A stretch of 64,000 nt of DNA from Undaria pinnatifida (taxonomy: Eukaryota; Sar; Phaeophyceae; Laminariales; Alariaceae), in the NCBI GenBank assembly GCA_012845835.1, contig JABAKD010000011.1, positions 2,658,501 to 2,722,500 of the forward strand. The letters are read 5' to 3'. Positions 1 through 64,000 of the stretch are shown here, piece by piece. Numbering within the stretch: position 1 is the first letter of the stretch; each line of letters starts with the position of its first letter. The notes under the pieces were generated by a model, which saw only the letters and a list, made by a program, of their open reading frames with translations, had not been told where the DNA came from and searched no databases. Made by a program: the position numbers and the translations under genes.

Positions 1-2055
1 CCCGACCCGATCGCAGATTGGGCATGAGGACGCCGCAGTGTTCAGAGCCTCGCAAGTAGGTTCAAGTTGGGGTGAAGGAAGAGGGGGGACAGGCCGAGAT
101 GAGGCGGCGGCGGTGGCGGTGGTGGTCATGGCGGTGGTAGTGGCCATGGTGGAGTGGTGGCGTAGTGTGTTTTGGGGGGGGTCAACGAGTGTCGAGACGG
201 GGGAAATCTGCCACAAGGATCCATGCCACCGTCACCTACCGCCACCTTCATCGCTGTCGCTGCTGCTGTCGCTGTCGGCACTTACGCCGGTATTATTTCC
301 TTTAGAACTACACCTACGATTTGGGAACTAATCACTTGGAAATTGACTAGGATAATTTTTTGTCACCAAGCACGAAGCGGATTATCGCTTTTGCTTGGGA
401 AACAACAGAAATGACGGCCTTACCTGCATAACGATTCGCGACATGAAAAGCCTGCCAGGCATATACAAATGGCAAATTTTGTCACCAAGGCGATACAACT
501 GTTTGCGTGTGTGTTGTCTTCACAATAACCAGATTTGTCAACCCAACGACATTTAGCACACCGAGTGTCCGTCCTGATCCTTGTGTGTTGGTCACAAATC
601 ACGTGCTTACCTGCTGCTGCGAGTGCTCCGGCTCCGGCTACGCCCGCTGCTGCTGCTGGCGCTACTGGGCGGGCTTCGGGATCTGCTCCTCGACCGCCGC
701 CTGAAACACAAAACGAAGAAAGTACCAAAACGAACAAGATACGTACATGAATAGGAGTGGTGTACAGTCGTGGTACCGCTGGTGGTGGAGTGATAGTGGT
801 GGTGGTGATAGTGATAAGTGGTGGTGGGGTGGTGGTGGTCGTAGCGATGGTGGTGGTAATGGTGGTGGAGGTGTTGTTGTTGGTGGTGTTGGTGGTGATG
901 GTGTTGGTGTTGGTGGGGTTGGTGTTGGTGACAGTGACGGCGGTGTTAGTGGTCGTGGTGGTGGCGGTGGTAGTGGTGGTGGTAGTCGTGGTGGTGGTAG
1001 TGATAGTGGTGATGTGGTGGTGGTGGAAAATTGTCAAGGGTGGTCGCGGCGGCGGCGGTGACGGTGATAGTGTTGACGGAAGGGACGTCAAAAAGAGCAC
1101 TCCGCTCATGGCCTAATGGCGCAAAGCCTGTATTTTAGGGCGTGCAACACGAAACCCCGCAGACTCGTGCTGGAATGCTTGCTAAGCGGAATAAAACGTC
1201 TTCAGCGCACCACGAACGCCTCGTCAACCAAGGTAGGGGGGCAAACAAACCGCTCTCTCACGTGCGTTTTCCGCCATACACCATCGATCACCAAAAGTGA
1301 ACAATACACCAAGTATGCATACTTGGTACCAACCATCCATAACCAAAAACGGGGTATGTATGTATACCTGGTACTTGATACGCCTTTCGCGTAAAAGTCA
1401 TAGAAGAAGCGCCTCTCCGAAGTCGAAGTTTACCACCCAACACACCAAGACTACACCAACAAAACAACGTGGGCGTCACAAACGAGAGGTGGGGTGGGGG
1501 GGAGGGGTAACGAAAACGCCGGCTGCCTGGCAACGGTTTTCCGCACGTATCCAACCGCCCCTCGTGGCCAGCAGCAGTTGCATCACGAGCGGTGGTTACA
1601 GTTTGGGTGTCAAATAGAAACGAGGGCGAACATCAGGGCTGTTAGTTGGCCAACCGTAGATCGCCGACTACAGTAGTTACTAGCTGGCTAGGTATTGCAG
1701 TTCGGGCTTGCGACATCTTGAGCATTTTTTCTGCGTTTTCTTGCATCTGCCCGGTGCGTTTATTGCTCGTCATGTGTTTTACATCGAGAAAGGCTATTAA
1801 TAGCCAGCTAATTGACCTACACCGCCACTCAATCAACAACTACCCGTCACGCCGAGCCAACCAACAGCCTACCGAACACTTATCGGCAGGTTTGGAGGGC
1901 GAGAGACGAAAAAAACCGAGCTCGGTGGAAACCCATGGACGCCAATACAATGAAACTACAAGGGGTCAGGCACGACCCAACTCAGCAGCTAAAAGGCTGT
2001 GTGTACCAAGACGCCAACATGTCCGCAAAAATCTGAAATCTTACATCTACAAAAG
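1..2055. other. no gene recognised; codon-repeat and AT-mixed sequence
   Basis: Open frames here are short or low-complexity. A run at 617-705 reads Ala/Pro-rich on the + strand, and 771-1068 is a GGT-type microsatellite. The first 54 bases read openly up to a GT, so they could be an exon end cut by the window edge, but nothing recognisable supports that. I see no RNA gene or conserved protein. Confidence 0.5.
771..1068. repeat. imperfect (GGT)n microsatellite
   Basis: About 300 bases of interrupted GGT/GTG triplets. The open frames on both strands (Val/Gly runs on +, Thr runs on -) are by-products of the repeat and not evidence of a gene. Confidence 0.9.
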
Positions 2056-2060
2056 CACCA

Positions 2061-2273
2061 GGGCTTTTCACAGGTCATGACACGGCCCACGGGTCGGGTC
2101 AACAATGGGGTTTCAAAAACTCCCGAGTCGAGTCGGGTCGGGTCAGGTGATGTTCGCAATTTTACGGGTCGGGTTTGAGTCGGATCAGAAGGCTTGCAAA
2201 TGTCACCGGTCGAGCCGGGTCACCCTGATCCGATCCGACCCGCGAGAAGCGATCTGACCCGTGAAAAGTCCTA
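2061..2273. mobile_element. MITE-like element, GGGTCGGGTC family, copy 1
   Basis: An element of about 210 bp with inverted ends: the left end reads GGGCTTTTCACAGGTCA and the right end is the inverse of GGACTTTTCACGGGTCAG. The interior is packed with GGGTC/GACCC motifs. Related copies lie at 5442-5633 and 11051-11245. No open frame of note, so it is a non-autonomous DNA-transposon-like repeat; the superfamily is not assigned. Confidence 0.65.
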
Positions 2274-2555
2274 CAAGCGACGGGCGGCAAGATAGGCATG
2301 GCCAGGTAGACCAATTTCTGTACTTGACCAAGTCTTCGTTTTAAAGAACACACGTCCACAAACGCGCGGAGTCAGATACAAAGACCCAGAACTCCGACAC
2401 ATTACGCTCATTGTCATCCCGCGGTAGCGGTGCAGCAGATTCTAAGAAATTTCTTAGCTCCCAGCATGAAGAACTAGCTCAATATCAACATCACCCGAGA
2501 CAAGACTTCGAAGACATCAGTTCGCGCAACACAACCAGCACTTTCATGCGCTAGC

Positions 2556-2843
2556 CCTAAAACAAACATACTCGTATAAAGATCATCCTAACCGGTGGTT
2601 TCACACTCTCAACAGGTCAGAAACATGTTGAGAAACGTTTGCCCCCAAAACTGCAACACCTGCCGCGGGATAACGCAGTCCCTGCCGTGACTGCTAGCTG
2701 ACTAACAACCAAGTCGGCGACTAAGAGCCAGTCAGCTCACAGCCCTACAACAGAATGGCATTCCGCAGTGTATGATGTGCAACCCAAGGGTGTGTTGCCC
2801 TACTGACAACTCAAAAGACCGTCGCTGGGTGATGGTCATTTGA
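2556..2843. repeat. 288-bp tandem duplication, unit 1
   Basis: Begins CCTAAAACAAACATACTCG and ends GGTCATTTGA. It is followed without a gap by unit 2. The two units differ at only about two positions (a C/A near base 60 of the unit and an A/C in the CAACCA[A/C]GTCGG stretch), which implies a recent event. No protein or RNA function is visible. Confidence 0.95.
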
Positions 2844-3131
2844 CCTAAAACAAACATACTCGTATAAAGATCATCCTAACCGGTGGTTTCACACTATCAA
2901 CAGGTCAGAAACATGTTGAGAAACGTTTGCCCCCAAAACTGCAACACCTGCCGCGGGATAACGCAGTCCCTGCCGTGACTGCTAGCTGACTAACAACCAC
3001 GTCGGCGACTAAGAGCCAGTCAGCTCACAGCCCTACAACAGAATGGCATTCCGCAGTGTATGATGTGCAACCCAAGGGTGTGTTGCCCTACTGACAACTC
3101 AAAAGACCGTCGCTGGGTGATGGTCATTTGA
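2844..3131. repeat. 288-bp tandem duplication, unit 2
   Basis: Near-identical head-to-tail copy of 2556-2843 with the same length and orientation. The following sequence (TATTAAACAAAGG) no longer matches the unit start, so there are two units only. Confidence 0.95.
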
Positions 3132-4209
3132 TATTAAACAAAGGGCAAATCTAGCGACTTGACAGTCCGCAGCTGGTTCAACATTTGAACAACTCTGCTG
3201 CCTAGAGCATAACTCATACCTGGTACCTGGTAGTTCGCAACTAGAGCTTGATAGTTCACATCGGTAGTTCGCAGCTTAATAGTTCATAGCCCGCAGCTTT
3301 TAAGATTGTAAAAACTCTGCTGATTATAATAGAGCTGTGCGCTGAGTTTCCAACTGGCCACTTCTGTAGTTGGACAGGTATTAAACCTTTGTAGCGGTCA
3401 TTTGCAGAAGTCTGCTTTCTTGCATCTGACGCGTGATACGAAAGAGGTAGCAATTTTCGGCTGAAACGTTTTCAGAGCGACGGGGCTTCTTACCTCAAAT
3501 TTGTCGGAATTTCATTCTTTTTTTCGCAACAATTTCGTTGAACACCTAGGCCATGGGATGTTTCTTTGGGTGGCTCGGTATTTATTGTTTCTCTCCACAT
3601 CACTTGATGGGAGAGGTAGAGAGCTCCTCATGTGAGGAACCTCAGAAAAAAAAACGTGCACCTCTATCGTACTACTAATATAAGTAGCATCCGTTATCCG
3701 GCTCATGCGTTTGCGGCTCGCTCATGTGGGTTGTATCGAGAAAAGGCTACAGTCTGTTGGTTTGCAACCTTCGCCTCCCGACCAACAACTATCTAGTAAT
3801 TGGTAGCCGTCAAGTCCGGCCGATCCACAGCGTCACCATGGGAAGTCTCGAGAAAGAGCATGTGCTTAAATGTAAACCCTTTGACACTTCAAAGAGGACA
3901 AAAAGCGTCGAAAAACAGAAAGACGAATGCAGCGTCCGCACACGAATCCGCTACTACAGGGGAAAACAGTAATCAGGACCAATAGATGAGTAGCAAAACC
4001 ATGGCGACATACATATAGAGTGACTGGAGCCTGTCCGGCGACCACGGACTTGATTATGCGAGTTAATGTGAGAACAACAACCACAACAACCACAACAACA
4101 ACAACAATAACCACAACAACATACCAGGTACAGGTTTTTGCGGGATCATGAGTTCAGGCTAATACGGTCCTCGGTAATAGGGTAGACGGCGTGTCAGAAA
4201 GTGCAACAT
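3132..4209. other. no gene recognised
   Basis: Mixed sequence with several short open frames on both strands and a CAA/CAC microsatellite at about 4077-4123. Part of 3170-3480 resembles 33160-33360 (the stretch around 'GGCTGAAACG.TTC..' followed by 'GACGGGGCTTCTTA'), so it is probably dispersed repeat. Confidence 0.45.
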
Positions 4210-4294
4210 AACGCCTTAACAACGGAAAGCCCATTTTCGGGAACAATTTCCTTGGAATTAGTGTATGGAGGGGTTCGGCTCTTAAAGGGGTTGG
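4210..4294. mobile_element. short TTAA-ended MITE, copy 1 (degenerate)
   Basis: Member of the roughly 89-bp family best seen at 9061-9149 and 58154-58242. It keeps the CGCCTTAACAAC start, the TTGGAATTAGTGTA core and the AAAGGGGTT end, but its terminal TTAA motifs are eroded. Confidence 0.7.
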
Positions 4295-5104
4295 AGAGAT
4301 GTACTGCTGACGCGCATCAAGCATGACGATACTTGTGTCTGCTGCCCGCTCCTCCTGGGCGACCTGTAAAACCGCACTTCTCGTGATGGCCCTGGGCCCC
4401 CAAGAAAGGGACCGGCGGAGAGCGACTTACTGTAGTAACACGATAAGTCCGGTCTTACGAATCACCTAGGACGAGCATGTTGCAGCATAAGCCATCACCA
4501 TGTTGCTTGCGAGTGTGTGGCACAGCTCCTTACATGGCAGGGCAATTCGGCCACAAACCCTACCCCCCGGCAGCAGCTCGGTCTGCTTTTGTGTGGACTA
4601 GATGGCGCAAAATCGTCAAAACAATCCGACATGCTTTCCCTCCGAACCCCGAAAGGGTCGAGTCGGCAATCATCTACCGTGCAACCAACCTGGTGTAGCT
4701 ATAGCATCAGGCTGTAAAATCACGCAAAATAAACCTAAGCGTCTCCATACTATCCGAAAGCCTGCTTAGAGTAGTGGGAAAACAAAAATCGTTTGGGTCT
4801 CACTTCATTGTCTATAAATAAGAGTGTCTCATATCTCTCAATTTTTGACAGAAACCTGTGCGCGCACGCCTCCTTTTCAAGGAAACCCAGGGGAAATTTT
4901 ACGAGAACCATGTTCAGCTACAAAGGGGGGCGGAACAAACGTTGCACTTCTGCCCAACCCACTCTGAAACACGCCTCTGCGACGACCAATACCGGGGGGG
5001 AAGAGGGGTGCGGAAGAGGCAACGCACCCTTGTACATCAGGCGCACTCTCACGCCAGGTACTGCCCAGCACACAACAGCATCGGTATGTGATCTGCGATA
5101 CCTA

Positions 5105-5280
5105 CAGCAGAGGTCCCCCAGCAAGGCGGTTGCGTGCCAGAGCAATATGACCGCCTTATCGGTGGAAGCCGCCTTCTTGCATTCCACATAACGATTTCCC
5201 AGTCGCGCCAAGCAATTTTCACCGCGGTTTATCGGGATACCGCCATAGTTCAGACCGCTTTATTGGGAGGACTCCTACCG
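5105..5280. mobile_element. foldback element, GGCGGTCTGA family, degenerate copy
   Basis: The left end reads AGAGGTCCCCCAGCAAGGCGG and the right end is an inverse form (CAGACCGCTTTATTGGGAGG). It is a shorter, more diverged relative of 7663-8018. Confidence 0.55.
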
Positions 5281-5441
5281 CAACACCAAACTGCATCACA
5301 CCCGTTACGAGTGCTCCACCCCTAGAGATGCCTAAGAGTGAAAAAAAAACGTCGACAACAAAACGCCTCCACCGCATCAACAACACCCAGGTCAACACAC
5401 ACCCTTGAACGAATTTCAAAAGAGTTTTTTCTTCAGGGTTT

Positions 5442-5633
5442 CAGAGTTTTTTACGGGTCATAAACCGTCCCGCGGGTCGGATCAGAAGGACTGCAAAATA
5501 TCGCGGGTCCGGTAGGGAGGTATTCAACACCTCATGGCACAGATCGAATCGAGAGCTTTTCAAATCTCACCGGTCGGGACGGGTCATCCTGACCCCGACC
5601 CGCCAGAAACGACCTGACCCGTGAAAAACCTTG
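5442..5633. mobile_element. MITE-like element, GGGTCGGGTC family, copy 2
   Basis: Inverted ends GTTTTTTACGGGTCA and TGACCCGTGAAAAAC enclose GGGTCGGATCAG-type motifs shared with 2061-2273. About 190 bp and non-coding. Confidence 0.65.
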
Positions 5634-5639
5634 ATTCTT

Positions 5640-6240
5640 CGGCAACAGGGAGAGAGCGCAAACGCCGATCAACGCGTCTATGGAGAGATCTGCTCGATGA
5701 GATCTTCCACAAGCCGCCATTGTTGCTGCGTGTCTTCCTCCGGTTTTGGACAAAAATTGGCTCTGAAAATCATCGCGGGGTGTGTTACCGACGAGACCTT
5801 CTTCCAAAACCGCCACTTCCGGTGCGTATGGCCTTCTGGTTTTGAAGGTTTTTTTTCCAAAAGCCGCCATTTTGCTGCGTGCGCCACTCTGGTCTTGGAT
5901 AAAAGCCGACTTTGAAAAACAAAGCAGGGTGCGTGGTATCGACGAAGTCTTATATTTGCAAAGGTGCCATGTTTGTTGCGTGCGATCCTTTGGTTTTTGC
6001 TTGTTTTTTTATCCTCCGGCGGATGGGGAAAAATAAAGCTCAACCTCACCACACTTCCACGTGTTGTCACACATGTCGTGTCAATTTAACTCAATTGTAT
6101 TCGCAATCCAGTTGGTTTGGGACAAAATCGGCGCTGAAATCCATCGCAGGGGGTGGGTATGCGTTATCTTGCGTGATACACGGTACCAACGCCACAATGA
6201 GGCCACGCCAATTCGAGGTAGGTTGTCCGAAAACATTAAA
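5640..6240. repeat. degenerate tandem repeat around TTTTGGA[C/T]AAAA
   Basis: Three or four diverged units of roughly 120-180 bp carry the pattern 'AAAAGCCGCCATTTTGCTGCG ... TTTTGGATAAAA ... GACTTTGAAA ... GGGTG'. A related unit lies at 13180-13340, and a weaker one at 6890-7080. Frames on both strands are open for short stretches only; no protein was recognised. Confidence 0.5.
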
Positions 6241-6484
6241 AAAACATGAGTGTATTTCTAAAGGGGTTATGGCAACGACCACACGAGGCAGCAGCATGGT
6301 CGCTGGAGTCTGAGCCTCGTCTATTAAAAGACAGTGTCCGGACGATGCGTGTTGTCTTCACATTGAACCGTTATTTCTACCCAACGACAACAATACACCC
6401 AATGTCCGCGCTACTTCTTCACTGCATTTTTTTTCCTACTCTATTTCTAAGTAGTTCATCTCCAAAACATGTACACCTCGCACA

Positions 6485-6735
6485 GATCACGATCCAGATC
6501 ATCTAGACCAGCTAAATTTTACACCTGTCGGCATGGTACTACTTGTTGTGCAGGATCTGTGCCGTAAAGATCCAACCCAGGAAATAAGTGCTACATCATT
6601 CAGATCATCCGGCTCTCACCCGGCACATGATCCGATATATAGGCCATGCAGATCATACTCGTAGACCAGCGATCTGTCTGCCCTAAAAGACACAGATCAC
6701 ACAGGTCGTTATTAGGGATCTGATCTGTTCGATTT
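6485..6735. repeat. dispersed GATCTAGATG-rich repeat, copy 1
   Basis: About 240 bp sharing GTGCAGGATCTGTG, GATCCAACCCAGGAAA, CGGCTCTCACCCGGC and AAAGACACAGATCACA with 45850-46090. Inverted relatives are at 8100-8350 and 48515-48745. No terminal repeats or open frame that I can define; an unclassified repeat family. Confidence 0.7.
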
Positions 6736-7375
6736 GGGCAAATGCATCACGCGTGCAGAAGCATACTACTCGAGCTGCTGGGCGATCACGCTGAACAACT
6801 ACCGTATATCAACACGCAAGATAACACCCCCTTTGGGATGCACTATTTCCGGGCCGACCAACCCTCAGACAAGGGGATCACACACAACCGAAAATGGTGG
6901 CTTTGGCAAGCTATCGTCGATATCTTTCCAAAAAAGCACCAGTCGGCGTTTGCAGCCCCCACCCCCCCACCCTCCCGTCGTCGAGAAAGTTATGTCGGAA
7001 AATCGCCCAACGTGGAGTGATATCTTCGCCTTGGTTACGGTGTTAAGACCGACCTCGCCATTGTTTCGGCTATACATCCCAAAAAGGTCTCGAGAGTTGG
7101 CTGACGATAAGTTGCCGACCGGTCACGAGGTGGGTAGGAAAAACGGCTAGCTGCGCGGAGAAACTTGAAGACTTCTGCGTTTTCGTATGTCACAGCTACT
7201 TGTAGCTGTGTGGAGAAATTTGAGGACTTCTGCGTATCCGGCCGGTGCGGTTGTGGGGCGGAATGTGATTTATACAGTATCTACCAAGACTTGAGTCAGC
7301 TGGTTGGCCTACTTCGCCCTTCAATTACTAACTAGCCCTCAAGTCAAGTCCAGTCAACTCACAGCCATAAAAGGG

Positions 7376-7560
7376 CCAAGGGCCACATGCTGTCGTGGGG
7401 GAGACTTAGGGAGAGGAGAGAGGGGGCGGGGGTACTCGTTTCATGCGAAGCTGTGCGAAGTCGTATGACCATAGACCCTCGCATCCCTTCGATCCCGAGC
7501 GGAGCATGTGGGGTTTCCACCGGCCAGGCATTGAGGGCGTGCAGGGGGGGGGGGGTACCG
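7376..7560. repeat. dispersed repeat, CATAGACCCTCGCATCCC family, copy 1
   Basis: Contains TCGTATGACCATAGACCCTC, a stretch shared with 29736-29957 (inverted), 55436-55560 and 60790-60965. Partial relatives occur at 30232-30300 and 42218-42275. Non-coding and superfamily unknown. Confidence 0.65.
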
Positions 7561-7662
7561 GCAGTCTGAGCATTCGAGGAGAGCGCGCTACGAAACATCA
7601 ACGCCAACAGTATACAGCTGCAAGTTGGTGGACTTGGCAACTAGGTTTGAGTTGGGTGGCAG

Positions 7663-8018
7663 AGTAACAACGGTAGAGGTCCCCCAACAAGGCGGTCTGA
7701 ATAAGGCGATGTTCCAATACTAGGCAGTCAAAATCGATTGGCGCAACTGGGGAATTGCGCCCAAAAACAGGAATTAATACGGCGGCTTCCCCCAACAAGG
7801 CGCTCGCATTTTGCTCTGGTACACGACCGCCTTACTTGGACTCCTACTGGCTCTGACTTATGGCATCCACTACTAAGAAAGCCACATAACGAGCCGCAAA
7901 CACGCCAGCCAGACGCAAAGACGCCGAACTTCGGAACTTACCGCGCGCTAGCCAAATACTACCTAGTCGGCGACTTGCATACCTCAGACCGCCTTATTGG
8001 GGGACCCCTAGGGTTACT
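7663..8018. mobile_element. foldback/MITE element with about 36-bp inverted ends
   Basis: The left end (AGTAAC, then GGTCCCCCAACAAGGCGGTC) is matched in inverse by the right end (GACCGCCTTATTGGGGGACC, then GTTACT). This gives roughly 36-bp terminal inverted repeats with few mismatches around 280 bp of non-coding interior, in which a third partial end lies near 7790. No target duplication is obvious. Confidence 0.75.
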
Positions 8019-8099
8019 GTATATGACGACTGCCGTACAGCACCGGCCGCACGAAGCCCACGATGCTGGGGAAGGGGACGCATCTGACCTAGAATGAAC

Positions 8100-8350
8100 C
8101 ACACGCCGAGCAGATCACCTATCCCCACCAGATGACCTGAATCTTCAGGGGCGATCTGCAAAGTCTAGCTCATGTTACCGGGTGGGAGCCGTATGATCTG
8201 CACGATCTACTATGATAATAGCAAGTGTTTCCTTGGTTGGATCTGTTCTCTGAGATGTACAGGTCCTGCACAACACCTCATAACGGCAGACACAGGATCT
8301 ACTATAGATGATCTAGATGGTCTAGATGACCTGATTATCTCTAGATGGTA
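8100..8350. repeat. dispersed GATCTAGATG-rich repeat, copy 2 (inverted)
   Basis: Shares GTTACCGGGTGGG, CCTTGGTTGGATCTGTTCTC and the GATGATCTAGATGG end with 48515-48745, in the same orientation. It is the reverse complement of the 6485 and 45850 copies. Confidence 0.7.
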
Positions 8351-8747
8351 ACCTGTCTGTCCGAGGTGACCAATGTACGTACACAGCTAGCTGTACGACA
8401 CACCAGCGGAATGCCGCCCGCCATAGATCCTAGACGCTCGACAGCACACTCGTTCTACGGCCGCCATACATGTGACCACAAAATTCGTATCTCTCCAGCA
8501 TAAAAAATAAGCACGGTCACTGGGTGTACTGATGTTGGGTAGAAAGAACGGCCTAACGTGAAAGCAACACGCATGTGGGTTCCAAGAGGACGGAGTCTTA
8601 GCACAATGGACACATACATAACGGCTATAAATGCGAGGACTGAAGACAACACACAAGGGACAACTGGACACATTCCCCGACTGTACATTGTCCTGTTCAC
8701 AGCTGACCCTAACAAAGACCCCGGGGGGGCGGGGTGCTTACTAGTAG

Positions 8748-9025
8748 GGTGTTTGCGACTTCCAAACTCTGTTGGGTTGGATAACAGGTAAAGGTGTTTT
8801 TGAAACCGACAAGCGTCATAAACCCAAGGTCAATCCAACCCATGAAAAAAAATGGGTTTGAATGTCAAAAAAATGGTAGGAAAACATATTTCTAACCTAC
8901 CTTTTCGCCAGTTTTTCGTGGGTTGGGTTGGCCTTGGACTTTGACGTTCGACGGCGGTTTCAATATAATATTAAATGTTTCCCTACCCAACTCCTACCCA
9001 ACCAATTTTGGAGTTCGCAAACGCC
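8748..9025. mobile_element. TIR element, GTGTTTGCGA family
   Basis: The left end GGTGTTTGCGACTTCCAAA and the right end TTTGGAGTTCGCAAACGCC form imperfect inverted repeats of about 20 bp. The interior carries inverted GGGTTGGGTTGG/CCAACCCA blocks. Diverged relatives are at 27415-27713 and 33958-34178, and the ends resemble those of the larger element at 38211-39450. Non-coding, so probably a non-autonomous DNA transposon. Confidence 0.7.
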
Positions 9026-9060
9026 GCACCGTAGAGTTTTGGGCGTGTAGCGTGGTGAGC

Positions 9061-9149
9061 TTAACGCCTTAACAACTGGAAACCCGTTTCTGGGGTAAAA
9101 TGACTTGGAATTAGTATAGGGAGGGGTTTGGGGGCTCTACAGGGGTTAA
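9061..9149. mobile_element. 89-bp TTAA-flanked MITE
   Basis: Exactly bounded by TTAA on both sides. One end reads TTAACGCCTTAACAACTGG; the other is the inverse of TTAACCCCTGTAGAGCC. The core includes CTTGGAATTAGTATAGGGAG. At least six further copies in both orientations occur here (11418, 33648, 45267, 58154 and 58477, with a decayed one at 4210). TTAA target sites and ends beginning CCC are typical of piggyBac-type elements, so a piggyBac-derived MITE is a reasonable inference. Confidence 0.75.
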
Positions 9150-9689
9150 GCTTTGAATTTCCCCATCCGCCGGAGGGTATATATTGAAATAAGGTTCTAA
9201 CCAAACCCTGCATGCACCTTGTACGCTCAATTCGGCATCTGGTGGAAACTTTACTTCGGGAAGAGCGGCTGAAATCCCCCCAGCAACTAAAGTTGACGTC
9301 GGCGGCTGACTTTACTCGTGCATCAACAACTGTTGTAACCCCTTTCGGACTCAAAAGAGAAGCAATGTCGAAAATAAAACGATCACCACACCATCGGGCA
9401 CGCCAAGCAGCCATTTCTGCTGGAGTAGGGGTTTCACGCAAAGCACAACGTAGGGAGACGCGCGCGCAGGGTGATGCTGCTCGTTCTGTGCTGCCGTTGA
9501 TACGCCCGCACTTCACGTTTATTATCTCGCCATATCTGCGGCCAATCAGGCTTAATAGTACCGACGCAAAATAGTTTTACAAAAATATCAATACCTAACT
9601 TCACGTTGGCGGCTGACTTCACGATGCCTGGTAGTACCTTATATGAGTGTCTAATCTCCCTAAACCTACCGATACCACTAGTCTTGTGA

Positions 9690-9800
9690 TCGTCTTGAGA
9701 AAAAATGAAATTATTTTTCAGCTGTGTGTTTCAGTCAAAAACTCATCCTTGCAAGCTGCGTGTGGTACTTCGATCGCGCGTGTCACGTGGTGTGTCATAT
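9690..9800 (-). repeat. solo copy of the 'CTTGCAAGCTGYGTG / GATCGCGCG' repeat
   Basis: Contains ACTCATCCTTGCAAGCTGCG and TCGATCGCGCGTGTCACG, the signature of the repeat complex at 17.7-22.1 kb. Similar solo pieces lie at 33862-33945, 44286-44330, 45205-45265 and 61700-61760. Confidence 0.6.
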
Positions 9801-11050
9801 ATATGAATATTTTTTACGGTTAATTCTACGCACCAGGTAACCAACACCAGCAGATAAGTGCTAATAGCAGAGCTCTCGTTAGAGCTGATAGCTTCTCTGT
9901 TCCTCCAAACCAAGCCTCGTATGGACTCCTGTTTGGCGGTATGAAAAAAGAATGCAGCCATAGACTACAGCCACAGCAGTCACGGCCCATTGCACCAAGC
10001 AACCCCAACGCCAGCCAACTTAAGTAAGAAACCTGGGCTCTATATTTATATTTTCACACTGTCATCACCACTGGTCCTAGGATCGCTGTTTCGTTTGTTC
10101 TCCCCCGGAATCTTCCAGCAGTCTCGATTCAACCTTTCGACCTGACATAACGAAACTAAACGACAAACCTAGCCGGCAACTACAGCATCGCCAACACCAA
10201 GCACCCCGGATTTGCTCGGGTCGGGCGTGTGTCCGCGACACCCAAACCGCAACAAAAGGAGGTGCACGGCACGCGCGCAACATGATGAGGCTTGTACTCA
10301 GATATTGTTTGCACGCTCCCCGAACAAGGCTGATAAGGCCTCGCTTCTCGCTTTCTGTAAAGGTTGCTAGATTTCGGTCCCGCAAGGGTTACAGTAACAA
10401 AAAACCCTCTTGGCAAGTAAACCTTAGGGACGCAGGTACAACGACCAAACATACAACAACATTGAGAAAAGCACGGTCTCTCACCTATCGCCGCTCAGGG
10501 TGGGCGTTTTCCAGCACGAGCAATGCGTATCATGCTGGGGTCGTAATGAACAAGTCCTCGTAAAAAAGTTCCCAGGATTTGCGCACAGGTACAGTATATA
10601 CCGCCAGCAGTTCACTATGATACCGGCAGAAATGTCTATCTACTGATTGAGCCTGCCAGTAGGTCGCCAGAAGATTTTAGATAGAACGCGTACGTCTAAA
10701 AAACACGCCATATTTCATAACGGAAACCCATGTAAGTGAGTGCCGGTAGGAGAGAGGAGAGCTCGCGTCCCTCGAACACAGTATAACATGAACCCTCAGG
10801 TAGTTGACTACGCGTCGACGGCTGATGTTATACCTTTTCAAAATATGTTTGCTGATAGTCAGTATAGACTAACGTCTACTGGTTGAAATTATCAGCGCGC
10901 AGCCCCAGTAGCTCCAGCATATACTATAACCAGAATCCTATATCCCCGCAGCGCCGGGTTGCGACGCGAGGTTGGTGCTGTAATCCTTAGGGCTGCAGGT
11001 TGGCTGACAAATTATTAGTAACTCATAGATAAGCCGCCGACCAGCTATTA

Positions 11051-11245
11051 CCAAGGATTTTCACGGGTCAGGCCAAGTCAGGGCAACCCATCCCAACCCG
11101 CGAGATTTGAAAGCTTCCTGACGCAACCCGACCCGTCCCGTGATGTCAAACACCTCTTGACCCGACGCCACTCGACCCGCCATATTGTGATAACCTCCTG
11201 GCATGATCCGCGGCGGGTCGGGTCATGACCAGTGAAAAGCCCTGG
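11051..11245. mobile_element. MITE-like element, GGGTCGGGTC family, copy 3
   Basis: Inverted ends CCAAGGATTTTCACGGGTCA and TGACCAGTGAAAAGCCCTGG around a GACCCG-rich interior; about 195 bp. This copy has the clearest ends of the three. Confidence 0.75.
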
Positions 11246-11417
11246 TTATTAGTTGGCTAGGTATTATACCGGTCAGTTGCGACAGGAAACTTTGGGGAGT
11301 TTTGCGTCGATGCATCTGACTCGCGCGCTTTTGGCGCGGCGGGTGTTTTTCGGTGGGATTAACAGTGACTTAGGTCAGTTTGTTGGCCTACTTCTCCACC
11401 CAACTGTAACAACCAAA

Positions 11418-11505
11418 AACCCTTTCACAGCGCCCAAACGCCTCCCTATACTAAATCCAAGCAATTTTTTCCCCCAAAACGGGTTTCCAGTTGCACAGGG
11501 GTTAA
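11418..11505. mobile_element. TTAA MITE, inverted copy
   Basis: Reverse-complement member of the 89-bp family: CCTCCCTATACTAAATCCAA, then GGGTTTCCAGTTG, ending GGGGTTAA. Confidence 0.7.
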
Positions 11506-11889
11506 TGCTAATGGCCGTCAACTCCAGCCACTCTCGCAACCCGGGCAATCGTCTTTATTTTGTCCCTTTTCGCCTACGATCAAGTACCTAAAGGGTTCGC
11601 ATATAGTGCCTGGGCTCGTGTATCCATCTCACGTCGTGCCTTCTGCCTTCGCCGAGTGTTTAGTCAAGACCAAAAAGCGCTCTAAGTTTGGCAAACACCA
11701 GTATTACTCAGCATTAACGCAGCGTCGATAGTTTTTCGCAGGGTTTGATATCATACCAGGTTGGTACTGGTATGATTATTTTCGTTGCTTTGTTGCCGCC
11801 GATGTCGGCACGATTCTGAACACGATGAGTAGTACACCATGAGTGCTTGGGTGCGACGACAAGTAACTGCAGTCTGGAGCAGGAGAAGA

Positions 11890-13015
11890 TGGGGGATAGG
11901 CACATGTGCTCCCTCTTGATATTGGGGCTATTGCTCTTACAATACGTACTCATTGCCAGAGTTAGCCCGTGATCACGAAGACAACGAGCGCTACGTGCGG
12001 CGGCAGCAGTTTCAAGTGCAGGGCAGGGCAAGAGAAAAAGCAAGCACACAATTCGTAAATTTCGCGTGTGCTCCTGGTTGATGTTCGTCATGGTTCATGA
12101 TCTCACCTTACAAGGCACAATCTGGCCTATGGTCATGAAGATAATGAGAGCTATTAAGAGAGAGCTACGAGCGATAGGTAAGTGCAGAGCAGAGCAACGC
12201 AAAAAGAGAAAAACAAAAAAGGTGGAGGGCCGATGCATGCGCTTGTTGATTCATATTACGATATAATTTCCATAATCTAGCCCGGGGAAACGAAGAAAGC
12301 GAGTGCTCGAGTGCTACGCGCGCCAAGTAGGTGGAGGGCAGCGCAAGAAAGAAAGAGAAAACAGGGGATAGATGCGTGTGTTCGTTTGTTGTTGCTGATC
12401 TCGCAATACGAGGTCAATATCATAATCTAACCCGTCGTCACGACGACAACGAGTACTTGAGTTCTACGTGCGCATTAGAAGCGCAGGGCAGGGCAAGAGA
12501 GCAAGCAAGCACACGAATTTATTTTCGCGTGTGCTTCTTGTTGATTTTTGTGTGGTTCATCATCTCACATTACGAGCTCTTACTTTAGCCGTGGTCACGA
12601 ACATAACGAGCACTAGAGAGCTACGAGCCGTAAGTAAGTGCATGGCATGGCAACACAAAAAGAGAGCAAAGACAGGGGGCGAAGGGTGGACGCATGTGCT
12701 CCGCCCTTGTTGTTGTGTCATCTCAAATCACGAGCTCATTGCCGTAACCCATCTCGCCCTGTCACAAAGACAACGAGTGCTCGAGTGCCACGTGCGGCAA
12801 GTAAGCGCAGCGAAGGGCAACATAGACAGAAAAGGTAAGGGATAGGTGCATGTACTACTTGTTGCTGCTGCCGCTGTTGTCGTCGCTTGTTATCGCCATT
12901 GATCTCACACTAGCCCCGTGTCATAATCCGCGTAGCTTCTGGTTATCGTTGCTTTTTATCTCACATTGCGAGCTCACCGCCATAATCTAGTCCGAGGTAG
13001 CCCGAGGTAACGAAA
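11890..13015. repeat. degenerate tandem array, about 160-bp unit, roughly seven units
   Basis: The anchor motif 'GCTACGNGCGGCAAGTAAG' (variants) recurs at about 11995, 12155, 12312, 12458, 12618 and 12785, spaced 146-167 bp. Each unit also holds 'GATCTCACATTACGAGCTC'-like and 'CACGAAGACAACGAG' blocks and a purine-rich AAGAGAAAA tail. Units are strongly diverged, so the array is old. Each unit carries a donor-like AAGTAAG. No protein reading survives across units. Confidence 0.7.
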
Positions 13016-13515
13016 AGGCACAAGGAGTATAATTCGAGACAGCAGGAAAACCACGTCTCCTCTCCGCGGGAACAACATCTCCGTGACACCGGTACTACCG
13101 CCGTATTTCCGTCTGACACGCAAGACAGCACAACCTCCTCGGGTAAAGTTCAAAAGCCGATTTCCTTGACAACGAGTATTTGCACACAACGCCGACCGAT
13201 GTATCCAAGGAAAGGTCTCAACGAGATTTCCCAAAGCCGTCACTTCCGTTGAGTGTGCTCCCGTGGTTTTGGATAACATGTGCACTGAATTTCGTCCCAA
13301 GGGACGTTATCTTGCGTGCTATATGGGTACACGGTTCGTACCTGGTACGATACATGGATAAGCCCGCTGCTACAAATCCATTCGATGGGAAGTATTTTAT
13401 GATAAGCAGTGCGTTTTCGTGCCGTCATACACGCGGAGCCGGGAGGAGGATGCCGTAGCTGTTCCTGGATTTACGAATGATAATGCTGCAGTGCTGTAAC
13501 CATTCGTGGTTTCGC

Positions 13516-16500
13516 GGTGGAGTCATTGTATGGAAATCATAGGCCAACTAACATCAAGGCGTTCATCAAGCCGGGCATAAGCCCAAACAAACCCAAGCAA
13601 CGCAAACTGCAGCATAGAAAGAGCCACGCGCGAAGGCCATCGTCTCGACCATCGCGACCGCAAAATACACGACCAAGCCCACGAGTAACGCCTACGTATC
13701 ATATACCGGGTATATTCTTGTAGCGGTGGTCATACCATCTGGAGGCATACTATGCGTTCGTATAGCTCTGCTGCTGTGTTACGTTACTGGTTAGAAGTAC
13801 CGCCGCAAACAAACTCGCGGACGCGATTTCTTGTAATCATGGGATCTCCAATTTTCACGCAACAACCCCAGCTGATAGCAGATAGCCATATGGCATGTCA
13901 CATTGTGCGATACAGCCCGACGTTTGACCAAGAATTAATACACAGCAACGATATGTGGACTAGAGGTCAGAGTGTGCAAGTCATAAGACGATCACGGAGA
14001 ACACGTCATGGAAAACATAACATTGTTGTCACAACTACAGCAGCATGATACGATGGCTATGATGACAACGAAAACGACGATGGTGATGATGGTGGTGATG
14101 GCGATGATAATACTGATAGGGATGACAATGAAGGGTGTGAGTAAATACCTGAGTACAAGCCAAAGTTATCCAGCCAGACATGCAAAGCAACAAGCGAAAT
14201 CGCGCGCTATCAAGGGTGTCGTGCCGGGTGTTCCACACTAAAATCTAGCAGTTTGGTGTCAGTCAAGGCAAATTTGCAGTCTGTTCCAAGTACGTTCTCC
14301 CGACATAATTGGTGCGAGTACCCTCTCTCTTTCTCACGTACTGTTCACAGGACGCAACGTGTGCGGCGCGTCCGAGGTGTACCGATCGTGCAATGCATAT
14401 TGTGGATCAATCATCGCGGGATCGGAGATCTTTTCAAGCGATCGAATACTTGGTAAATGCAGAAAATATCAACGCCCTCATTGTCTTCCACTCCTGGTCC
14501 ATCACCCACCGCTTTCCGATACGACGCTCAAGGGCATCGCCGAAAGTCTATGATTGCACCATCTACGTACGTAATAATATCGTATCATTATACGTACACG
14601 CTACTGGTACCTGGAATACTTTTTTTGTTATTTTTCGAAAACGATAGGAGGCTTGAAGCACCTGGAGCAGGGCAGGGAGAGGGGGGAGGGAGATAGAGCT
14701 TGCGCCGGGCAAGGAATCTGATCCATCCCGGGCAAAAAGGGACCGGGGAGAGGGGAGGGGTGATCCTCTCTGCCCGTCGCTGTATCTGGTGTGGTGTGCT
14801 GGGCAAACGCGTCGTCTTCGAGAGTCTCAGACACCAGAGAGGTTAGAGGCAGGGACCTAATCCTCTCGCGCCTTGGTGCTACTTGGTTCAAAGAGTTAAG
14901 TCTACCTGGTACCTGGTACCTCGTATGCTCTCATCATCCGATGATATGGTGCGATGATACCATATGGTACCTCTTGGTCCGGCAATATAGAGTGCGTTAG
15001 GGAGTTGGGTGGACATCCGAGCGCTCCCTAAATTTCCGAACAGAGGTACTGCTGTAGACTACTCGTACAGGGCACCAGAGTTCTGGTATACTGTACCAGG
15101 TAATCTGGTGCACTAGACGTAATAGCGCACAGATAGTTATCTCTGTCTAGTAGCTTGTGGCGACAGAGCTCGTCTTTCTCTAGCAGGCATCGGTTGTGCT
15201 GGATTTATGGGTAGAAATAGGAAATGAAGAAAACACAGGGTGGTTTTGTCTTCGTTTGCATCGTACCACAGGTATCTGTCATGAGAGGTATAGGTTCGAA
15301 GAGATAAGAGGATAGACTAGAGATGTACCAGGTAGATGTGTTTCGAAAAACCGCTGCTCTTCTCCACACGCCCCACCGAGCAAAAAAACACGAACAAAGG
15401 CAAAGGCAAGCATCGAGCATTCCCGGATACCCGCGCCAAACTTCTACGACTCTCACAAGCAATAAAACTAGAAGGACGGGTACCCCGCCCGGGACTGCTT
15501 GGTACCAGGCACATGGTCACCGCGACTGCGCGTGTAAGCACCCTCGGGAGAGCGAGACAGAAAGGCACCATTTCTTGCAAGCATCCACGTGCAAACATCG
15601 TACCCACTATGACACTAAATATAAACACCTTTTACCTTTTAATACAAAATAAATCGGTCCTTAAATCTACGGACAGGTTAACACTAGTTTCATCTTAGCT
15701 CGGGTACCGGGGAGTTTTTCTAAACCAAAACCCAAGAGAAAAACAAGGGTGGGAATTTAGATTAACGCGTAGCAACAGATACCCGGCACCGACGCGCGCG
15801 CAACGGGAACGGGGCAATCACCTGCCAGCGGGAGCACAAGCCAAGGATCCGTATCCTCCCTTGGGCACGCCCTGGTTCTGTCGCCTGTTCATTTGTCCTG
15901 CTGCACAGCACACGCGCTAGACGCGCAATCCTTCCTCGTTCTGGCTGGGGCGCCGCTTTTCGGGTGCACCCTGCCTTGCTTCCGGGTGCGGCCTCCTAGA
16001 TGTCAATTCCAAGCCTTGCCCGGCGGGTCCGCATTCCCTTCGTGTTTCGACAGCCGAGCGGCCTCCTCTCAGCCCCGCGCGAGCTAGCTTCCGTCGATGC
16101 GCCTGTGCTGCTTGCTTTTCACCGTGTCTAATGCCCACTTCTGATGATTTTCAGGGGCGGAGAAGAGCCTTGCAAAAATAGCTCTTTACGAACTCCCGGG
16201 GACAAAACCGAAGTTTTGCTCCTCCCGCGAACCAAAAAGTGAACCAAAATCCTCCACGCCACTGCAAAGAGGCAAGCTCTCAGAAGTGCCCTTGCCTTGT
16301 CCCTGCTACAACTTGCTAGCGGGAAAACACGATACGTTATCCTGGTGCCGATGCGATGACATTCAAGCGGAGGATGGTGGCGGGCAGGACGTCCTCATCG
16401 TCAGTGAAGGTGTCCAACCACCCCCCCTTCGAAAATGAAAACGCCGATAGCAAAAACCTTCTGTCATCGGGGCCTCCCTTCGGCTCCGCCCCGGCCGAGG

Positions 16501-17680
16501 GTTGCGGGGATACCGCGCTTCTCCCCCGAGGAGGGGGGGGCGCTTCACGCAAGTGGGGGAGTAAGAAGAGGCTCGCCGCCTACACGCGTTATTTCTGGTT
16601 CAGGGCCGTCTGCATTGCAGGTATAATATACCAGCGGTACTCGTATATAACTCGTATCTGGTACACAGCAGTACTGCTGTAGTACCTGGTAGCTCTCAGC
16701 AGCAGTAGCAGCAGCAGTATATAGTGCACCAATCGAGGCGGGGCAGGGGGCTATTTCGGGCTAAGAGCATGACCCTCGTACAGTATGCCCTCGTACTACC
16801 CCCCTGTCCATGGCTTGGTTATGGACCTTTCGATGTCTCCGGGCCTCTTATGTACAGCTATGGCCTACAGCAGTAGCAGTAGAACTGTCTCGCGTGGGAG
16901 GTATACACGTGCTGTTGAGGCTCGCTGCTCCACTCGAGTTCGAAGGGAACAATCGAGTCCACGACTCTTTGGAGATGCGGCTCTGCCTGAGGCATATCAA
17001 TCTTGATCTTTGTTCTGTAAAGATCAATATTATCTCTGAACGCAATGTCCCGAGCTCCAGCCTATCCCTCTCGCGAACCAATGGTGTGTGAGCCCGTCGA
17101 CACAACAGCAGTACGTACTCAGGCGAATGCCTGGTACTAGGTACCAATATGTTATTGCAGTGAGCGCGGTACGACGGCGGTGTTAAACTAGCAGGATATT
17201 GTTCTACAACAGCAGTAGAGGCAGTTTGGGTGCGTATCATAGTGCACCTCGTTCCATGGTTCTGCTGTACGAGGTCAACGTTTTTTGGTCAACATGAAAT
17301 TGGACATCGTAGCTTTGGACCGAGCGGGCATGCTCGCATTACAACGCTCCGGGTAAGGTATAGCGACCGAGCCGCACCACAGGCAAGTCCGGCCTCGTCA
17401 ACCGAGCGCTATGCCTGTGCGAGAAGCATCATCCTGAGTATGTGTCGCATGTACTGTACAACTACACCTACATATAGACTGCTGTACTATGGTAGCAATA
17501 CATCACCCAGGACTACTGTAACCTAAACTCAGCAGTGTGTGCCACCGATGCTTTCTGGCTTGGACCCCGGACTTGACAATTGTGTCTGTTTACCGAGCAA
17601 TGCTGTCTGGGAGCTCCGCCAGTTTCACTCCAACTCTCCACCCCAGACTCGATCAAAGGATTGTTATTGTTGCGAGTATC
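13516..17680. other. no gene recognised
   Basis: Several open frames of 60-130 codons occur on both strands, but none shows a family signature or a coherent splice pattern. Visible pieces are TGATGG microsatellite (about 14040-14120), repeated GGTACCTGGTA-type palindromes (14900, 16630, 16680) and a short copy of the 'CATCGG..TGTGCTGGAT' repeat at 15185-15210. The stretch 15850-16560 is more G+C-rich and CpG-rich than its surroundings. Confidence 0.4.
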
Positions 17681-17681
17681 A

Positions 17682-20600
17682 TACAACCTATCACGCAGGG
17701 TATTTCGTGCTTCCGGCCGTTTGCATGATCGCCTGACAACCTCTACCAAACGTAGTAGCATATGCCTAACGAAGTAAAGTCACCCTCGCGTTCAATAGTG
17801 GTGACATCGCATGCCCACTCCACCTCGCTTGCTGTATTTGTAAGATGTATCTCTTGTCTTAGAATTGGCGACCTCAGAGCCCCACATCGGCACGGTAAAA
17901 ATCATGGGCGTAAAATCGTACATTTCAGACAACAATAATGTGAAAAGGAAGTACAGGTAGGTATGTTAAAATTGCGGTAAACCACACTACCAAGCTATTA
18001 CGTACCAGGATATTTCGTACATACCGTCTGCATGATCGCCTCCCAACCTATGCCAAGCGAACTATGACTAACGAAGTAACGTAATTGAGCGCGTGTACAC
18101 CAAGCGTTCCTTTCAAAACACTTACGATTCGCATTTCTCCCTCTCGTGCTCAATGGCGGTGACATTGCATGACCACATCACCTCGCCTGTTGTATTTGGC
18201 AATATGTATCTCCTTATAATTAGCGATGTCAGATATTAATGGTTTCTACATGATTGTACCTATCGATTGAAATATTCTATCTTTCGATCCATGTACAATA
18301 ACAAATTATGAAGCTTTAACACGTTGTTCAAACGCCCCACTAACAATCGAAATCGGCGAGAGTAATAAACACTTGTACGCAATTGATATCACGTCGTTAT
18401 CTTTCTAACCATCCATGACGTAGCTTTCATTCATCCCCCACCCCCCCCTCCAACGCCCCCTCCTTCCCCACCATCCGCACGATCGCCTAGACCTAGCACC
18501 ACGCGTATAGCAAGCCCCTACATATGTGATTAATACGCGCGATCGGAGTATCACACACAATCTTCCAAAGATGAGTTTCGACCAAATCTTTGATCTCACA
18601 GCTGGAGTGTATTTCAATATTATGTGCCCTAAACCTCTTGAAAACCCTCCCCCCGCCCCCCCCCTTTTTTTTTTCCTCGCTCTCCCTTGCTCAAACGCTC
18701 CACCTAATATCGAAATCCGCCAGAGTAATAAACACTTCCACGCCCTGGATATCACCTCATTATCTTTCTAGAGCCATCCATGCCGCTGCTGCAACTCCAC
18801 CCCCCCCCCCCGGCCCCAACGCCCCCTCCTTCCCTACCACCCGCACCATTGGCTATACCTAGCACCACGCGTATAGCAAACCCCTACATGTATGCGACCT
18901 AAAGCCCTTTCGCCCCCTCCCCCCCCACCTTCCCCCCCCCCTCCCCCACCCCCCCCCCCACTCCCTCGAACACCCCGCCCTCTACTCACTGGTTGTACGA
19001 CTTATAGGATATACATGATAAACTATTAAATAGTGCATTCTTTCCAAAACCGTCAGATTTATCCCCTTGAAAGATTTATAGTTTCCACGCACAAATTGAG
19101 CTGCCCCACCCGTCGTCGTCCCCCCCCCCGCCCCACCCCCGCTCGCTTTTGATCAAAACCAGGCCCCCACGTCCTTCAAAACTCCGCCTTCCCCTCACCA
19201 GTTATTATTTACTTACAGGATTCACTCGATAAACTGATGCATTTCCTTCCACAGCTGTCAGATTTTGTCCCCCTCAGAAACGGGTTTTATAGTTTCCGCG
19301 CACAGACTGACTAACATCACCCTGTTGACCCTGATAGCTACACTGTAGTTGCAAGGGGAGTCGCCGACCTATATCCTTAATGAGGACACACAACCCGTAA
19401 TACGCGCGATCGGAGTATCACACACAGCTTGCGAAGATTACTTTCGCCCAAATATTCGATTTCACGGCTGAAGTGTATTTTTATTTTTATACTCAGTAAT
19501 ATATTGTGAAAACAAAAATACACTCCAGCTGAGATCGAAGATTTTGTCGAAACTCATCTTTGCAAGCTGTGTGTCATATACACTTGTTTCTTTTAATATA
19601 CCTGGTGTATATTATTAAAATAAAAATACAATCCAGCTGTGAGATCGAAGATTTGTCGAAACTCATCTTTGCAAGCTGTGTGTGATACTCCGATCGCGCG
19701 TATTACAGGTCGTGTCCTCATTAAGGATATAGGTCGGCGACTCCCCTTGGAACTACCGTGTAGCTATCAGGGTCAACAGGGTGATTTTAGTCAGTCTGTG
19801 CGCGGAAACTATAAAACCCGTTTTTGAGGGGGACAAAATCTGACATCTGTGGCGGAGTTTTTAAGGGCGTGGGGGCATGGGTTTGAACAAGAGGGAGCCG
19901 GGGGGGGGGGGGGGGGGGGATGGGTGGGGCAACCCAATCTGTGCGTGGAAACTATAAATCCTATAAGGGCATAGATCTGACGATTTTGGAAGGAATGCAC
20001 CAGTTTATCATGTACCTCCTGTAAGTCGTGAAACCAGCGAGGAGAGGGCGGAAGTGTTCGGGGGGGTGGGTGGGTCGGGGGGGGGCGGGGGTTGGGGCGA
20101 AAGGGTTTTCAACAGCTTTAGGCCGCATAGATGTAGGGGTTTGCTATACGCGTGGTGCTAGGTGTAGGCGATATATTCACGGTAAAAATCATAGGCGTAA
20201 AATCGTATATGTGAGACAATAATAATGTGAAAAGGAAGTACAGGTAAGTATGTTAAAATTGCGGTAAACCACACTACCAACTTATTACGTAGGGTATTCC
20301 GTACGTACCGTCTGCATGATCGCCTCCCAACCTATGCCAAGCGAAGTATGACTAACGAAGTAACGTAGTTGAGCGCGTGTACACCAAGCGTTCCTTTCAA
20401 AACACTAACGATTCGCATTTCTCCCTTTCGTTCTCAATGGCGGTGACATTGCATGACCACATCTCCTCGCCTGTTGTATTTGGCAATATGTATCTCTTTC
20501 TTATAATTAGCGATGTCAGAAAATAATGGTAACTAGATGTTTGTACCTATCGATTGAAATATTCTATCTTTCGATCCATGTACAATAACAAATTATGAAG

Positions 20601-22100
20601 CTTTAACACGTTGTTTACTACACCTAACGATTGGGTTGCATATTACATCTGACATTAAGCCTTCTAGAATAGTAAACATTACCAGGCGGGTGATATAAAG
20701 GGATGTCTTCTTGCTACAACTGTCAGATTCGTCCCCTCTAAGGGTTTATAGTTTCCGCGCACATATTGAAATGCTCGCCTCCCCCCCCCCGATCCCTCTT
20801 GTTCAAACGCCCCACGTAAAATCAAAATCTACCAGAGTAGTAAACACGACCAGTCAGCTGATACCATCTCACTATCCTTATAGCCATCCATGCCGTAGCT
20901 CCAACTCATCTCCGCCCTCCTTCCCCCCCCCCCCGTCCCCTTTTGTTCCCCGCCCAGTTCGTTCAAACGCCCCTCTAACAATCGAAATCGGCGAGAGTAA
21001 TAAACACTTGTACGCAATTGATATCACGTCATTATCTTTCTAGCCATCCATGACGTAGCTTTCATCATCCCCCTCCCCCCCTCCAACGCCCCCTCCTTCC
21101 CCACACCCCGCACGATCGCCTAGACCCAGCACCGCGCGTATAGCAAGCCCCTGCATATATGATTAATACGCGCGATCGGAGTATCACACACAATCTTGCA
21201 AAGATGAGTTTCGACCAAATCCTTGATCTCACAGCTGGAGTGTATTTTAATATTACATGTGACCTAACCTCTTGAAAACCCTTCCCCCCCCCCCCTTCCT
21301 TTTTTTTTTTTCCTTGCTCTCCCTTGCTCAAACGCCTCACCTAATATCGAAATCCGCCAGAGTAATGAACACTTCCACGCCCTGGATATCACCTCATTAT
21401 CTTTCTAGAGCCATCCATGCCGCTGCTGCAATTCTCACCCCCCCGCGCCCCCAACGCCCCCTCCTTCCCTACCACCCGCACCATCGCCTATACCTAGCAC
21501 CACGCGTATAGCAAACCCCTACATGTATGCGACCTAAAGCCCCCCCCCCCCCCCCCCCCCAACACAAACATCCCCCCCCCCATCCCCTACAAGAAGAATA
21601 TATAGTTTCCACGCACAAATTGAGCTGCCCCACCTGTCCCTCCCCCCCCCCCCCCTCCCGCCCCCCCTTTTGATCAAAATCAGGCCCCCACGCCCTTCAA
21701 AACTCCGCCCTCCCCTCACCAGTTATTCGACTTACAGGATTCACTTGATAAACTGATGCATTTCCTTCCACAGCTGTCAGATTTTGTCCCCCTCAGAAAC
21801 GGGTTTTATAGTTTCCGCGCACAGACCGCCTAACATCACCCTGTTGACCCTGATAGCTACACTGTAGTTGCAAAGGGAGTCGCCGACCTATATCCTTAAT
21901 GAGGACACACAACCCGTAATACGCGCGATCGGAGTATCACACACAACTTTCAAAGATGACTTTCGCCCAAATGTTCGATCTCACAGCTGGAGTGTACGTT
22001 ATTTTTTACAATATATTTTGCACATATTTTGCGCTTGCAAAGATGAGTTTCGACAAATTTTTCGATCCCACAGCTGGAGTGTATTTTCATTTTAATATAC
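17682..22100. repeat. 4.4-kb complex of direct and inverted duplications
   Basis: Blocks at 17896-18330 and 20178-20612 are near-identical (offset about 2288). Blocks at 18328-18900 and 20958-21545 correspond (offset about 2635), as do 19070-19480 and 21600-21960. The stretch 19560-19990 is an inverted copy of 19080-19490, forming a palindrome centred near 19530. Each block carries the end signature ACGCGCGATCGGAGTATCAC, then GATCTCACAGCTGGAGTGTA. C-tracts punctuate the joints. No transposase frame is visible. Confidence 0.8.
19080..19990. repeat. large inverted repeat (palindrome) inside the complex
   Basis: The left arm runs through GTTGACCCTGATAGCTACAC and CCTTAATGAGGACACAC to AGTGTATTTTTATT. 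The right arm repeats these in reverse order and complement (AATACAATCCAGCTGTGAG, GTGTCCTCATTAAGG, GTAGCTATCAGGGTCAACAG). Arms are roughly 400 bp with a short AT-rich centre, so the strand could fold into a long hairpin. Confidence 0.8.
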
Positions 22101-22127
22101 ATATGTATATTATGCTTCTACTTCCCA

Positions 22128-22415
22128 GCTTCTGGACAAGCCATGGTCACAGGGTGTCTTCCCTTCTCACCCCCGGTTCTTGTCTTCAATTTTTATCGCG
22201 CATAGGGTTCAGCAATCCCACTGCTCGTCGATTTTTCATCGAATGTTGCTAACTCACGCTCTCACGCTTTCCGCAAGTCAATTTATGCACAAGAAAAAGT
22301 CTCCGCGAATTTATACGAGTAGGCACTCGAGGGGACTCGAACTCACGAAACTGACCTATACCAGGCTCGAGGATAATAACCTTATACGCCACCTGGGCGA
22401 CGGGGCATATGCCTG
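22128..22415 (-). mobile_element. tRNA-derived SINE, copy 1
   Basis: On the minus strand the head (about 22412-22318) contains a box-A-like TGGCGTATAAGG and a box-B-like GTTCGAGTCCCC with tRNA-like spacing. A body of about 180 bp ends in a conserved GGCTTGTCCAGAAGCTGGGA tail. Head and body both match 23270-23547 and, more distantly, 22500-22765. A tRNA-derived promoter plus an unrelated conserved body is the definition of a SINE. Confidence 0.8.
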
Positions 22416-22499
22416 TGGTCAGCGATGTGGTACGTAGTCCTATTTTCTTTTTTTTCTTTTTCTTCTTTTTCATCACTTTCCATTACTTCCCCCCCCCCT

Positions 22500-22765
22500 C
22501 AGCGACCTTGTGCACAAACCCGTGGCCACAAGGTGTCTTCCCTTCCCCCCAGTGAGTGCCTTCATTTTCATGTCGCATAGGGTTCATTCAGCATTCCCGC
22601 TTTTCAGCTTTTTTTGCTTATCGATTTTCATCGAAATTCGCCAACTCGCGCTCACGCGCTTTCGGCCTGTCAATTTGTAAGAGTCCCTTGTGGGACTCGA
22701 ACCTGCGACCTCGACCTCCATAGTTACGCGGCTTGCTGGGGTACTATTGAACCGCCAGGGGTGCC
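22500..22765 (-). mobile_element. tRNA-derived SINE, diverged copy 2
   Basis: The minus-strand head has a well-preserved box B (GGTTCGAGTCCC) and a weaker box A (TGGCGGTTCAA). The body shares 'GGCATAGGGTTCA'-type and 'TTTTCATCGAAA' blocks with copies 1 and 3, in the same order. It ends near 'CCACGGGTTTGTGCAC'. Confidence 0.7.
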
Positions 22766-23269
22766 TCTGCTGTACCTGGTGCGCCGGTACTAGCCGATAC
22801 GCACTTTCGGTTTCGAAATGATGGACCTCTGTTAGTTGATAGCACAGCAGTGTGATGGGGTATTGGTTGGAGGTCGTACGGGGTCAGTACTGCCGCTACT
22901 GCTGTGTATACGAAGTCCCAAAGAGATTACGCTACTACGTTGGGGAGTCGCGTTGAGGGTTTACAGGTTTATGCATGTCGCAGGAGGTTATCACCGCGGT
23001 CAATATGCATAGCCCACACCGAGGTCGACAGTCGATAACCCACAACGATAGCGACCGGGTCGATAGACCACCCCACCCATGATTGAAAGAACGGCTTTGC
23101 TGTGCCTGCTGTGCTGCCACGCCGCTACGTATTTGTTGGCTGCCTGTTGATAGAGCTTACCACTTTTTCGAGACGATGGTTGACGCACGCTGTACGAGAC
23201 GAAGGGGGTTTCACCCTACATTGGTTGGTGCGTTCCATTGGGTTAGGGTCAAGGTTAGGGTATAACGTA

Positions 23270-23547
23270 GCCGGTCGCCCCGGTGGCGTATCAGGTTATC
23301 CTAGAGCGTGGTATAGGTCAGGTTCGTGAGTTCGAATCCCCTCGAGTGCATACTCGAATAAATTCGTGGGGACTTTTTCTTGTGCACAAATTGACTTGCG
23401 GAAAGCGCAAGAGCGTGAGTTAGCAACACTCGATGAAAAATCGACGAGCAAGTGGGATTGCTGAACCCTATGCGCGATAAAAATTGAAGGCAAGAACCGG
23501 GGGGACGGACGAAACCTGGGACCACGGCTTTGCCTAGAAACTGGAAA
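23270..23547 (+). mobile_element. tRNA-derived SINE, copy 3 (opposite orientation)
   Basis: The head begins CGGTCGCCCCGGTGGCGTAT, with box A TGGCGTATCAGG and box B GTTCGAATCCCC. The body runs through AAATTGACTTGCGGAAAGCG to a tail near TAGAAACTGGAAAGTAG. It is inverted relative to copy 1, about 860 bp away, with copy 2 between. The upstream sequence CCGGTCGCC is shared with the tRNA-like heads at 27143-27223 and 37996-38080. Confidence 0.8.
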
Positions 23548-24100
23548 GTAGATTTGTGTGAAAAAATATATATATAATTTACAGAGTATGTCACCATTTT
23601 CTCGAAAAAACGTTAAGGTACCCCTGGTCTCTTGTGCTTTGTTTTCCATTTCGGTTGTGCCGTTTGGTTTCCCTCTTCCTGTCCAAGTGTTTTGTCTTTT
23701 CTTTCGTATTCATCTTTTTTTGTACTCTTTTTTACTGCGAATAGTCTGGTGTGCTGGCTTGCATATTTTTGGTTTTGCCTTACACGGTTGGAATTGCATG
23801 GCCAAATCACGAACTACCGGACTTGAATTCGGGGAAAACTTAATCGAGTTTCCGGGTTCACCTTCGAGCTGCTGCAGTGTTACGCCTTGGCCCAGCTTCG
23901 GCGAATGGTTGATAGTCCACAGTAGTAACGCCTCATTACATCTTCACCCAGAAATCCCTCGGGGCGGTCGGGGTTGGTCGGGGTGAGGCCTATTGTATAC
24001 GGTCGGATCTGTCAGTCGAAAGAGAGGCCCTTTCGACTGAAGACCAGATCGGGCTCTTCTTAGTCGATAGTCGACTCAAACTTCTTGGACTGAGTAATCC

Positions 24101-24192
24101 GACTCGCACATTCATTCGAAAGCAGTCGTCGATTCGACTGGATCCGACTCGCACCTTCATTCGAAAGCAGTCGTCGATTCGACTGGATCCTG
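24101..24192. repeat. 45-bp tandem duplication
   Basis: Two head-to-tail units starting GACTCGCAC[A/C]TTCATTCG and ending GATTCGACTGGATCC, essentially identical. The surrounding 24000-24220 is rich in further GTCGA/TCGAC motifs. Confidence 0.85.
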
Positions 24193-25582
24193 CGAGTCGG
24201 ATTGCTCAATCGAAAACGTTTTTGAACCCATCGCATCGCTCGTGCCACCACAAAAACACACACGATGACACACCCATACCAGGTACAACACAGCAGTATC
24301 ATACAACAGCGCCGACGCTGGCTTGGCTGCTATCAGCTATCACTGCTGCCGCTTCTAGCTGTAAGTCATCGTGGCACGTTCCCAGCTCCGCCCACCAGCA
24401 GCGCGTATCATACAATGGCAGCAGCGCGTATCATACAATGGCAGCAGCGCGCGGTTTCGGTGACCTTTTTCCAACAACGGCTACCCTTGCTGTAGCTTTG
24501 GCGGCTCTCGACTGAGTGCTACGCCACGAACGCAGCGTTGGAGGCTTCCGGCCAAGTCAACGCCACCAACCCGCTTGGGCAACGGTTTGTCCCGCGCGAA
24601 GCACGCGTTGCTCGCGGAGAACGCACGAAGCACTGAGCGTCCAGCCGACTTTCGTCTGCCATACAGCAGTACCCCCTCGCACCAAGCGCCTCCGGACAAA
24701 GCGCAGAACTGTAAAATTGACTAGACTCACGATAAGGAGGCCCAGAAGAGTCCAGTCGAAAGAAAAGTCCAGTCGGAAAAGGCGCTTTTTGACTCTTGGA
24801 TCCCGACTACTGTGTATGAACTGGCCTTAGGATTAGGCTTAGGATTCTGCATTCAGACCAATGCTACGTGGAGCTCCAACCTTTTCGTCGAAACTGGGCC
24901 AAGGTCTATAATAAGCCAGTAGAGTTTACGGCGTGTTTGACACTATGGTGGAGGCGCACTGAACGAGACGAAGAGGACTAGTCGTAGAAATTTGTTCGTG
25001 GGGTTGGGGTTGTGGTAAGGGTTGGGGTTGAGGTCAGGGTTGTTCAACATCCTAGTTATATTTGTGTCGAGCACAGAGTGGCCCTTACCCTTGACCATGG
25101 TGTTGAACAAGTTGTACGGGGCCTTGGTATATGCAACCCCCTCTCTGTGACTGAGGAGACCTGGGCTTAAGGAAGCGTATAGTAACCCAGCTTGTAATGA
25201 AGCGCTTGTGTACGCCCTCAACATTTTTTATGGAACCGATCTTCATTGGCAAACCTTACTAACCCCGACCCCAACATCCACTCCAATCCTCAACCCCATC
25301 TTAACCCAAACCCCAACCCTACCCCCACCTTGACTCCAACCCCAACCTCCACACCAACCCCCAAATCAACCCGCCGTGCGCAAAACGCCGCGAAATCCCC
25401 AAAAATTGCTTGCGCGTTTTTTTTTGTTCGGCCAGGCGGAGCGTCTCTCATGTTGATGACGGCGGTAAATCGAGGGGTGTTGCCGTGGCCTGGAAGGCAG
25501 CACCCCTACGGACACACGGGTAGAGCGAGCAACCTCAAAGAGCGCAGGTTAAAGCTGACATCAATGTGAGTTGTGGGAGGGG

Positions 25583-25682
25583 ATGGGGGTGCGGGCTGGC
25601 CGTCGGCTGCAGGCGTGTACACTGCTGGGTTTTTTTTGTGTTGTACTACGTCTAATTATAATCACTTTTTTCGGACATGTCC
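25583..25682 (+). CDS. candidate first exon with signal anchor (speculative)
   Basis: From an ATG at 25583 the frame reads MGVRAGRRLQ followed by a hydrophobic stretch rich in L, F, V and I (about residues 12-32), then HVRVDASKG. Short basic N-terminus plus one membrane segment is what a Golgi type II glycosyltransferase would need, and it lies about 700 bp upstream of the first solid exon of the GT2-like gene. The frame is open to 26116, so the 3' limit and donor are unknown. Related sequence at 15185 and 23740 suggests part of this region is repeat-derived, which weakens the case. Confidence 0.2.
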
Positions 25683-26340
25683 GCGTTGATGCCTCAAAAG
25701 GATTTCGCACGTTTTTCCGCTGCCGATTGTCACGTAGAGCGTTCGGGTGCTTATGGTGCTGTCCCTCTCGGCCGCGGTCGTTGCCGTTTGTCGACGGCAT
25801 CGTATATATGCATCTCTCCACTACCGCCACTAACCCTATAATCCTGACCCTAACCTTTTTAGCTTTTGTTATTATATATCGTTTTCTTAGTTCCTTTTCC
25901 CCATATCTTTCCTCTTTGCTGCACATAGTCTGGTGTGCTGACTTGCATCTTTTTTTGCCCGCGTGTTCATTGCGGTTCATTGCGTGGCCAAAACTGCATT
26001 GCTGTATTTGCAATGATGTGTATCTCTGTTTTGTAGTTTGTGACCACAGGAGTAGTAATGATAGAGCTCATCCCTCCAGGAGGCATCGGCACGGACACCG
26101 CTTGTGCTGGATGTAGATGGGTGGAAATATCAGTTCAATGTGAAGAACACACACAGCTTCCGTATCATTGCTTTACCTAGCAGTCGGGCTTAGACGTTTA
26201 GCCTAGGGGTTAACGTTGAATTCTTGGTGTAAATCACCTGTTTTGTGCGAAGCTGAGCCAAGTCGTAACGACAGATCATGATGGTCTGTCGCCCTCTCGC
26301 TCGCTGATCCGAAATCGTGTGTTTTTTTTGGGGGTACCAG

Positions 26341-26446
26341 GAACAATAACGCGTTTCAGACGAAGCCGTACACTCTCAAAGACCTGTTGGACCTCAAGTC
26401 GGACTTTGTCCCCCGCAGCAAAAGCCCCAAGTATGCCGAGGTCACG
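26341..26446 (+). CDS. GT2-like gene, exon A
   Basis: The acceptor is TTTTGGGGGTACCAG and the donor ACG/GTGAGT. After one leading base (phase 2), 35 codons read FQTKPYTLKDLLDLKSDF and then a basic stretch ending in AEVT. In GT2 proteins the first beta strand follows such a Lys/Arg-Tyr-x-x-V-T-V start, and the next exon supplies VILTA, so the strand is split by the intron between T and V. This is the first exon I am confident of. The preceding exon must end with two codon bases and was not identified with certainty. Confidence 0.75.
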
Positions 26447-26459
26447 GTGAGTACGCGAA

Positions 26460-26780
26460 CAGCTTGGCCTGATTGTTGTGACTTTGCTTGTTGTGCTTTG
26501 CCGGTAGATTTGCCAATAGGTTTTGCCAATTTTATTTTCAGTAGCTTTGCCGGTAGGAAATAGCTTTTTTAGTGGCTTTACCGGTATCCTTTTGCGGTAG
26601 GTTTACTACGAGTAGTCGCTTCCAGTAGCTTCGACAGTGCTTTCGTCGTTAATGTGCTTAGCAGTAACTTTTTCAGATTTGTCTGTAGTTATACCAGTAG
26701 TGTTGCCAGTAGTGTCGCCAGTAGAGTTTCCGGTATATCTCTTCCTAAAGCTTTGCAAGTATAGTGGCCAGTATATTTCA
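26460..26780. repeat. degenerate minisatellite in intron A, 'AGTAGYTTTGCCGGT'
   Basis: Just after the exon A donor, variants of AGTAGCTTTGCCGGTAG recur every 12-20 bases for about 300 bp (for example CCAGTAGTGTTGCCAGTAGTG). It is strongly diverged, purely intronic, and has no coding signal. Confidence 0.65.
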
Positions 26781-27142
26781 TAGCTTTGCCGATGCGTTTA
26801 TCAGTAGTTTCGCCAGTAGTAGCTGTGCAAACAGCTTCGTCAGTTTGCGTCTATTTTTGTTGTTTTTTTCGTTGCGTAGTCTCAGCTTTTTTTTTTGCTC
26901 ATCCCCTCTATTCTCTACGCGTTTTGCTTTCTTCTTCTCCCTCCCTAGCCCAGACCCGGGGTCACTAACCAGGCTCTTCTCTCCCGTCTCCGCTACTACT
27001 GTATGCGCCTTCGCTTTTATCGCGAGAAGACTCCGACCCTTTCCTCCCTGGTCGACTCACATCGAAATGCGCGTACCCACGCTGCTAGGCGCTCTCAGCG
27101 GTTTATTTACTTTCTTTCTGCAAATGAAATCGAAAGTTTTGA

Positions 27143-27223
27143 CCCACGTGCGATTTGAACACCAGGACCAGCTCTATTAACACTTGCATTCGAGGGCAAC
27201 CACTAGACCACCGGGGCGACCGG
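27143..27223 (-). repeat. tRNA-like SINE head (minus strand)
   Basis: Reverse-complement reading begins GCCCCGGTGGTCTAGTGGTT, a textbook box A context (TGGTCTAGTGG), and ends with GTGTTCAAATCGC, a degraded box B. The closest tRNA resemblance is to the Glu/Asp/Val class with GGTCTAGTGGTTA. It shares the head and the CGGTCGCC leader with 37996-38080. The acceptor stem does not close well, so I call it SINE-derived rather than a functional tRNA. Confidence 0.65.
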
Positions 27224-27414
27224 CTTGAACTGGCGCTTCTTCAACAGCCTTTTTTTTTGGAGAGGCGACCGTGTTACGATTTTCTGTAGCGGGCACTAGT
27301 TTTCCCAAAAGGCAGGGGCAGTCGCAAAGAATAACCCATTTACTGCTGCAAACATTATCCGACACTACGGCGTTTTTGCGATTTCCATTTTGTATTTGGG
27401 TGGAAAAGCATATG

Positions 27415-27713
27415 CTAGTAGTATTGAAACCGACGAACGCCATAAGCCAAGACCAGCCCAACCCACGAGCTAGTTAAGTTAGGGAACATAGTAAACATGG
27501 TGGGGAAAACGTAGTTCGAACGTTATTTTTTTCGCTGAGTTTTCCTGGGTTGGGTTGGCCTTGGGTTGGGATGGCCTTGGGTTGGGTTGGCCTTGGTTTG
27601 GGTTGGCCTTGGATTGTGGCGTTTGACGGTTGCAATTCTAATAGTACATGTTTTCTTTCCCAACTCCTCCCCAACCAAAGTTGCTTGGTAGTCCGCAAAC
27701 ACCCTACAAATTC
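27415..27713. mobile_element. diverged GTGTTTGCGA-family element with 16-bp minisatellite
   Basis: The right end CCGCAAACACCCTA matches the inverse of the 8748 element's end. The interior GTTGGGTTGGCCTTGG has expanded into about four tandem 16-bp units (27545-27612). The left end is eroded. Confidence 0.6.
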
Positions 27714-27950
27714 CCACTAGTGTGTGCACGTTGACTGGATGATTTTACGAAGAAAAAACATTTTCACGCCGTTGTTGTTGCTGTTCCCGACGTTGAAGGT
27801 AGAGAGCAAAAAACCATCTTGCCATTTTGAAGATCCCTGTCTATTCCCCCTCGTTTTCGACCCTGATTTGTTTAACTCATTCTCGACCGTTTTGGTCTGC
27901 TATTGCTGCCTCTGCGGCCGCCACCGCCATTGCGATCCCCCCTGACACAG

Positions 27951-28025
27951 GTGATACTTACCGCGTCTGATGAGCTGGAGAGCCAGCTGAAAGCTTTGCT
28001 GACCAGCACCGTTCAAGCGAAGCAG
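27951..28025 (+). CDS. GT2-like gene, exon B
   Basis: The acceptor is CCCCCTGACACAG; the exon is exactly 25 codons and reads VILTASDELESQLKALL, then TSTVQAKQ. Joined in phase to exon A it gives VTVILTASDE, the first Rossmann-type strand and following helix of a GT2 fold (compare the common V-T-V-I-x-T-x-x-x-E pattern). The donor is AAGCAG/GCAAGA, a GC-AG intron; no GT at this point keeps the phase. A degenerate copy of the exon end lies 198 bp downstream. Confidence 0.75.
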
Positions 28026-28185
28026 GCAAGAACCCTCCCCCCCACTCCTGCTTCCTCCCGATGGTCTCAAGACTACGGCCATGGTTATTATGAGTACCCC
28101 CCCCCATGCCGCCGCCTCCGCCGCCGTTGCCGCCACCGCCTCGCCAATAAACATGAAAACCTAAAGAGTTTGTGATATGGTAAGG

Positions 28186-28245
28186 GAATATATAGGCTGG
28201 CTAGCACCGTGCAACTGAAGCAGTCAAGAGCCCCCCCCCCCCCCC
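28186..28245 (+). repeat. degenerate intronic copy of exon B 3' end
   Basis: GCTGGCTAGCACCGTGCAAC and the following GAAGCAGTCAAGAG match exon B and its splice site (AGCACCGTTCAAGCGAAGCAG with intron CAAGAACCC) at an offset of 198 bp, then run into a tract of 22 Cs. The copy's donor GC has become TC, so it could not splice there. Confidence 0.75.
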
Positions 28246-28435
28246 CCCCCCCACCAAACTGGGGACAGACTACTTAAATGAATAGGGTGGAATTCGTTGC
28301 AGCAGTCCGATAGTACAAAGGTTTAAGCGGTTCAGTCGGTTAATGAGCCGTTCATTGCTCATTGGGTGTGTGTTATTCGCATGCAACTTATCTGCACGTT
28401 AACCGCATGTTTCCACTCACCTACATTGTGCACTC

Positions 28436-28658
28436 CTTCCCCCGCCCTCCCTCCCCCCCTCTCCCCCTCCCCCCCTCCCTCCCTCCCTCCCTCCCTCCCT
28501 CCCTCCCTCCCTCCCTCCCTCCCTCCCTCCCTCCCTCCCTCCCTCCCTCCCTCCCTCCTCCCTCCCTCCCTCCCTCCCTCCCTCCCTCCCTCCCTCCCTC
28601 CCTCCCTCCCTCCACCCCTCCCTCCCTCCCTCCCTTCCTCTCTCCCTCCCTCCCTCCG
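28436..28658. repeat. (CCCT)n microsatellite
   Basis: More than 200 bases of CCCT with few interruptions. Its long open frames (Pro/Ser/Leu on +, Glu/Gly/Arg on -) are artefacts. Confidence 0.95.
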
Positions 28659-28782
28659 ACCTACCGACCTCCCGACCTCCCGACCTCCCGACCTCCCGAC
28701 CTCCCGACCTCCAACCTCCCAACCTCCCAACCTCCCAACCTCCCAACCTCCCAACCTCCCAACCACCCAACCACCCAACCCT
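28659..28782. repeat. (CGACCTC)n / (CAACCTC)n 7-bp minisatellite
   Basis: Directly abuts the CCCT tract. About six CGACCTC units are followed by about eight CAACCTC units and then CAACCAC variants, a graded change of unit along the array. Confidence 0.9.
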
Positions 28783-28824
28783 CCCCCTCTCTCACATTGT
28801 CATAACACCGTAAAAACTAATCAG

Positions 28825-29036
28825 GTGTGGGTGGCTATGCCCGCAAAAGGCGCATCCGTGTCCCGCTTGATCGTGGACAACTATCGAAGGGGGGGGCGAT
28901 TCGGCGACCGATTGCGCGTGGTGATGTCCGATTTTTTTACCGGGTTTCCCCCCGAGGAAGGGATCGGGGGCGGCGATGGCAGCTTCTTTGACAGCACCCT
29001 AGGGCTGTTCCAGCTGGCGATGCAGGCCGGGACAGA
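28825..29036 (+). CDS. GT2-like gene, exon C
   Basis: The acceptor is CTAATCAG and the donor ACAGA/GTGAGA. About 70 codons read VWVAMPAKGASVSRLIVDNY, then RFGDRLRVV, ending FFDSTLGLFQLAMQAGT plus a split codon. In GT2 proteins the second strand and helix (often V-x-V-V-x-x-G-S) and the 'G-x-x-x-A-x-x-A-G-T' helix before the Asp motif fall here, so the order is right. Phase 0 entry and phase 2 exit match exons B and D0. Confidence 0.8.
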
Positions 29037-29735
29037 GTGAGAAGAAACCTTTTTGTGTGTTTGCGTGGTTAGCGTTGTTTTGTTTTTGTTTTTGTTGTTT
29101 TTGTTTTTGTTGTTTTTGTTTTGTATTTTTTTTTCCTCGTGTGTATGTTTTTTCAGTGTTTTTGGCGAGTCTTTTTTTTTATATTTGTGATGTTTTGGTG
29201 TGCTCTATGTTTTGTGTTTTTTTGTGTGTGTTTTGTGTATGTGATGTGCGTTTTGCGTGTTTTAAGTGCTTTGCGTGTTTTTTTGGTATGTTTGGCTTAT
29301 GGGGATGCATTTTTGATGTGGTGAGTGCTTGAAGGTGTCGATGGGTGTGCGTCCGTGTCTGATGGGATGTTTTGTGCCCTCTTCTCTCTTGCCCGTTGGC
29401 CCTGCCCCCCCCCCCCCCTCCTGGTTGTATATTGGGGTTGGTGTTGGTTAGCAACGACGCTCTAAAACATGCCAATCACTGCGTGAGCTAGACAACCAGG
29501 GTACTTTTTTTTTTTTTTTGGCGGTCACCATGATGGTTATCGAGTAGATCCTGTTGTGCGGGGTGGAGAACCCTAACTCCGCAGAAGGGGGATGATCGTA
29601 TCACGTATTAATAGTGTGATTATGGTAAGGAACCCACGAGACAGTTACATAGTAAAGTACCCATTGCTGTCTCTGGAGTGGCCACATCAGAAAACAAAGT
29701 AACCCATTGGCGCTGCCATCCATAAGCAAGTAGGC

Positions 29736-29957
29736 ACATGGTGCCGAAGTCCGTCTCACGGGCGGTTCTTGGAAGGATTCAGTTCACCCTTCATGCGACT
29801 CGCCGAACACCTCACGGCGCCTCGCGCTTGGTGCAAGCAATGTCTGCCTGGTTGGTGAAAACCCGACGTGCTCCGTCCCGGCATAGTAGGGATGCGAGGG
29901 TTTATGGTCATACGACTACGGCCATGCACAAACTGAGTACCGCCCCCCCCCCCCCCC
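29736..29957 (-). repeat. dispersed repeat, CATAGACCCTCGCATCCC family, full copy
   Basis: Inverted relative to 60790-60965 and closely matching over about 200 bp (GCATAGTAGGGATGCGAGGG, TTGGTGAAAACCCGACGTGC, ACTCGCCGAACACCTCACG). It lies in the intron just before exon D0 and ends in a tract of 18-20 Cs. Confidence 0.8.
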
Positions 29958-30010
29958 CCCACTCTTTGGGCGTTTCGTTTCCGTTTCGGCTTCGGCTTGG
30001 TCGTGCGCAG

Positions 30011-30154
30011 CTTCATCTGGATCATCAATCCCGGGATTTGTCCCGGTCCAAAGTTTCTGGAGCTATTGTCGCACGTCTCCGGATCGAGCGAGCTAACCGG
30101 GGTCTTTGGCGGAGAGGGGGGTCTCATGCCTGCCGCGCCTACCAGGGCCTGGAG
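30011..30154 (+). CDS. GT2-like gene, exon D0
   Basis: The acceptor is TCGTGCGCAG; the first base completes a codon from exon C (GA+C, Asp). It then reads FIWIINPGICPGPKFLELL, then SHVSGSSELTGVFGGEGGLM, leaving two bases (AG) before GTGATT. It corresponds to the family's 'Y-V-W-I-(V/L)-D-x-D-x-x-P-G-x-x-F-L-E-x-L' segment, with a Gly-rich turn after it. The expected acidic D-x-D/D-D position reads I-I-N-P, although the split codon before F is Asp. The 3' end of this exon is the seed of the repeat array that follows. Confidence 0.75.
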
Positions 30155-31035
30155 GTGATTTTATTCAATTGGCGGGAGGATTTTAAGGGTTGGGCTTGGG
30201 GCATGCGTGGGGGGGGGGAAGGGGGTGCATTTTTTTCATGCATGGCCACCATAGACCCTCGCAATCCTACTATGCCATACGTGAGGGCAGGGAGGTGGAG
30301 AGCGAGGGGGGGATCATGCCTGCCGCGGCTACGAGGGTATGGAGGTGGATTTATTGACGGAAAAGATTTTCGAGAGCGAAGGCGCAAGCGTGCGTGACGG
30401 GGGGAGGGGCACTAGGGCCTAGAGATGACTTGATTGGTGGCAGGATTTCGTGGGCTAGGGTACAGGCATGCGTCCGGGGGGGGTGGGGGGGGGGTGGGGG
30501 GGGGGGAGGGGGGGGTATGATGTCTGTCGCACCCACTAGAACCTGGAGGTGATTTTTTTGGCAGAACGGAAGAGGGTTTCGAGGTCTAGGATACAGGCAT
30601 GCGTGATCGAATCAGGGGGGGGGGGGGGGGGGGGGGAGGGAGGCTTTTGCCCGCCGCCCCCACGGACGATTGATTTGGCGGAAGAGTTTCAAGGGCTAGG
30701 GTGCAGGCGTGCGTGACTGGGGGAGGGAAAGTAAGCTTTGCCTAGTGCCTGCCGCGAACACGAGTGATTGATCGGCGGAAAGGCTTCGAAGGCTGCGATG
30801 CGGACATGCGTGACGGGAGCGAGGGGAGGGTGAGCTTGGCTTGTTGCCTGTGGCGGCCACGAGTGATCAATTGGTGAAAGGGTTTCTAGGGATAGGGTGC
30901 AGGCTTGCGTGACCCCCCCCCCCTTCTCCCCTCTCCTCACAGCCTCCTGTCATGTTAATCGCATCTGTGGTCACCTTCGTGATGACTGGTTGGTGGAAGG
31001 GTTTCGAGGGATAGGGTGCAGGCTTGCGTGACCCC
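30121..31035. repeat. degenerate tandem array seeded by the exon D0 3' end
   Basis: The exon end and donor (ATGCCTGCCGCGCCTACC, then GCCTGGAGGTGATT) followed by 'GGCGGGAGGATTTTAAGGG..GGGCATGCGTG' recur with heavy divergence. The best-matched junction copies are at about 30316-30400, 30405-30480 and 30520-30610, with 'GAAGGGTTTC.AGGG.TAGGGTGCAGGCATGCGTGA' halves at 30660, 30760, 30870 and 30985. About eight units of 80-120 bp are separated by G or C tracts (22 Gs near 30615). Some units keep a GGAGGTGATT donor and others have lost the GT. Confidence 0.75.
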
Positions 31036-31143
31036 CCCCCCTCCTCCCCTTTCCTCACCTCTCCACCCGCACTCCCCCTCCCGCTCCCACCCCGCCTTCG
31101 CCCCCGCTCCCACGTCCACCCCCTCCCCCCCTTTCATCGCTAG

Positions 31144-31408
31144 AGAGCGGAACGACCTTGACACGAGTTCAGCACACGCACTCTTCGCGTTGTGGAATGC
31201 CGGGAACGAGCAAACAGCAGCAACGAGGGGGGAAGCGGCTGCGCGGTGGAGCAAGATGGGGAGCATGGCTATAGGGGGGACTGATGCGTCGACCGCGGCT
31301 ACGGAGCTGTCTTCCGTGGATGTTTTGTTTTCTCAGTGGTATTTGCACAGGGACCTGGTGCGGTTGTTGTTCAGGGAGAGGTGGACACCGCAAGGCGAAT
31401 ACTCTGCG
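31144..31408 (+). CDS. GT2-like gene, exon D
   Basis: The acceptor is CTTTCATCGCTAG and the donor TCTGCG/GTGAGA; phase 2 in, phase 0 out, 88 full codons. After a variable Ala/Thr-rich part it reads ATELSSVDVLFSQWYLHRDL, then VRLLFRERW and PQGEY. The segment V-D-x-L-x-x-x-W-(F/Y)-L-x-R-x-x-x-R-L-L-(F/W)-R-E is a strong landmark of this family, normally followed by T-G-E-D, here Q-G-E-Y. The end of the exon is duplicated 144 bp downstream. Confidence 0.8.
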
Positions 31409-31501
31409 GTGAGATGCGCTTTCGTGTCGACGTTTTGTCCTCTAACTCCGGTAGGGAAAGGCTCCCGTATCGTGTGGAAACCCTTTGATGTATTTTAGAA
31501 A

Positions 31502-31655
31502 AAACGGTTGCTGTTTTGGGAGAGGCGAACGCCGCAAGGCGAAGACTCTGTTTTGGGATGATGCTTCGCTTGTTTTGTATATTTTTTGCAATTTAGTGAC
31601 CCATGTCTCCTCTTTTCCCGGTAGGGAAAGCCTCCGTATTTTGTGGTTGGGATGT
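31502..31655 (+). repeat. degenerate intronic copy of exon D 3' end
   Basis: CGGTTGCTGTTTTGGGAGAGG, then CGCCGCAAGGCGAAGACTCTG, copies the end of exon D at an offset of 144 bp. It continues past the junction, since CGGTAGGGAAAG occurs both at about 31449 and at about 31619. The exon's CTGCGGTGAGATG has become CTGTTTTGGGATG, so the donor GT is lost and the frame would not continue. Confidence 0.8.
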
Positions 31656-32013
31656 TGTTCTTGTTTTCCCATTGCGGTTGTTATTGTGCTTTGGCTGTGG
31701 TAGTACTTCTTTATTTTTCGTTTTCCGTGCGATCGATTAGTAATCGAGACGCTTAGTCCTGTTGACTGAATCCATCCCTCGCCCGTTGACCCCTCCCCCG
31801 TCCCCCCGTCCCCCCGTCCCGCCCATGTTATCTAGAGGTTTAGCTGCCAAGGGAATATGGGAGTTATTTTAAATGATTCCGAAACAAAAGGTTAGTTGCT
31901 TTACAATCTATGGAATTGCTTCTCACTTTAAAATAATTGTCACCCCCCTTCCATCCCCGTCCCCCCGCCCGCCTCCCCTCCCCCCCCCCTCTGTTTGGAA
32001 ATATCGAAAACAG

Positions 32014-32628
32014 GCACTCGCGCTCTCCTATGGCCTTCGTCGGTACGCGGGCATCCAAAGCTACGTCCTCCCCTCCGACCCCGACCTGCCCGAGTACAAT
32101 GCGGAGGTCGCTGTGGCGGGTACCGCTGCTAGGGCCGAGGGCGGGGTGGAGGCGCGCGGCAAGGAGGCGAACGAAGATAAGCAATCAAAACATTTTCGTC
32201 GCGCCCATGCTAAGCCGCCGACCAGCCGCCCAGCTGAGAACGGCGATGGTTACGGTATCGTTAAAGGCAACGTAAACGGTGACGTTAACCGTAACCTTAT
32301 CGCTAACGACAACGCTGACCCTAGCGGTAACGGTAACAAACACGCGATGGCGGTGAAAGCGGCGGAGGCGGCCCGGGAACTTATAAGGAAATTACGGGAC
32401 CCTCCCCTAATTTCCGTGTTTAGGGAGCAAGTGACCAGGGGGGGAAGGTTCTTTTGGACCCCCGAGCAATACCCGCGAGAGCTGGTGGTGCTTGTGGTGG
32501 ATGGAGTGCGACAGGCGGAGCTCTTGGAGCCGCTGTACCGGGAGTTGGTGATGACGGCGAGGGTGGAGGAGGAGGCGGCGGCTGAGGGTGGGGGTGGGGG
32601 TGGAGCCGCGGAAGTTTTTATTGCCGTG
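32014..32628 (+). CDS. GT2-like gene, exon E
   Basis: The acceptor is ATCGAAAACAG, preceded by a C-rich tract; the donor is GCCGTG/GTGAGA; exactly 205 codons in phase 0. It starts ALALSYGLRRYAGIQSYVL, then PSDPDLPEY, the end of the first GT2-like half (family pattern L-S-Y-x-L-R-K-Y-A-x-I-x-x-Y-V-L-P). A variable Asn/Asp/Gly-rich insert of about 70 residues follows. The exon ends with a second conserved block, ELIRKLRDPPLISVFREQV, FFWTPEQYP, LVVLVVDGVRQAELLEPLY and EVFIAV, which I take as the start of the inter-domain region. Confidence 0.8.
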
Positions 32629-32711
32629 GTGAGAGATGGAAGATGGAAGATGGGAGGGACGGGCGTTGGAGTTGTTATTGGGTAGGATTGGAAGGGCCGG
32701 GGGGGGGGGGG

Positions 32712-32990
32712 GTTGTTCTTGTTAATTGTCGTTGTTGTTGTCGTTGGTGCTGGTGCTAGTGCTGTGTTGTCGGTGTTTGTGTTGTTGTTTTTGCTCTTGC
32801 TCTTGCTCTTGGTGGTGGTGGTGGTGGTGGTGGTGGTGGTGGTGGTGGTGGTGGTGGTGGTGGTGGTATTGGTGGTGTTGTTGTTGTGGTGGTGGTGGTG
32901 GTGGTGGTGGTGGTGGTGGTTTTTGTTGTGGTTGTTGTCGTGGTGGTGGTGGTGGTGGGTTTTGTTGTGGTCGTTGGTCATTGTTTCTAC
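32712..32990. repeat. (GGT)n microsatellite in intron E
   Basis: Two near-pure GGT/GTG blocks separated by about 20 bases. Val/Trp/Gly and Thr/His open frames on the two strands come from the repeat. Confidence 0.95.
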
Positions 32991-33647
32991 CATTTTAGTC
33001 CTGTTCTTCCCGATACTGTCGAGTGTCGGGGCGGGGTTGGGCTTGCTGCCAAACCCACTCTGCAACCCCACCCTCACCACCCCTTATCCCCCACCCGTTC
33101 CCTACCCCCACCCCACCCCCCACCCCCCACCGTCGACGCCTGCTACGATAGAGGTATTAAGGTATACCACTTCTTGGCTGAAACGGTTCCTCGGTGACGG
33201 GGCTTCTTAGCCCAAATTCATCGGAATTTCCTTTTTATTTTTGCAATATTTTTCGTTGTACGAGTATTGGCCATGGAATTTGTTCGTCGGGTAGCACTTG
33301 TAATTATCTCCAAAACAGTTTTTACGTCAGGTGGAGATCTCCTCAAGTGCTGAGCCTCAAGAAAAAAAAAAAAAAAACTCTGCCGTAACATGCGTTCTCT
33401 CCGCCTCTCATCCCTCACCCTCATCCTCACCCCCACCCCCCCGCCATTACCCCTTAAGAACTGAAAACAACGACAAAATCATCCACCACCCCCCCCATTT
33501 CCCATCCCCTATCCCCACCCCCCCTGACGCCTCTGTACATGAGGTTTCTTTTTGTTTTTTGGGTGGTGTTGTGGCCGACCCGACCTGACCGAACCCAACC
33601 TCAACACCCGAACATCGCGTTGTCTACGGGATACCAAAATTGGTTGC

Positions 33648-33736
33648 TTAACCCCTTTAGAGCCCCAAAATCCTTCCCTATACTAATTCCAAGTAATTTT
33701 GTCATCAAAATGGGTTTCCAGTTGTAAAGGCGTCAA
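33648..33736. mobile_element. TTAA MITE, inverted copy, in intron E
   Basis: Starts TTAACCCCTTTAGAGCCCC and ends CCAGTTGTAAAGGCGTCAA; 89 bp. It differs from the 58154 copy at few positions, which suggests recent activity of the family. Confidence 0.75.
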
Positions 33737-33861
33737 GAGTGGAGCAAGAAAACATGTAGTAATTAATAGGTGGTGTCTCGATCAGGGTTCACCGCGGGGT
33801 TGTTGTCCATTATTACTATTGACTACGAGTAGGTTTTGACTCATGAAAAAGTGACAAAAAA

Positions 33862-33945
33862 CGAGCGACCGGTGTATCACGCATCTTTTGCAAAGATGAG
33901 TATCGGCCCTAAATTTTGTCGAGTTCGCAGCTGGCGTGGTCAGAA
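33862..33945 (+). repeat. solo 'TTGCAAAGATGAG..CAGCTGG' repeat in intron E
   Basis: Carries GCGACCGGTGTATCACGC, TTTTGCAAAGATGAGTATCG and GTCGAGTTCGCAGCTGGCGT, a diverged relative of the 17.7-22.1 kb blocks. Confidence 0.6.
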
Positions 33946-33957
33946 TAATTTAATAGC

Positions 33958-34178
33958 AAGGTATTGGAACCGTCGATCGAAGGTCATTTGTTAGCTTAAA
34001 GTCAACCTAAACCACGAAAAAATCGGTCATTAGAAAAACGTTTTCCTACGACGTACTTTTTTCCCAACATGTTAGTAGTTTATTCACGGGTTGGTTTGAT
34101 TGGCTGGCTGGGTTTTATTGTCAATACTGTTATTATACTGGTATGTTTTCTAACCCAACGTGAAATGCAATTCGTGAA
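33958..34178. mobile_element. diverged GTGTTTGCGA-family element in intron E
   Basis: Shares the layout 'GGTATTGGAACCGTCGA ... ACGAAAAAATCGG ... GGGTTGGTTTG ... AACCCAACGTGAA..TTCGTGAACTCC' with 8748-9025 and 27415-27713. It lies close upstream of the next exon. Confidence 0.5.
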
Positions 34179-34210
34179 CTCCCTATCATCATCACTTTAC
34201 GCGACAACAG

Positions 34211-34396
34211 ATCACCCGGGACGAAGACGCCGACAGACACGTTGGAAAACCTCACCCTGACTGCACCGGCGTAGCCGAGGCCCTCGGCGTGTCCCGTACA
34301 GGAGAGGACGCTCCAAATTCTGCCTACAATGCGCCTTTACGGTGGAGCAAGGGCGCCACTAGGAGGCAACTGGGCACGCTCGGGGTTTTGGGAAGG
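34211..34396 (+). CDS. GT2-like gene, linker exon (boundaries partly uncertain)
   Basis: The acceptor is CGCGACAACAG. In phase 0 it reads ITRDEDADRHVGKPHPDCTG, then VAEALGVSRTGED, and on to LGVLGR, with a donor GGAAGG/GTGAGG giving exactly 62 codons. The frame stays open to an alternative donor CGGGCAG/GTGATG at 34579 (two bases left over), which would add about 60 residues and splice in phase straight to 35778. The Cys-x-G-V-A-E-A-L segment fits the inter-domain region of the family, but only weakly. The sequence after the alternative donor is a minisatellite built from the same CAGGTG...CAGTAGGT motif. Confidence 0.5.
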
Positions 34397-34578
34397 GTGA
34401 GGCCGGAGGAGAAGGGAGTTGGGGGCTCGGGGATGGAGCGCGGGATAACGTGGAAAAGGCTAAGGAAAGCGGCGAGGTGGCTCGCGAGCAGCAGCACGGA
34501 CATTACCACGGTTAGGGGAGGCGGCTCGTTGGATTGGTCGCGGAGAAACAGCAGGAGCTCGTCGGAGGAGTCGGGCAG

Positions 34579-35572
34579 GTGATGATGCAGTAGGTGGTGG
34601 TCCAGTAGGTTGGTGGCAGTATTTATAGCAGGTAGTGCGGTGTTGAGTTAATGTCAGCAGCGCTGACATCGCCGCTGGTAGTGCTGTGGAAGAAGCTGAG
34701 CAAGGTGGTGCAGTAGGCGGTGCAGTAGGTCGTGCGATAGGTCGTGCAATAGGTCGTGCAATAGGTGGTACAGTAGGTGGTGCAGTAGGTTATGTGGTAG
34801 GTGGTGCAGTAGGTTATGTGGTAGGTGGTGCAGTAGGTTATGTGGTAGGTGGTGCAGTAGGTTATGTGGTAGGTGGTGCAGTAGGCAATGTGGTTGGACA
34901 TGTAGGTAGTTCAGCAGGTGTGTAGGTCATGCAGTAGGCGGTGCTGTAGGTCATGCAGTAGGCGGTGCTGTAGGTCATGCAGTAGGCGGTGCTGTAGTTC
35001 ATGTAGTAGGCGGTGTTGTAGACCGGGTAGTGGGTAACGCAAGTAAGTCAGTAGACCATGCAGTAGGCCCCGAAGTAGGGCAGGGTAGGTCGTGCAGTGG
35101 GTAATGTAGATGATGCCGCAGACCTTGCGGTAGGCGGTGCAGTAGGCCAGACAGCAGGCCAGGCAGTAGACTAGACACAAGTGCATGCGGTAGACCAGGC
35201 AGTAGGTAGTGCTGTAGGCCAGACAGCAGGTTAGACAGTAGGTAGTGCAGTATGCCCAGCAGTAGGTCAGACAATACGCCCGGCGGCAAATGATGCACCA
35301 AGTGGTGCAGTAGGCCATGCAATGGGTAATGCGGTAGGACGTGCAGTTGGCAGTGCAGTATACTGGGCAGTAGGTGATGGAGTAGATAATGTGTAGGCCG
35401 TGAATTTGGCGAGGCAATAGGGAATGAATGCACTAGCAGGGCAGCAGACCAGGCAGTAAACCTAGTGGTGGACCAAGCAGAATAATATGCAATAGGCCAG
35501 GCGGTAGACCAGGCAACCAGGCAGAGGGTCAGGCTGTAGGCCAGGCCACAGGCCAGGAAGTACCGGTAGGCG
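34579..35572. repeat. 1-kb 'CAGTAGGTNNTG' minisatellite
   Basis: The motif GTGCAGTAGGT and variants (GTGCTGTAGGTCAT, GTGGTAGGTGGT, CAGACAGCAGG) recur every 10-30 bp for about 1 kb. A cleaner 30-bp period lies at 34780-34890 and a 33-bp one at 34925-35010. Long open frames on both strands (Val/Gly or Thr/Tyr/Cys) are artefacts. The array starts at a candidate 5' splice site and ends at a candidate 3' splice site (GTAGGCGGTGTGGCAG). Confidence 0.9.
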
Positions 35573-35581
35573 GTGTGGCAG

Positions 35582-35640
35582 GCGACCCCCGAGTTTCACA
35601 TGTCCGTGGCGTTGAGAGACCGGGATTTTCTCCTTCCTCT
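35582..35640 (+). CDS. possible extra linker exon (3' end unknown)
   Basis: After GGCGGTGTGGCAG, phase 0 reads ATPEFHMSVALRDRDFLLPL, which looks protein-like, but no GT donor in the right phase follows before a C-tract. If the upstream exon ends at 34578 this segment would be skipped. I keep it as a possibility only. Confidence 0.3.
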
Positions 35641-35777
35641 TCCCCCCCCCCACCAGTCGGAGGCCCTGTTTTTTGGCCCGGTCAATTTCACAAACTCGCA
35701 CTCGCTTGTAATAATTTGCTGTCTTGTGCCCACTCTCTCCCCCCCCGACCTCTCCCTGCCGTTTTTTGTTTTTGTAG

Positions 35778-35835
35778 CCACCGATTCCTGACACCCGAGG
35801 AATTCTGCCTCGGCGACGCCTTCGGGGTTTTTCAT
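35778..35835 (+). CDS. GT2-like gene, exon G
   Basis: The acceptor is GTTTTTGTAG and the donor CAT/GTGAGA. One leading base, then 19 codons HRFLTPEEFCLGDAFGVFH. Joined in phase to exon H it gives FCLGDAFGVFHIRVGQDF. The family has an F-x-x-F-D-(L/V)-x-V-G-x-D stretch at this point, so the splice restores a conserved block across the intron. Confidence 0.7.
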
Positions 35836-36135
35836 GTGAGAAGAGGCTTGTTTTTTTTGGTCACGTGTGACGTGTGTGTGGGTATGGCAGATCGCTTGCA
35901 TTATTGTATGATATCTTGTTTAATTCTGAATAGTTTATATGGGTGTTCCAGGATAACAGCGTTATGGCGTGGCAAAGTGTAACCCCCCCCCTCCCCCCCT
36001 CCACCCCGAGTATCAAGTTTTTTTCCTTTCGTTGTCTTTGCTTGACCCCCCCCCCCGCCCCTTCCGCTTCGTGTAACGATGCTATTTTTTGTTGTTGTGG
36101 TTGTCTTTGTGGCGACGGCGTCGACGACTCTTCAG

Positions 36136-36265
36136 ATTCGCGTGGGGCAAGACTTCAGCCAGGCGCCCGGCCGAGTGCTGGACCCTTTTCTGGACGTGTT
36201 CCACGGCCTGTCCGAAGTTTTTGACGTCGTCAAACCTAAGATCGTCGCTTACGTTGCTTCGCATG
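36136..36265 (+). CDS. GT2-like gene, exon H
   Basis: The acceptor is GACGACTCTTCAG and the donor CGCATG/GTGAGT. 43 codons plus one base read IRVGQDFSQAPGRVLDPFL, then DVFHGLSEVFDVVKPKIVAY and VASH. The pattern 'V-G-x-D-x-S ... L-x-x-x-(V/I)-x-P-x-(I/V)-V' is the bridge into the second domain. The phase 1 exit matches exon I. The downstream intron of about 4.5 kb is the longest in the gene. Confidence 0.75.
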
Positions 36266-36756
36266 GTGAGTCAGGGGATATAGTTATATTGATATTGATA
36301 TCTTACTGATGAGATCATAGGAGATCTGATGTCACAGTCGTACGGTAAGAAACGAAGATCTTATGACCAGGTGAATTGGTGAAACCTGCGTGGGAGATCC
36401 TTACGGTGATCTCCGGATAACTGCAGGTTGGACGAGACATGGCTCCCACATTGACAGCGATATTGTGTTAGCATAATGAAATAAGTGTAATGACTATGGC
36501 GATGCCTGTATGTTACATAACAAGACGCAGCACCGTTAGCAGGTTTACTCTTACCACTCCACCACTCCACTTGGACCCTTTACGAGAGTAGGGGCCGTCA
36601 TATCGACGACGCCGTCTGTTTGACTCGGATTATAGGAAAGTATCGTCGTGCAATAGACGAGGAAAAACAAGAATGTAGGTTCCATTAAATCAAAATACAA
36701 GAAGCAAACTGAGCAAGCTATGATATTTATACATACATATGTATAAATCATTCTTT

Positions 36757-37340
36757 GGTTTCAGGGATTTGGTCAGGAGTTTTTTTTTGTCTCGGCCTAA
36801 GTATGCGATTCGCGGAACTGGAATTCTCGGTCGAATAGTTTCGTTCGAGCGCCGCCTTCGGGGGCCGGCTCCAACGCCCCTCGCCCTGCCGTGTCCGTTC
36901 CGCACATCGACGTGAACGCGGACGGATGCCGAGCGAGACAAGCGAGAAGTTGCAAAATACCGCATGTCGAGGAGGAATTCCGAAGATTTTGGATGTATCT
37001 TAATGCCTGCAGCGCCTGGGTGATTTGCAAAATTGGCATCATTTCCTAACAGTAGTTGCTAATGTTTTGATTTTTGCGGTGGCATATACAACTTTTTATT
37101 GTGTGGTCACAGATTGTGAGACAGAGTAAACCAAACAATCGCAATTAATCAAGGTATGAAGCAAGTAAAATGCTAGCGTACCGGGTACGAGAACACAACA
37201 AAACAGACCAGAGACCATAACGAAAGTAAAAAATAAACACAACGAACGGAGAGGTCTCGCTTTTACAAATCGCAGTACGAGAAGCAATGTTTTGTCAGTC
37301 TTTTTCGTCGCCGCTCCAAAGAGTCGTTCCGTATATATTG
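36757..37340. repeat. dispersed long repeat, copy 1 (in intron H)
   Basis: Two blocks, 36757-36960 and 37092-37340, match 62365-62560 and 62895-63145 almost base for base in places (GGAACTGGAATTCTCGGTC; TTTTGTCAGTCTTTTTCGTC; CGCTCCAAAGAG). Part of the first block recurs again at 63355-63410. Superfamily unknown; no open frame of note. Confidence 0.8.
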
Positions 37341-37352
37341 GTCTCTCTCTCG

Positions 37353-37697
37353 TATTGGCGTGAGTTCGAACCAAACGAAGTATCCTTCTTGGTGTTGCGA
37401 CCACCATGCAGGGCGAGGACTTTGACTTGACGGCCAGCCAACGTCGCAACGCGAACATGGAGTCAGATTCCAAGGGAAGCAGGCGATCACGGTGACCCTG
37501 ACAGCTTGCGTTCCCTTGTGAGCTGACTCCATTTTCGCGTTGCGGCGTTGACTGGATATTTAGTCAAAATTCTCGCCCTGCATGGTGGTACCTCTCTTCT
37601 CCCCCCCTCTCTCTCTCTCGCTACGCTCATAAAACTAAACGGTGTACGTATTGGCGTGAGTTCGAACCAAACAAAGTATCCTTCTTGGTGTTGCGAC
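37353..37697. repeat. direct repeat enclosing an inverted repeat
   Basis: A 50-bp segment starting GTATTGGCGTGAGTTCGAAC occurs at 37353-37402 and 37648-37697 with one difference. Between them, 37407-37490 (CATGCAGGGCGAGGACTTTG...) is the imperfect inverse of 37512-37590 (...AATTCTCGCCCTGCATGG), a stem of about 80 bp. A third copy of the stem sequence lies at 40285-40350. Confidence 0.8.
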
Positions 37698-37995
37698 GTT
37701 AACTCTCCGAAATTCGGAGTCCTCGCTCTCGACGGTAGGCTAGTCTCTCTTAATGGCTGTAAAACCAAAATGCCTTGTTGGTCCTAGTAGGGTAAAAGTA
37801 GATAGATGCACGCCATGGGTCTTAACAGTACCCGCCAGTACCAGTACCAATACCATTATATTTGAAGTTCAACACTGAAGGAGATACTGGTCTATACTTG
37901 GTATATTTCGGAGGTTGATGCTGCGAGTACTGGGCTATACTCGGTATTTTCAAGGTTTGATGCTTCGAGCGCTGGGCAATGTTAGGATATACATA

Positions 37996-38080
37996 GCCGG
38001 TCGCCGCGGTGGTCTAGTGGTTACCCTCGAATACTACTATTAATAGCGTTGGTCCTTGAGTTCGATTCCCACCGTGGTGA
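37996..38080 (+). repeat. tRNA-like SINE head (plus strand)
   Basis: CCGCGGTGGTCTAGTGGTTA holds a perfect box A, and GAGTTCGATTCCC a perfect box B about 45 bases on. The ends CCGCGGTG and CACCGTGG pair with one G-U, like an acceptor stem. The middle (CTCGAATACTACTATTAATAG) does not form a convincing anticodon arm. A T-run (TTTTTTTT at 38090) that could stop RNA polymerase III follows closely. Confidence 0.65.
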
Positions 38081-38210
38081 GGCTTTCATTTTTTTTGTGC
38101 AAAAATGCAAAAAAAAGAAAAGAAAAAAGGATCAACTGCTAAGAGCGCCTACCAGCGTGGGTAGGTACAAATCGACGCGAGTCGACGAGAGAAGAAAATG
38201 CTGAACTATA

Positions 38211-39450
38211 GGAGTGTTTGCGAACATATGTTTTTAGAAATTTGCCTTCCTTCCGGTAAATAAAAGTGAACTGCCTTCCCACCAAGATTTAGATGTGTTC
38301 GCGCCAGAGGTAAAAAAAATCCTGCAGGCGACACCTCCGAAATTGACGAGGGATGTGGGGATATGCGGCAACGCGACAAACCAAAAAAAAAAGTGGAAAA
38401 GAAAACAGCGTGCAAGGTGCGTACGAGTAGCAACGGCAGCCCAGCAACGATGCACAAACAGTTAAACCACAGTGCCGCCCGCTGCTATCCCACGACTGCA
38501 AGTAGCTAGCGGCAGCATCAGCTTGCAACAAAAACAAACAGCATCAGCACCACCACGAGCAGCAGCAGCAACAACGACAACAACAACAGCTTCCATTTAG
38601 GCATTTTTCGAATTTGGGACCGACTATTCTTCTCGTCGCTGCTGCTGCTGCTGCTGCTGCTGCGCTCGGCATACGCGCGCCACCGCGCCGGCGCGCTCTG
38701 CTCCGAGCACGCCCGGCGCCCCGACATATAGACTGTGGCGGCGCGCCGCCGCCACCGATGCTGCTTCTGCTGCTTCTGCTGTTGCTCCCGCCGCTGCTGC
38801 TGCTGCTGCTGCTGCTGCCCTGCTGCAGCGTGGTGGAATTTGCGCGAACGAGCGGTCATGAGCTGTGACGAGAACGAGTACGAGTAATCCATTCTGCAAC
38901 GAGGCATCCTGACACCTAGCGAGCGAGGGCGTACCGTAGCGCCGGGCCGCCTGCAGTCCGCCGGCGGCCCGCTGGCACAACCCAACGCCGCTCGTTCGCG
39001 GCATACTTCAGCTACACCTCTCGAGCATCTGTGCTCCCAGCGGTTGTCTTGTTGTGTATACAGCAAGCAGCGCAGGTAGGTGGTGCGTGCGAGGCATGGA
39101 AGATGCTCGGTGTTTATAAGCCAATAATCCTGATGTTACGCCTACGCGTCATGCTCGAGGTACCCTCCCGATCCTCCGGAGCTCCTTGCGTGGTGTCGTG
39201 ACAACAGCGTGGTGCTTTTGGTCCTGTTTGGGGTGCTACAGACCCTTGCACAGGCGTTCTGCCTCTGACAAATGCTCGGTATGTTGTAGACCAATAAAAC
39301 AGAGATACAAAGATTACCGTAATTTTTGCTCTAAAACTGCCTTCGATAAAGTAATTTTTTGCCGTTTTTCAGAAATTTACCGCAGCTCTTGCCTTCGGGA
39401 CAATTTTTGAAGAAGGCAATTTTCTAAAAACGTACTTTCGCAAACATTCC
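38211..39450. mobile_element. 1.24-kb element with about 40-bp terminal inverted repeats
   Basis: The left end GGAGTGTTTGCGAACATATG and on to TTTTTAGAAATTTGCCTTC is matched inversely by the right end (GAAGGCAATTTTCTAAAAAC, TTTCGCAAACATTCC). The outermost bases resemble the 8748-9025 ends. The interior carries CTG/CAG runs (38640-38822), a G+C-rich stretch and no transposase-like frame. No clear target duplication. Probably a non-autonomous DNA transposon that has taken in or grown simple repeats; it sits in intron H. Confidence 0.7.
38637..38822. repeat. CTG/CAG triplet runs
   Basis: Pure (CTG) runs of 7-9 units at 38637-38661 and 38785-38818, with interrupted units between. They give Leu/Ala or Gln open frames. 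They lie inside the TIR element. Confidence 0.9.
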
Positions 39451-40394
39451 ATTGTCTTGATAATAATGAAGGCACGTACCGTAGTGGGGAAGGGGGGGGA
39501 GGGACAGCTATGTGACCCCGGATCTGAGTCACCACTGGGAGGGAGCGCGAGAGTAGTGAGAGGATACTACATGTGATGAAGAAAAACAAATGTTGAATCA
39601 CAAAAAATGCACTCCCAGCTCAGCTCAGCTCAGCTCAGCTATAGCTGAGTGGCGCAGCGCAGCGCCGCTCGGTGCTGTGCGGTGCTGTGCCGTGCTTCGC
39701 CGTGTTGCGCCTCGCCTTCTTTCGTACATACGGTACCAAGTATCATGTGAAGTACCAGGTGCCGGTAAGTACGTGTGTACTCGTCTTTTTTGCTTGATTG
39801 GATGTCCTCTCTCGGTCCTCTTCATTTTTTTGTTTTTCGCAAATTATAGCCGTCCTGCCGATCAGGACGTAGCATCGCCAGCAAGCACACATCACAGCAC
39901 AGGGCAAGCAGCTCTGTACAAGTAGCTGTTGGCATGATCAAATCACTAGTTGAACCAAATCATGGGCCTCTTGTTTCTGCCCCCTTCACATTTAGTTGTA
40001 TTCTTCCTTGCTCGAACGTAGCGGGCGGCGTCAGCCGCCCGCGGACCGGAGCCCTTGTAGTTATTATTTTCGAGATTCACACCACGAGTACTGGGCTATT
40101 CTTGGCGGTTTCGAGGTTTTGATACTGTGAGTGGTGGGCTTATGCTTGGTATTTTCGAGGTCTGGTACTCCGGTATATTGTGCTCTGCAAACCTAAAGAG
40201 TGTACTGGTACTGCCTCAGTATGCTGGCAGTATGCCCAGTGCCCAGTATATTGGTGCGACCTACCAGGTATGATACATACCATGGGAGAGTGAGGACGTC
40301 AAGATGTCGGCGAGTCAACGCCGCAACGCGGAGAGGAAGTCAGCTATGGAGAGGAAGCAGAGACCCCGACTTTTTCTTTTCTGCCACCACTACC

Positions 40395-40732
40395 GCCGCC
40401 AATCCCAACTTAATTATTTCTATCACCATCACCATCACCACCACCACTACTACCACCAACAACCCTAACAATAACTTTTTCACCACCACCACCACCAACC
40501 CCAACTTATATTTTTCTACCACCACCAACACCTACCCCAACTCAAACCTTCCTATCACCACCACCACGACTCAACCAACCACTACCTCCACCACCAACGC
40601 CCCCTTAAATTATACCGCCATATCTCCAATTTATGGTTTGTCTACCACCACCACCAACGCCACCTTAAATTCTACCACCATATCTCCAATTTATGTTTTG
40701 TCCACCACCACCGCCACCACCACCCGACACCG
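40395..40732. repeat. imperfect (CAC)n microsatellite before exon I
   Basis: CAC/ACC triplets with AAC and CTAC interruptions, including a roughly 60-bp near-duplication (CCATATCTCCAATTTATG twice, 40618 and 40678). The Thr/Asn-rich open frame is repeat-derived. Confidence 0.85.
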
Positions 40733-40750
40733 CCGATGACAACATTATAG

Positions 40751-40986
40751 CCGCCTCGGCAGCAGCAGGAGCAAATGGTGATGGCGATGCTGGCGCGCCG
40801 GGGCCAGGGAACAAGAAACTTACGGAGGCGGCCCTGTCGCGGTCTCCACCGCTGCTGGGTTTCAATGAGGCGGTTTTGAGGGCTACCGAGGCGGCGTTGC
40901 GGAGTGCGGGGGGGGGTCCGGAGTCTCCCCCCCGGCCGATCGGGCTCGGGCTGCCGGACACCGTAGCTGGAGCTGCGGCCGCGAAG
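40751..40986 (+). CDS. GT2-like gene, exon I
   Basis: The acceptor is ACAACATTATAG; two bases complete the Ala codon from exon H (G+CC). An Ala/Gly-rich variable part is followed by LTEAALSRSPPLLGFNEAVL, then RATEAALRSAG and LGLPDTVAGAAAAK, with donor GCGAAG/GTGGGG. Joined to exon J it gives 'AAAK-ALAYLPGG', the helix that leads into the second GT2-like domain. The acceptor was chosen by phase; it follows a CAC-rich tract rather than a T-rich one. Confidence 0.65.
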
Positions 40987-41040
40987 GTGGGGGGGTTATT
41001 GTTTGGGCATTGGAGGGGGGGGGGGGGGGGCGTATTGCGT

Positions 41041-42200
41041 GCCTCAGTCATTTGACCATTAACCACGCATTCCTTTCGAAACGGAGCACCGTTCCTACTC
41101 CTAATAGAGACACCTCCAACATTTGGGCGCTCATTGCGATTTTTCCAAACACTGTTTGCCTATCTTATTCCTTCCTGTTTCGTCATCTGTGGCCACCATG
41201 TATCTCCTAGGATAGCGATCGTTTTTTCACTTCTCTCTAGTCTATCAAACTCTTCCATGCCACATTCGTCTAATTTCCTCATCTCCCGTAACACACCCCG
41301 TTCCTCGTTGTATATTTCACATCCTTCTATTATGTGAGTCCTACTCTCTATTATTGTGCCAACGGGCACATATATGCATCCACGTCCTCCTCCCCCTATC
41401 TTATTCCCTTCCTGTTTCGTCATCTGTGGCCACCATCTATCTCCTAGAATAGCGATCGTTTTTTCGCTTCTCTCTATTAATAGTCTACCAAACTCTTCCA
41501 TGCCACATTCGCCTAATTCCCTCATCTCCCATAACACACCCCGTTCCTCGTTGTTTATTTCACATTCTTCCATTATGTGAGTCCTACTCTCTATTGTTGT
41601 GCCAACGGGCACATATATGCATCCACGTCCTCCCCCCGACTACTGGAATATCTGTTTCTTTCTGGTAGGTCCAGGCCCCCTACACGAAATCACAGTTTCT
41701 TTTTTTTTCGCGTAGTCCATTGGGCCGTGCAAATACGTTTTCATTCCATACCTTCCCCTCAACCCCCCGTATTTCTGTAAGTGTTTAACGATATTTCTTA
41801 GCGCTGGCCTTTCCCTTTCTTCTATACTTCTTTTACTTCTGTTTTGTACCCGCCAAACTTCTCTATGGACAGTACCTCTTATTGGTCTCCTCTTAAATCC
41901 TTCCATATTTTCTCGACTACGTTGTCCCATCTAATTCCAGCTCGCCCGTTCCTTACTTTCTCCTATACAGCCGTACCAGCTATCGCTGGCAACCTCTTTT
42001 CAGGCATATTCCTTGCTTTATATTGCCATTCCAACTTTCTCACGACTACGAGTATTTGTTTTAACTCGGTACATTCATAGCTCTGCTCTTGATACTGTAT
42101 TACTGGTCGTACTCGAGCTTCCTAGTTGTCATTTGCCCTGTTTCCAGTTGCTCTAGCGTTCCCTTCCCATACTTCTCCTGCGTACTTTAGCTTTGGTACA
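41041..42200 (-). mobile_element. LINE retrotransposon fragment: reverse transcriptase C-terminal region, decayed
   Basis: Minus-strand pieces in several frames read, in order: YAGEVWEGNAR; RKLEWQYKARNMPEKRLPAI; GRAGIRWDNVVEKIWKDL; EERERPALRNIVKHL; LHGPMDYAKK; ESRTHI..CEI.NEERGVL; SEKTIAILGDRWWPQMTKQE; NERPNVGGVSIRSRNGAPF; VNGQMTEAR. These are landmarks I recall from the C-terminal thumb/zinc-knuckle part of non-LTR retrotransposon proteins; the clade was not determined. Stops and frameshifts interrupt it, and the polymerase core, endonuclease and 5' end are absent. The 41157-41395 segment is duplicated. It lies antisense in intron I of the GT2-like gene. Confidence 0.85.
41157..41636 (-). 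repeat. tandem duplication (about 240 bp) within the LINE fragment
   Basis: Two head-to-tail copies, about 41157-41395 and 41396-41636, each encode the ESRTHI...WWPQMTKQE segment on the minus strand. They differ by scattered substitutions (TATTAT/TATTGT, GGATAG/GAATAG) and a three-base indel plus a small one, so the duplication occurred in the genome after or during decay. Confidence 0.85.
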
Positions 42201-42478
42201 ATCACAGAAGGGGAGGGAGGGTACTCAGTTTGTGCATGGCCGTAGTCGTATGACCATGGACGAGGGGGTAACGTGTTCAGGGCGTTGAAAAGGGGGGAGG
42301 GGGGGGAGGGAATGTGATTTCGGGAGCATGTGTGTATGTGTTTCGTGTATGCACGTGCGTGTGTATGTGCTTTGTATGCGTGCGTGGGTCTTGTGTGTCT
42401 TGTGTGTTTTCGCGTTTGAGTGTGTTCTTGTTCTTCATCTTCACTTCATTGTTGTTTTGATTGGTCATGCTCGTTTTG

Positions 42479-43150
42479 CTCGTCATCCTTATCCTTATCT
42501 TTATCCTTCTCTTTGTCCATATCCTCCTCTTTGTCCTTATCCTTATGCCTATCCCTATCCTTACCCTTGTCCTTGTCCTTATCCTTATCCTTTTATCCTT
42601 TTCTTTGTCCTTAGCCGTAGCCGTGACCTTATCCTTATCCTTATCCTTATCCTTATCCTTATCCTTATCCTTATCCTTATCCTTATCCTTATCGTTATCC
42701 TCAGCCTTATCCTTATCCTTATCCTTATCCTTATCCTTGTCCTTATCCTTGTCCTTATCCTTATCCTTATCCGTATCCTTATCCTTTTCCGTATCCTTAT
42801 CCTTATCCGTATCCTTATCCGTATCCTTATCCTTATCCTTATCCTTATCCTTATCCTTATCCTTATCCTTACCCTTATCCTTATCCTTATCCTTATCCTT
42901 ATCCTTATCCTTATCCTTATCCTTATCCTTATCCTTATCCGTATCCTTATCCTTATCCTTTTCCGTATCCTTATCCTTATCCTTATCCTTGTCCTTGTCC
43001 TTGTCCTTGTCCTTGTCCTTGTCCATGTCCTTATCCGTATCCTTATCCGTATCCGTCTCCTTATCCTTATCCTTATCCTTATCCTTGGCTTTGTCCTATT
43101 CCTTGTCCTTGTCCTCGTCCTTAGCCTTAGCCTTATCCCTACCGTTTTAT
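42479..43150. repeat. (CTTATC)n hexanucleotide array, about 670 bp
   Basis: Almost pure CTTATC (TCCTTA) hexamers, with interspersed CTTGTC, CGTATC, CTTTTC and CTTACC variants in local clusters. All six frames stay open for long runs (Lys-Asp, Arg-Ile, Leu-Ser, Ile-Leu dipeptides). It is not the plant or animal telomere repeat. It ends about 130 bp before exon J and may serve as its pyrimidine tract. Confidence 0.95.
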
Positions 43151-43280
43151 CCTTGTCCTTTATCATTATCCTAATATTTTATCATATTTTTTCTCAACTT
43201 TTACTTTAACCTTATCCCTATGCTTTTCCTCATCTTTACCCTTACGCTTTTCTCTATCCCTGTTGCCCACGCACATACAG

Positions 43281-43475
43281 GCGCTGGCGTACTTGCCCGG
43301 GGGCTGCTTCGAGCGGTGGAGGAAGCCGGCCATCGTTCTAGTCTTGGTTCACCACGAGGGGGAGGCTCCCAGCCTGCTCTCGTGGACCCTCAGATCTCTG
43401 GCCACGGCACAGTACATGGGGGACACTGTCGAGCTCAGGCTGGCCCTGCACGCGACCGCCGCCAGCAGCGCGGTG
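43281..43475 (+). CDS. GT2-like gene, exon J (start of second domain)
   Basis: The acceptor is CGCACATACAG and the donor GCGGTG/GTGAGT; exactly 65 codons in phase 0. It reads ALAYLPGGCFERWRKPAIV, then LVLVHHEGEAPS, LLSWTLRSLATAQYMGD, TVELRLALHA. The W-x-x-P-x-I-V-L-V-L-V strand, a short loop, then 'L-L-x-x-L-R-S-L-x-x-A-x-Y-x-G-D-x-V-x-L-x-(I/L)' is the most recognisable landmark in the gene and matches the opening of the second GT2-like half of this family. The exon end is duplicated in the intron 194 bp downstream. Confidence 0.85.
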
Positions 43476-43650
43476 GTGAGTGGTGATGCGGGGTGGATGA
43501 GGAGATAATGTTGTTGTTTTCAATATGTATCCAGACGGCCACAATCTTCAAATCTTCAATTTTCGCAAAAGTTCCAAGTCTCCATTTTTTTAGTTGTCTG
43601 TTGTTCATTATTTCGCAAACAAAAGAAAGCAGAACTAAACGCAAGCTCCG

Positions 43651-43790
43651 CCGGCAGCACCGTTCCGTGGTGAGTAGGGATGCGGGGGAAGGGGATGGAC
43701 GGGGGGTGGTTGTTGGCGTTGTTGTTTATGCTGCGCGTCGAGACGGCACAATCGAACTTCAAATATTCCAAAGCTGCAAAAGTGCGAATG
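43651..43790 (+). repeat. degenerate intronic copy of exon J 3' end and donor
   Basis: CCGCCGGCAGCACCGTTCC, then GTGGTGAGTAGGGATGCGGG, copies the exon J end (CCGCCGCCAGCAGCGCGGTG) and its intron start (GTGAGTGGTGATGCGGGG) at an offset of 194 bp. Downstream likeness continues (AGACGGC[C/A]ACAATC, ATCTTCAA / AACTTCAA). This is the only single-copy case in which the GTGAGT donor is intact. Confidence 0.75.
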
Positions 43791-44021
43791 TTGAATTTTT
43801 CATTTTTCAAAATTCATTTTTTTAAGATGTTTTTTTTTCACTTTTTTCACTTTTTCACTTTTTTTTCAATTCTTGCTGTTTTTCTCCCGGCCCTAAAATG
43901 CTTGTCCTGCCTCCTTTTCCTTCTGCCCCTTCGCTCCTTGCGCGGTTGTCCTGTTTGTTCCTTCGCATGACCAATTATGTGTATTGCGCCATGTACAAAA
44001 AAAAAACGATGAAAAAAACAG

Positions 44022-44222
44022 ATTGCCGAGATTTTGAGGGAATTTAAGTGGGAATGGGGCCCTGTGGATGTGTCTTATTTCTTCGGCGGTCACGCCGGCG
44101 GTTCCACGTCTCCGGACGGATTGGCGGCGCTGGAGGCGTTTGCGGACGCCGGGGTTCACAGTCACGTTATCCCCTTGTTTTCGGGCGCTCAGCCGGATTC
44201 GCAATTTTACGTCTGGCTGAAG
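44022..44222 (+). CDS. GT2-like gene, exon K
   Basis: The acceptor follows an A-rich stretch (GATGAAAAAAACAG) and the donor is CTGAAG/GTGAGC; exactly 67 codons, phase 0. It reads IAEILREFKWEWGP, then VDVSYFFGG, and ends VIPLFSGAQPDSQFYVWLK. The first block corresponds to the family's 'F-x-W-x-x-G' and the last to '(L)-E-D-D-x-x-x-S-P-x-F-Y-x-W-L-K'. Here the E-D-D positions read S-G-A, so the acidic metal-binding motif appears lost while the flanking F-Y-V-W-L-K is perfect. A second, decayed copy of this exon end lies 624 bp downstream. Confidence 0.75.
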
Positions 44223-44285
44223 GTGAGCGAAGACGCTATTGTTAACAAAATATTCTAACAACGTCAGCTGTGGGTTCGACGAATT

Positions 44286-44720
44286 TAGGGTCGATACTAA
44301 TCTTTGCAAGCTGCGTACTACACCGGTCACTCGTTTATAGTAACTTTTCATGAGTTAAAAGCTAACATAAGACTATTTTTATACAGCAATGGTGTTCCCT
44401 CTATGGTGCGGGTATGTATGTGCACTGTAGAGGGAAATACCGGCACTATAGCGGCGACCGGCACTACTCCGCATATTACCACTACTGGTTGTTCCCATCT
44501 GTGCCAGGAGGCGGTCATTCCAGGGGTCACGCCACACGCCCCATTTAGTAACCCTTTTAGCACCGCACTCCCAACATGGGGCAAAAACACTTGGACTTAG
44601 ACTATGATAGAATAATGTTATTAATAGGAGTTGGAAATGGGTTAAATGCGAATAGAATACTGCGGTGGTCCCTTCATAGTGCCGGTCGCCCGCTATAGTG
44701 CCTGTGAAATCGCTCGCATG
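44286..44720. repeat. nested repeats in intron K, 'GCGGCGACCGGCACTA' family
   Basis: Includes ACTATAGCGGCGACCGGCAC at about 44445 and its inverse (GTGCCGGTCGCCCGCTATAGT) at about 44680. Related sequence lies at 55630-55760. Between them 44540-44610 is similar, inversely, to 49868-49925 (CCCAACATGGGGCAAAAACA; TGTTTTGTCCCCATGTCGGG). The insertion of this block explains the long offset of the exon K copy. Confidence 0.6.
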
Positions 44721-44754
44721 GGAAGTGGTATCTTAAGGGTTAGGTTACGTTCCA

Positions 44755-44850
44755 TGGAGGCGTTTGTGGTGCCGGGGTTCGTAGCCGTGTCCCCTTGTAT
44801 TCCGACGCTCAGCCCGATCCGCCCTTGTATGTGTTGCTGAAGCTTAGAAC
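44755..44850 (+). repeat. decayed intronic copy of exon K 3' end
   Basis: TGGAGGCGTTTGTGGTGCCG, then CCCCTTGTATTCCGACGCTCAG, ending GTTGCTGAAGCTTAGAAC, follows the second half of exon K base for base with substitutions and small deletions. The junction CTGAAG/GTGAGCG reads CTGAAG/CTTAGAA, so the donor is destroyed. Confidence 0.8.
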
Positions 44851-45266
44851 AAGTGTGGTTGTAATAGACCTCGGGTTGGCGCCTTGAATTACCCCCCCCC
44901 GCCCACTCAAGTTACCGTAGGGTATTTATATCCTGTATTTGCTGTTGTTTGATGTGCGTGAATCGTACAACCTGTCTTGCGGTGGTGTACGTATCGTTTC
45001 GACCGGTGGTAGGGTTTGTTATTGTACATGGTATGTAGTTAATGTCTCGTTGTTAACACGGGTAGAGTATGAATCATAACCGCTTGCTGTTTGAAAAGTA
45101 CCTTACCCTGGGATGATGCACGTTTCGTTGGTACCTGGTTGTATTTGCTGCTGCTATTTGCCCTGATAACATCCATGGGAGGCGCACACCTCCAAAGACT
45201 AACCCATCTGCTAGAGCGCGCGACGGGTGTATCACGCAGCGCTTGCAAGGGGATGAGTATCGACTC

Positions 45267-45358
45267 ATAAGGTCTTTACAACTGGAAAGCCGTTTTCGGG
45301 GACACGAAAGTACTTGGATTTAGTGTAGGGAGGGGTTTCGGGGTTCTGGAGGGGTTAA
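45267..45358. mobile_element. TTAA MITE copy in intron K
   Basis: CTTTACAACTGGAAAGCCG, then TACTTGGATTTAGTGTAGGG, ends GGAGGGGTTAAA. The left TTAA is eroded (ATAA). Confidence 0.7.
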
Positions 45359-45384
45359 ATTGGTGGAATTCACAGATGACTTTA

Positions 45385-45610
45385 CGTTATATTACCCCTC
45401 AAGAACGGCTTCTATAGTTGCCGCGCACAGATTGATTAACGTCATCCTGTTGACCCTGGTACAAGCTACACTGTAGCTCTAAGAGGAGTCGGCGACCTTT
45501 GTCCTTAATGAGGACACACCCAGTAAATAGCACCACATACAGCTTGCAAAGATGAGCTTCGACGAAATCTTCGATCCCACAGCTGGAGTGTATTTGTATT
45601 TGTTACGAAG
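45385..45610 (+). repeat. solo block of the 17.7-22.1 kb repeat family in intron K
   Basis: Runs TTCTATAGTTGCCGCGCAC, CATCCTGTTGACCCTGGTAC, GTCCTTAATGAGGACACAC, AGCTTGCAAAGATGAGCTTC, CCCACAGCTGGAGTGTATTT, in the same order as 19250-19480 and 21790-22000. Confidence 0.8.
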
Positions 45611-45844
45611 TATATTTTAGTAAAGTATCATACAGATACCACCCGGCAACCGTTTGCGCGAGAACTGCGTCGTGCAGATCCCACCGGGCAAACATAATCT
45701 ACTAGCAGATCGTGCAGATCGTGGAGTAAATCACAGCTGATCGTGGAGTAAATCAGCTGATCGTGGAGTAAATCAGGAATATATTTGCCCCGAAATATCT
45801 GTAGGTTAAACTAGACTGAGGCTTGATCTGTCCCATGTGTGAAT

Positions 45845-46095
45845 TTTTGACCCTTTTTTCCAGATCGTGGTCTCGAGGATCTAGATCTTATAACTATCGT
45901 CGCGGTATGTTATGCAGGATCTGTGGATAGTACAAATCCAACCCAGGAAAACGTGTGCTAGATCGTTCAGATCACGCCGGCTCTCACCCGGCTATAAAAC
46001 CTGTAGGCCATCCAGATAATACAGACCAGGGATCTGTGTGCCCGCAAAGACACAGATCACACACATCATGGATAGGGGCCTGATTTTTGTCCCAT
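45845..46095. repeat. dispersed GATCTAGATG-rich repeat, copy 3
   Basis: Matches 6485-6735 over about 240 bp (ATGCAGGATCTGTG, ATCCAACCCAGGAAA, CCGGCTCTCACCCGGC, AAGACACAGATCACA). It ends just before the exon L acceptor. Immediately upstream (45740-45775) a TGATCGTGGAGTAAATCA motif is repeated three times. Confidence 0.75.
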
Positions 46096-46138
46096 GCGTC
46101 AACTTTTGTATTGAATCGACCCGGCCTCCTCCGCCCAG

Positions 46139-46933
46139 ATTGCTCTGATGAACGAAGGCTACGCGCCCCATCCTGTCCGGGGCCTGCCCTGGAGCACGAC
46201 GGGTTCGAGAAGGCTGCGCGCGGTCCTCGACGCCTCTGCCTACGGTGGGAGAAGGAGGGAAGGGAGTGGGAGGAAGAAGGGGGGAGGGGGGGGTGGTAGG
46301 GATGACGAGGGGGAAGACGAGTGGAGCGAGGCCGATGATAGTCGCGCTAACGGCGTCGATGACGATGAGGAGGAGGAGGACGATGACGATCATGGCGGCG
46401 GTGATGAGCATAACCGTGTCAGCGAAGATGATGGTGCTGATCATGATGCGGATAGCGGCAGTGGCCGCGATGGTGGCGGTGATAATCGTGAGGTTGGCCC
46501 GCTGTCCCAGGGGAGGAGCGCGGAAGAAGTCATGGTAAGCTGGGGAAAATCCCTCGCGCTTTCCGTGGAAACACCGCATGGGCTGTGCCCTGGGGGGAGC
46601 GGGTGCTCGGGCGTGTGGATGTACGGGAGCGTCGCGTGGGGCGCGCTCAGGGAGCGGTGTAGGAGGGCGGCGGCGGGATTTCTTCCGCCGCCGCCCCTCG
46701 GGGGGGTGGGCGGGGAAGGGCAACGCGAAGTAGAAGCGTTGGAGGTGGCTTGTGCTGTGGGTGACATTGCGTCACGAACTCCCGATGCTTGGGGGTTACG
46801 GGGAGAGCATGTTTGTGGCGCAGGTCCGGGGGGGGAGGTGGTGGGGGCAGGAGGAGGGGGTGGGGCGCCGGGGGGCGGGAAGTGGAAGAGGGCACGGGTT
46901 TGGAGTGTGGGACGGTATCGACGATCAGGGTAG
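46139..46933 (+). CDS. GT2-like gene, exon L and open extension
   Basis: The acceptor is CTCCTCCGCCCAG. Phase 0 reads IALMNEGYAPHPVRGLPWST, then RRLRAVLDASAYGG, an acidic Asp/Glu/Gly/His-rich insert of about 80 residues, then VSWGKSLALSVETPHG and CSGVWMYGSVAWGALRERC. I read the last as the family's Cys-x-W-G-(A/S)-V-x-(F/W) segment near the end of the second domain. A good donor, GTCATG/GTAAGC at 46535, could end the exon and would then place the later block in another exon or in intron. The frame continues open as a Gly-rich stretch to a stop at 46933. I could not find the family's expected final segment downstream. Confidence 0.55.
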   Translation: MALMNEGYAPHPVRGLPWSTTGSRRLRAVLDASAYGGRRREGSGRKKGGGGGGRDDEGEDEWSEADDSRANGVDDDEEEEDDDDHGGGDEHNRVSEDDGADHDADSGSGRDGGGDNREVGPLSQGRSAEEVMVSWGKSLALSVETPHGLCPGGSGCSGVWMYGSVAWGALRERCRRAAAGFLPPPPLGGVGGEGQREVEALEVACAVGDIASRTPDAWGLRGEHVCGAGPGGEVVGAGGGGGAPGGGKWKRARVWSVGRYRRSG

Positions 46934-48510
46934 GGATAGGGAGGGGGAGGAGGAGGAAAGACGTCAGTGACAAATTCCCCCCCTTTTTTTTTTTGCTGTC
47001 GTTGCCGGTTGTTGCTCGCTGTGGCTGTGGTTGTTCTGCTGTTTGTACTGCTGCCAGTGGTGGTGGTGGTGGTGCTTTGCAATGATTCCGTTGCGCGTGT
47101 AATTTCGTGCGTTGTATTTCGCCGGTAGGCCACCTGGCCTCCTCCCCCCCTCCCCTCCCCGCGGGATTGGTGCTTCTTGTGCGTGCATTACTGGCATGCT
47201 ATTTGCCTTCTGCCTGGTATTTCTTTTGTTGACAGCATGGCTGCTTGGTTGACGGGTTGACTGGTTGATTAGCCGTTGACCTGAACTGTTGGTCTGTTGG
47301 CTGCCTGGTTGGATGTTTGAGCGGTTGACCAGCTGGTTGGTTGACTTGGTTGTTTTTCGACTGATTTGGTTGTTGGTTGGTTGGTCGGTTGGTTGTCTTC
47401 AGTTTTGTGTTTTTTAGCGTCTACCGGACATCGTCCTTTCGTCGACCTGTCCGTTTCGTATGTAGACGGTGGGAGGGGGCAGCGCTGTAGTCTACTTCGC
47501 GCACCGGTGCGATAATGGGGTGTTTTTGGTGTGTGCATAATGTGTTTTCTTTTTACTTCCTGTGTATTTGTCGCCGCCCCTCCCCCCCGCCCGGTCTATG
47601 ATATACCAGGTGTACACACGTAATAAAGTATTTCATGAGTCTGTTTTGGTTCGTCGTAAGTCCCTTTAGAAGTGTAGTCGCGTTCTTGGGGACAATCTAC
47701 TTGGAGCTATTAATAGTATGGGGTACGGTTTGCGCTGGCAAACGGGCGATAGGTTAGAAAACAACAGAAGCAGCAGCGGCAAAACGTATCCTGTGTTTCT
47801 TGTTCGTCGTTTGTTTGCTGGTTTATTTTGCCTTTTAGCTTCACATTACTGAAAGCCCAGCCGCCGGCTGGCCTGGCCTGCTCATGAAAAACGTAGCGCA
47901 TGTGGCATCGCAATAAAGTAGTTTTTTTTTCCAAAAATGTGTTTCGTGATTTTCCTCCCTACGGTTGGTTGGTTCGTTGGGTGGTTGTTCTTGGCCGCCA
48001 ACCCCAGCGCCGACTGTGAGGATATTCTATAACAGGGAGGGGGATAACACAGCCACAGAGCTCGGGTTTATGTGTCTGTTTTGGATTCCAGGTGCGTAAA
48101 TGTGCCTGTTCTTCTTGTACTCCTGGTAGTCTATACAACTACCAAAAGGTTATATATTCCGTCGTTTCGTTCGGCTTTTTTTTTCTTTGCGTACGTAAAT
48201 CTGCCTGTATTTATATTACTGTGCGGAGTACGTTACTGAGAAAACGATTTTAGTTGCTTGGTTTTGGTTTTGGTTTATCCATGGCTTTGTTTGGATTGGT
48301 TCTGCCCTGGTCAATGTCGCACACTGCCGGTCTACCTTTGTGTCGACCCTGCTGTGGGGGTGGGGTAAGAATTTACCCCCTAAATTAAATGCATCTGCTA
48401 TATATGTAGATGGTTTTGTAATGTTGTCACGGAGGCCTGTCCCCCTTCTTTCTCTCCTACCTTGACAATTTTACTACCTCCGAAGATTTAACGGGTCGGA
48501 CAGATATCTA
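46934..48510. other. no gene recognised
   Basis: Holds a TTGGTTGAC-type minisatellite (about 47225-47400), T-rich stretches and scattered short frames. If the GT2-like gene continues, its last exons should be here or further on, but I could not identify them. Confidence 0.45.
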
Positions 48511-48514
48511 TTAT

Positions 48515-48745
48515 CCCCGCTTGATGATCTAGATGTTTCAGGGAAGATCTGTATGGTCCATAGCTCATGTTACCGGGTGGGGCCCGCACGATCTGCATGA
48601 TCTAGCATTTTTTTTCCTTGGTTGGGTCTGTTCTCTGACATGTACAGATCCTGCACAACATCTCATAACGGCAGCTATAGGATCTACTATAGACGATCTA
48701 GATGGCCTAGATGATCTGATGATCTCTAGATGGTGATCTTTCCGG
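48515..48745. repeat. dispersed GATCTAGATG-rich repeat, copy 4 (inverted)
   Basis: Close match to 8100-8350 in the same orientation (CTCATGTTACCGGGTGGG; CCTTGGTTGGGTCTGTTCTC; GGATCTACTATAGACGATC; GATCTCTAGATGGTGATC). Confidence 0.75.
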
Positions 48746-51000
48746 GTTGTGAAAGGTTTTCCTAATCTAGCTCGAAGCGTTTTGTTTCCGTAGCGGGAGT
48801 GCAGTGTGCTAAAAGCGAACATATCGGTTGACGGACGGTCTAGTTTTGATCCGTCAAGGCCGTCTTTGGACTTATCGTACTAGTTTTAGTGTGTGGAGTT
48901 CCTTGACGGCTGTCCTGTCCGTCAAGGAGCAAGAGTGCCGTGATCCGACATCTTTGGTAGCGGTTAACTTTCTTTGTACTCTGTTGCAATCCCCCCCTCC
49001 ACACACTTTCTTCCCATCCGAAAGAGGTTTCGGTCTGTCCTTTGTTGGTGGTGATGGTAGTGGTGGTGGCGGAGGAGGTGCCGGTGGTGAAACTCGTAGC
49101 GGTGGTAAGCAGTGGCAAGGCCGCAGCAGTGGTGGGAGAGGAATGGTTTTTGTGTTTGGTCTGTTGAGCCCTCCACGCGTTGTGCAGTTGGAACCGGCCG
49201 TGGTGTGGGCGTGCTCGTGGGACGTGTGCTACCACTGCTACTACCACCGCGGTTGTTGTTTTTCTGGTGCATTGTTGCTGCTGTTGCTGCTTCTGTTGTT
49301 TGGTGCATTGCTGCTGTTGTTCCCTGCTTTTGGGGCGTTTGGTGTTCTACTGATTCGCGGACCCGCATCCTCCTGCTGCATTGCTGCTGTCCGGCTGCGG
49401 CGGGTCGTAGTTAGTATGTGCTCATTGGTGGATGCTCCTTCTGTTGCGCTGCCGTTGTTCTGTCACTTCTATCTATTCGTGGGTGCTTCGTATTTGAGGT
49501 AGTTTTAGCGCGGGGGGGTGTTGGTAGTAGTGGTTGGTTGCAAGCGGTGGTACGGCTTGCACTTTTTTCGTACTGCTGGTGTTGTTGCTGCTGCTACTGC
49601 CGTTGGTGATACCAAGGTTGGTGCTGGTGTTGTGTTGGTGCTGCTTTAGCTGTTTGTTATTATTGCTGCGATTAGTTCTGCTGTTGCGGCTACTGCTGCT
49701 ACTGCTGCTGTTTTTGCTGGTGTGCTACCGTTTTTGCCAGCTGGTTGTTGCTGCTGCTGTTGGCGATGGTACGATAGATGCTGCCGCTGTGAAGACTACG
49801 CGAGTGATGATGCGTGTTGATTAACCCATTGCCAACTATTAATACCAGGTATATTATCCTATTAATAGTCTAACGCCAAGTGTTTTGTCCCCATGTCGGG
49901 AGTGCGGTGCTGAAAGGGTTGATATGGTCTGTACCTGGCAAGGGGGAAGACAGATGCAATGCTAATGTTCTTTTTGGCGTTATCATGGAGAAGACTAATG
50001 CAGTAGAGTTCAGGAACCGAACCAAGGAACAAAAATTGTCTCTTCTTGCGAGCAAGAATAGCGTGGGCGTTTTGGTTCAGGTTATGTGGGTTAATAGCTG
50101 ACTCTGATTGCAGCAGCATGGCAATGGTTGGTCGCGTGAGTGGCAATACCATGTGGGTACAGCACGGGACGGTGCCGGCAGGCTGGTAGAAATATCAGTC
50201 TATAGCTGTCTAATAGTAGCGCAGCTGCTGGGCCAGGTGTTCGTGATTTCTCTTTGGGTCGCCTGATTCTCCCCAATTTATTTTTTGGCACTGTCATATG
50301 GATGGGTATGGGCGGGTGGGTTTGGTGGTGGCTCAGGTTTTGTTTTTTCACGTTTGGGTTCCCAATCCACAGTGTTTCGCAATACCCAGTCGTACAGTCC
50401 GCGGTAGCTGTCGATAATTAGTTGCTGACCTACGGTTCGGTGAAACAAGCTATTCGAATAGTGGGACCCAGGTGTCGGGACCTCACAGGTATCAGAAGAA
50501 GAGGGGCTTTTTCAAAGCGTCAACGACTAACCTCGTGAGCAGTGCATGCACCCTTGGTTTTGGAGAGAAAACAGTCGGAATTAGAGTAGAGGACCCATTT
50601 TGTACGATGGTGGTTGAAAGGGTTGATAGTGGCATGAGCTCATAGCAGTATGTTATGCGTATATTAAGCGGGATGTTGTTATGCTTGTTTCGTATGTTTT
50701 ATCTCCTTGCATCGACGGACGCGAAGTACTCTACCGGCATGTATTTCCCCTGTAACAATGGACTATTTTCCCCAGCGGTGCTTCTTGCTGCGGCCGATCT
50801 GTACTTGCTACACCCGCCTGTTGTTGTCGTTTTGTCCCTCTCACGTCCTAAGGTGGTGATAACCGCTTCGGAAAGTGCACCCATACTACTTGGGATTAGT
50901 GTGGGGTAGTTTTTGCAGTAGTAAAAAAAGGGTGGGAAGCAAATGGTGGGAAGGGGGGGAACTTCCCCACGCTTGAGTTTGGCAGGGGCACTGCTTTTTA
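48746..51000. other. codon-repeat rich region, no gene supported
   Basis: Long + frames at 48828-49500 and 49534-49824 consist of Gly, Leu, Ala and Cys runs from GGT and CTG triplets. A perfect-looking inverted pair (TTGACGGAC and GTCCGTCAA, about 48831 and 48923) gives a possible 90-bp hairpin. A block at 49860-49930 is an inverse relative of 44540-44610. Nothing matches a protein family. Confidence 0.45.
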
Positions 51001-51171
51001 TTTTTATTTTTATTGCTGCGATAGCCTAGTAGTGTCAAGGACGGACGTTGGCAGGGGGACGGCGGGGGCGGGGGGGGGAGTGTGGCGGGGCGCTAGGAAT
51101 AATAGCAGTGGTTGTAGTTTCTTCCTGCCTGCGTGCTTGCGACGACTTCGATCGCAACCTCGCAACCTCGT

Positions 51172-51250
51172 GAGCTGGCGACCTTTGCGACCTTGCTTGC
51201 GACCTTGCTTGCGACCTTGCTTGCGACCTTGCTTGCGACCTTGCTTGTGC
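51172..51250. repeat. 12-bp minisatellite GCGACCTTGCTT
   Basis: Six to seven units of GCGACCTTGCTT in tandem, flanked by degenerate GCAACCTC units. Confidence 0.9.
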
Positions 51251-51534
51251 GTTGCTGGCGACCTCGCTACCTTGCGTCGGCAGTGGCAACCGGGCGAGCC
51301 ACCGCGAGCGAACAAGCGTATCTGGTGGTGTCATAATAACATTGCGATGTCTGTTGTATTATTGCGGGGGGTGTTGCGCGTACGTGCAGCCCTGCCACGC
51401 GATGGATGAGGTGCGGTCCTGGACCCATGTATGCATGAGGACTGACCTGAAGAGGACAACGTGGAAGTTGACCTACACATACATCATCGAATCACAGCTA
51501 CTACTAGTACTGGTATGGAGATCACGGATGAGTG

Positions 51535-51605
51535 GTTTCAAACATTTTCTGAATATTGGACATTATTACCCGGTCTGCGTCAACTGTCCTTTTTCGGGAA
51601 TCCAT
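51535..51605 (+). CDS. isolated coding-like segment (possible leucine-rich repeat)
   Basis: From AGATCACGGATGAGTGG the frame reads EITDEWFQTFSEYWTLL, then PGLRQLSFFGNPFRF. The spacing L-x-x-L-x-x-L-x-(F)-x-G-N-P is like one leucine-rich-repeat unit. It lies directly before a CTGC microsatellite (51612-51750) and has no partner exons I can identify, so it may be chance. Confidence 0.2.
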
Positions 51606-51611
51606 TTCGTT

Positions 51612-51752
51612 TCTGCTTGCCTGCCTGCCTGCACCTACCTGCCTGCCTGCCTGCCTGCACCTACCTGCCTGCCTGAATGCCTGCCTGTCTGTCGGTCCGT
51701 CCGTCCGTCCGTCCGTTCGTCTGTCTGTTTGTCTTCCTGTCTGTCTGACCCC
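51612..51752. repeat. CTGC/CTGT/CCGT tetranucleotide array
   Basis: Unit changes along the array from CTGC (with CACCTAC interruptions) to CTGT, then TCCG, then CTGT. Confidence 0.9.
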
Positions 51753-51774
51753 CTCGATCTCCTTCCTGAACTCA

Positions 51775-51925
51775 GCAGGAGCCCGGGGCCAGCATCGCTG
51801 CACACCCGGCTCGGTATGTGGACCCAGATCAACAACAGGGAGGGAAAACAGAGTGATGGTGCTACTCGTGCGGTATAATACTGTACTACGCGTCGTAGTC
51901 GACGTCGTTCAAGTCTATACATCAG
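51775..51925. repeat. dispersed repeat, GCCCGGGGCCAGCATCGC family
   Basis: Similar sequence in both orientations at 53370-53460 and 57980-58070 (GAGTCCGGGGCCAGCATAGC; GAGCCGGGAGTTGCAGCAAGG). It contains a short frame ending in CTCGGTATGTGG. Likely a piece of a larger transposable element; no protein was recognised. Confidence 0.6.
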
Positions 51926-51999
51926 TTACATGTTACGATTTGAGTAACAAGATGTAAGCTCACGTGTCGGCAGGAAACCCTGAGATACGTCCGGATAGC

Positions 52000-54450
52000 T
52001 ACTACAACAGACGCCACACGCGTCGCCCGTAAGAAAGTCCAACCAACCTAAAAAAATCGCAACCAGCCGAGGGAAACCGTTAACAGGACGCGAATGCCGT
52101 TCGTTGGCGGCGTGCATTACAATGGCCCCAAAGTTTATGTTACTATTACTAGCGTCTATGCTGCCAAAACCCTGAGGAGAACGGGTGTCATATTATTGCT
52201 CCCACACTGCTTGGTTTCAGTATATAAGACTGTCCCGATTCGATGTACTGTTGTACACGAGCCCGCCAATGAATAATCCTGGCATGCTGGATCGCCTGAC
52301 GAACTACTCAGGTAAAACGCGCGTGAACGATTCTTCCATGAGCTATTTACGGGGGACCCTGGTAAATAGGACCTACGGTGATCACAAAAACCTATATATT
52401 CATCTATTTTTACCAACAATATTTGGTCCTATTTACTATCTTCCTCCGTAAATAGGAATGTTTTGGTTTTCCATTTTCCTCATCCCTTTGATCGGTGTCC
52501 TGCGGTGTTCAAGTCCAATACAAGACGCCGCCGTTTGGGTGTTGTACTTTTCCGATTGCATTGCATTTATTTATCTACGCAAAATGAAGGATTTCCCCGT
52601 GCGTATTATTTATATGCCACCCCCCCCCCGCCCCAACCTTGTGCCGTGGGAAGAAGCTTCCATCCTAGCGTTGAGCGTGCCGCTAGTGGGTGGCGGTTGA
52701 TGCTGGCTGCTCCTGCATGCTGCTGCAGTGTTTTTTAGTGGTTCATGCTTACTGCTGCAGAGTGTCTTCGTGGTTTATGCTTGCCGCTGATGTTTGTTCG
52801 TCCTCCGGCTGTTTTGTGTGGTTGATGCTGGCTGTAGCTTGCCTGCGTCTTGATTCCACATGCATACATGATACTACATCGTTTGCGGTGTACATTCCAG
52901 TAATTGGGCAGGACAGATGGACGGACACATTTAGATTTTCCACCACAGAGAACTCCAGTAAACCGGAGAATCATCAGGGGTAAAGAAGTATCGAGGACAG
53001 ACTGTAAAGCAGCGCCAACGATATGCATTGCCATGCTGTTCTCTTGTATGTACCTTTCAATCAAATAGTTAGGTCAATCAGTGGTTGTAGTAGCTTTTCG
53101 TGGCATCCATGCTCACAATTGTAGCAGCTTTTGCGGTTTTTATTCCACTAGTAGTCTAGACTAAAGATTTAGAGTCAGACAGACCGACGGACGCACGGAC
53201 GCACGGGCTGTGGCGTCTTGGGGCGATCCTGTCGCGTATTCACGGGCTAAGTACTGATACGTAGTAGGTATGCAAGTTCGTGCGTGAACCGCAACATGAT
53301 GTAGCCGGTATTGGAAACCTCACCGACTACGAGGCATATTTCACTCCGTTTTCTCACCTTTTGATTGGTCTGGGTCCATCTACCGAGCCGGGAGTTGCAG
53401 CAAGGCTGCCCCCCGGGCTCCTGCTGAATTAAGGAGTGTAGGTGTTGTGCTGTGCGTGGCGCTCTTTTAGCGAAGACACCATAATCTGAGACTTTCAGGA
53501 TTTTCCATCGGTGTGTCACTTTCCGCCACAGACTACGCCATCAAACTGGGAGGTGTAGTCTACGTCACCTCTGACTGATAAATCACTGATTGGATGAAGC
53601 TTGTTTCCTGTTGTGTGAAATAATGCAGAGCAAATATCAGGCTGACAAGCCGACTATCATGGGATTTTAGAACCGGCCCCGCGCGTGAGGGAGGGAGGCC
53701 TGATCTCGACGAGCACAAAAAACGTCTCCACCGCCGATGTACGCATGTTAATATCCATCTTACGTCAAGTCAATAAAACGTACCTGGTACATACAACATA
53801 CAGGCAACAAAAAAATACGCCGCCATCCGTCACCACTACGAAACCATCACGCACACTTCCATCATCCATCGCCCATTTATTCGCCCGCCGTGTGCCCCCA
53901 CCGAAAAATATCCCTGGGTGAAAAAAATGAAAAGCACTTAGTTGTTAAAACAAGCTCTCGGATGAGATGTTCGAGAGAATACGCGATAGATACAGAAGAA
54001 GGAAAAACAAAAAAGGAGGGCGTACCAGCAGCAGCAGCAGCAGCTGCTAGCAGCAGATAGATTACCACACTACAGCATGCTACTCTCCAGGAACTAATCC
54101 AGAGTACCCAGGCACAGGCATCATGTTCATAGGTTACGAGGTACGCACAAGAAGTACACCACCACCAGTACACGCCACAACGGCAAAGGAAACGCGCGCG
54201 AAAATCAAGTACGACTTTTTAGTCGCGTTCGTTCATGCTCGACCAAAACGATCTTGCTGGCGAAACAAAACACAGATATCATATACCAATAATAGGTGCA
54301 ATCGTACCACCGTTTCCTCGCCAGCGAACGCAACAACCATCGTACTCCCCAGGCAACAAAGGGACAGTTGTCGCTTCGGGAAAGCTTTGAGAAGTCGGCC
54401 GGTCACAAAGAAGAGCGCGAGCACGCGGAAACACAGGGCGGATCGCCCAA
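52000..54450. other. no gene recognised; dispersed-repeat fragments
   Basis: Short frames only. 53250-53400 (GCGTGAACCGCAACATGATG, TTGGAAACCTCACCGACTAC) resembles 56670-56730. 52345-52455 has small inverted repeats around CTATTTACGG / CCGTAAATAG. Confidence 0.4.
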
Positions 54451-54458
54451 CGAGATGG

Positions 54459-54592
54459 CCAAATAAAACCAAGCGGCTTCTTTTCGAGGAGGGCCCCGAG
54501 ACTGGGCCAAATAAACCAGGCGGCTTTTTCTCGAGGAGGGCCCCGAGATGGTCCAAATAAAACCAAGCGGTATTTAATCGAAGAGGGATCGC
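54459..54592. repeat. 46-48-bp tandem repeat, three units
   Basis: Units starting CCAAATAAAACCAAGCGGC at 54459, 54507 and 54553, each with CGAGGAGGGCCCCGAGA. The last unit is degenerate. Confidence 0.85.
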
Positions 54593-55435
54593 TGGTATCC
54601 CGCCCCCTCCCGAAGCACACCTCTCACCACCCCTTCCCAGCCGACATACCTCCTCGACAAACAGCAAGAAAAAATCGTCAACACAATGAACCATTTATCT
54701 TGTTTACATGCCATGACCAACTGCAACCCGCTCCCTTAACATAAACGGAACCGAGTGATGACGAACGAACATTATCTTTTTAACCATATCGTTTTCGTTT
54801 TGCGCCGGACAGCAAAGGTTGCAGCCAGAGCTGTGCGTTCATCGCCTGACATATCGCCTAGAAAATACTACTACTATTGCTACCGCTCGCTGCCGCTGCT
54901 GCTGCCGCTGCTGCTGCCGCTGCTGTTACCGCACTAGGTTTCCCCCCTACGCTACGTCCAACCTCCACCGACCTCACCAAAATTCGATCTATACGTCCTA
55001 CTCACGAAAAAATATGGCGGGCCTCCTATAATAAGAAACAAAATATGAAGGAAAAAAAATGAAAATATGACCCAAAGAAAAAAAGACAATGAAAATCAGA
55101 TGAAAAGAAAGTCACACACAATACACAACACACAACACACAATACACACAAACATACACCGACACAGCCGAGCAAAAAAGGGTGCACTCTTTTGTGCCAG
55201 GGCAGTTTTCAGTTTCAAAGTAAACCTCCCCAAAATTGCCACCCGCCTCTCTCTCCCTCCCGTATATAAGAAGACCCTCCCTCCTGCCACCCCCAAATAT
55301 CATAACACTCTGTATATTTCACTGCTCTATCAAACCCATAATATGCACACGTTAATGGGTCCTGCCAAAAAAATAGACCAACACAGCAGACAACGGGCGA
55401 TCCTGTCAGAGCTGGTAGGCGGGGGGGGGAGCGGG

Positions 55436-55560
55436 GGGAGGGGGGCATTCATGCATGGCCGTAGTCTTCAGACCATAGACTCTCGCATACCCTGCAAAGC
55501 CAGGACGGAGCACGTCGAGCTGTCGCGGACTAGGCAAACGGGGGACCATCACGAGCGTTG
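55436..55560. repeat. dispersed repeat, CATAGACCCTCGCATCCC family, partial copy
   Basis: GCATGGCCGTAGTCTTCAGA, CCATAGACTCTCGCATACC and GGACGGAGCACGTCGAGCTG match the 60790 copy, followed by divergent sequence. Confidence 0.65.
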
Positions 55561-56149
55561 GTCGTTTGACTCTGCCACCGCATTGACTCCGTGGCGGCAT
55601 GAACACAGCAATACACTCTTGGTCTCCTCTATAGCGACGGTATAGTGGTTCCGGTGACCCGCTTTAGTGCCTGTGAAATCGCTTCGCAAAGATTGGAACA
55701 CCGGTAGTGACCGTATGCGGGTTAGCGTTGATTGCCGCTATAGCGCTGGAATTTCCGGCCGGCACATATCGGCGGTAAAAAGCAACCACGACCGTAATAC
55801 AGCAAAAACATCGTTTGTGATGGGGCTATCTAAAACAGGACGCGTTTCCTGCATCGCGACGGGACTCTCATAAATAATACCAGGTGGCAGTCAAGACACG
55901 GAAAAAGCGAGAAACGTAAGAGCACCGTCTCCCCCCCCCCTTCTTCCTTCCGTCCATCTTTCTTGATCGGTTTCATTTCCACCGGATCTGCACCGCCTGA
56001 GACAAAGAAAAACAACAGGAAACCCCTGAGCACCCCTCATCCCCTACTCCCCTTCCCGCACACACCAACAATCCTCGCACACCACACCAACTCCCGAGAA
56101 ACAAAGGAGGCAGAAGGGAGGGGGGGGGGAGTGGGCGAGCGCCCTGCTC

Positions 56150-56775
56150 CTCCTGCTCCTCCTCTGCCGAGCACGGCCGCCATCCACCGCTCCCTCCTTT
56201 ACTACGTCCAGAACGAGTGACCCGACAACAACGCCTCCGTACAACGTCAATGGGGATGAGGGGGGGGGGGCTTGAACGCCGCCGTACATCGTCAATGGGG
56301 GAGGGGGGAGCGGTGCTGCTCCTCCTCCTGCTCTTGCTCCTCCCCCTCTGAGTGCAGTCGAGCCGTTGTCCCTTGTCCACTCCCCAACATCCAGGACACA
56401 CGACGTGAACATAACGCCACCGTACAACGTCTACTGAGCGGGGGGACGCGGTCCTCCTCTTCCTTCTCTGAGTACAGTCTAGTCGATATCCCCTGCCCCC
56501 TCACCAACATCCAGAACGCGTGACGCGAAAATAACGCCGTAACGCCGCCGTACAACGTCGTCGACTGGGGGGGAGGGGTCCTCCTCCTCCTCCTCCTCCG
56601 AGTACATTTTTCGGTGGCTCGGGGCATCCTCTACAGTAGCACATCCACAGGTTTGGTGTAGACACGGAGGCTGGCATGTTAGTGTGGGAACCGCAATACG
56701 TAACCGACATTGGAGATCTGGGATCGTCACCGACTACTCGTTACTCCCTGTCCCCTCCCGCACGCCCAGGACACA
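56150..56775. repeat. degenerate tandem array with GTACAACGTC motif
   Basis: About five units of 60-130 bp built from 'AACGCCGCCGTACAACGTC', a G-run, 'CTCCTCCTCC..GAGTACAGTC' and 'CACCAACATCCAGAACACG'. On the minus strand units read 'YGGVIFASRVLDVGEG..'-like peptides, in the same frame for some units only. It could be another exon-end array, but I cannot identify a parent exon with confidence. Confidence 0.65.
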
Positions 56776-57399
56776 AGCAACTCCAAACTTACGTCGCTGC
56801 CGCCGCCGCTACACAACATCGACCCGTCACTTGAAAAGCTAAGAAAACATCGGAGTAGGAGGTGCCCGACCCGAAAACCAAGACCATCGAATAGTTTGGA
56901 AAGAGGTAAAAAGCCTAGCCCCCCCCCCCCCGCCCAAGAAACACCTCCACCTCCCTCCCCTTGCGACACGTCTTCCCTTCCTCCCCTCCTTAACTTCCGT
57001 CGCTGTTTTCCGCTAGTCCTGCTGTCCCCATGCCCCACTAAAACACGCCACCAAATATTAAACCATCCGAGACAGCTCTATGCCCCCTCCCAGTACAGCA
57101 AACGTGAAGGGATGGGAGCAAAGCAAGAAGAGGGAAAAGGTCAACCCAGACAGTCACCCTTTTTTTTCATCTCGAGAAAAAAACGGGGACGTAGATAAGG
57201 AGGAAGGGGAAGGAGGCGGGGGGGGCAACAGTGCGAGGGAGCGGGGGCGGTCCACGGCTTATACCCCCTTGCCTCTTCTTGGTGTGTCGAAAAACGCATC
57301 TAGCATGCCTTCCGCCTGTTGGTTGGGTTGGAATGGGCGCGCGGGCGGAGGACACAGGAGAACGGAGCGGGCAAGGCGCAGAGGTTAGCTAGAGGACGT

Positions 57400-58150
57400 C
57401 GCTCGGTTGGGGCTTTGCAGGGGTTAGGTTTAGGGTTAGCTCACTCAAAGAGTTGAAAACACGGTAAACGTGGAGGGCAAGGTACGCAGATTCCCGTCAG
57501 TCTCCGATCACGCATGCCAACTATCAAGACGCGATACACCAACGCCCGGTCTACATGAGATCTGCCATCAATGATGGATCTCCACATTGGGTGGAACGTT
57601 CGGCAATAACATGAAAACCCCGAATGCAACCGGAAGCCAAGGGCTCTGCCTCTACGAGAACGACCCCTAGACCTCAGCCCCATGTTCTCACTATCGCATG
57701 TCTCCCGCTTGACGCGAGGCAGGTTTGCGAAGGCACCTCCTTGCTACACGTACTACAAAACAAGTGAGTCTCGGCCTCGGCCAAACCCCGCGCCCCAGGC
57801 CAAGACGAGGCCGAGATCATCGGAGGAGAAGACCTTCATATATATACGGCGTCGACGATGGGATTGGTAAATTCTAATGTCCGCCGCCCGTAACTAGCTC
57901 CCAGGGAAATCATCCATGGAGAAGACTCATGGGTGTCCTCGCGACGAGGAGAGCCACCCACAGTACTACAACTACGGCCACCTTGAACTTCGCAGGAGTC
58001 CGGGGCCAGCATAGCTGTACCTCCCGGCTCGATAGAGATGGGCCCGATTCAAGGAACAAAGACAGAACAAGAGCTGGCGGACAGGTGCCACAATAGAGGT
58101 CGTAGAAGTTTTGGGCGTTTTTTTTTTTTTTGGTTCTGAATGACGGGGGC
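57400..58150. other. no gene recognised; repeat fragments
   Basis: Contains relatives of 51775-51925 and of 53250-53400 and short frames on both strands. No splice-consistent coding signal. Confidence 0.4.
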
Positions 58151-58153
58151 TCC

Positions 58154-58242
58154 TTAACCCCTTTAGAGCCCAAAATCCCTCCTTATACTAACTTCAAGTA
58201 ACTTTGTCTCCCCTGAAGGGTTTCCAGTTGTAAAGGCGTTAA
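58154..58242. mobile_element. 89-bp TTAA-flanked MITE, inverted copy
   Basis: TTAACCCCTTTAGAGCCC at one end, CCAGTTGTAAAGGCGTTAA at the other. It has the same length as 9061-9149 in opposite orientation, and the best-preserved termini. Confidence 0.8.
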
Positions 58243-58476
58243 TTAACCCAAAGTCGTTGGAACGTCGTTCATTTTTGCCTTGCAAGGTAAATGTACGTAT
58301 GTAAATATTGTATACTGAGTATATTGTATACCTAGGCCAGGGGGTTTGTTTATATATCGGATGGCATTTTTCAGTTTACTCTATACTATTAACAACTCAG
58401 TTTCAGGGTGAGGCAGAGAACTCCTCAAGAAGCAACGACCCTCAGAAGGCAAAGATGGTGCACCTTTAGTTTTTGG

Positions 58477-58564
58477 CTAACGTGTTTACAACTGGAAACC
58501 CTTTTCGGGCACAAAATTACTTGAAGTTAGTATAGGGAGGGGTTTGGGGGCTTTAAAGCGGTGT
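58477..58564. mobile_element. TTAA MITE copy with eroded ends
   Basis: GTTTACAACTGGAAACCC, TACTTGAAGTTAGTATAGGG, ending CTTTAAAGCGGTG. It is inverted relative to the copy 235 bp upstream. Confidence 0.7.
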
Positions 58565-58596
58565 ACTTTAAGGCCATGCGGAGCTCCCTCCTTTGC

Positions 58597-58862
58597 CTCC
58601 GAAACAAAAAAGGGGCACCTTTCTCCTACAGCATGTGTAGGTGGTTACATGTTACGGTTCGGAAACAAAAAAAATGGTGCACCTTTCCCCCTTAGCATGC
58701 GTCGGCGGTTACATGTTACGGTTCGGAAAAATAAATACATGGTGCACCTTTTCCGCAGCATGTGTCGGTGGTTACATACTACGGTTCGGAAAAAACAATA
58801 TGGTGCCCCTTCCCCCTATAGCATGTGTCGGCGGTTACATGTTTCGGTTCCTAAGAACCTGC
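58597..58862. repeat. 63-64-bp tandem repeat, four units
   Basis: GCATGTGTCGGCGGTTACATG, then TTACGGTTCGGAAA, starts at 58631, 58695, 58758 and 58821. The + strand frame through it is open for over 300 codons, but the unit length changes the frame between units and the translation is not repeated, so it is not convincing as a gene. Confidence 0.85.
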
Positions 58863-59180
58863 GCGCCTACGCATATATAGCAAACCCATGCCAAAGACCA
58901 CTTGGGGTAGACTTGCCTGTTGCAGGTCGTCGCCTTGCATGCTCTCCTCCTCCTGCTGATTCGCCCCCCCCGCTCCCACAAAAAGCTCGGTCAACCCGTG
59001 TTCGAACATATACGAGAAATCGGGCTCCGGCTGACAAAAAAACAAGAAGGTGGACCAGAGAAAAGAAGGAAGGAAAGGAAGCAAGGAAAACGTTTCAACG
59101 CACGCGGACGGAGCAGTGGTCAGCACAGAGGTTTCGACACAGCGGTTTGCGCACAGCGGTTTGCGCACAGCGGTGTTTAC

Positions 59181-59273
59181 AAAGATTGAAAACACGCGCC
59201 TCTGCTGTGCGATCGAGGATTTCGCCGTTTGGCGACAGCGGGTTTTTTTCCATCACAAGGTGCGCGAGTGAAT
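59181..59273 (-). CDS. candidate exon of the minus-strand gene
   Basis: Minus strand: acceptor AAAGGTGCAG, then (phase 1) SLAHLVMEKNPLSPNGEIL, then DRTAEARVFNL, donor CTTT/GTAAAC. The peptide looks natural, but a second frame is also open and its phase cannot be linked to the 60066-60752 exon without another exon. A 14-bp AACCGCTGTGCGCA array starts at its donor. Confidence 0.3.
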
Positions 59274-59789
59274 CTGCACCTTTTCTCGTAGATCCAGCAG
59301 CGTTCCGATCGGTGTTACGCATCGATGACAAACATAAAAGCAAAACAGAAACCAAGGATGCGAGAACAGACATGAGCCGTGCAAAAAGCAAAACAACCTT
59401 CTCGCGCGCGCGCGCGTTCCCTCCTGCACCAGATACGAGTCGCACAAAAAGAACACATGGCCCTCCCGCCCCCTGCCCACCCGTCACCCTGCACATCGTC
59501 TCTCACTTTGCAAGGCGACAGCTTCGTCATGAGGGGGGTTAATCCAAGGCCCAAGCCGATTCCTAGCCCTGCCCCTGGGGACTTTTAGAAATACCACGAG
59601 AAAACAAAAGAACGAAAACAGGGAAACAAATAGGAGCAGAGGCGAGAAGGGATTAAAGGACAGCAAAAGGCGAAGGAAAGGAAACGTGAACAAATTTCAT
59701 TGTTACTACTGAAGAAAAACGACCACTGAAGGGGAGGAAGTCAACAACTAAAAATACGATAAACAACTAACTTAAAACATAAAAGTCCA

Positions 59790-60062
59790 TTCCACCCCAC
59801 CCCGCACCACCCCACCCTACCCTGCCCTACCTTACCCTACCCTATTCTACTCTACCCCACCCCACCGTACCTACACTGCTCTACCCTACCGTACCCCGCC
59901 TTTAACCCCACACACCCCTCCACCCATCCGACACGCACTGGTAGGCTGCATACACCCACGGAAGCTTCCTCGGGGCGAGGTCAAGTCCGTGTACCGTACC
60001 GTGCCATACTTTACCCTACCCTACCCTACCCTACCCCACCCCACCCCCACATCCCCTCCACC
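59790..60062. repeat. (CCCTA)n-type pentanucleotide tracts
   Basis: CCCTA/CCCAC pentamers in two blocks, 59795-59905 and 60000-60055, flanking a copy of the neighbouring exon end. They resemble but are not a telomeric hexamer or heptamer. Confidence 0.85.
59917..59990 (-). repeat. degenerate intronic copy of the minus-strand exon end
   Basis: Matches 60055-60128 at an offset of 138 bp (GGTAGGCTGCATACACCCAC, GGAAGCTTCC, GAGGTCAAGTCCG on the + strand). On the minus strand the exon's GACAG/GTGGGTGG junction reads GTCGG/ATGGGTGG in the copy, so the donor GT is lost. Confidence 0.85.
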
Positions 60063-60065
60063 CAC

Positions 60066-60752
60066 CTGTCGCGCGCTGGTAGGCTGCATAAACCCACGGA
60101 AGCTTCCCGGAGGCGAGGTCAAGTCCGCCTGCGCAAGGGTAGGGTAGTCCCCCCCCCCTCCCCTCCGAGGCGTCGCCGCCCCGCCTCCCCCCCCCGCAGA
60201 CGCCGCCGCCATCGCCGCCGCAGCCGCCGCCGTCGCCGCCGCCCCCGCCCCCCCCCCTAACCTAGCAGGCGTTTTTTCGTTCGGAGACGATCTACCATGA
60301 ACATGGCCATGGTTGGGACCATGCCCTTGATGAACCTGTCCGTGGGCATTCCCGTGGGGATTACTATGTCCGTGGGCGTGTAAGTGTCCCTCCTCTCTCC
60401 CCTCCCCCGCCCCCCCACCTCGCTCATCGCTCTGGTGCGGTTGTAATCGATGTCTGGTTCGGCGGTCGTCGGCTAAATTCGATGCTATCATTGCGGAGCT
60501 ACCATCGCGGTGATGGTGGTGGTGGTGTTGGTGACTACCGTCACCGCTAATACTACCGCCACCGCTACCATTAGTACCGTCTTGGTGCCGAGAGTCGACC
60601 AGAGAGCGAGCGTCCTCTAGCTGTGGCTCGTCGTCCTCTTCGTCCCCTCTCCCCCCCCCCCCCTCCTCGTCCTCGTCCTCGTCCTCCCCGTCCCCCTCTA
60701 ACCTGCCTCGCCCATCTGGGTCTTCCCCTCCAGCCTCAATGCGCTCGTCGAC
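60066..60752 (-). CDS. exon of a minus-strand gene: acidic, His-rich disordered segment
   Basis: Minus strand: acceptor CACCCTGCTACAG and donor GCGACAG/GTGGGTGG, 229 codons, phase 0 at both ends. It starts VDERIEAGGEDPDGR, followed by an Asp/Glu run, a stretch with six consecutive His, then a His/Gly block (LHAHGHSNPHGNAHG, QGHGPNHGHVHG), an Ala-rich run and a closing SYPT-like segment DYPTLAQADLTSPPGSFRG, FMQPTSARQ. His/Gly-rich loops of this sort are common in zinc transporters and other metal-binding proteins, but also arise by chance in low-complexity sequence, so no function is assigned. The frame upstream of the acceptor also stays open, into the repeat at 60790-60965. The exon end is duplicated in the next intron. 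Confidence 0.5.
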
Positions 60753-60789
60753 CTGTAGCAGGGTATGTAGTGGGGCGAAGGAGAGGGAA

Positions 60790-60965
60790 GAGGTGGGGGG
60801 GGAGGTACTCAGTTTGTGCATGGCAGCAGTCGTATGACCATAGACCCTCGCATCCCTACTATGCCGGGACGGAGCACGTCGGGTTTTCACCAACCAGGCA
60901 GACATTGCTCGCACCAATCGCGAAGCGTCGTGAGGTGTTTGGCGAGTCGAATGAAGAGTGAACCG
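60790..60965 (+). repeat. dispersed repeat, CATAGACCCTCGCATCCC family, full copy
   Basis: GGTACTCAGTTTGTGCATGG, CGTATGACCATAGACCCTC, TATGCCGGGACGGAGCACG, CACCAACCAGGCAGACATTG. Inverse of 29736-29957 over about 180 bp. It lies just upstream of the minus-strand exon. Confidence 0.8.
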
Positions 60966-61279
60966 CATCCTTCAAAGAACATCTCGTAAGACGGACTTCT
61001 GCACCTTGTGCCTAATTTCTTGCTTATGGATGAGAGCGCCAATGAGATACTTTGTTTTTCGGTGTGGCCACTCCAAAAAGAACGGGAGACGGGGGGGGGG
61101 GAAGAGAGAGGCAGAGGGGGGACGGGCACAGCGTAAAAAAACAAGAAAAGTGTGGCCTTACCCAACTGCCTGCGTCAGCGCGCAGCAGTACGAGCGGTAT
61201 CACGCTGCGGGTGTCGTGTCCATCTTCGCCATACAGTTCAGACACAATCCCTCCATATAAAAAACTTGCTTAAAACTAA

Positions 61280-61455
61280 AAATACACTCACTCCAGCTGT
61301 GAGGTCGAGGACGTCGTCGAAAACTCATCTTTGCAAAGCAGCTGTGTGTGATACTCGGATCGCGCGTGTTACGGGGTGGGGTGTGCGTACGTCATCATGA
61401 AGGATGTAGGTCGGCGAAGCGACTACCCTTAGTACCGGCGGGTACCAGGATCAGC
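61280..61455 (-). repeat. block of the 17.7-22.1 kb repeat family
   Basis: AATACACTCACTCCAGCTGTG, ACTCATCTTTGCAAAGCAGC, GATCGCGCGTGTTACGGG, GGATGTAGGTCGGCGA: inverted relative to 45385-45610. Confidence 0.75.
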
Positions 61456-61794
61456 ACGGTGAATGATGCGAAAGACGTCCCCAGCAGCCATCAGGCCTCT
61501 TGGCGCGGCCAATGCTGCTGCTGTAGAAGCAATTTGTGTTACGCTATTTTTACCTGTAAAAGTTGTTTCAAATACGTCATCTGTGAGTTCGATCAATTTA
61601 TATCCTCTTCACACGCGGAAACACGTTTTGGGAAAAAAAAAAAATCACTTGATACTAGTATACTAGTATAGGGAGGAACTTTCGGCTTCTGAAGGGGTGG
61701 TTAAGGGTCGATACGACTCTCATCTTCGCAACTTTGCGTGATATATTCCGGTCGCGCGCTTTTTTTTTCAACAGATACACCAGCTTGCGCCGTT

Positions 61795-61990
61795 CGGGAT
61801 GGACGTGGTTGGTTGGCTTCAAGTGCCGGGGGTGACTAAAGTTGACAAGGGGGACAAAACTCCTGGAGAAACAATAAAAAAAAAAAAAAAAAAAAAAAAA
61901 GCTTCTAGCTTTTACAAGAGTTTTGCTCCCCTTGTCAACTTTAGGCACCCCCGGGGTTTCAAGCCGATCACATGCATCCCGAAGGGCGGA
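61795..61990. repeat. foldback with about 70-bp arms around a poly-A tract
   Basis: The left arm 61795-61865 (TTCGGGATGGACGTGGTTG ... TAAAGTTGACAAGGGGGACA) is the inverse of 61912-61985 (CTCCCCTTGTCAACTTTAGG ... CACATGCATCCCGAA), separated by a run of A. A third partial arm follows at 62092-62130. It could form a stable hairpin and may be a foldback element or a palindromic duplication. Confidence 0.8.
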
Positions 61991-62364
61991 CGCTTGTACA
62001 TCTGTAAAGAAAACGCCCGGAAAAAACAAAACAAAAAAATAATAATAATAATAAAAAATAAAAAACACGCAGGTTGCCAAGATGAAAGTCGTCTCCTAAG
62101 CTGACAGGGGGGACAAAACTCTTGCAAAAAAAAAACACGGAAAATATAAGTTTGCCACCGCGCGAGTAACAAGGCAAGAAACACCCGACCGGACCAAACG
62201 AGCTTTTATAGTCTAGTCTTGTTACCTATTGAAGATATATACCCCCCCTGATGCCTTCCTACTCTGTAAAAAACGCATACGCTAAAATATCGGCAAAAAA
62301 ATGAGCTCGACTTCCTGATATAATATAAATATACCCGGTATATATATATGATCATTCTTTCTTG

Positions 62365-63470
62365 GGGGGATTCGGTCAGGAGTTTTTTTCCGTCTCGGCC
62401 TCAGTATGCGATTCTCGGAACTGGAATTCTCGGTCAAATAGCTTCGTAAGAGCGCCGTCCTCGGGGGGCGGCTCAAACGCCCCTCGGCCTGCCGTATCCG
62501 TTCCGCACCTGGCCGGGATCGGGTACGTGGGCTGAGCGAGACAAGCGAGAAGTGCGCAAATTTTTGTATTTTGGGCGGTATACGCCCGAGCTATGCTTGG
62601 ATTTTGGCATATGCAGAGCTTAAACAAAAAAAACATATGGGAAAACATTTATTTCCAAGTTGGCATCATCTCCAAATTTTGGCTTCATATTTCGTCCCTG
62701 CCACACTTTTTTCATGGTCACACCTCGAAGCGTTTGGCCTACTGTCGTACGACTGCTGTGTCGTTGCTTTTCGATCAGATTTCACGGTTAAATACCTTTG
62801 TTTGAGCGTTCGTTGTCTTCGAGGGGGGGCGTTCCCTACCCAACGACACCATTACACCCAGTGTCCGTGCCGATTCTTCATCCTAGAGAGATACAACTTA
62901 TTATGATGTGGTCACAGACTGTGAGACAGAGTAAACCAAACAATCGAAACTAATCAAGGAATACGTAAAGCAAGTGAAACGTTAGCGTACCGGGTACGAG
63001 AACACAACAAAACAGACCAGACCATAAAAAAATAGAAAATAAACACAACGAACGGAGTGGTCGCTTTTATAGACCGCAGTACGAGAGACCATGTTTTGTC
63101 AGTCTTTTTCGTCGCCGCTCCAAAGAGCCGTTCCGTATATATTTGTCCACGAACAACGATCCATCTTTCAGGACCGCATGATAAATATCCTACACTAATT
63201 CCATGTATATTTATTCCCACAAACGAAACGTGGATGCACTTCTAAAGGTAGGTGCAATTATCAAAGTAATAGTAGTGTTTCGAACGCTTTGTTGTGTGGT
63301 TGCAAGAATTGCGCTGGCTATTGACTGACCGTTGTTGATGCTGGTCAATCCGTTCAGCACCTCGACGTGAACGCGGATGGATGCTGAGCGAGACAAACGA
63401 GAAGCGAGCAAACAAAATGTATTTTGAACGGTACTTTCCCGTCATTCTTCGGATCTTGATGTATGGAGAG
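62365..63470. repeat. dispersed long repeat, copy 2
   Basis: 62365-62560 and 62895-63145 match the two blocks of 36757-37340, in the same order and orientation. The gap is longer here because a 'CCCAACGACACCATTACACCC' repeat (62820-62885; also at 540, 6390 and inversely 8520) intervenes. 63345-63430 repeats the GACGTGAACGCGGATGGATG part. Confidence 0.75.
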
Positions 63471-63945
63471 GTTGATAAAATAAAACTTGGCAAGACATTA
63501 TTTCCAAATTGGCGTCATATTTTGTCCCAAAACAAATAATAAAATTACTGTAAAAAAAATCCCCATGTTACTGCGGTACGTATCATAGTAACGCATTTAT
63601 TTATTGAATTTCGGTAGGTACACGTTGTTAAGCTGCGCTACGCGAAGGTCGTAGTAAGTAGACAGTATCCACGGAAGAAACCAGTGAGTGGCATGCATTC
63701 GTCCCGGTATCGCATCGTTTCTTTGGTGTTTTTTCCCCGAGAAGACTCTTTAGAGAAATATAGACGGTATGCTTTGTTGTTGCTGTGGTCCCTGACTCCA
63801 TTGCTGAGGTCGTTTGCCGGTCAAGTGCAAGCGGTCGTGTTGGTACGTAACTGACAAATAAGTTTGTGTTGCTTCGTACTTGACGTGCTCCTTGCTGCTG
63901 ATTGCTGATTGATCATCTCTTCAAGTGTTTTTTTTTTTTTTGGCA

Positions 63946-64000
63946 CACTTCTACTCTCCAGCTTCTGGACAAGCCGTGATCACAGGTGTCGTCCTTCCCT
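63946..64000 (-). mobile_element. tRNA-derived SINE, copy 4, cut by the window end
   Basis: CTTCTACTCTCCAGCTTCTG, then GACAAGCC, GATCACAGG and TCCTTCCCT match the start of 22128-22415. The tRNA-like head would lie beyond the window. Confidence 0.7.

Follow-up and report, generated by a model that had tools for sequence, protein, structure and literature searches.

The window, the 64,000-nucleotide stretch of Undaria pinnatifida DNA analyzed here, holds a 15-exon gene on the plus strand, modeled from brown algal homologues and reading-phase bookkeeping, that reads as a single frame from ATG to stop across 14 phase-consistent junctions. At E ≤ 0.01, homologues match 11 of the 15 exons, namely A, C, D0, D, E, G, H, I, J, K, and L, and a relaxed homologue search gave values of 0.004 for exon Z and 0.20 for exon Y; for exons B and F, no separate homologue match was found. 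D0, being matched by homologues, is a true exon. Pfam yielded no families above the cut-off, either in six-frame-style scans of the plus strand (27001–57000) or with the exon peptides of the gene; Rfam gave no matches, and no relatives of the gene were found in the viral and prokaryotic contigs scanned. The gene may resemble a glycosyltransferase family.

A second gene model, on the minus strand, is predicted from frame and splice signals only and includes exons M1 and M2 (58917–59030), which share the same phase. Among the 7987 candidates scored in a protein search with M1, none reached E ≤ 0.01.

Copies of exon ends in the window

The following features lie in and around these genes:

28159–28273, plus strand: duplicate of 27956–28076 at a spacing of 198 bp, comprising the 3' end of exon B, its donor, and the beginning of the intron
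30304–31030, plus strand: array of seven diverged copies of the 3' end of D0, the beginning of its intron, or both (30304–30392, 30411–30473, 30505–30605, 30633–30715, 30746–30812, 30816–30911, and 30990–31030)
31505–31646, plus strand: duplicate of 31361–31477 at a spacing of 144–170 bp, comprising the 3' end of exon D, its donor, and the beginning of the intron
34577–35273, plus strand: minisatellites with units of 12–15 bp and longer, from the exon F donor (34577–34616, 34703–35015, and 35139–35273)
43641–43808, plus strand: duplicate of 43448–43598 at a spacing of 192–193 bp, comprising the 3' end of exon J, its donor, and the beginning of the intron
44239–44718, plus strand: repeat-family sequence with inverted arms, between exon K and its copy
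44755–44860, plus strand: duplicate of 44131–44243 at a spacing of about 624 bp (range 620–624), comprising the 3' end of exon K and its donor
59872–59989, minus strand: duplicate, at a spacing of 138 bp, of sequence starting at 60127 and comprising the 3' end of M1 and the beginning of its intron
60066–60752, minus strand: predicted exon M1 (687 nt open, AG and GT ends, donor CAG/GTGGGT)

The sequence-only reading had reported degenerate copies of the ends of exons B, D0, D, J, K, and the minus-strand exon in the introns that follow them. All six are present, the alignment of each crosses its junction, and the two genes that carry them lie on opposite strands, as reported. The spacings of 198, 144, 624, and 138 bp given for B, D, K, and the minus-strand exon were recovered; for J, the value is 192–193 rather than 194. 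The insertion described in the K case is the repeat-family sequence, pieces of which match 33830–33959, 49821–49920, and 55648–55756 within the window; without it, the K spacing would be about 144 bp. The first copy of the D0 array lies at +190.

In the single copies, identical positions number 46/64 exonic and 35/49 intronic for B, 39/48 and 53/68 for D, 22/27 and 93/117 for J, 72/88 and 12/18 for K, and 56/61 and 45/53 for M1. We compared the last 60 exonic bases with the next intron using 200 dinucleotide shuffles, for which the lowest attainable P value is 0.005; this floor was reached by the ends of B, D0, D, K, and M1. The J alignment is mostly intronic, and its exonic part gave P = 0.025. 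No copy of the exonic end of exon F was found in the next intron (P = 0.79). The end of exon E gave P = 0.010, and we do not claim it as a copy. Comparing exon 5' ends with the upstream intron, as well as two crossed comparisons, reached P = 0.05 in 0 of 14 cases each.

Donors stand out in the window gene

Using a BLAST repeat list for the region 22800–46933 and a filter blind to junction positions, we found that repeats cover 5 of 13 donors, compared with 0.58 expected, and no circular shift attained 5; the P value from this test is optimistic because the filter was written after the hits had been seen and excludes short-unit satellites. On the same list, none of the 13 acceptors is covered. 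The donor contrast weakens when the reference is all interior repeats, including satellites: at a score cut of 34–36 and above, 5 of 14 donors are covered versus 18–22% of interior positions, and in a comparison of tiles the counts are 4 of 14 donors versus 61 of 340 interior tiles.

Junction copies in dynein and kinesin genes

For comparison, we analyzed 78 introns of dynein and kinesin genes from this genome, outside the window gene. Dynein junctions were solved from Pfam coordinates and accepted at a score of at least 5 and a discrepancy of at most 1 codon; four of 42 solved junctions failed this cut, and 12 initially unsolved pairs were all solved under a looser stop check, of which 10 passed, giving 48. 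One of these introns did not have the length needed for testing its ends, leaving 47. We left out matches on C20, C21, and C18:6500561–6501604, as well as exon pairs that are non-contiguous in the domain. For kinesin, 30 of 42 exon pairs tried passed; this sample comprises regions with contiguous pairs and not every match. The score threshold of 30 was fixed after the dynein hits had been seen and before the kinesin data. Junction tests considered direct orientation only, each copy being compared with its own neighboring exon. Interior tiles with more than one-third low-complexity bases were dropped, a filter that was not applied to exon queries.

Of the 77 donors, 6 have a copy, as do 10 of the 77 acceptors and 86 of the 1047 interior tiles. 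The tiles are not independent: their hits come from 13 of the 42 dynein introns and 12 of the 28 kinesin introns. By family, the counts are 4/47 donors, 7/47 acceptors, and 35/538 downstream and 30/512 upstream interior tiles for dynein, and 2/30 donors, 3/30 acceptors, and 51/509 and 51/491 interior tiles for kinesin. Donors differ neither from acceptors (P = 0.43) nor from interiors (P = 1.0), nor do all junctions together (16/154) differ from interiors (P = 0.35). The 95% interval of the donor rate is 2.9–16.2%; therefore, the data remain compatible with donors being hit up to about twice as often as interiors. For the same dynein hits, a shuffle test gave z above 5 at 4/48 donors and 7/48 acceptors, and P ≤ 0.05 at 4 donors and 11 acceptors. 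All 16 copies, which add 16 junctions elsewhere in the genome to those of the window's two genes, align across their junction. Thus, in dynein and kinesin genes, directly oriented copies cross junctions, donors and acceptors are hit about as often as intron interiors, and duplication in these introns is not confined to one kind of site. Alike rates were the outcome set in advance as refuting the earlier proposal, which had predicted a bias toward exon 3' ends; such a bias is seen in the window gene and not in the 78 introns of other genes. At a rate of 6/77, the window gene lies in the tail of the distribution, with probabilities of 0.020 for at least 4 of 14 donors and 0.003 for at least 5 of 14, in a gene chosen because it was conspicuous.

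The 21 junction copies, each in direct orientation and in the same gene as its source, are spaced 105–874 bp from it. Their spacing (median 190 bp, omitting K) is not different from that of 21 dynein interior pairs clustered by hand (median 144 bp, P = 0.14). A spacing of 100–215 bp occurs in 12 of 16 junction copies versus 7 of these 21 pairs (P = 0.02); with the kinesin copies added, the count becomes 14 of 21 (P = 0.06). Over the 21 single copies, identity is 81.3% (1182/1454) in exonic and 77.0% (984/1278) in intronic sequence (P = 0.007), and the exonic half is the more identical in 18 of 21; this contrast is biased because most copies were found via their exonic half.

Fate of the copied splice sites

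It had been suggested that copied donors are lost to selection against mis-splicing. Among single donor copies, GT is retained in 3 of 11, compared with 7.0 expected from divergence (P = 0.016). If a kinesin copy (C25) is shifted by 3 nt, its GT is present and the count rises to 4 of 11 (P = 0.063); with the D0 array included, it is 7 of 17 (P = 0.065). The donor is indeed mutated in the copies of B (TC), D, K (GT to CT), and M1 (GT to AT) and intact in that of J; the donor of exon B itself is GC (CAG/GCAAGA), so that the change in its copy is from GC to TC. The original tally of losses omitted the D0 array, in which six of the seven copies cover the donor and four of these six retain GT; one of the two losses, in 30633–30715, is an alignment gap. 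Altogether, GT is kept in the copies of J, C19, and C56a and in four D0 copies. At acceptors, AG is retained in 6 of 10 copies (C13, C34, C26, C33, C25, and C32) versus 6.7 expected. In a further acceptor copy (C34/1022), A and G both align and are split by an insertion; it was scored as lost, and scoring it as kept gives 7 of 10. Excess GT loss, and with it selection against the donors in copies, is no more than suggested by these counts, and it is doubtful that GT disappears from copied intronic donors faster than the sequence around it changes, with no such acceleration for AG in copied acceptors. If this were true, tandem duplication would steadily supply decoy donors for selection to erase, and the introns of brown algae would offer a natural system in which to measure it.

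Discussion

Because acceptors and interiors carry copies as often as donors in the other genes, we favor, with a probability of about 0.8, that ordinary local direct duplications arise throughout introns and that those crossing a junction stay recognizable. According to this model, introns would continually gain short direct duplications, often 100–215 bp apart and starting anywhere, possibly from replication slippage or repair. When a duplication spans the junction at either end of an intron, splicing would continue at the outer site, so that the second exon-end copy would end up within the intron, the protein would be unchanged, and the copy, presumably silent, would decay; its source exon, being under selection, may stay recognizable for longer. 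Counting against this reading are the donor excess in the window gene, the low retention of GT, the greater share of 100–215 bp spacings at 16 junction copies than in dynein interiors, and the width of the interval for the donor rate.

The first two of these, together with the single minus-strand exon, fit the original proposal that introns grow by duplications anchored at the donor, in which duplication or persistence favors exon 3' ends and selection then purges cryptic donors. The copies do lengthen introns; however, anchoring is not supported, since acceptor copies are at least as frequent as donor copies in the other genes, and the GT deficit weakens in the alternative counts and in the D0 array. 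We therefore consider donor anchoring quite unlikely. A variant in which selection removes acceptor crossings, leaving the donor copies, was dropped, since acceptor copies are frequent.

Another explanation, which we consider quite improbable, is that strand composition makes donors duplication hot spots in this gene, for example, through RNA-DNA hybrids at G-rich intron starts. In the window gene, GC skew averages +0.27 over the 150 bases that open each intron, with positive values in 13 of 14 introns, and −0.37 over the last 150, and two donors, D0 and F, head minisatellites. However, this pattern comes from a single gene, the exon B intron has a copy despite a start skew of −0.37, and in 40 dynein introns of at least 300 nt the start skew is +0.05 and positive in 24; with the skew this weak in dynein introns, G-rich intron starts were dropped as a driver. 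That some transcripts use the copies as functional alternative exon ends or duplicated exons, as the intact dinucleotides of J, C19, C56a, D0, and six AG copies might suggest, is very unlikely, since other copies have no splice dinucleotide or carry indels and most represent a partial exon.

In our sampled genes, about 1 in 10 splice junctions (16/154, 95% interval 6–16%) has a recognizable copy in the adjoining intron. Local duplication is thus one way in which the long introns of brown algae may grow; autosomal introns have a median of 524 bp in Ectocarpus (PMC12477816), and introns have a mean of 1,057 bp in Saccharina (PMC4421812). Moreover, one splice site of each pair is presumably free to decay; therefore, selection on cryptic donors and acceptors could be quantified directly, and many natural duplicates are available for this.

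In the titles and abstract openings returned by our literature searches, we did not find recurrent exon-end copies in introns described. The copies have the features of local tandem duplication, i.e., direct orientation, location in the same gene, close spacing, and occurrence at several kinds of sites. They resemble internal gene duplication (Gao and Lynch 2009, as excerpted in PMC3443670 and PMC4974935) in that a local segment of exonic and intronic sequence is duplicated in tandem; unlike the cases in those excerpts, the copies here are diverged, the second copy is intronic, and the exon-intron structure is apparently unchanged. Tandem duplication involving splice-site sequence is also invoked in the model of AGGT-type intron gain, in which, according to the same excerpts (PMC3443670 and PMC4974935), a new intron arises between two copies of an exonic AGGT. 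In the window cases, by contrast, the intron is not bounded by the two copies; it continues beyond the second copy to the distant acceptor of the gene model. Finally, in the intron gain in a potato RdRp gene, as excerpted from PMC4974935, the duplicated segment crosses one intron-exon boundary, as in our acceptor copies; that duplication created a new intron with a cryptic donor, whereas we saw no such intron here, where the copies lie within the existing ones.

Results

Contig C13 of the 511-Mb assembly carries the window, which contains the following exons and genes:

16356-46933, plus strand: gene of 15 exons with an ATG start, a stop at its end and 14 phase-consistent junctions
60066-60752, minus strand: exon M1 of a second gene
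58917-59030, minus strand: exon M2 of the second gene, phase-compatible with M1

The relatives of the plus-strand gene are brown algal proteins (Scytosiphon promiscuus, Ectocarpus fasciculatus and Ectocarpus sp.) together with two EukProt entries. Homologue matches at E<=0.01 were obtained in 11 of its 15 exons; exons Z and Y matched weakly, and exons B and F gave no separate match in this search. D0, which had been proposed as an exon from the sequence alone, is 52-61% identical to five homologues and is a true exon. No Pfam family scored above the cut-off on the tested parts of the 1264-aa product, and no homologue was found with M1 as the protein query.

The sequence-only reading held that the 3' ends of exons are copied into the next intron across the donor, and alignments confirm this observation. 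Exons B, D0, D, J, K, and M1 each have a diverged copy of their 3' end in the following intron, and every alignment runs past the junction into the intron. D0 shows the multi-copy form, an array, and the sequence now lying between K and its copy is matched by repeats in other parts of the window. When 60-base exon ends were compared in four ways with the adjoining introns (n=14 for each comparison; floor P 0.005), 3' ends matched the downstream intron at the floor for B, D0, D, and K, at P 0.010 for E and at P 0.025 for J, and the remaining three exon-end/intron comparisons each gave 0/14 at P 0.05. In the minus-strand gene, the donor side of M1 matched in the exon-end test, and the M1 acceptor side, M2 acceptor side and M2 donor side gave no match. 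At the F donor, which carries a satellite, the exonic end of F is not among the satellite copies.

Other repeats were seen in the window. Direct tandem duplications lie at 41159-41637 (spacing 236 bp, 92% identity) and 2556-3142 (spacing 288 bp, 98% identity), and intron Z has a dense cluster of direct and inverted repeats at 17684-22404, some of them common to 45395-45618 and 61270-61462. A diverged array with units of ~120 bp at 56148-56606 resembles, on the minus strand, an acceptor and a donor flanking a short segment; judged by its sequence, it might be the decayed array of a small exon.

Within the plus-strand gene, a repeat list filtered independently of junction positions and tested by circular shifting covered 5/13 donors vs 0.58 expected, and 0/13 acceptors; this filter was written after the matches were known and excludes short-unit satellites. 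With satellites retained, duplication extends to 18-22% of interior positions at thresholds giving 4 or 5 of 14 donors, and the donor excess is not clear (for at least 5/14, P is 0.13 if the rate is 0.20 and 0.047 if it is 0.15). Donors (5/14) compared with acceptors (0/14) gave a one-sided P of 0.020; at a local score >=30, the counts were 4/14 donors, 0/14 acceptors, and 61/340 interior tiles (test segments inside introns). The introns of this gene (16356-46933) have G-rich starts (mean skew +0.27, positive in 13/14) and C-rich ends (-0.37); the corresponding skews of 40 dynein introns are only +0.05 at the start and -0.16 at the end.

As a sample from the same genome, exons of dynein heavy chains (PF12774) and kinesins (PF00225) were searched, and junctions were solved from consecutive domain matches using frame, domain position, and splice signals, leaving 48 dynein introns from 13 regions and 30 kinesin introns from 23 regions. 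The cut-off (local score >=30) was chosen after the dynein matches were known and before the kinesin data. At this cut-off, copies were found for 4/47 donors and 7/47 acceptors in dynein genes (interior tiles: 35/538 when searched downstream, 30/512 when searched upstream) and for 2/30 donors and 3/30 acceptors in kinesin genes (51/509 downstream, 51/491 upstream). In the pooled data (donors 6/77, acceptors 10/77, interior 86/1047), no comparison was significant; the interval for the donor rate, 2.9-16.2%, is compatible with a donor excess of up to ~twofold. These genes show equal rates at the donor, the acceptor and the centre of introns, an outcome that the sequence-only reading had itself said would refute donor-anchored duplication, and donor anchoring is not supported beyond the window gene.

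The search also revealed a dynein exon on the minus strand of contig C52 (region L041), between introns 3211-5085 and 5236-6306, whose 5' end is copied upstream and which is duplicated almost in full downstream. At G000:C21:7013838-7016297 (regions L012, L013, and L015 of the same genome), PF12774-like matches recur every ~905 bp, all in a 1109-aa open frame. Two kinesin match sets with identical scores, ~29 kb apart at G000:C2:16034374-16037637 and 16063521-16066784, probably reflect either a recent duplication of the gene or a repeated segment in the assembly.

All 16 of the 16 junction copies in dynein and kinesin genes align across the junction under permissive scoring. Spacing was 100-215 bp in 14/21 junction copies vs 7/21 hand-clustered dynein interior pairs (P 0.06), or in 12/16 without the kinesin copies (P 0.02), K being excluded because of the sequence lying between it and its copy; median spacings (190 vs 144) did not differ. 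Identity was 81.3% in exonic vs 77.0% in intronic halves, and higher in the exonic half in 18/21 single copies, a preservation biased upward because most copies were detected via that half.

For the copied splice sites, expected retention was computed from the identity of each individual copy. GT was retained in 3/11 single donor copies vs 7.0 expected (P 0.016), in 4/11 (P 0.063) if the kinesin donor copy on contig C25 is read by an alternative alignment with GT, and in 7/17 (P 0.065) if the six D0 copies (GT in 4/6) are included. AG was retained in 6/10 acceptor copies vs 6.7 expected, or in 7/10 if C34/1022 is scored as kept. The earlier count of a mutated donor in four of five single-copy cases is correct; B's native donor is itself GC, and for these five alone the excess loss has a P of 0.06. 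These data are suggestive of a possible purging of decoy donors in copies.

GC-AG introns usually make up ~1% of introns. Here they seem common (1/14 in the window gene, 3/48 among kept dynein and 2/30 among kept kinesin introns), despite the solver's penalty on GC donors:

28025, plus strand: GC donor of exon B
58917, minus strand: GC donor of M2, CAG/GCAAGT
Regions L034, L032, L045, and L066 of the genome: further GC donors

Discussion

The most likely reading is that direct duplications, short and local, occur all along introns, and we infer slippage or repair as their cause. When such a duplication spans a donor or an acceptor, the outer site would remain in use and the second exon end would be buried in the intron, where it would then decay; the copies are presumably silent. 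What usefully remains is that, among the genes sampled, about a tenth of the junctions have a decaying duplicate of themselves.

Judged from titles and abstract openings, no publication on the repeated copying of exon ends into introns turned up. Among brown algae, Ectocarpus is described in PMC12477816 as having long introns and relatively evenly distributed tandem repeats, and the mean intron length in Saccharina is given as 1,057 bp in PMC4421812. PMC3443670 reviews the origin of new introns by tandem duplication, and PMC4974935 reports a duplication across an acceptor that created a new intron. The closest account, of internal gene duplication, is that of Gao and Lynch (2009), as relayed in PMC3443670 and PMC4974935.
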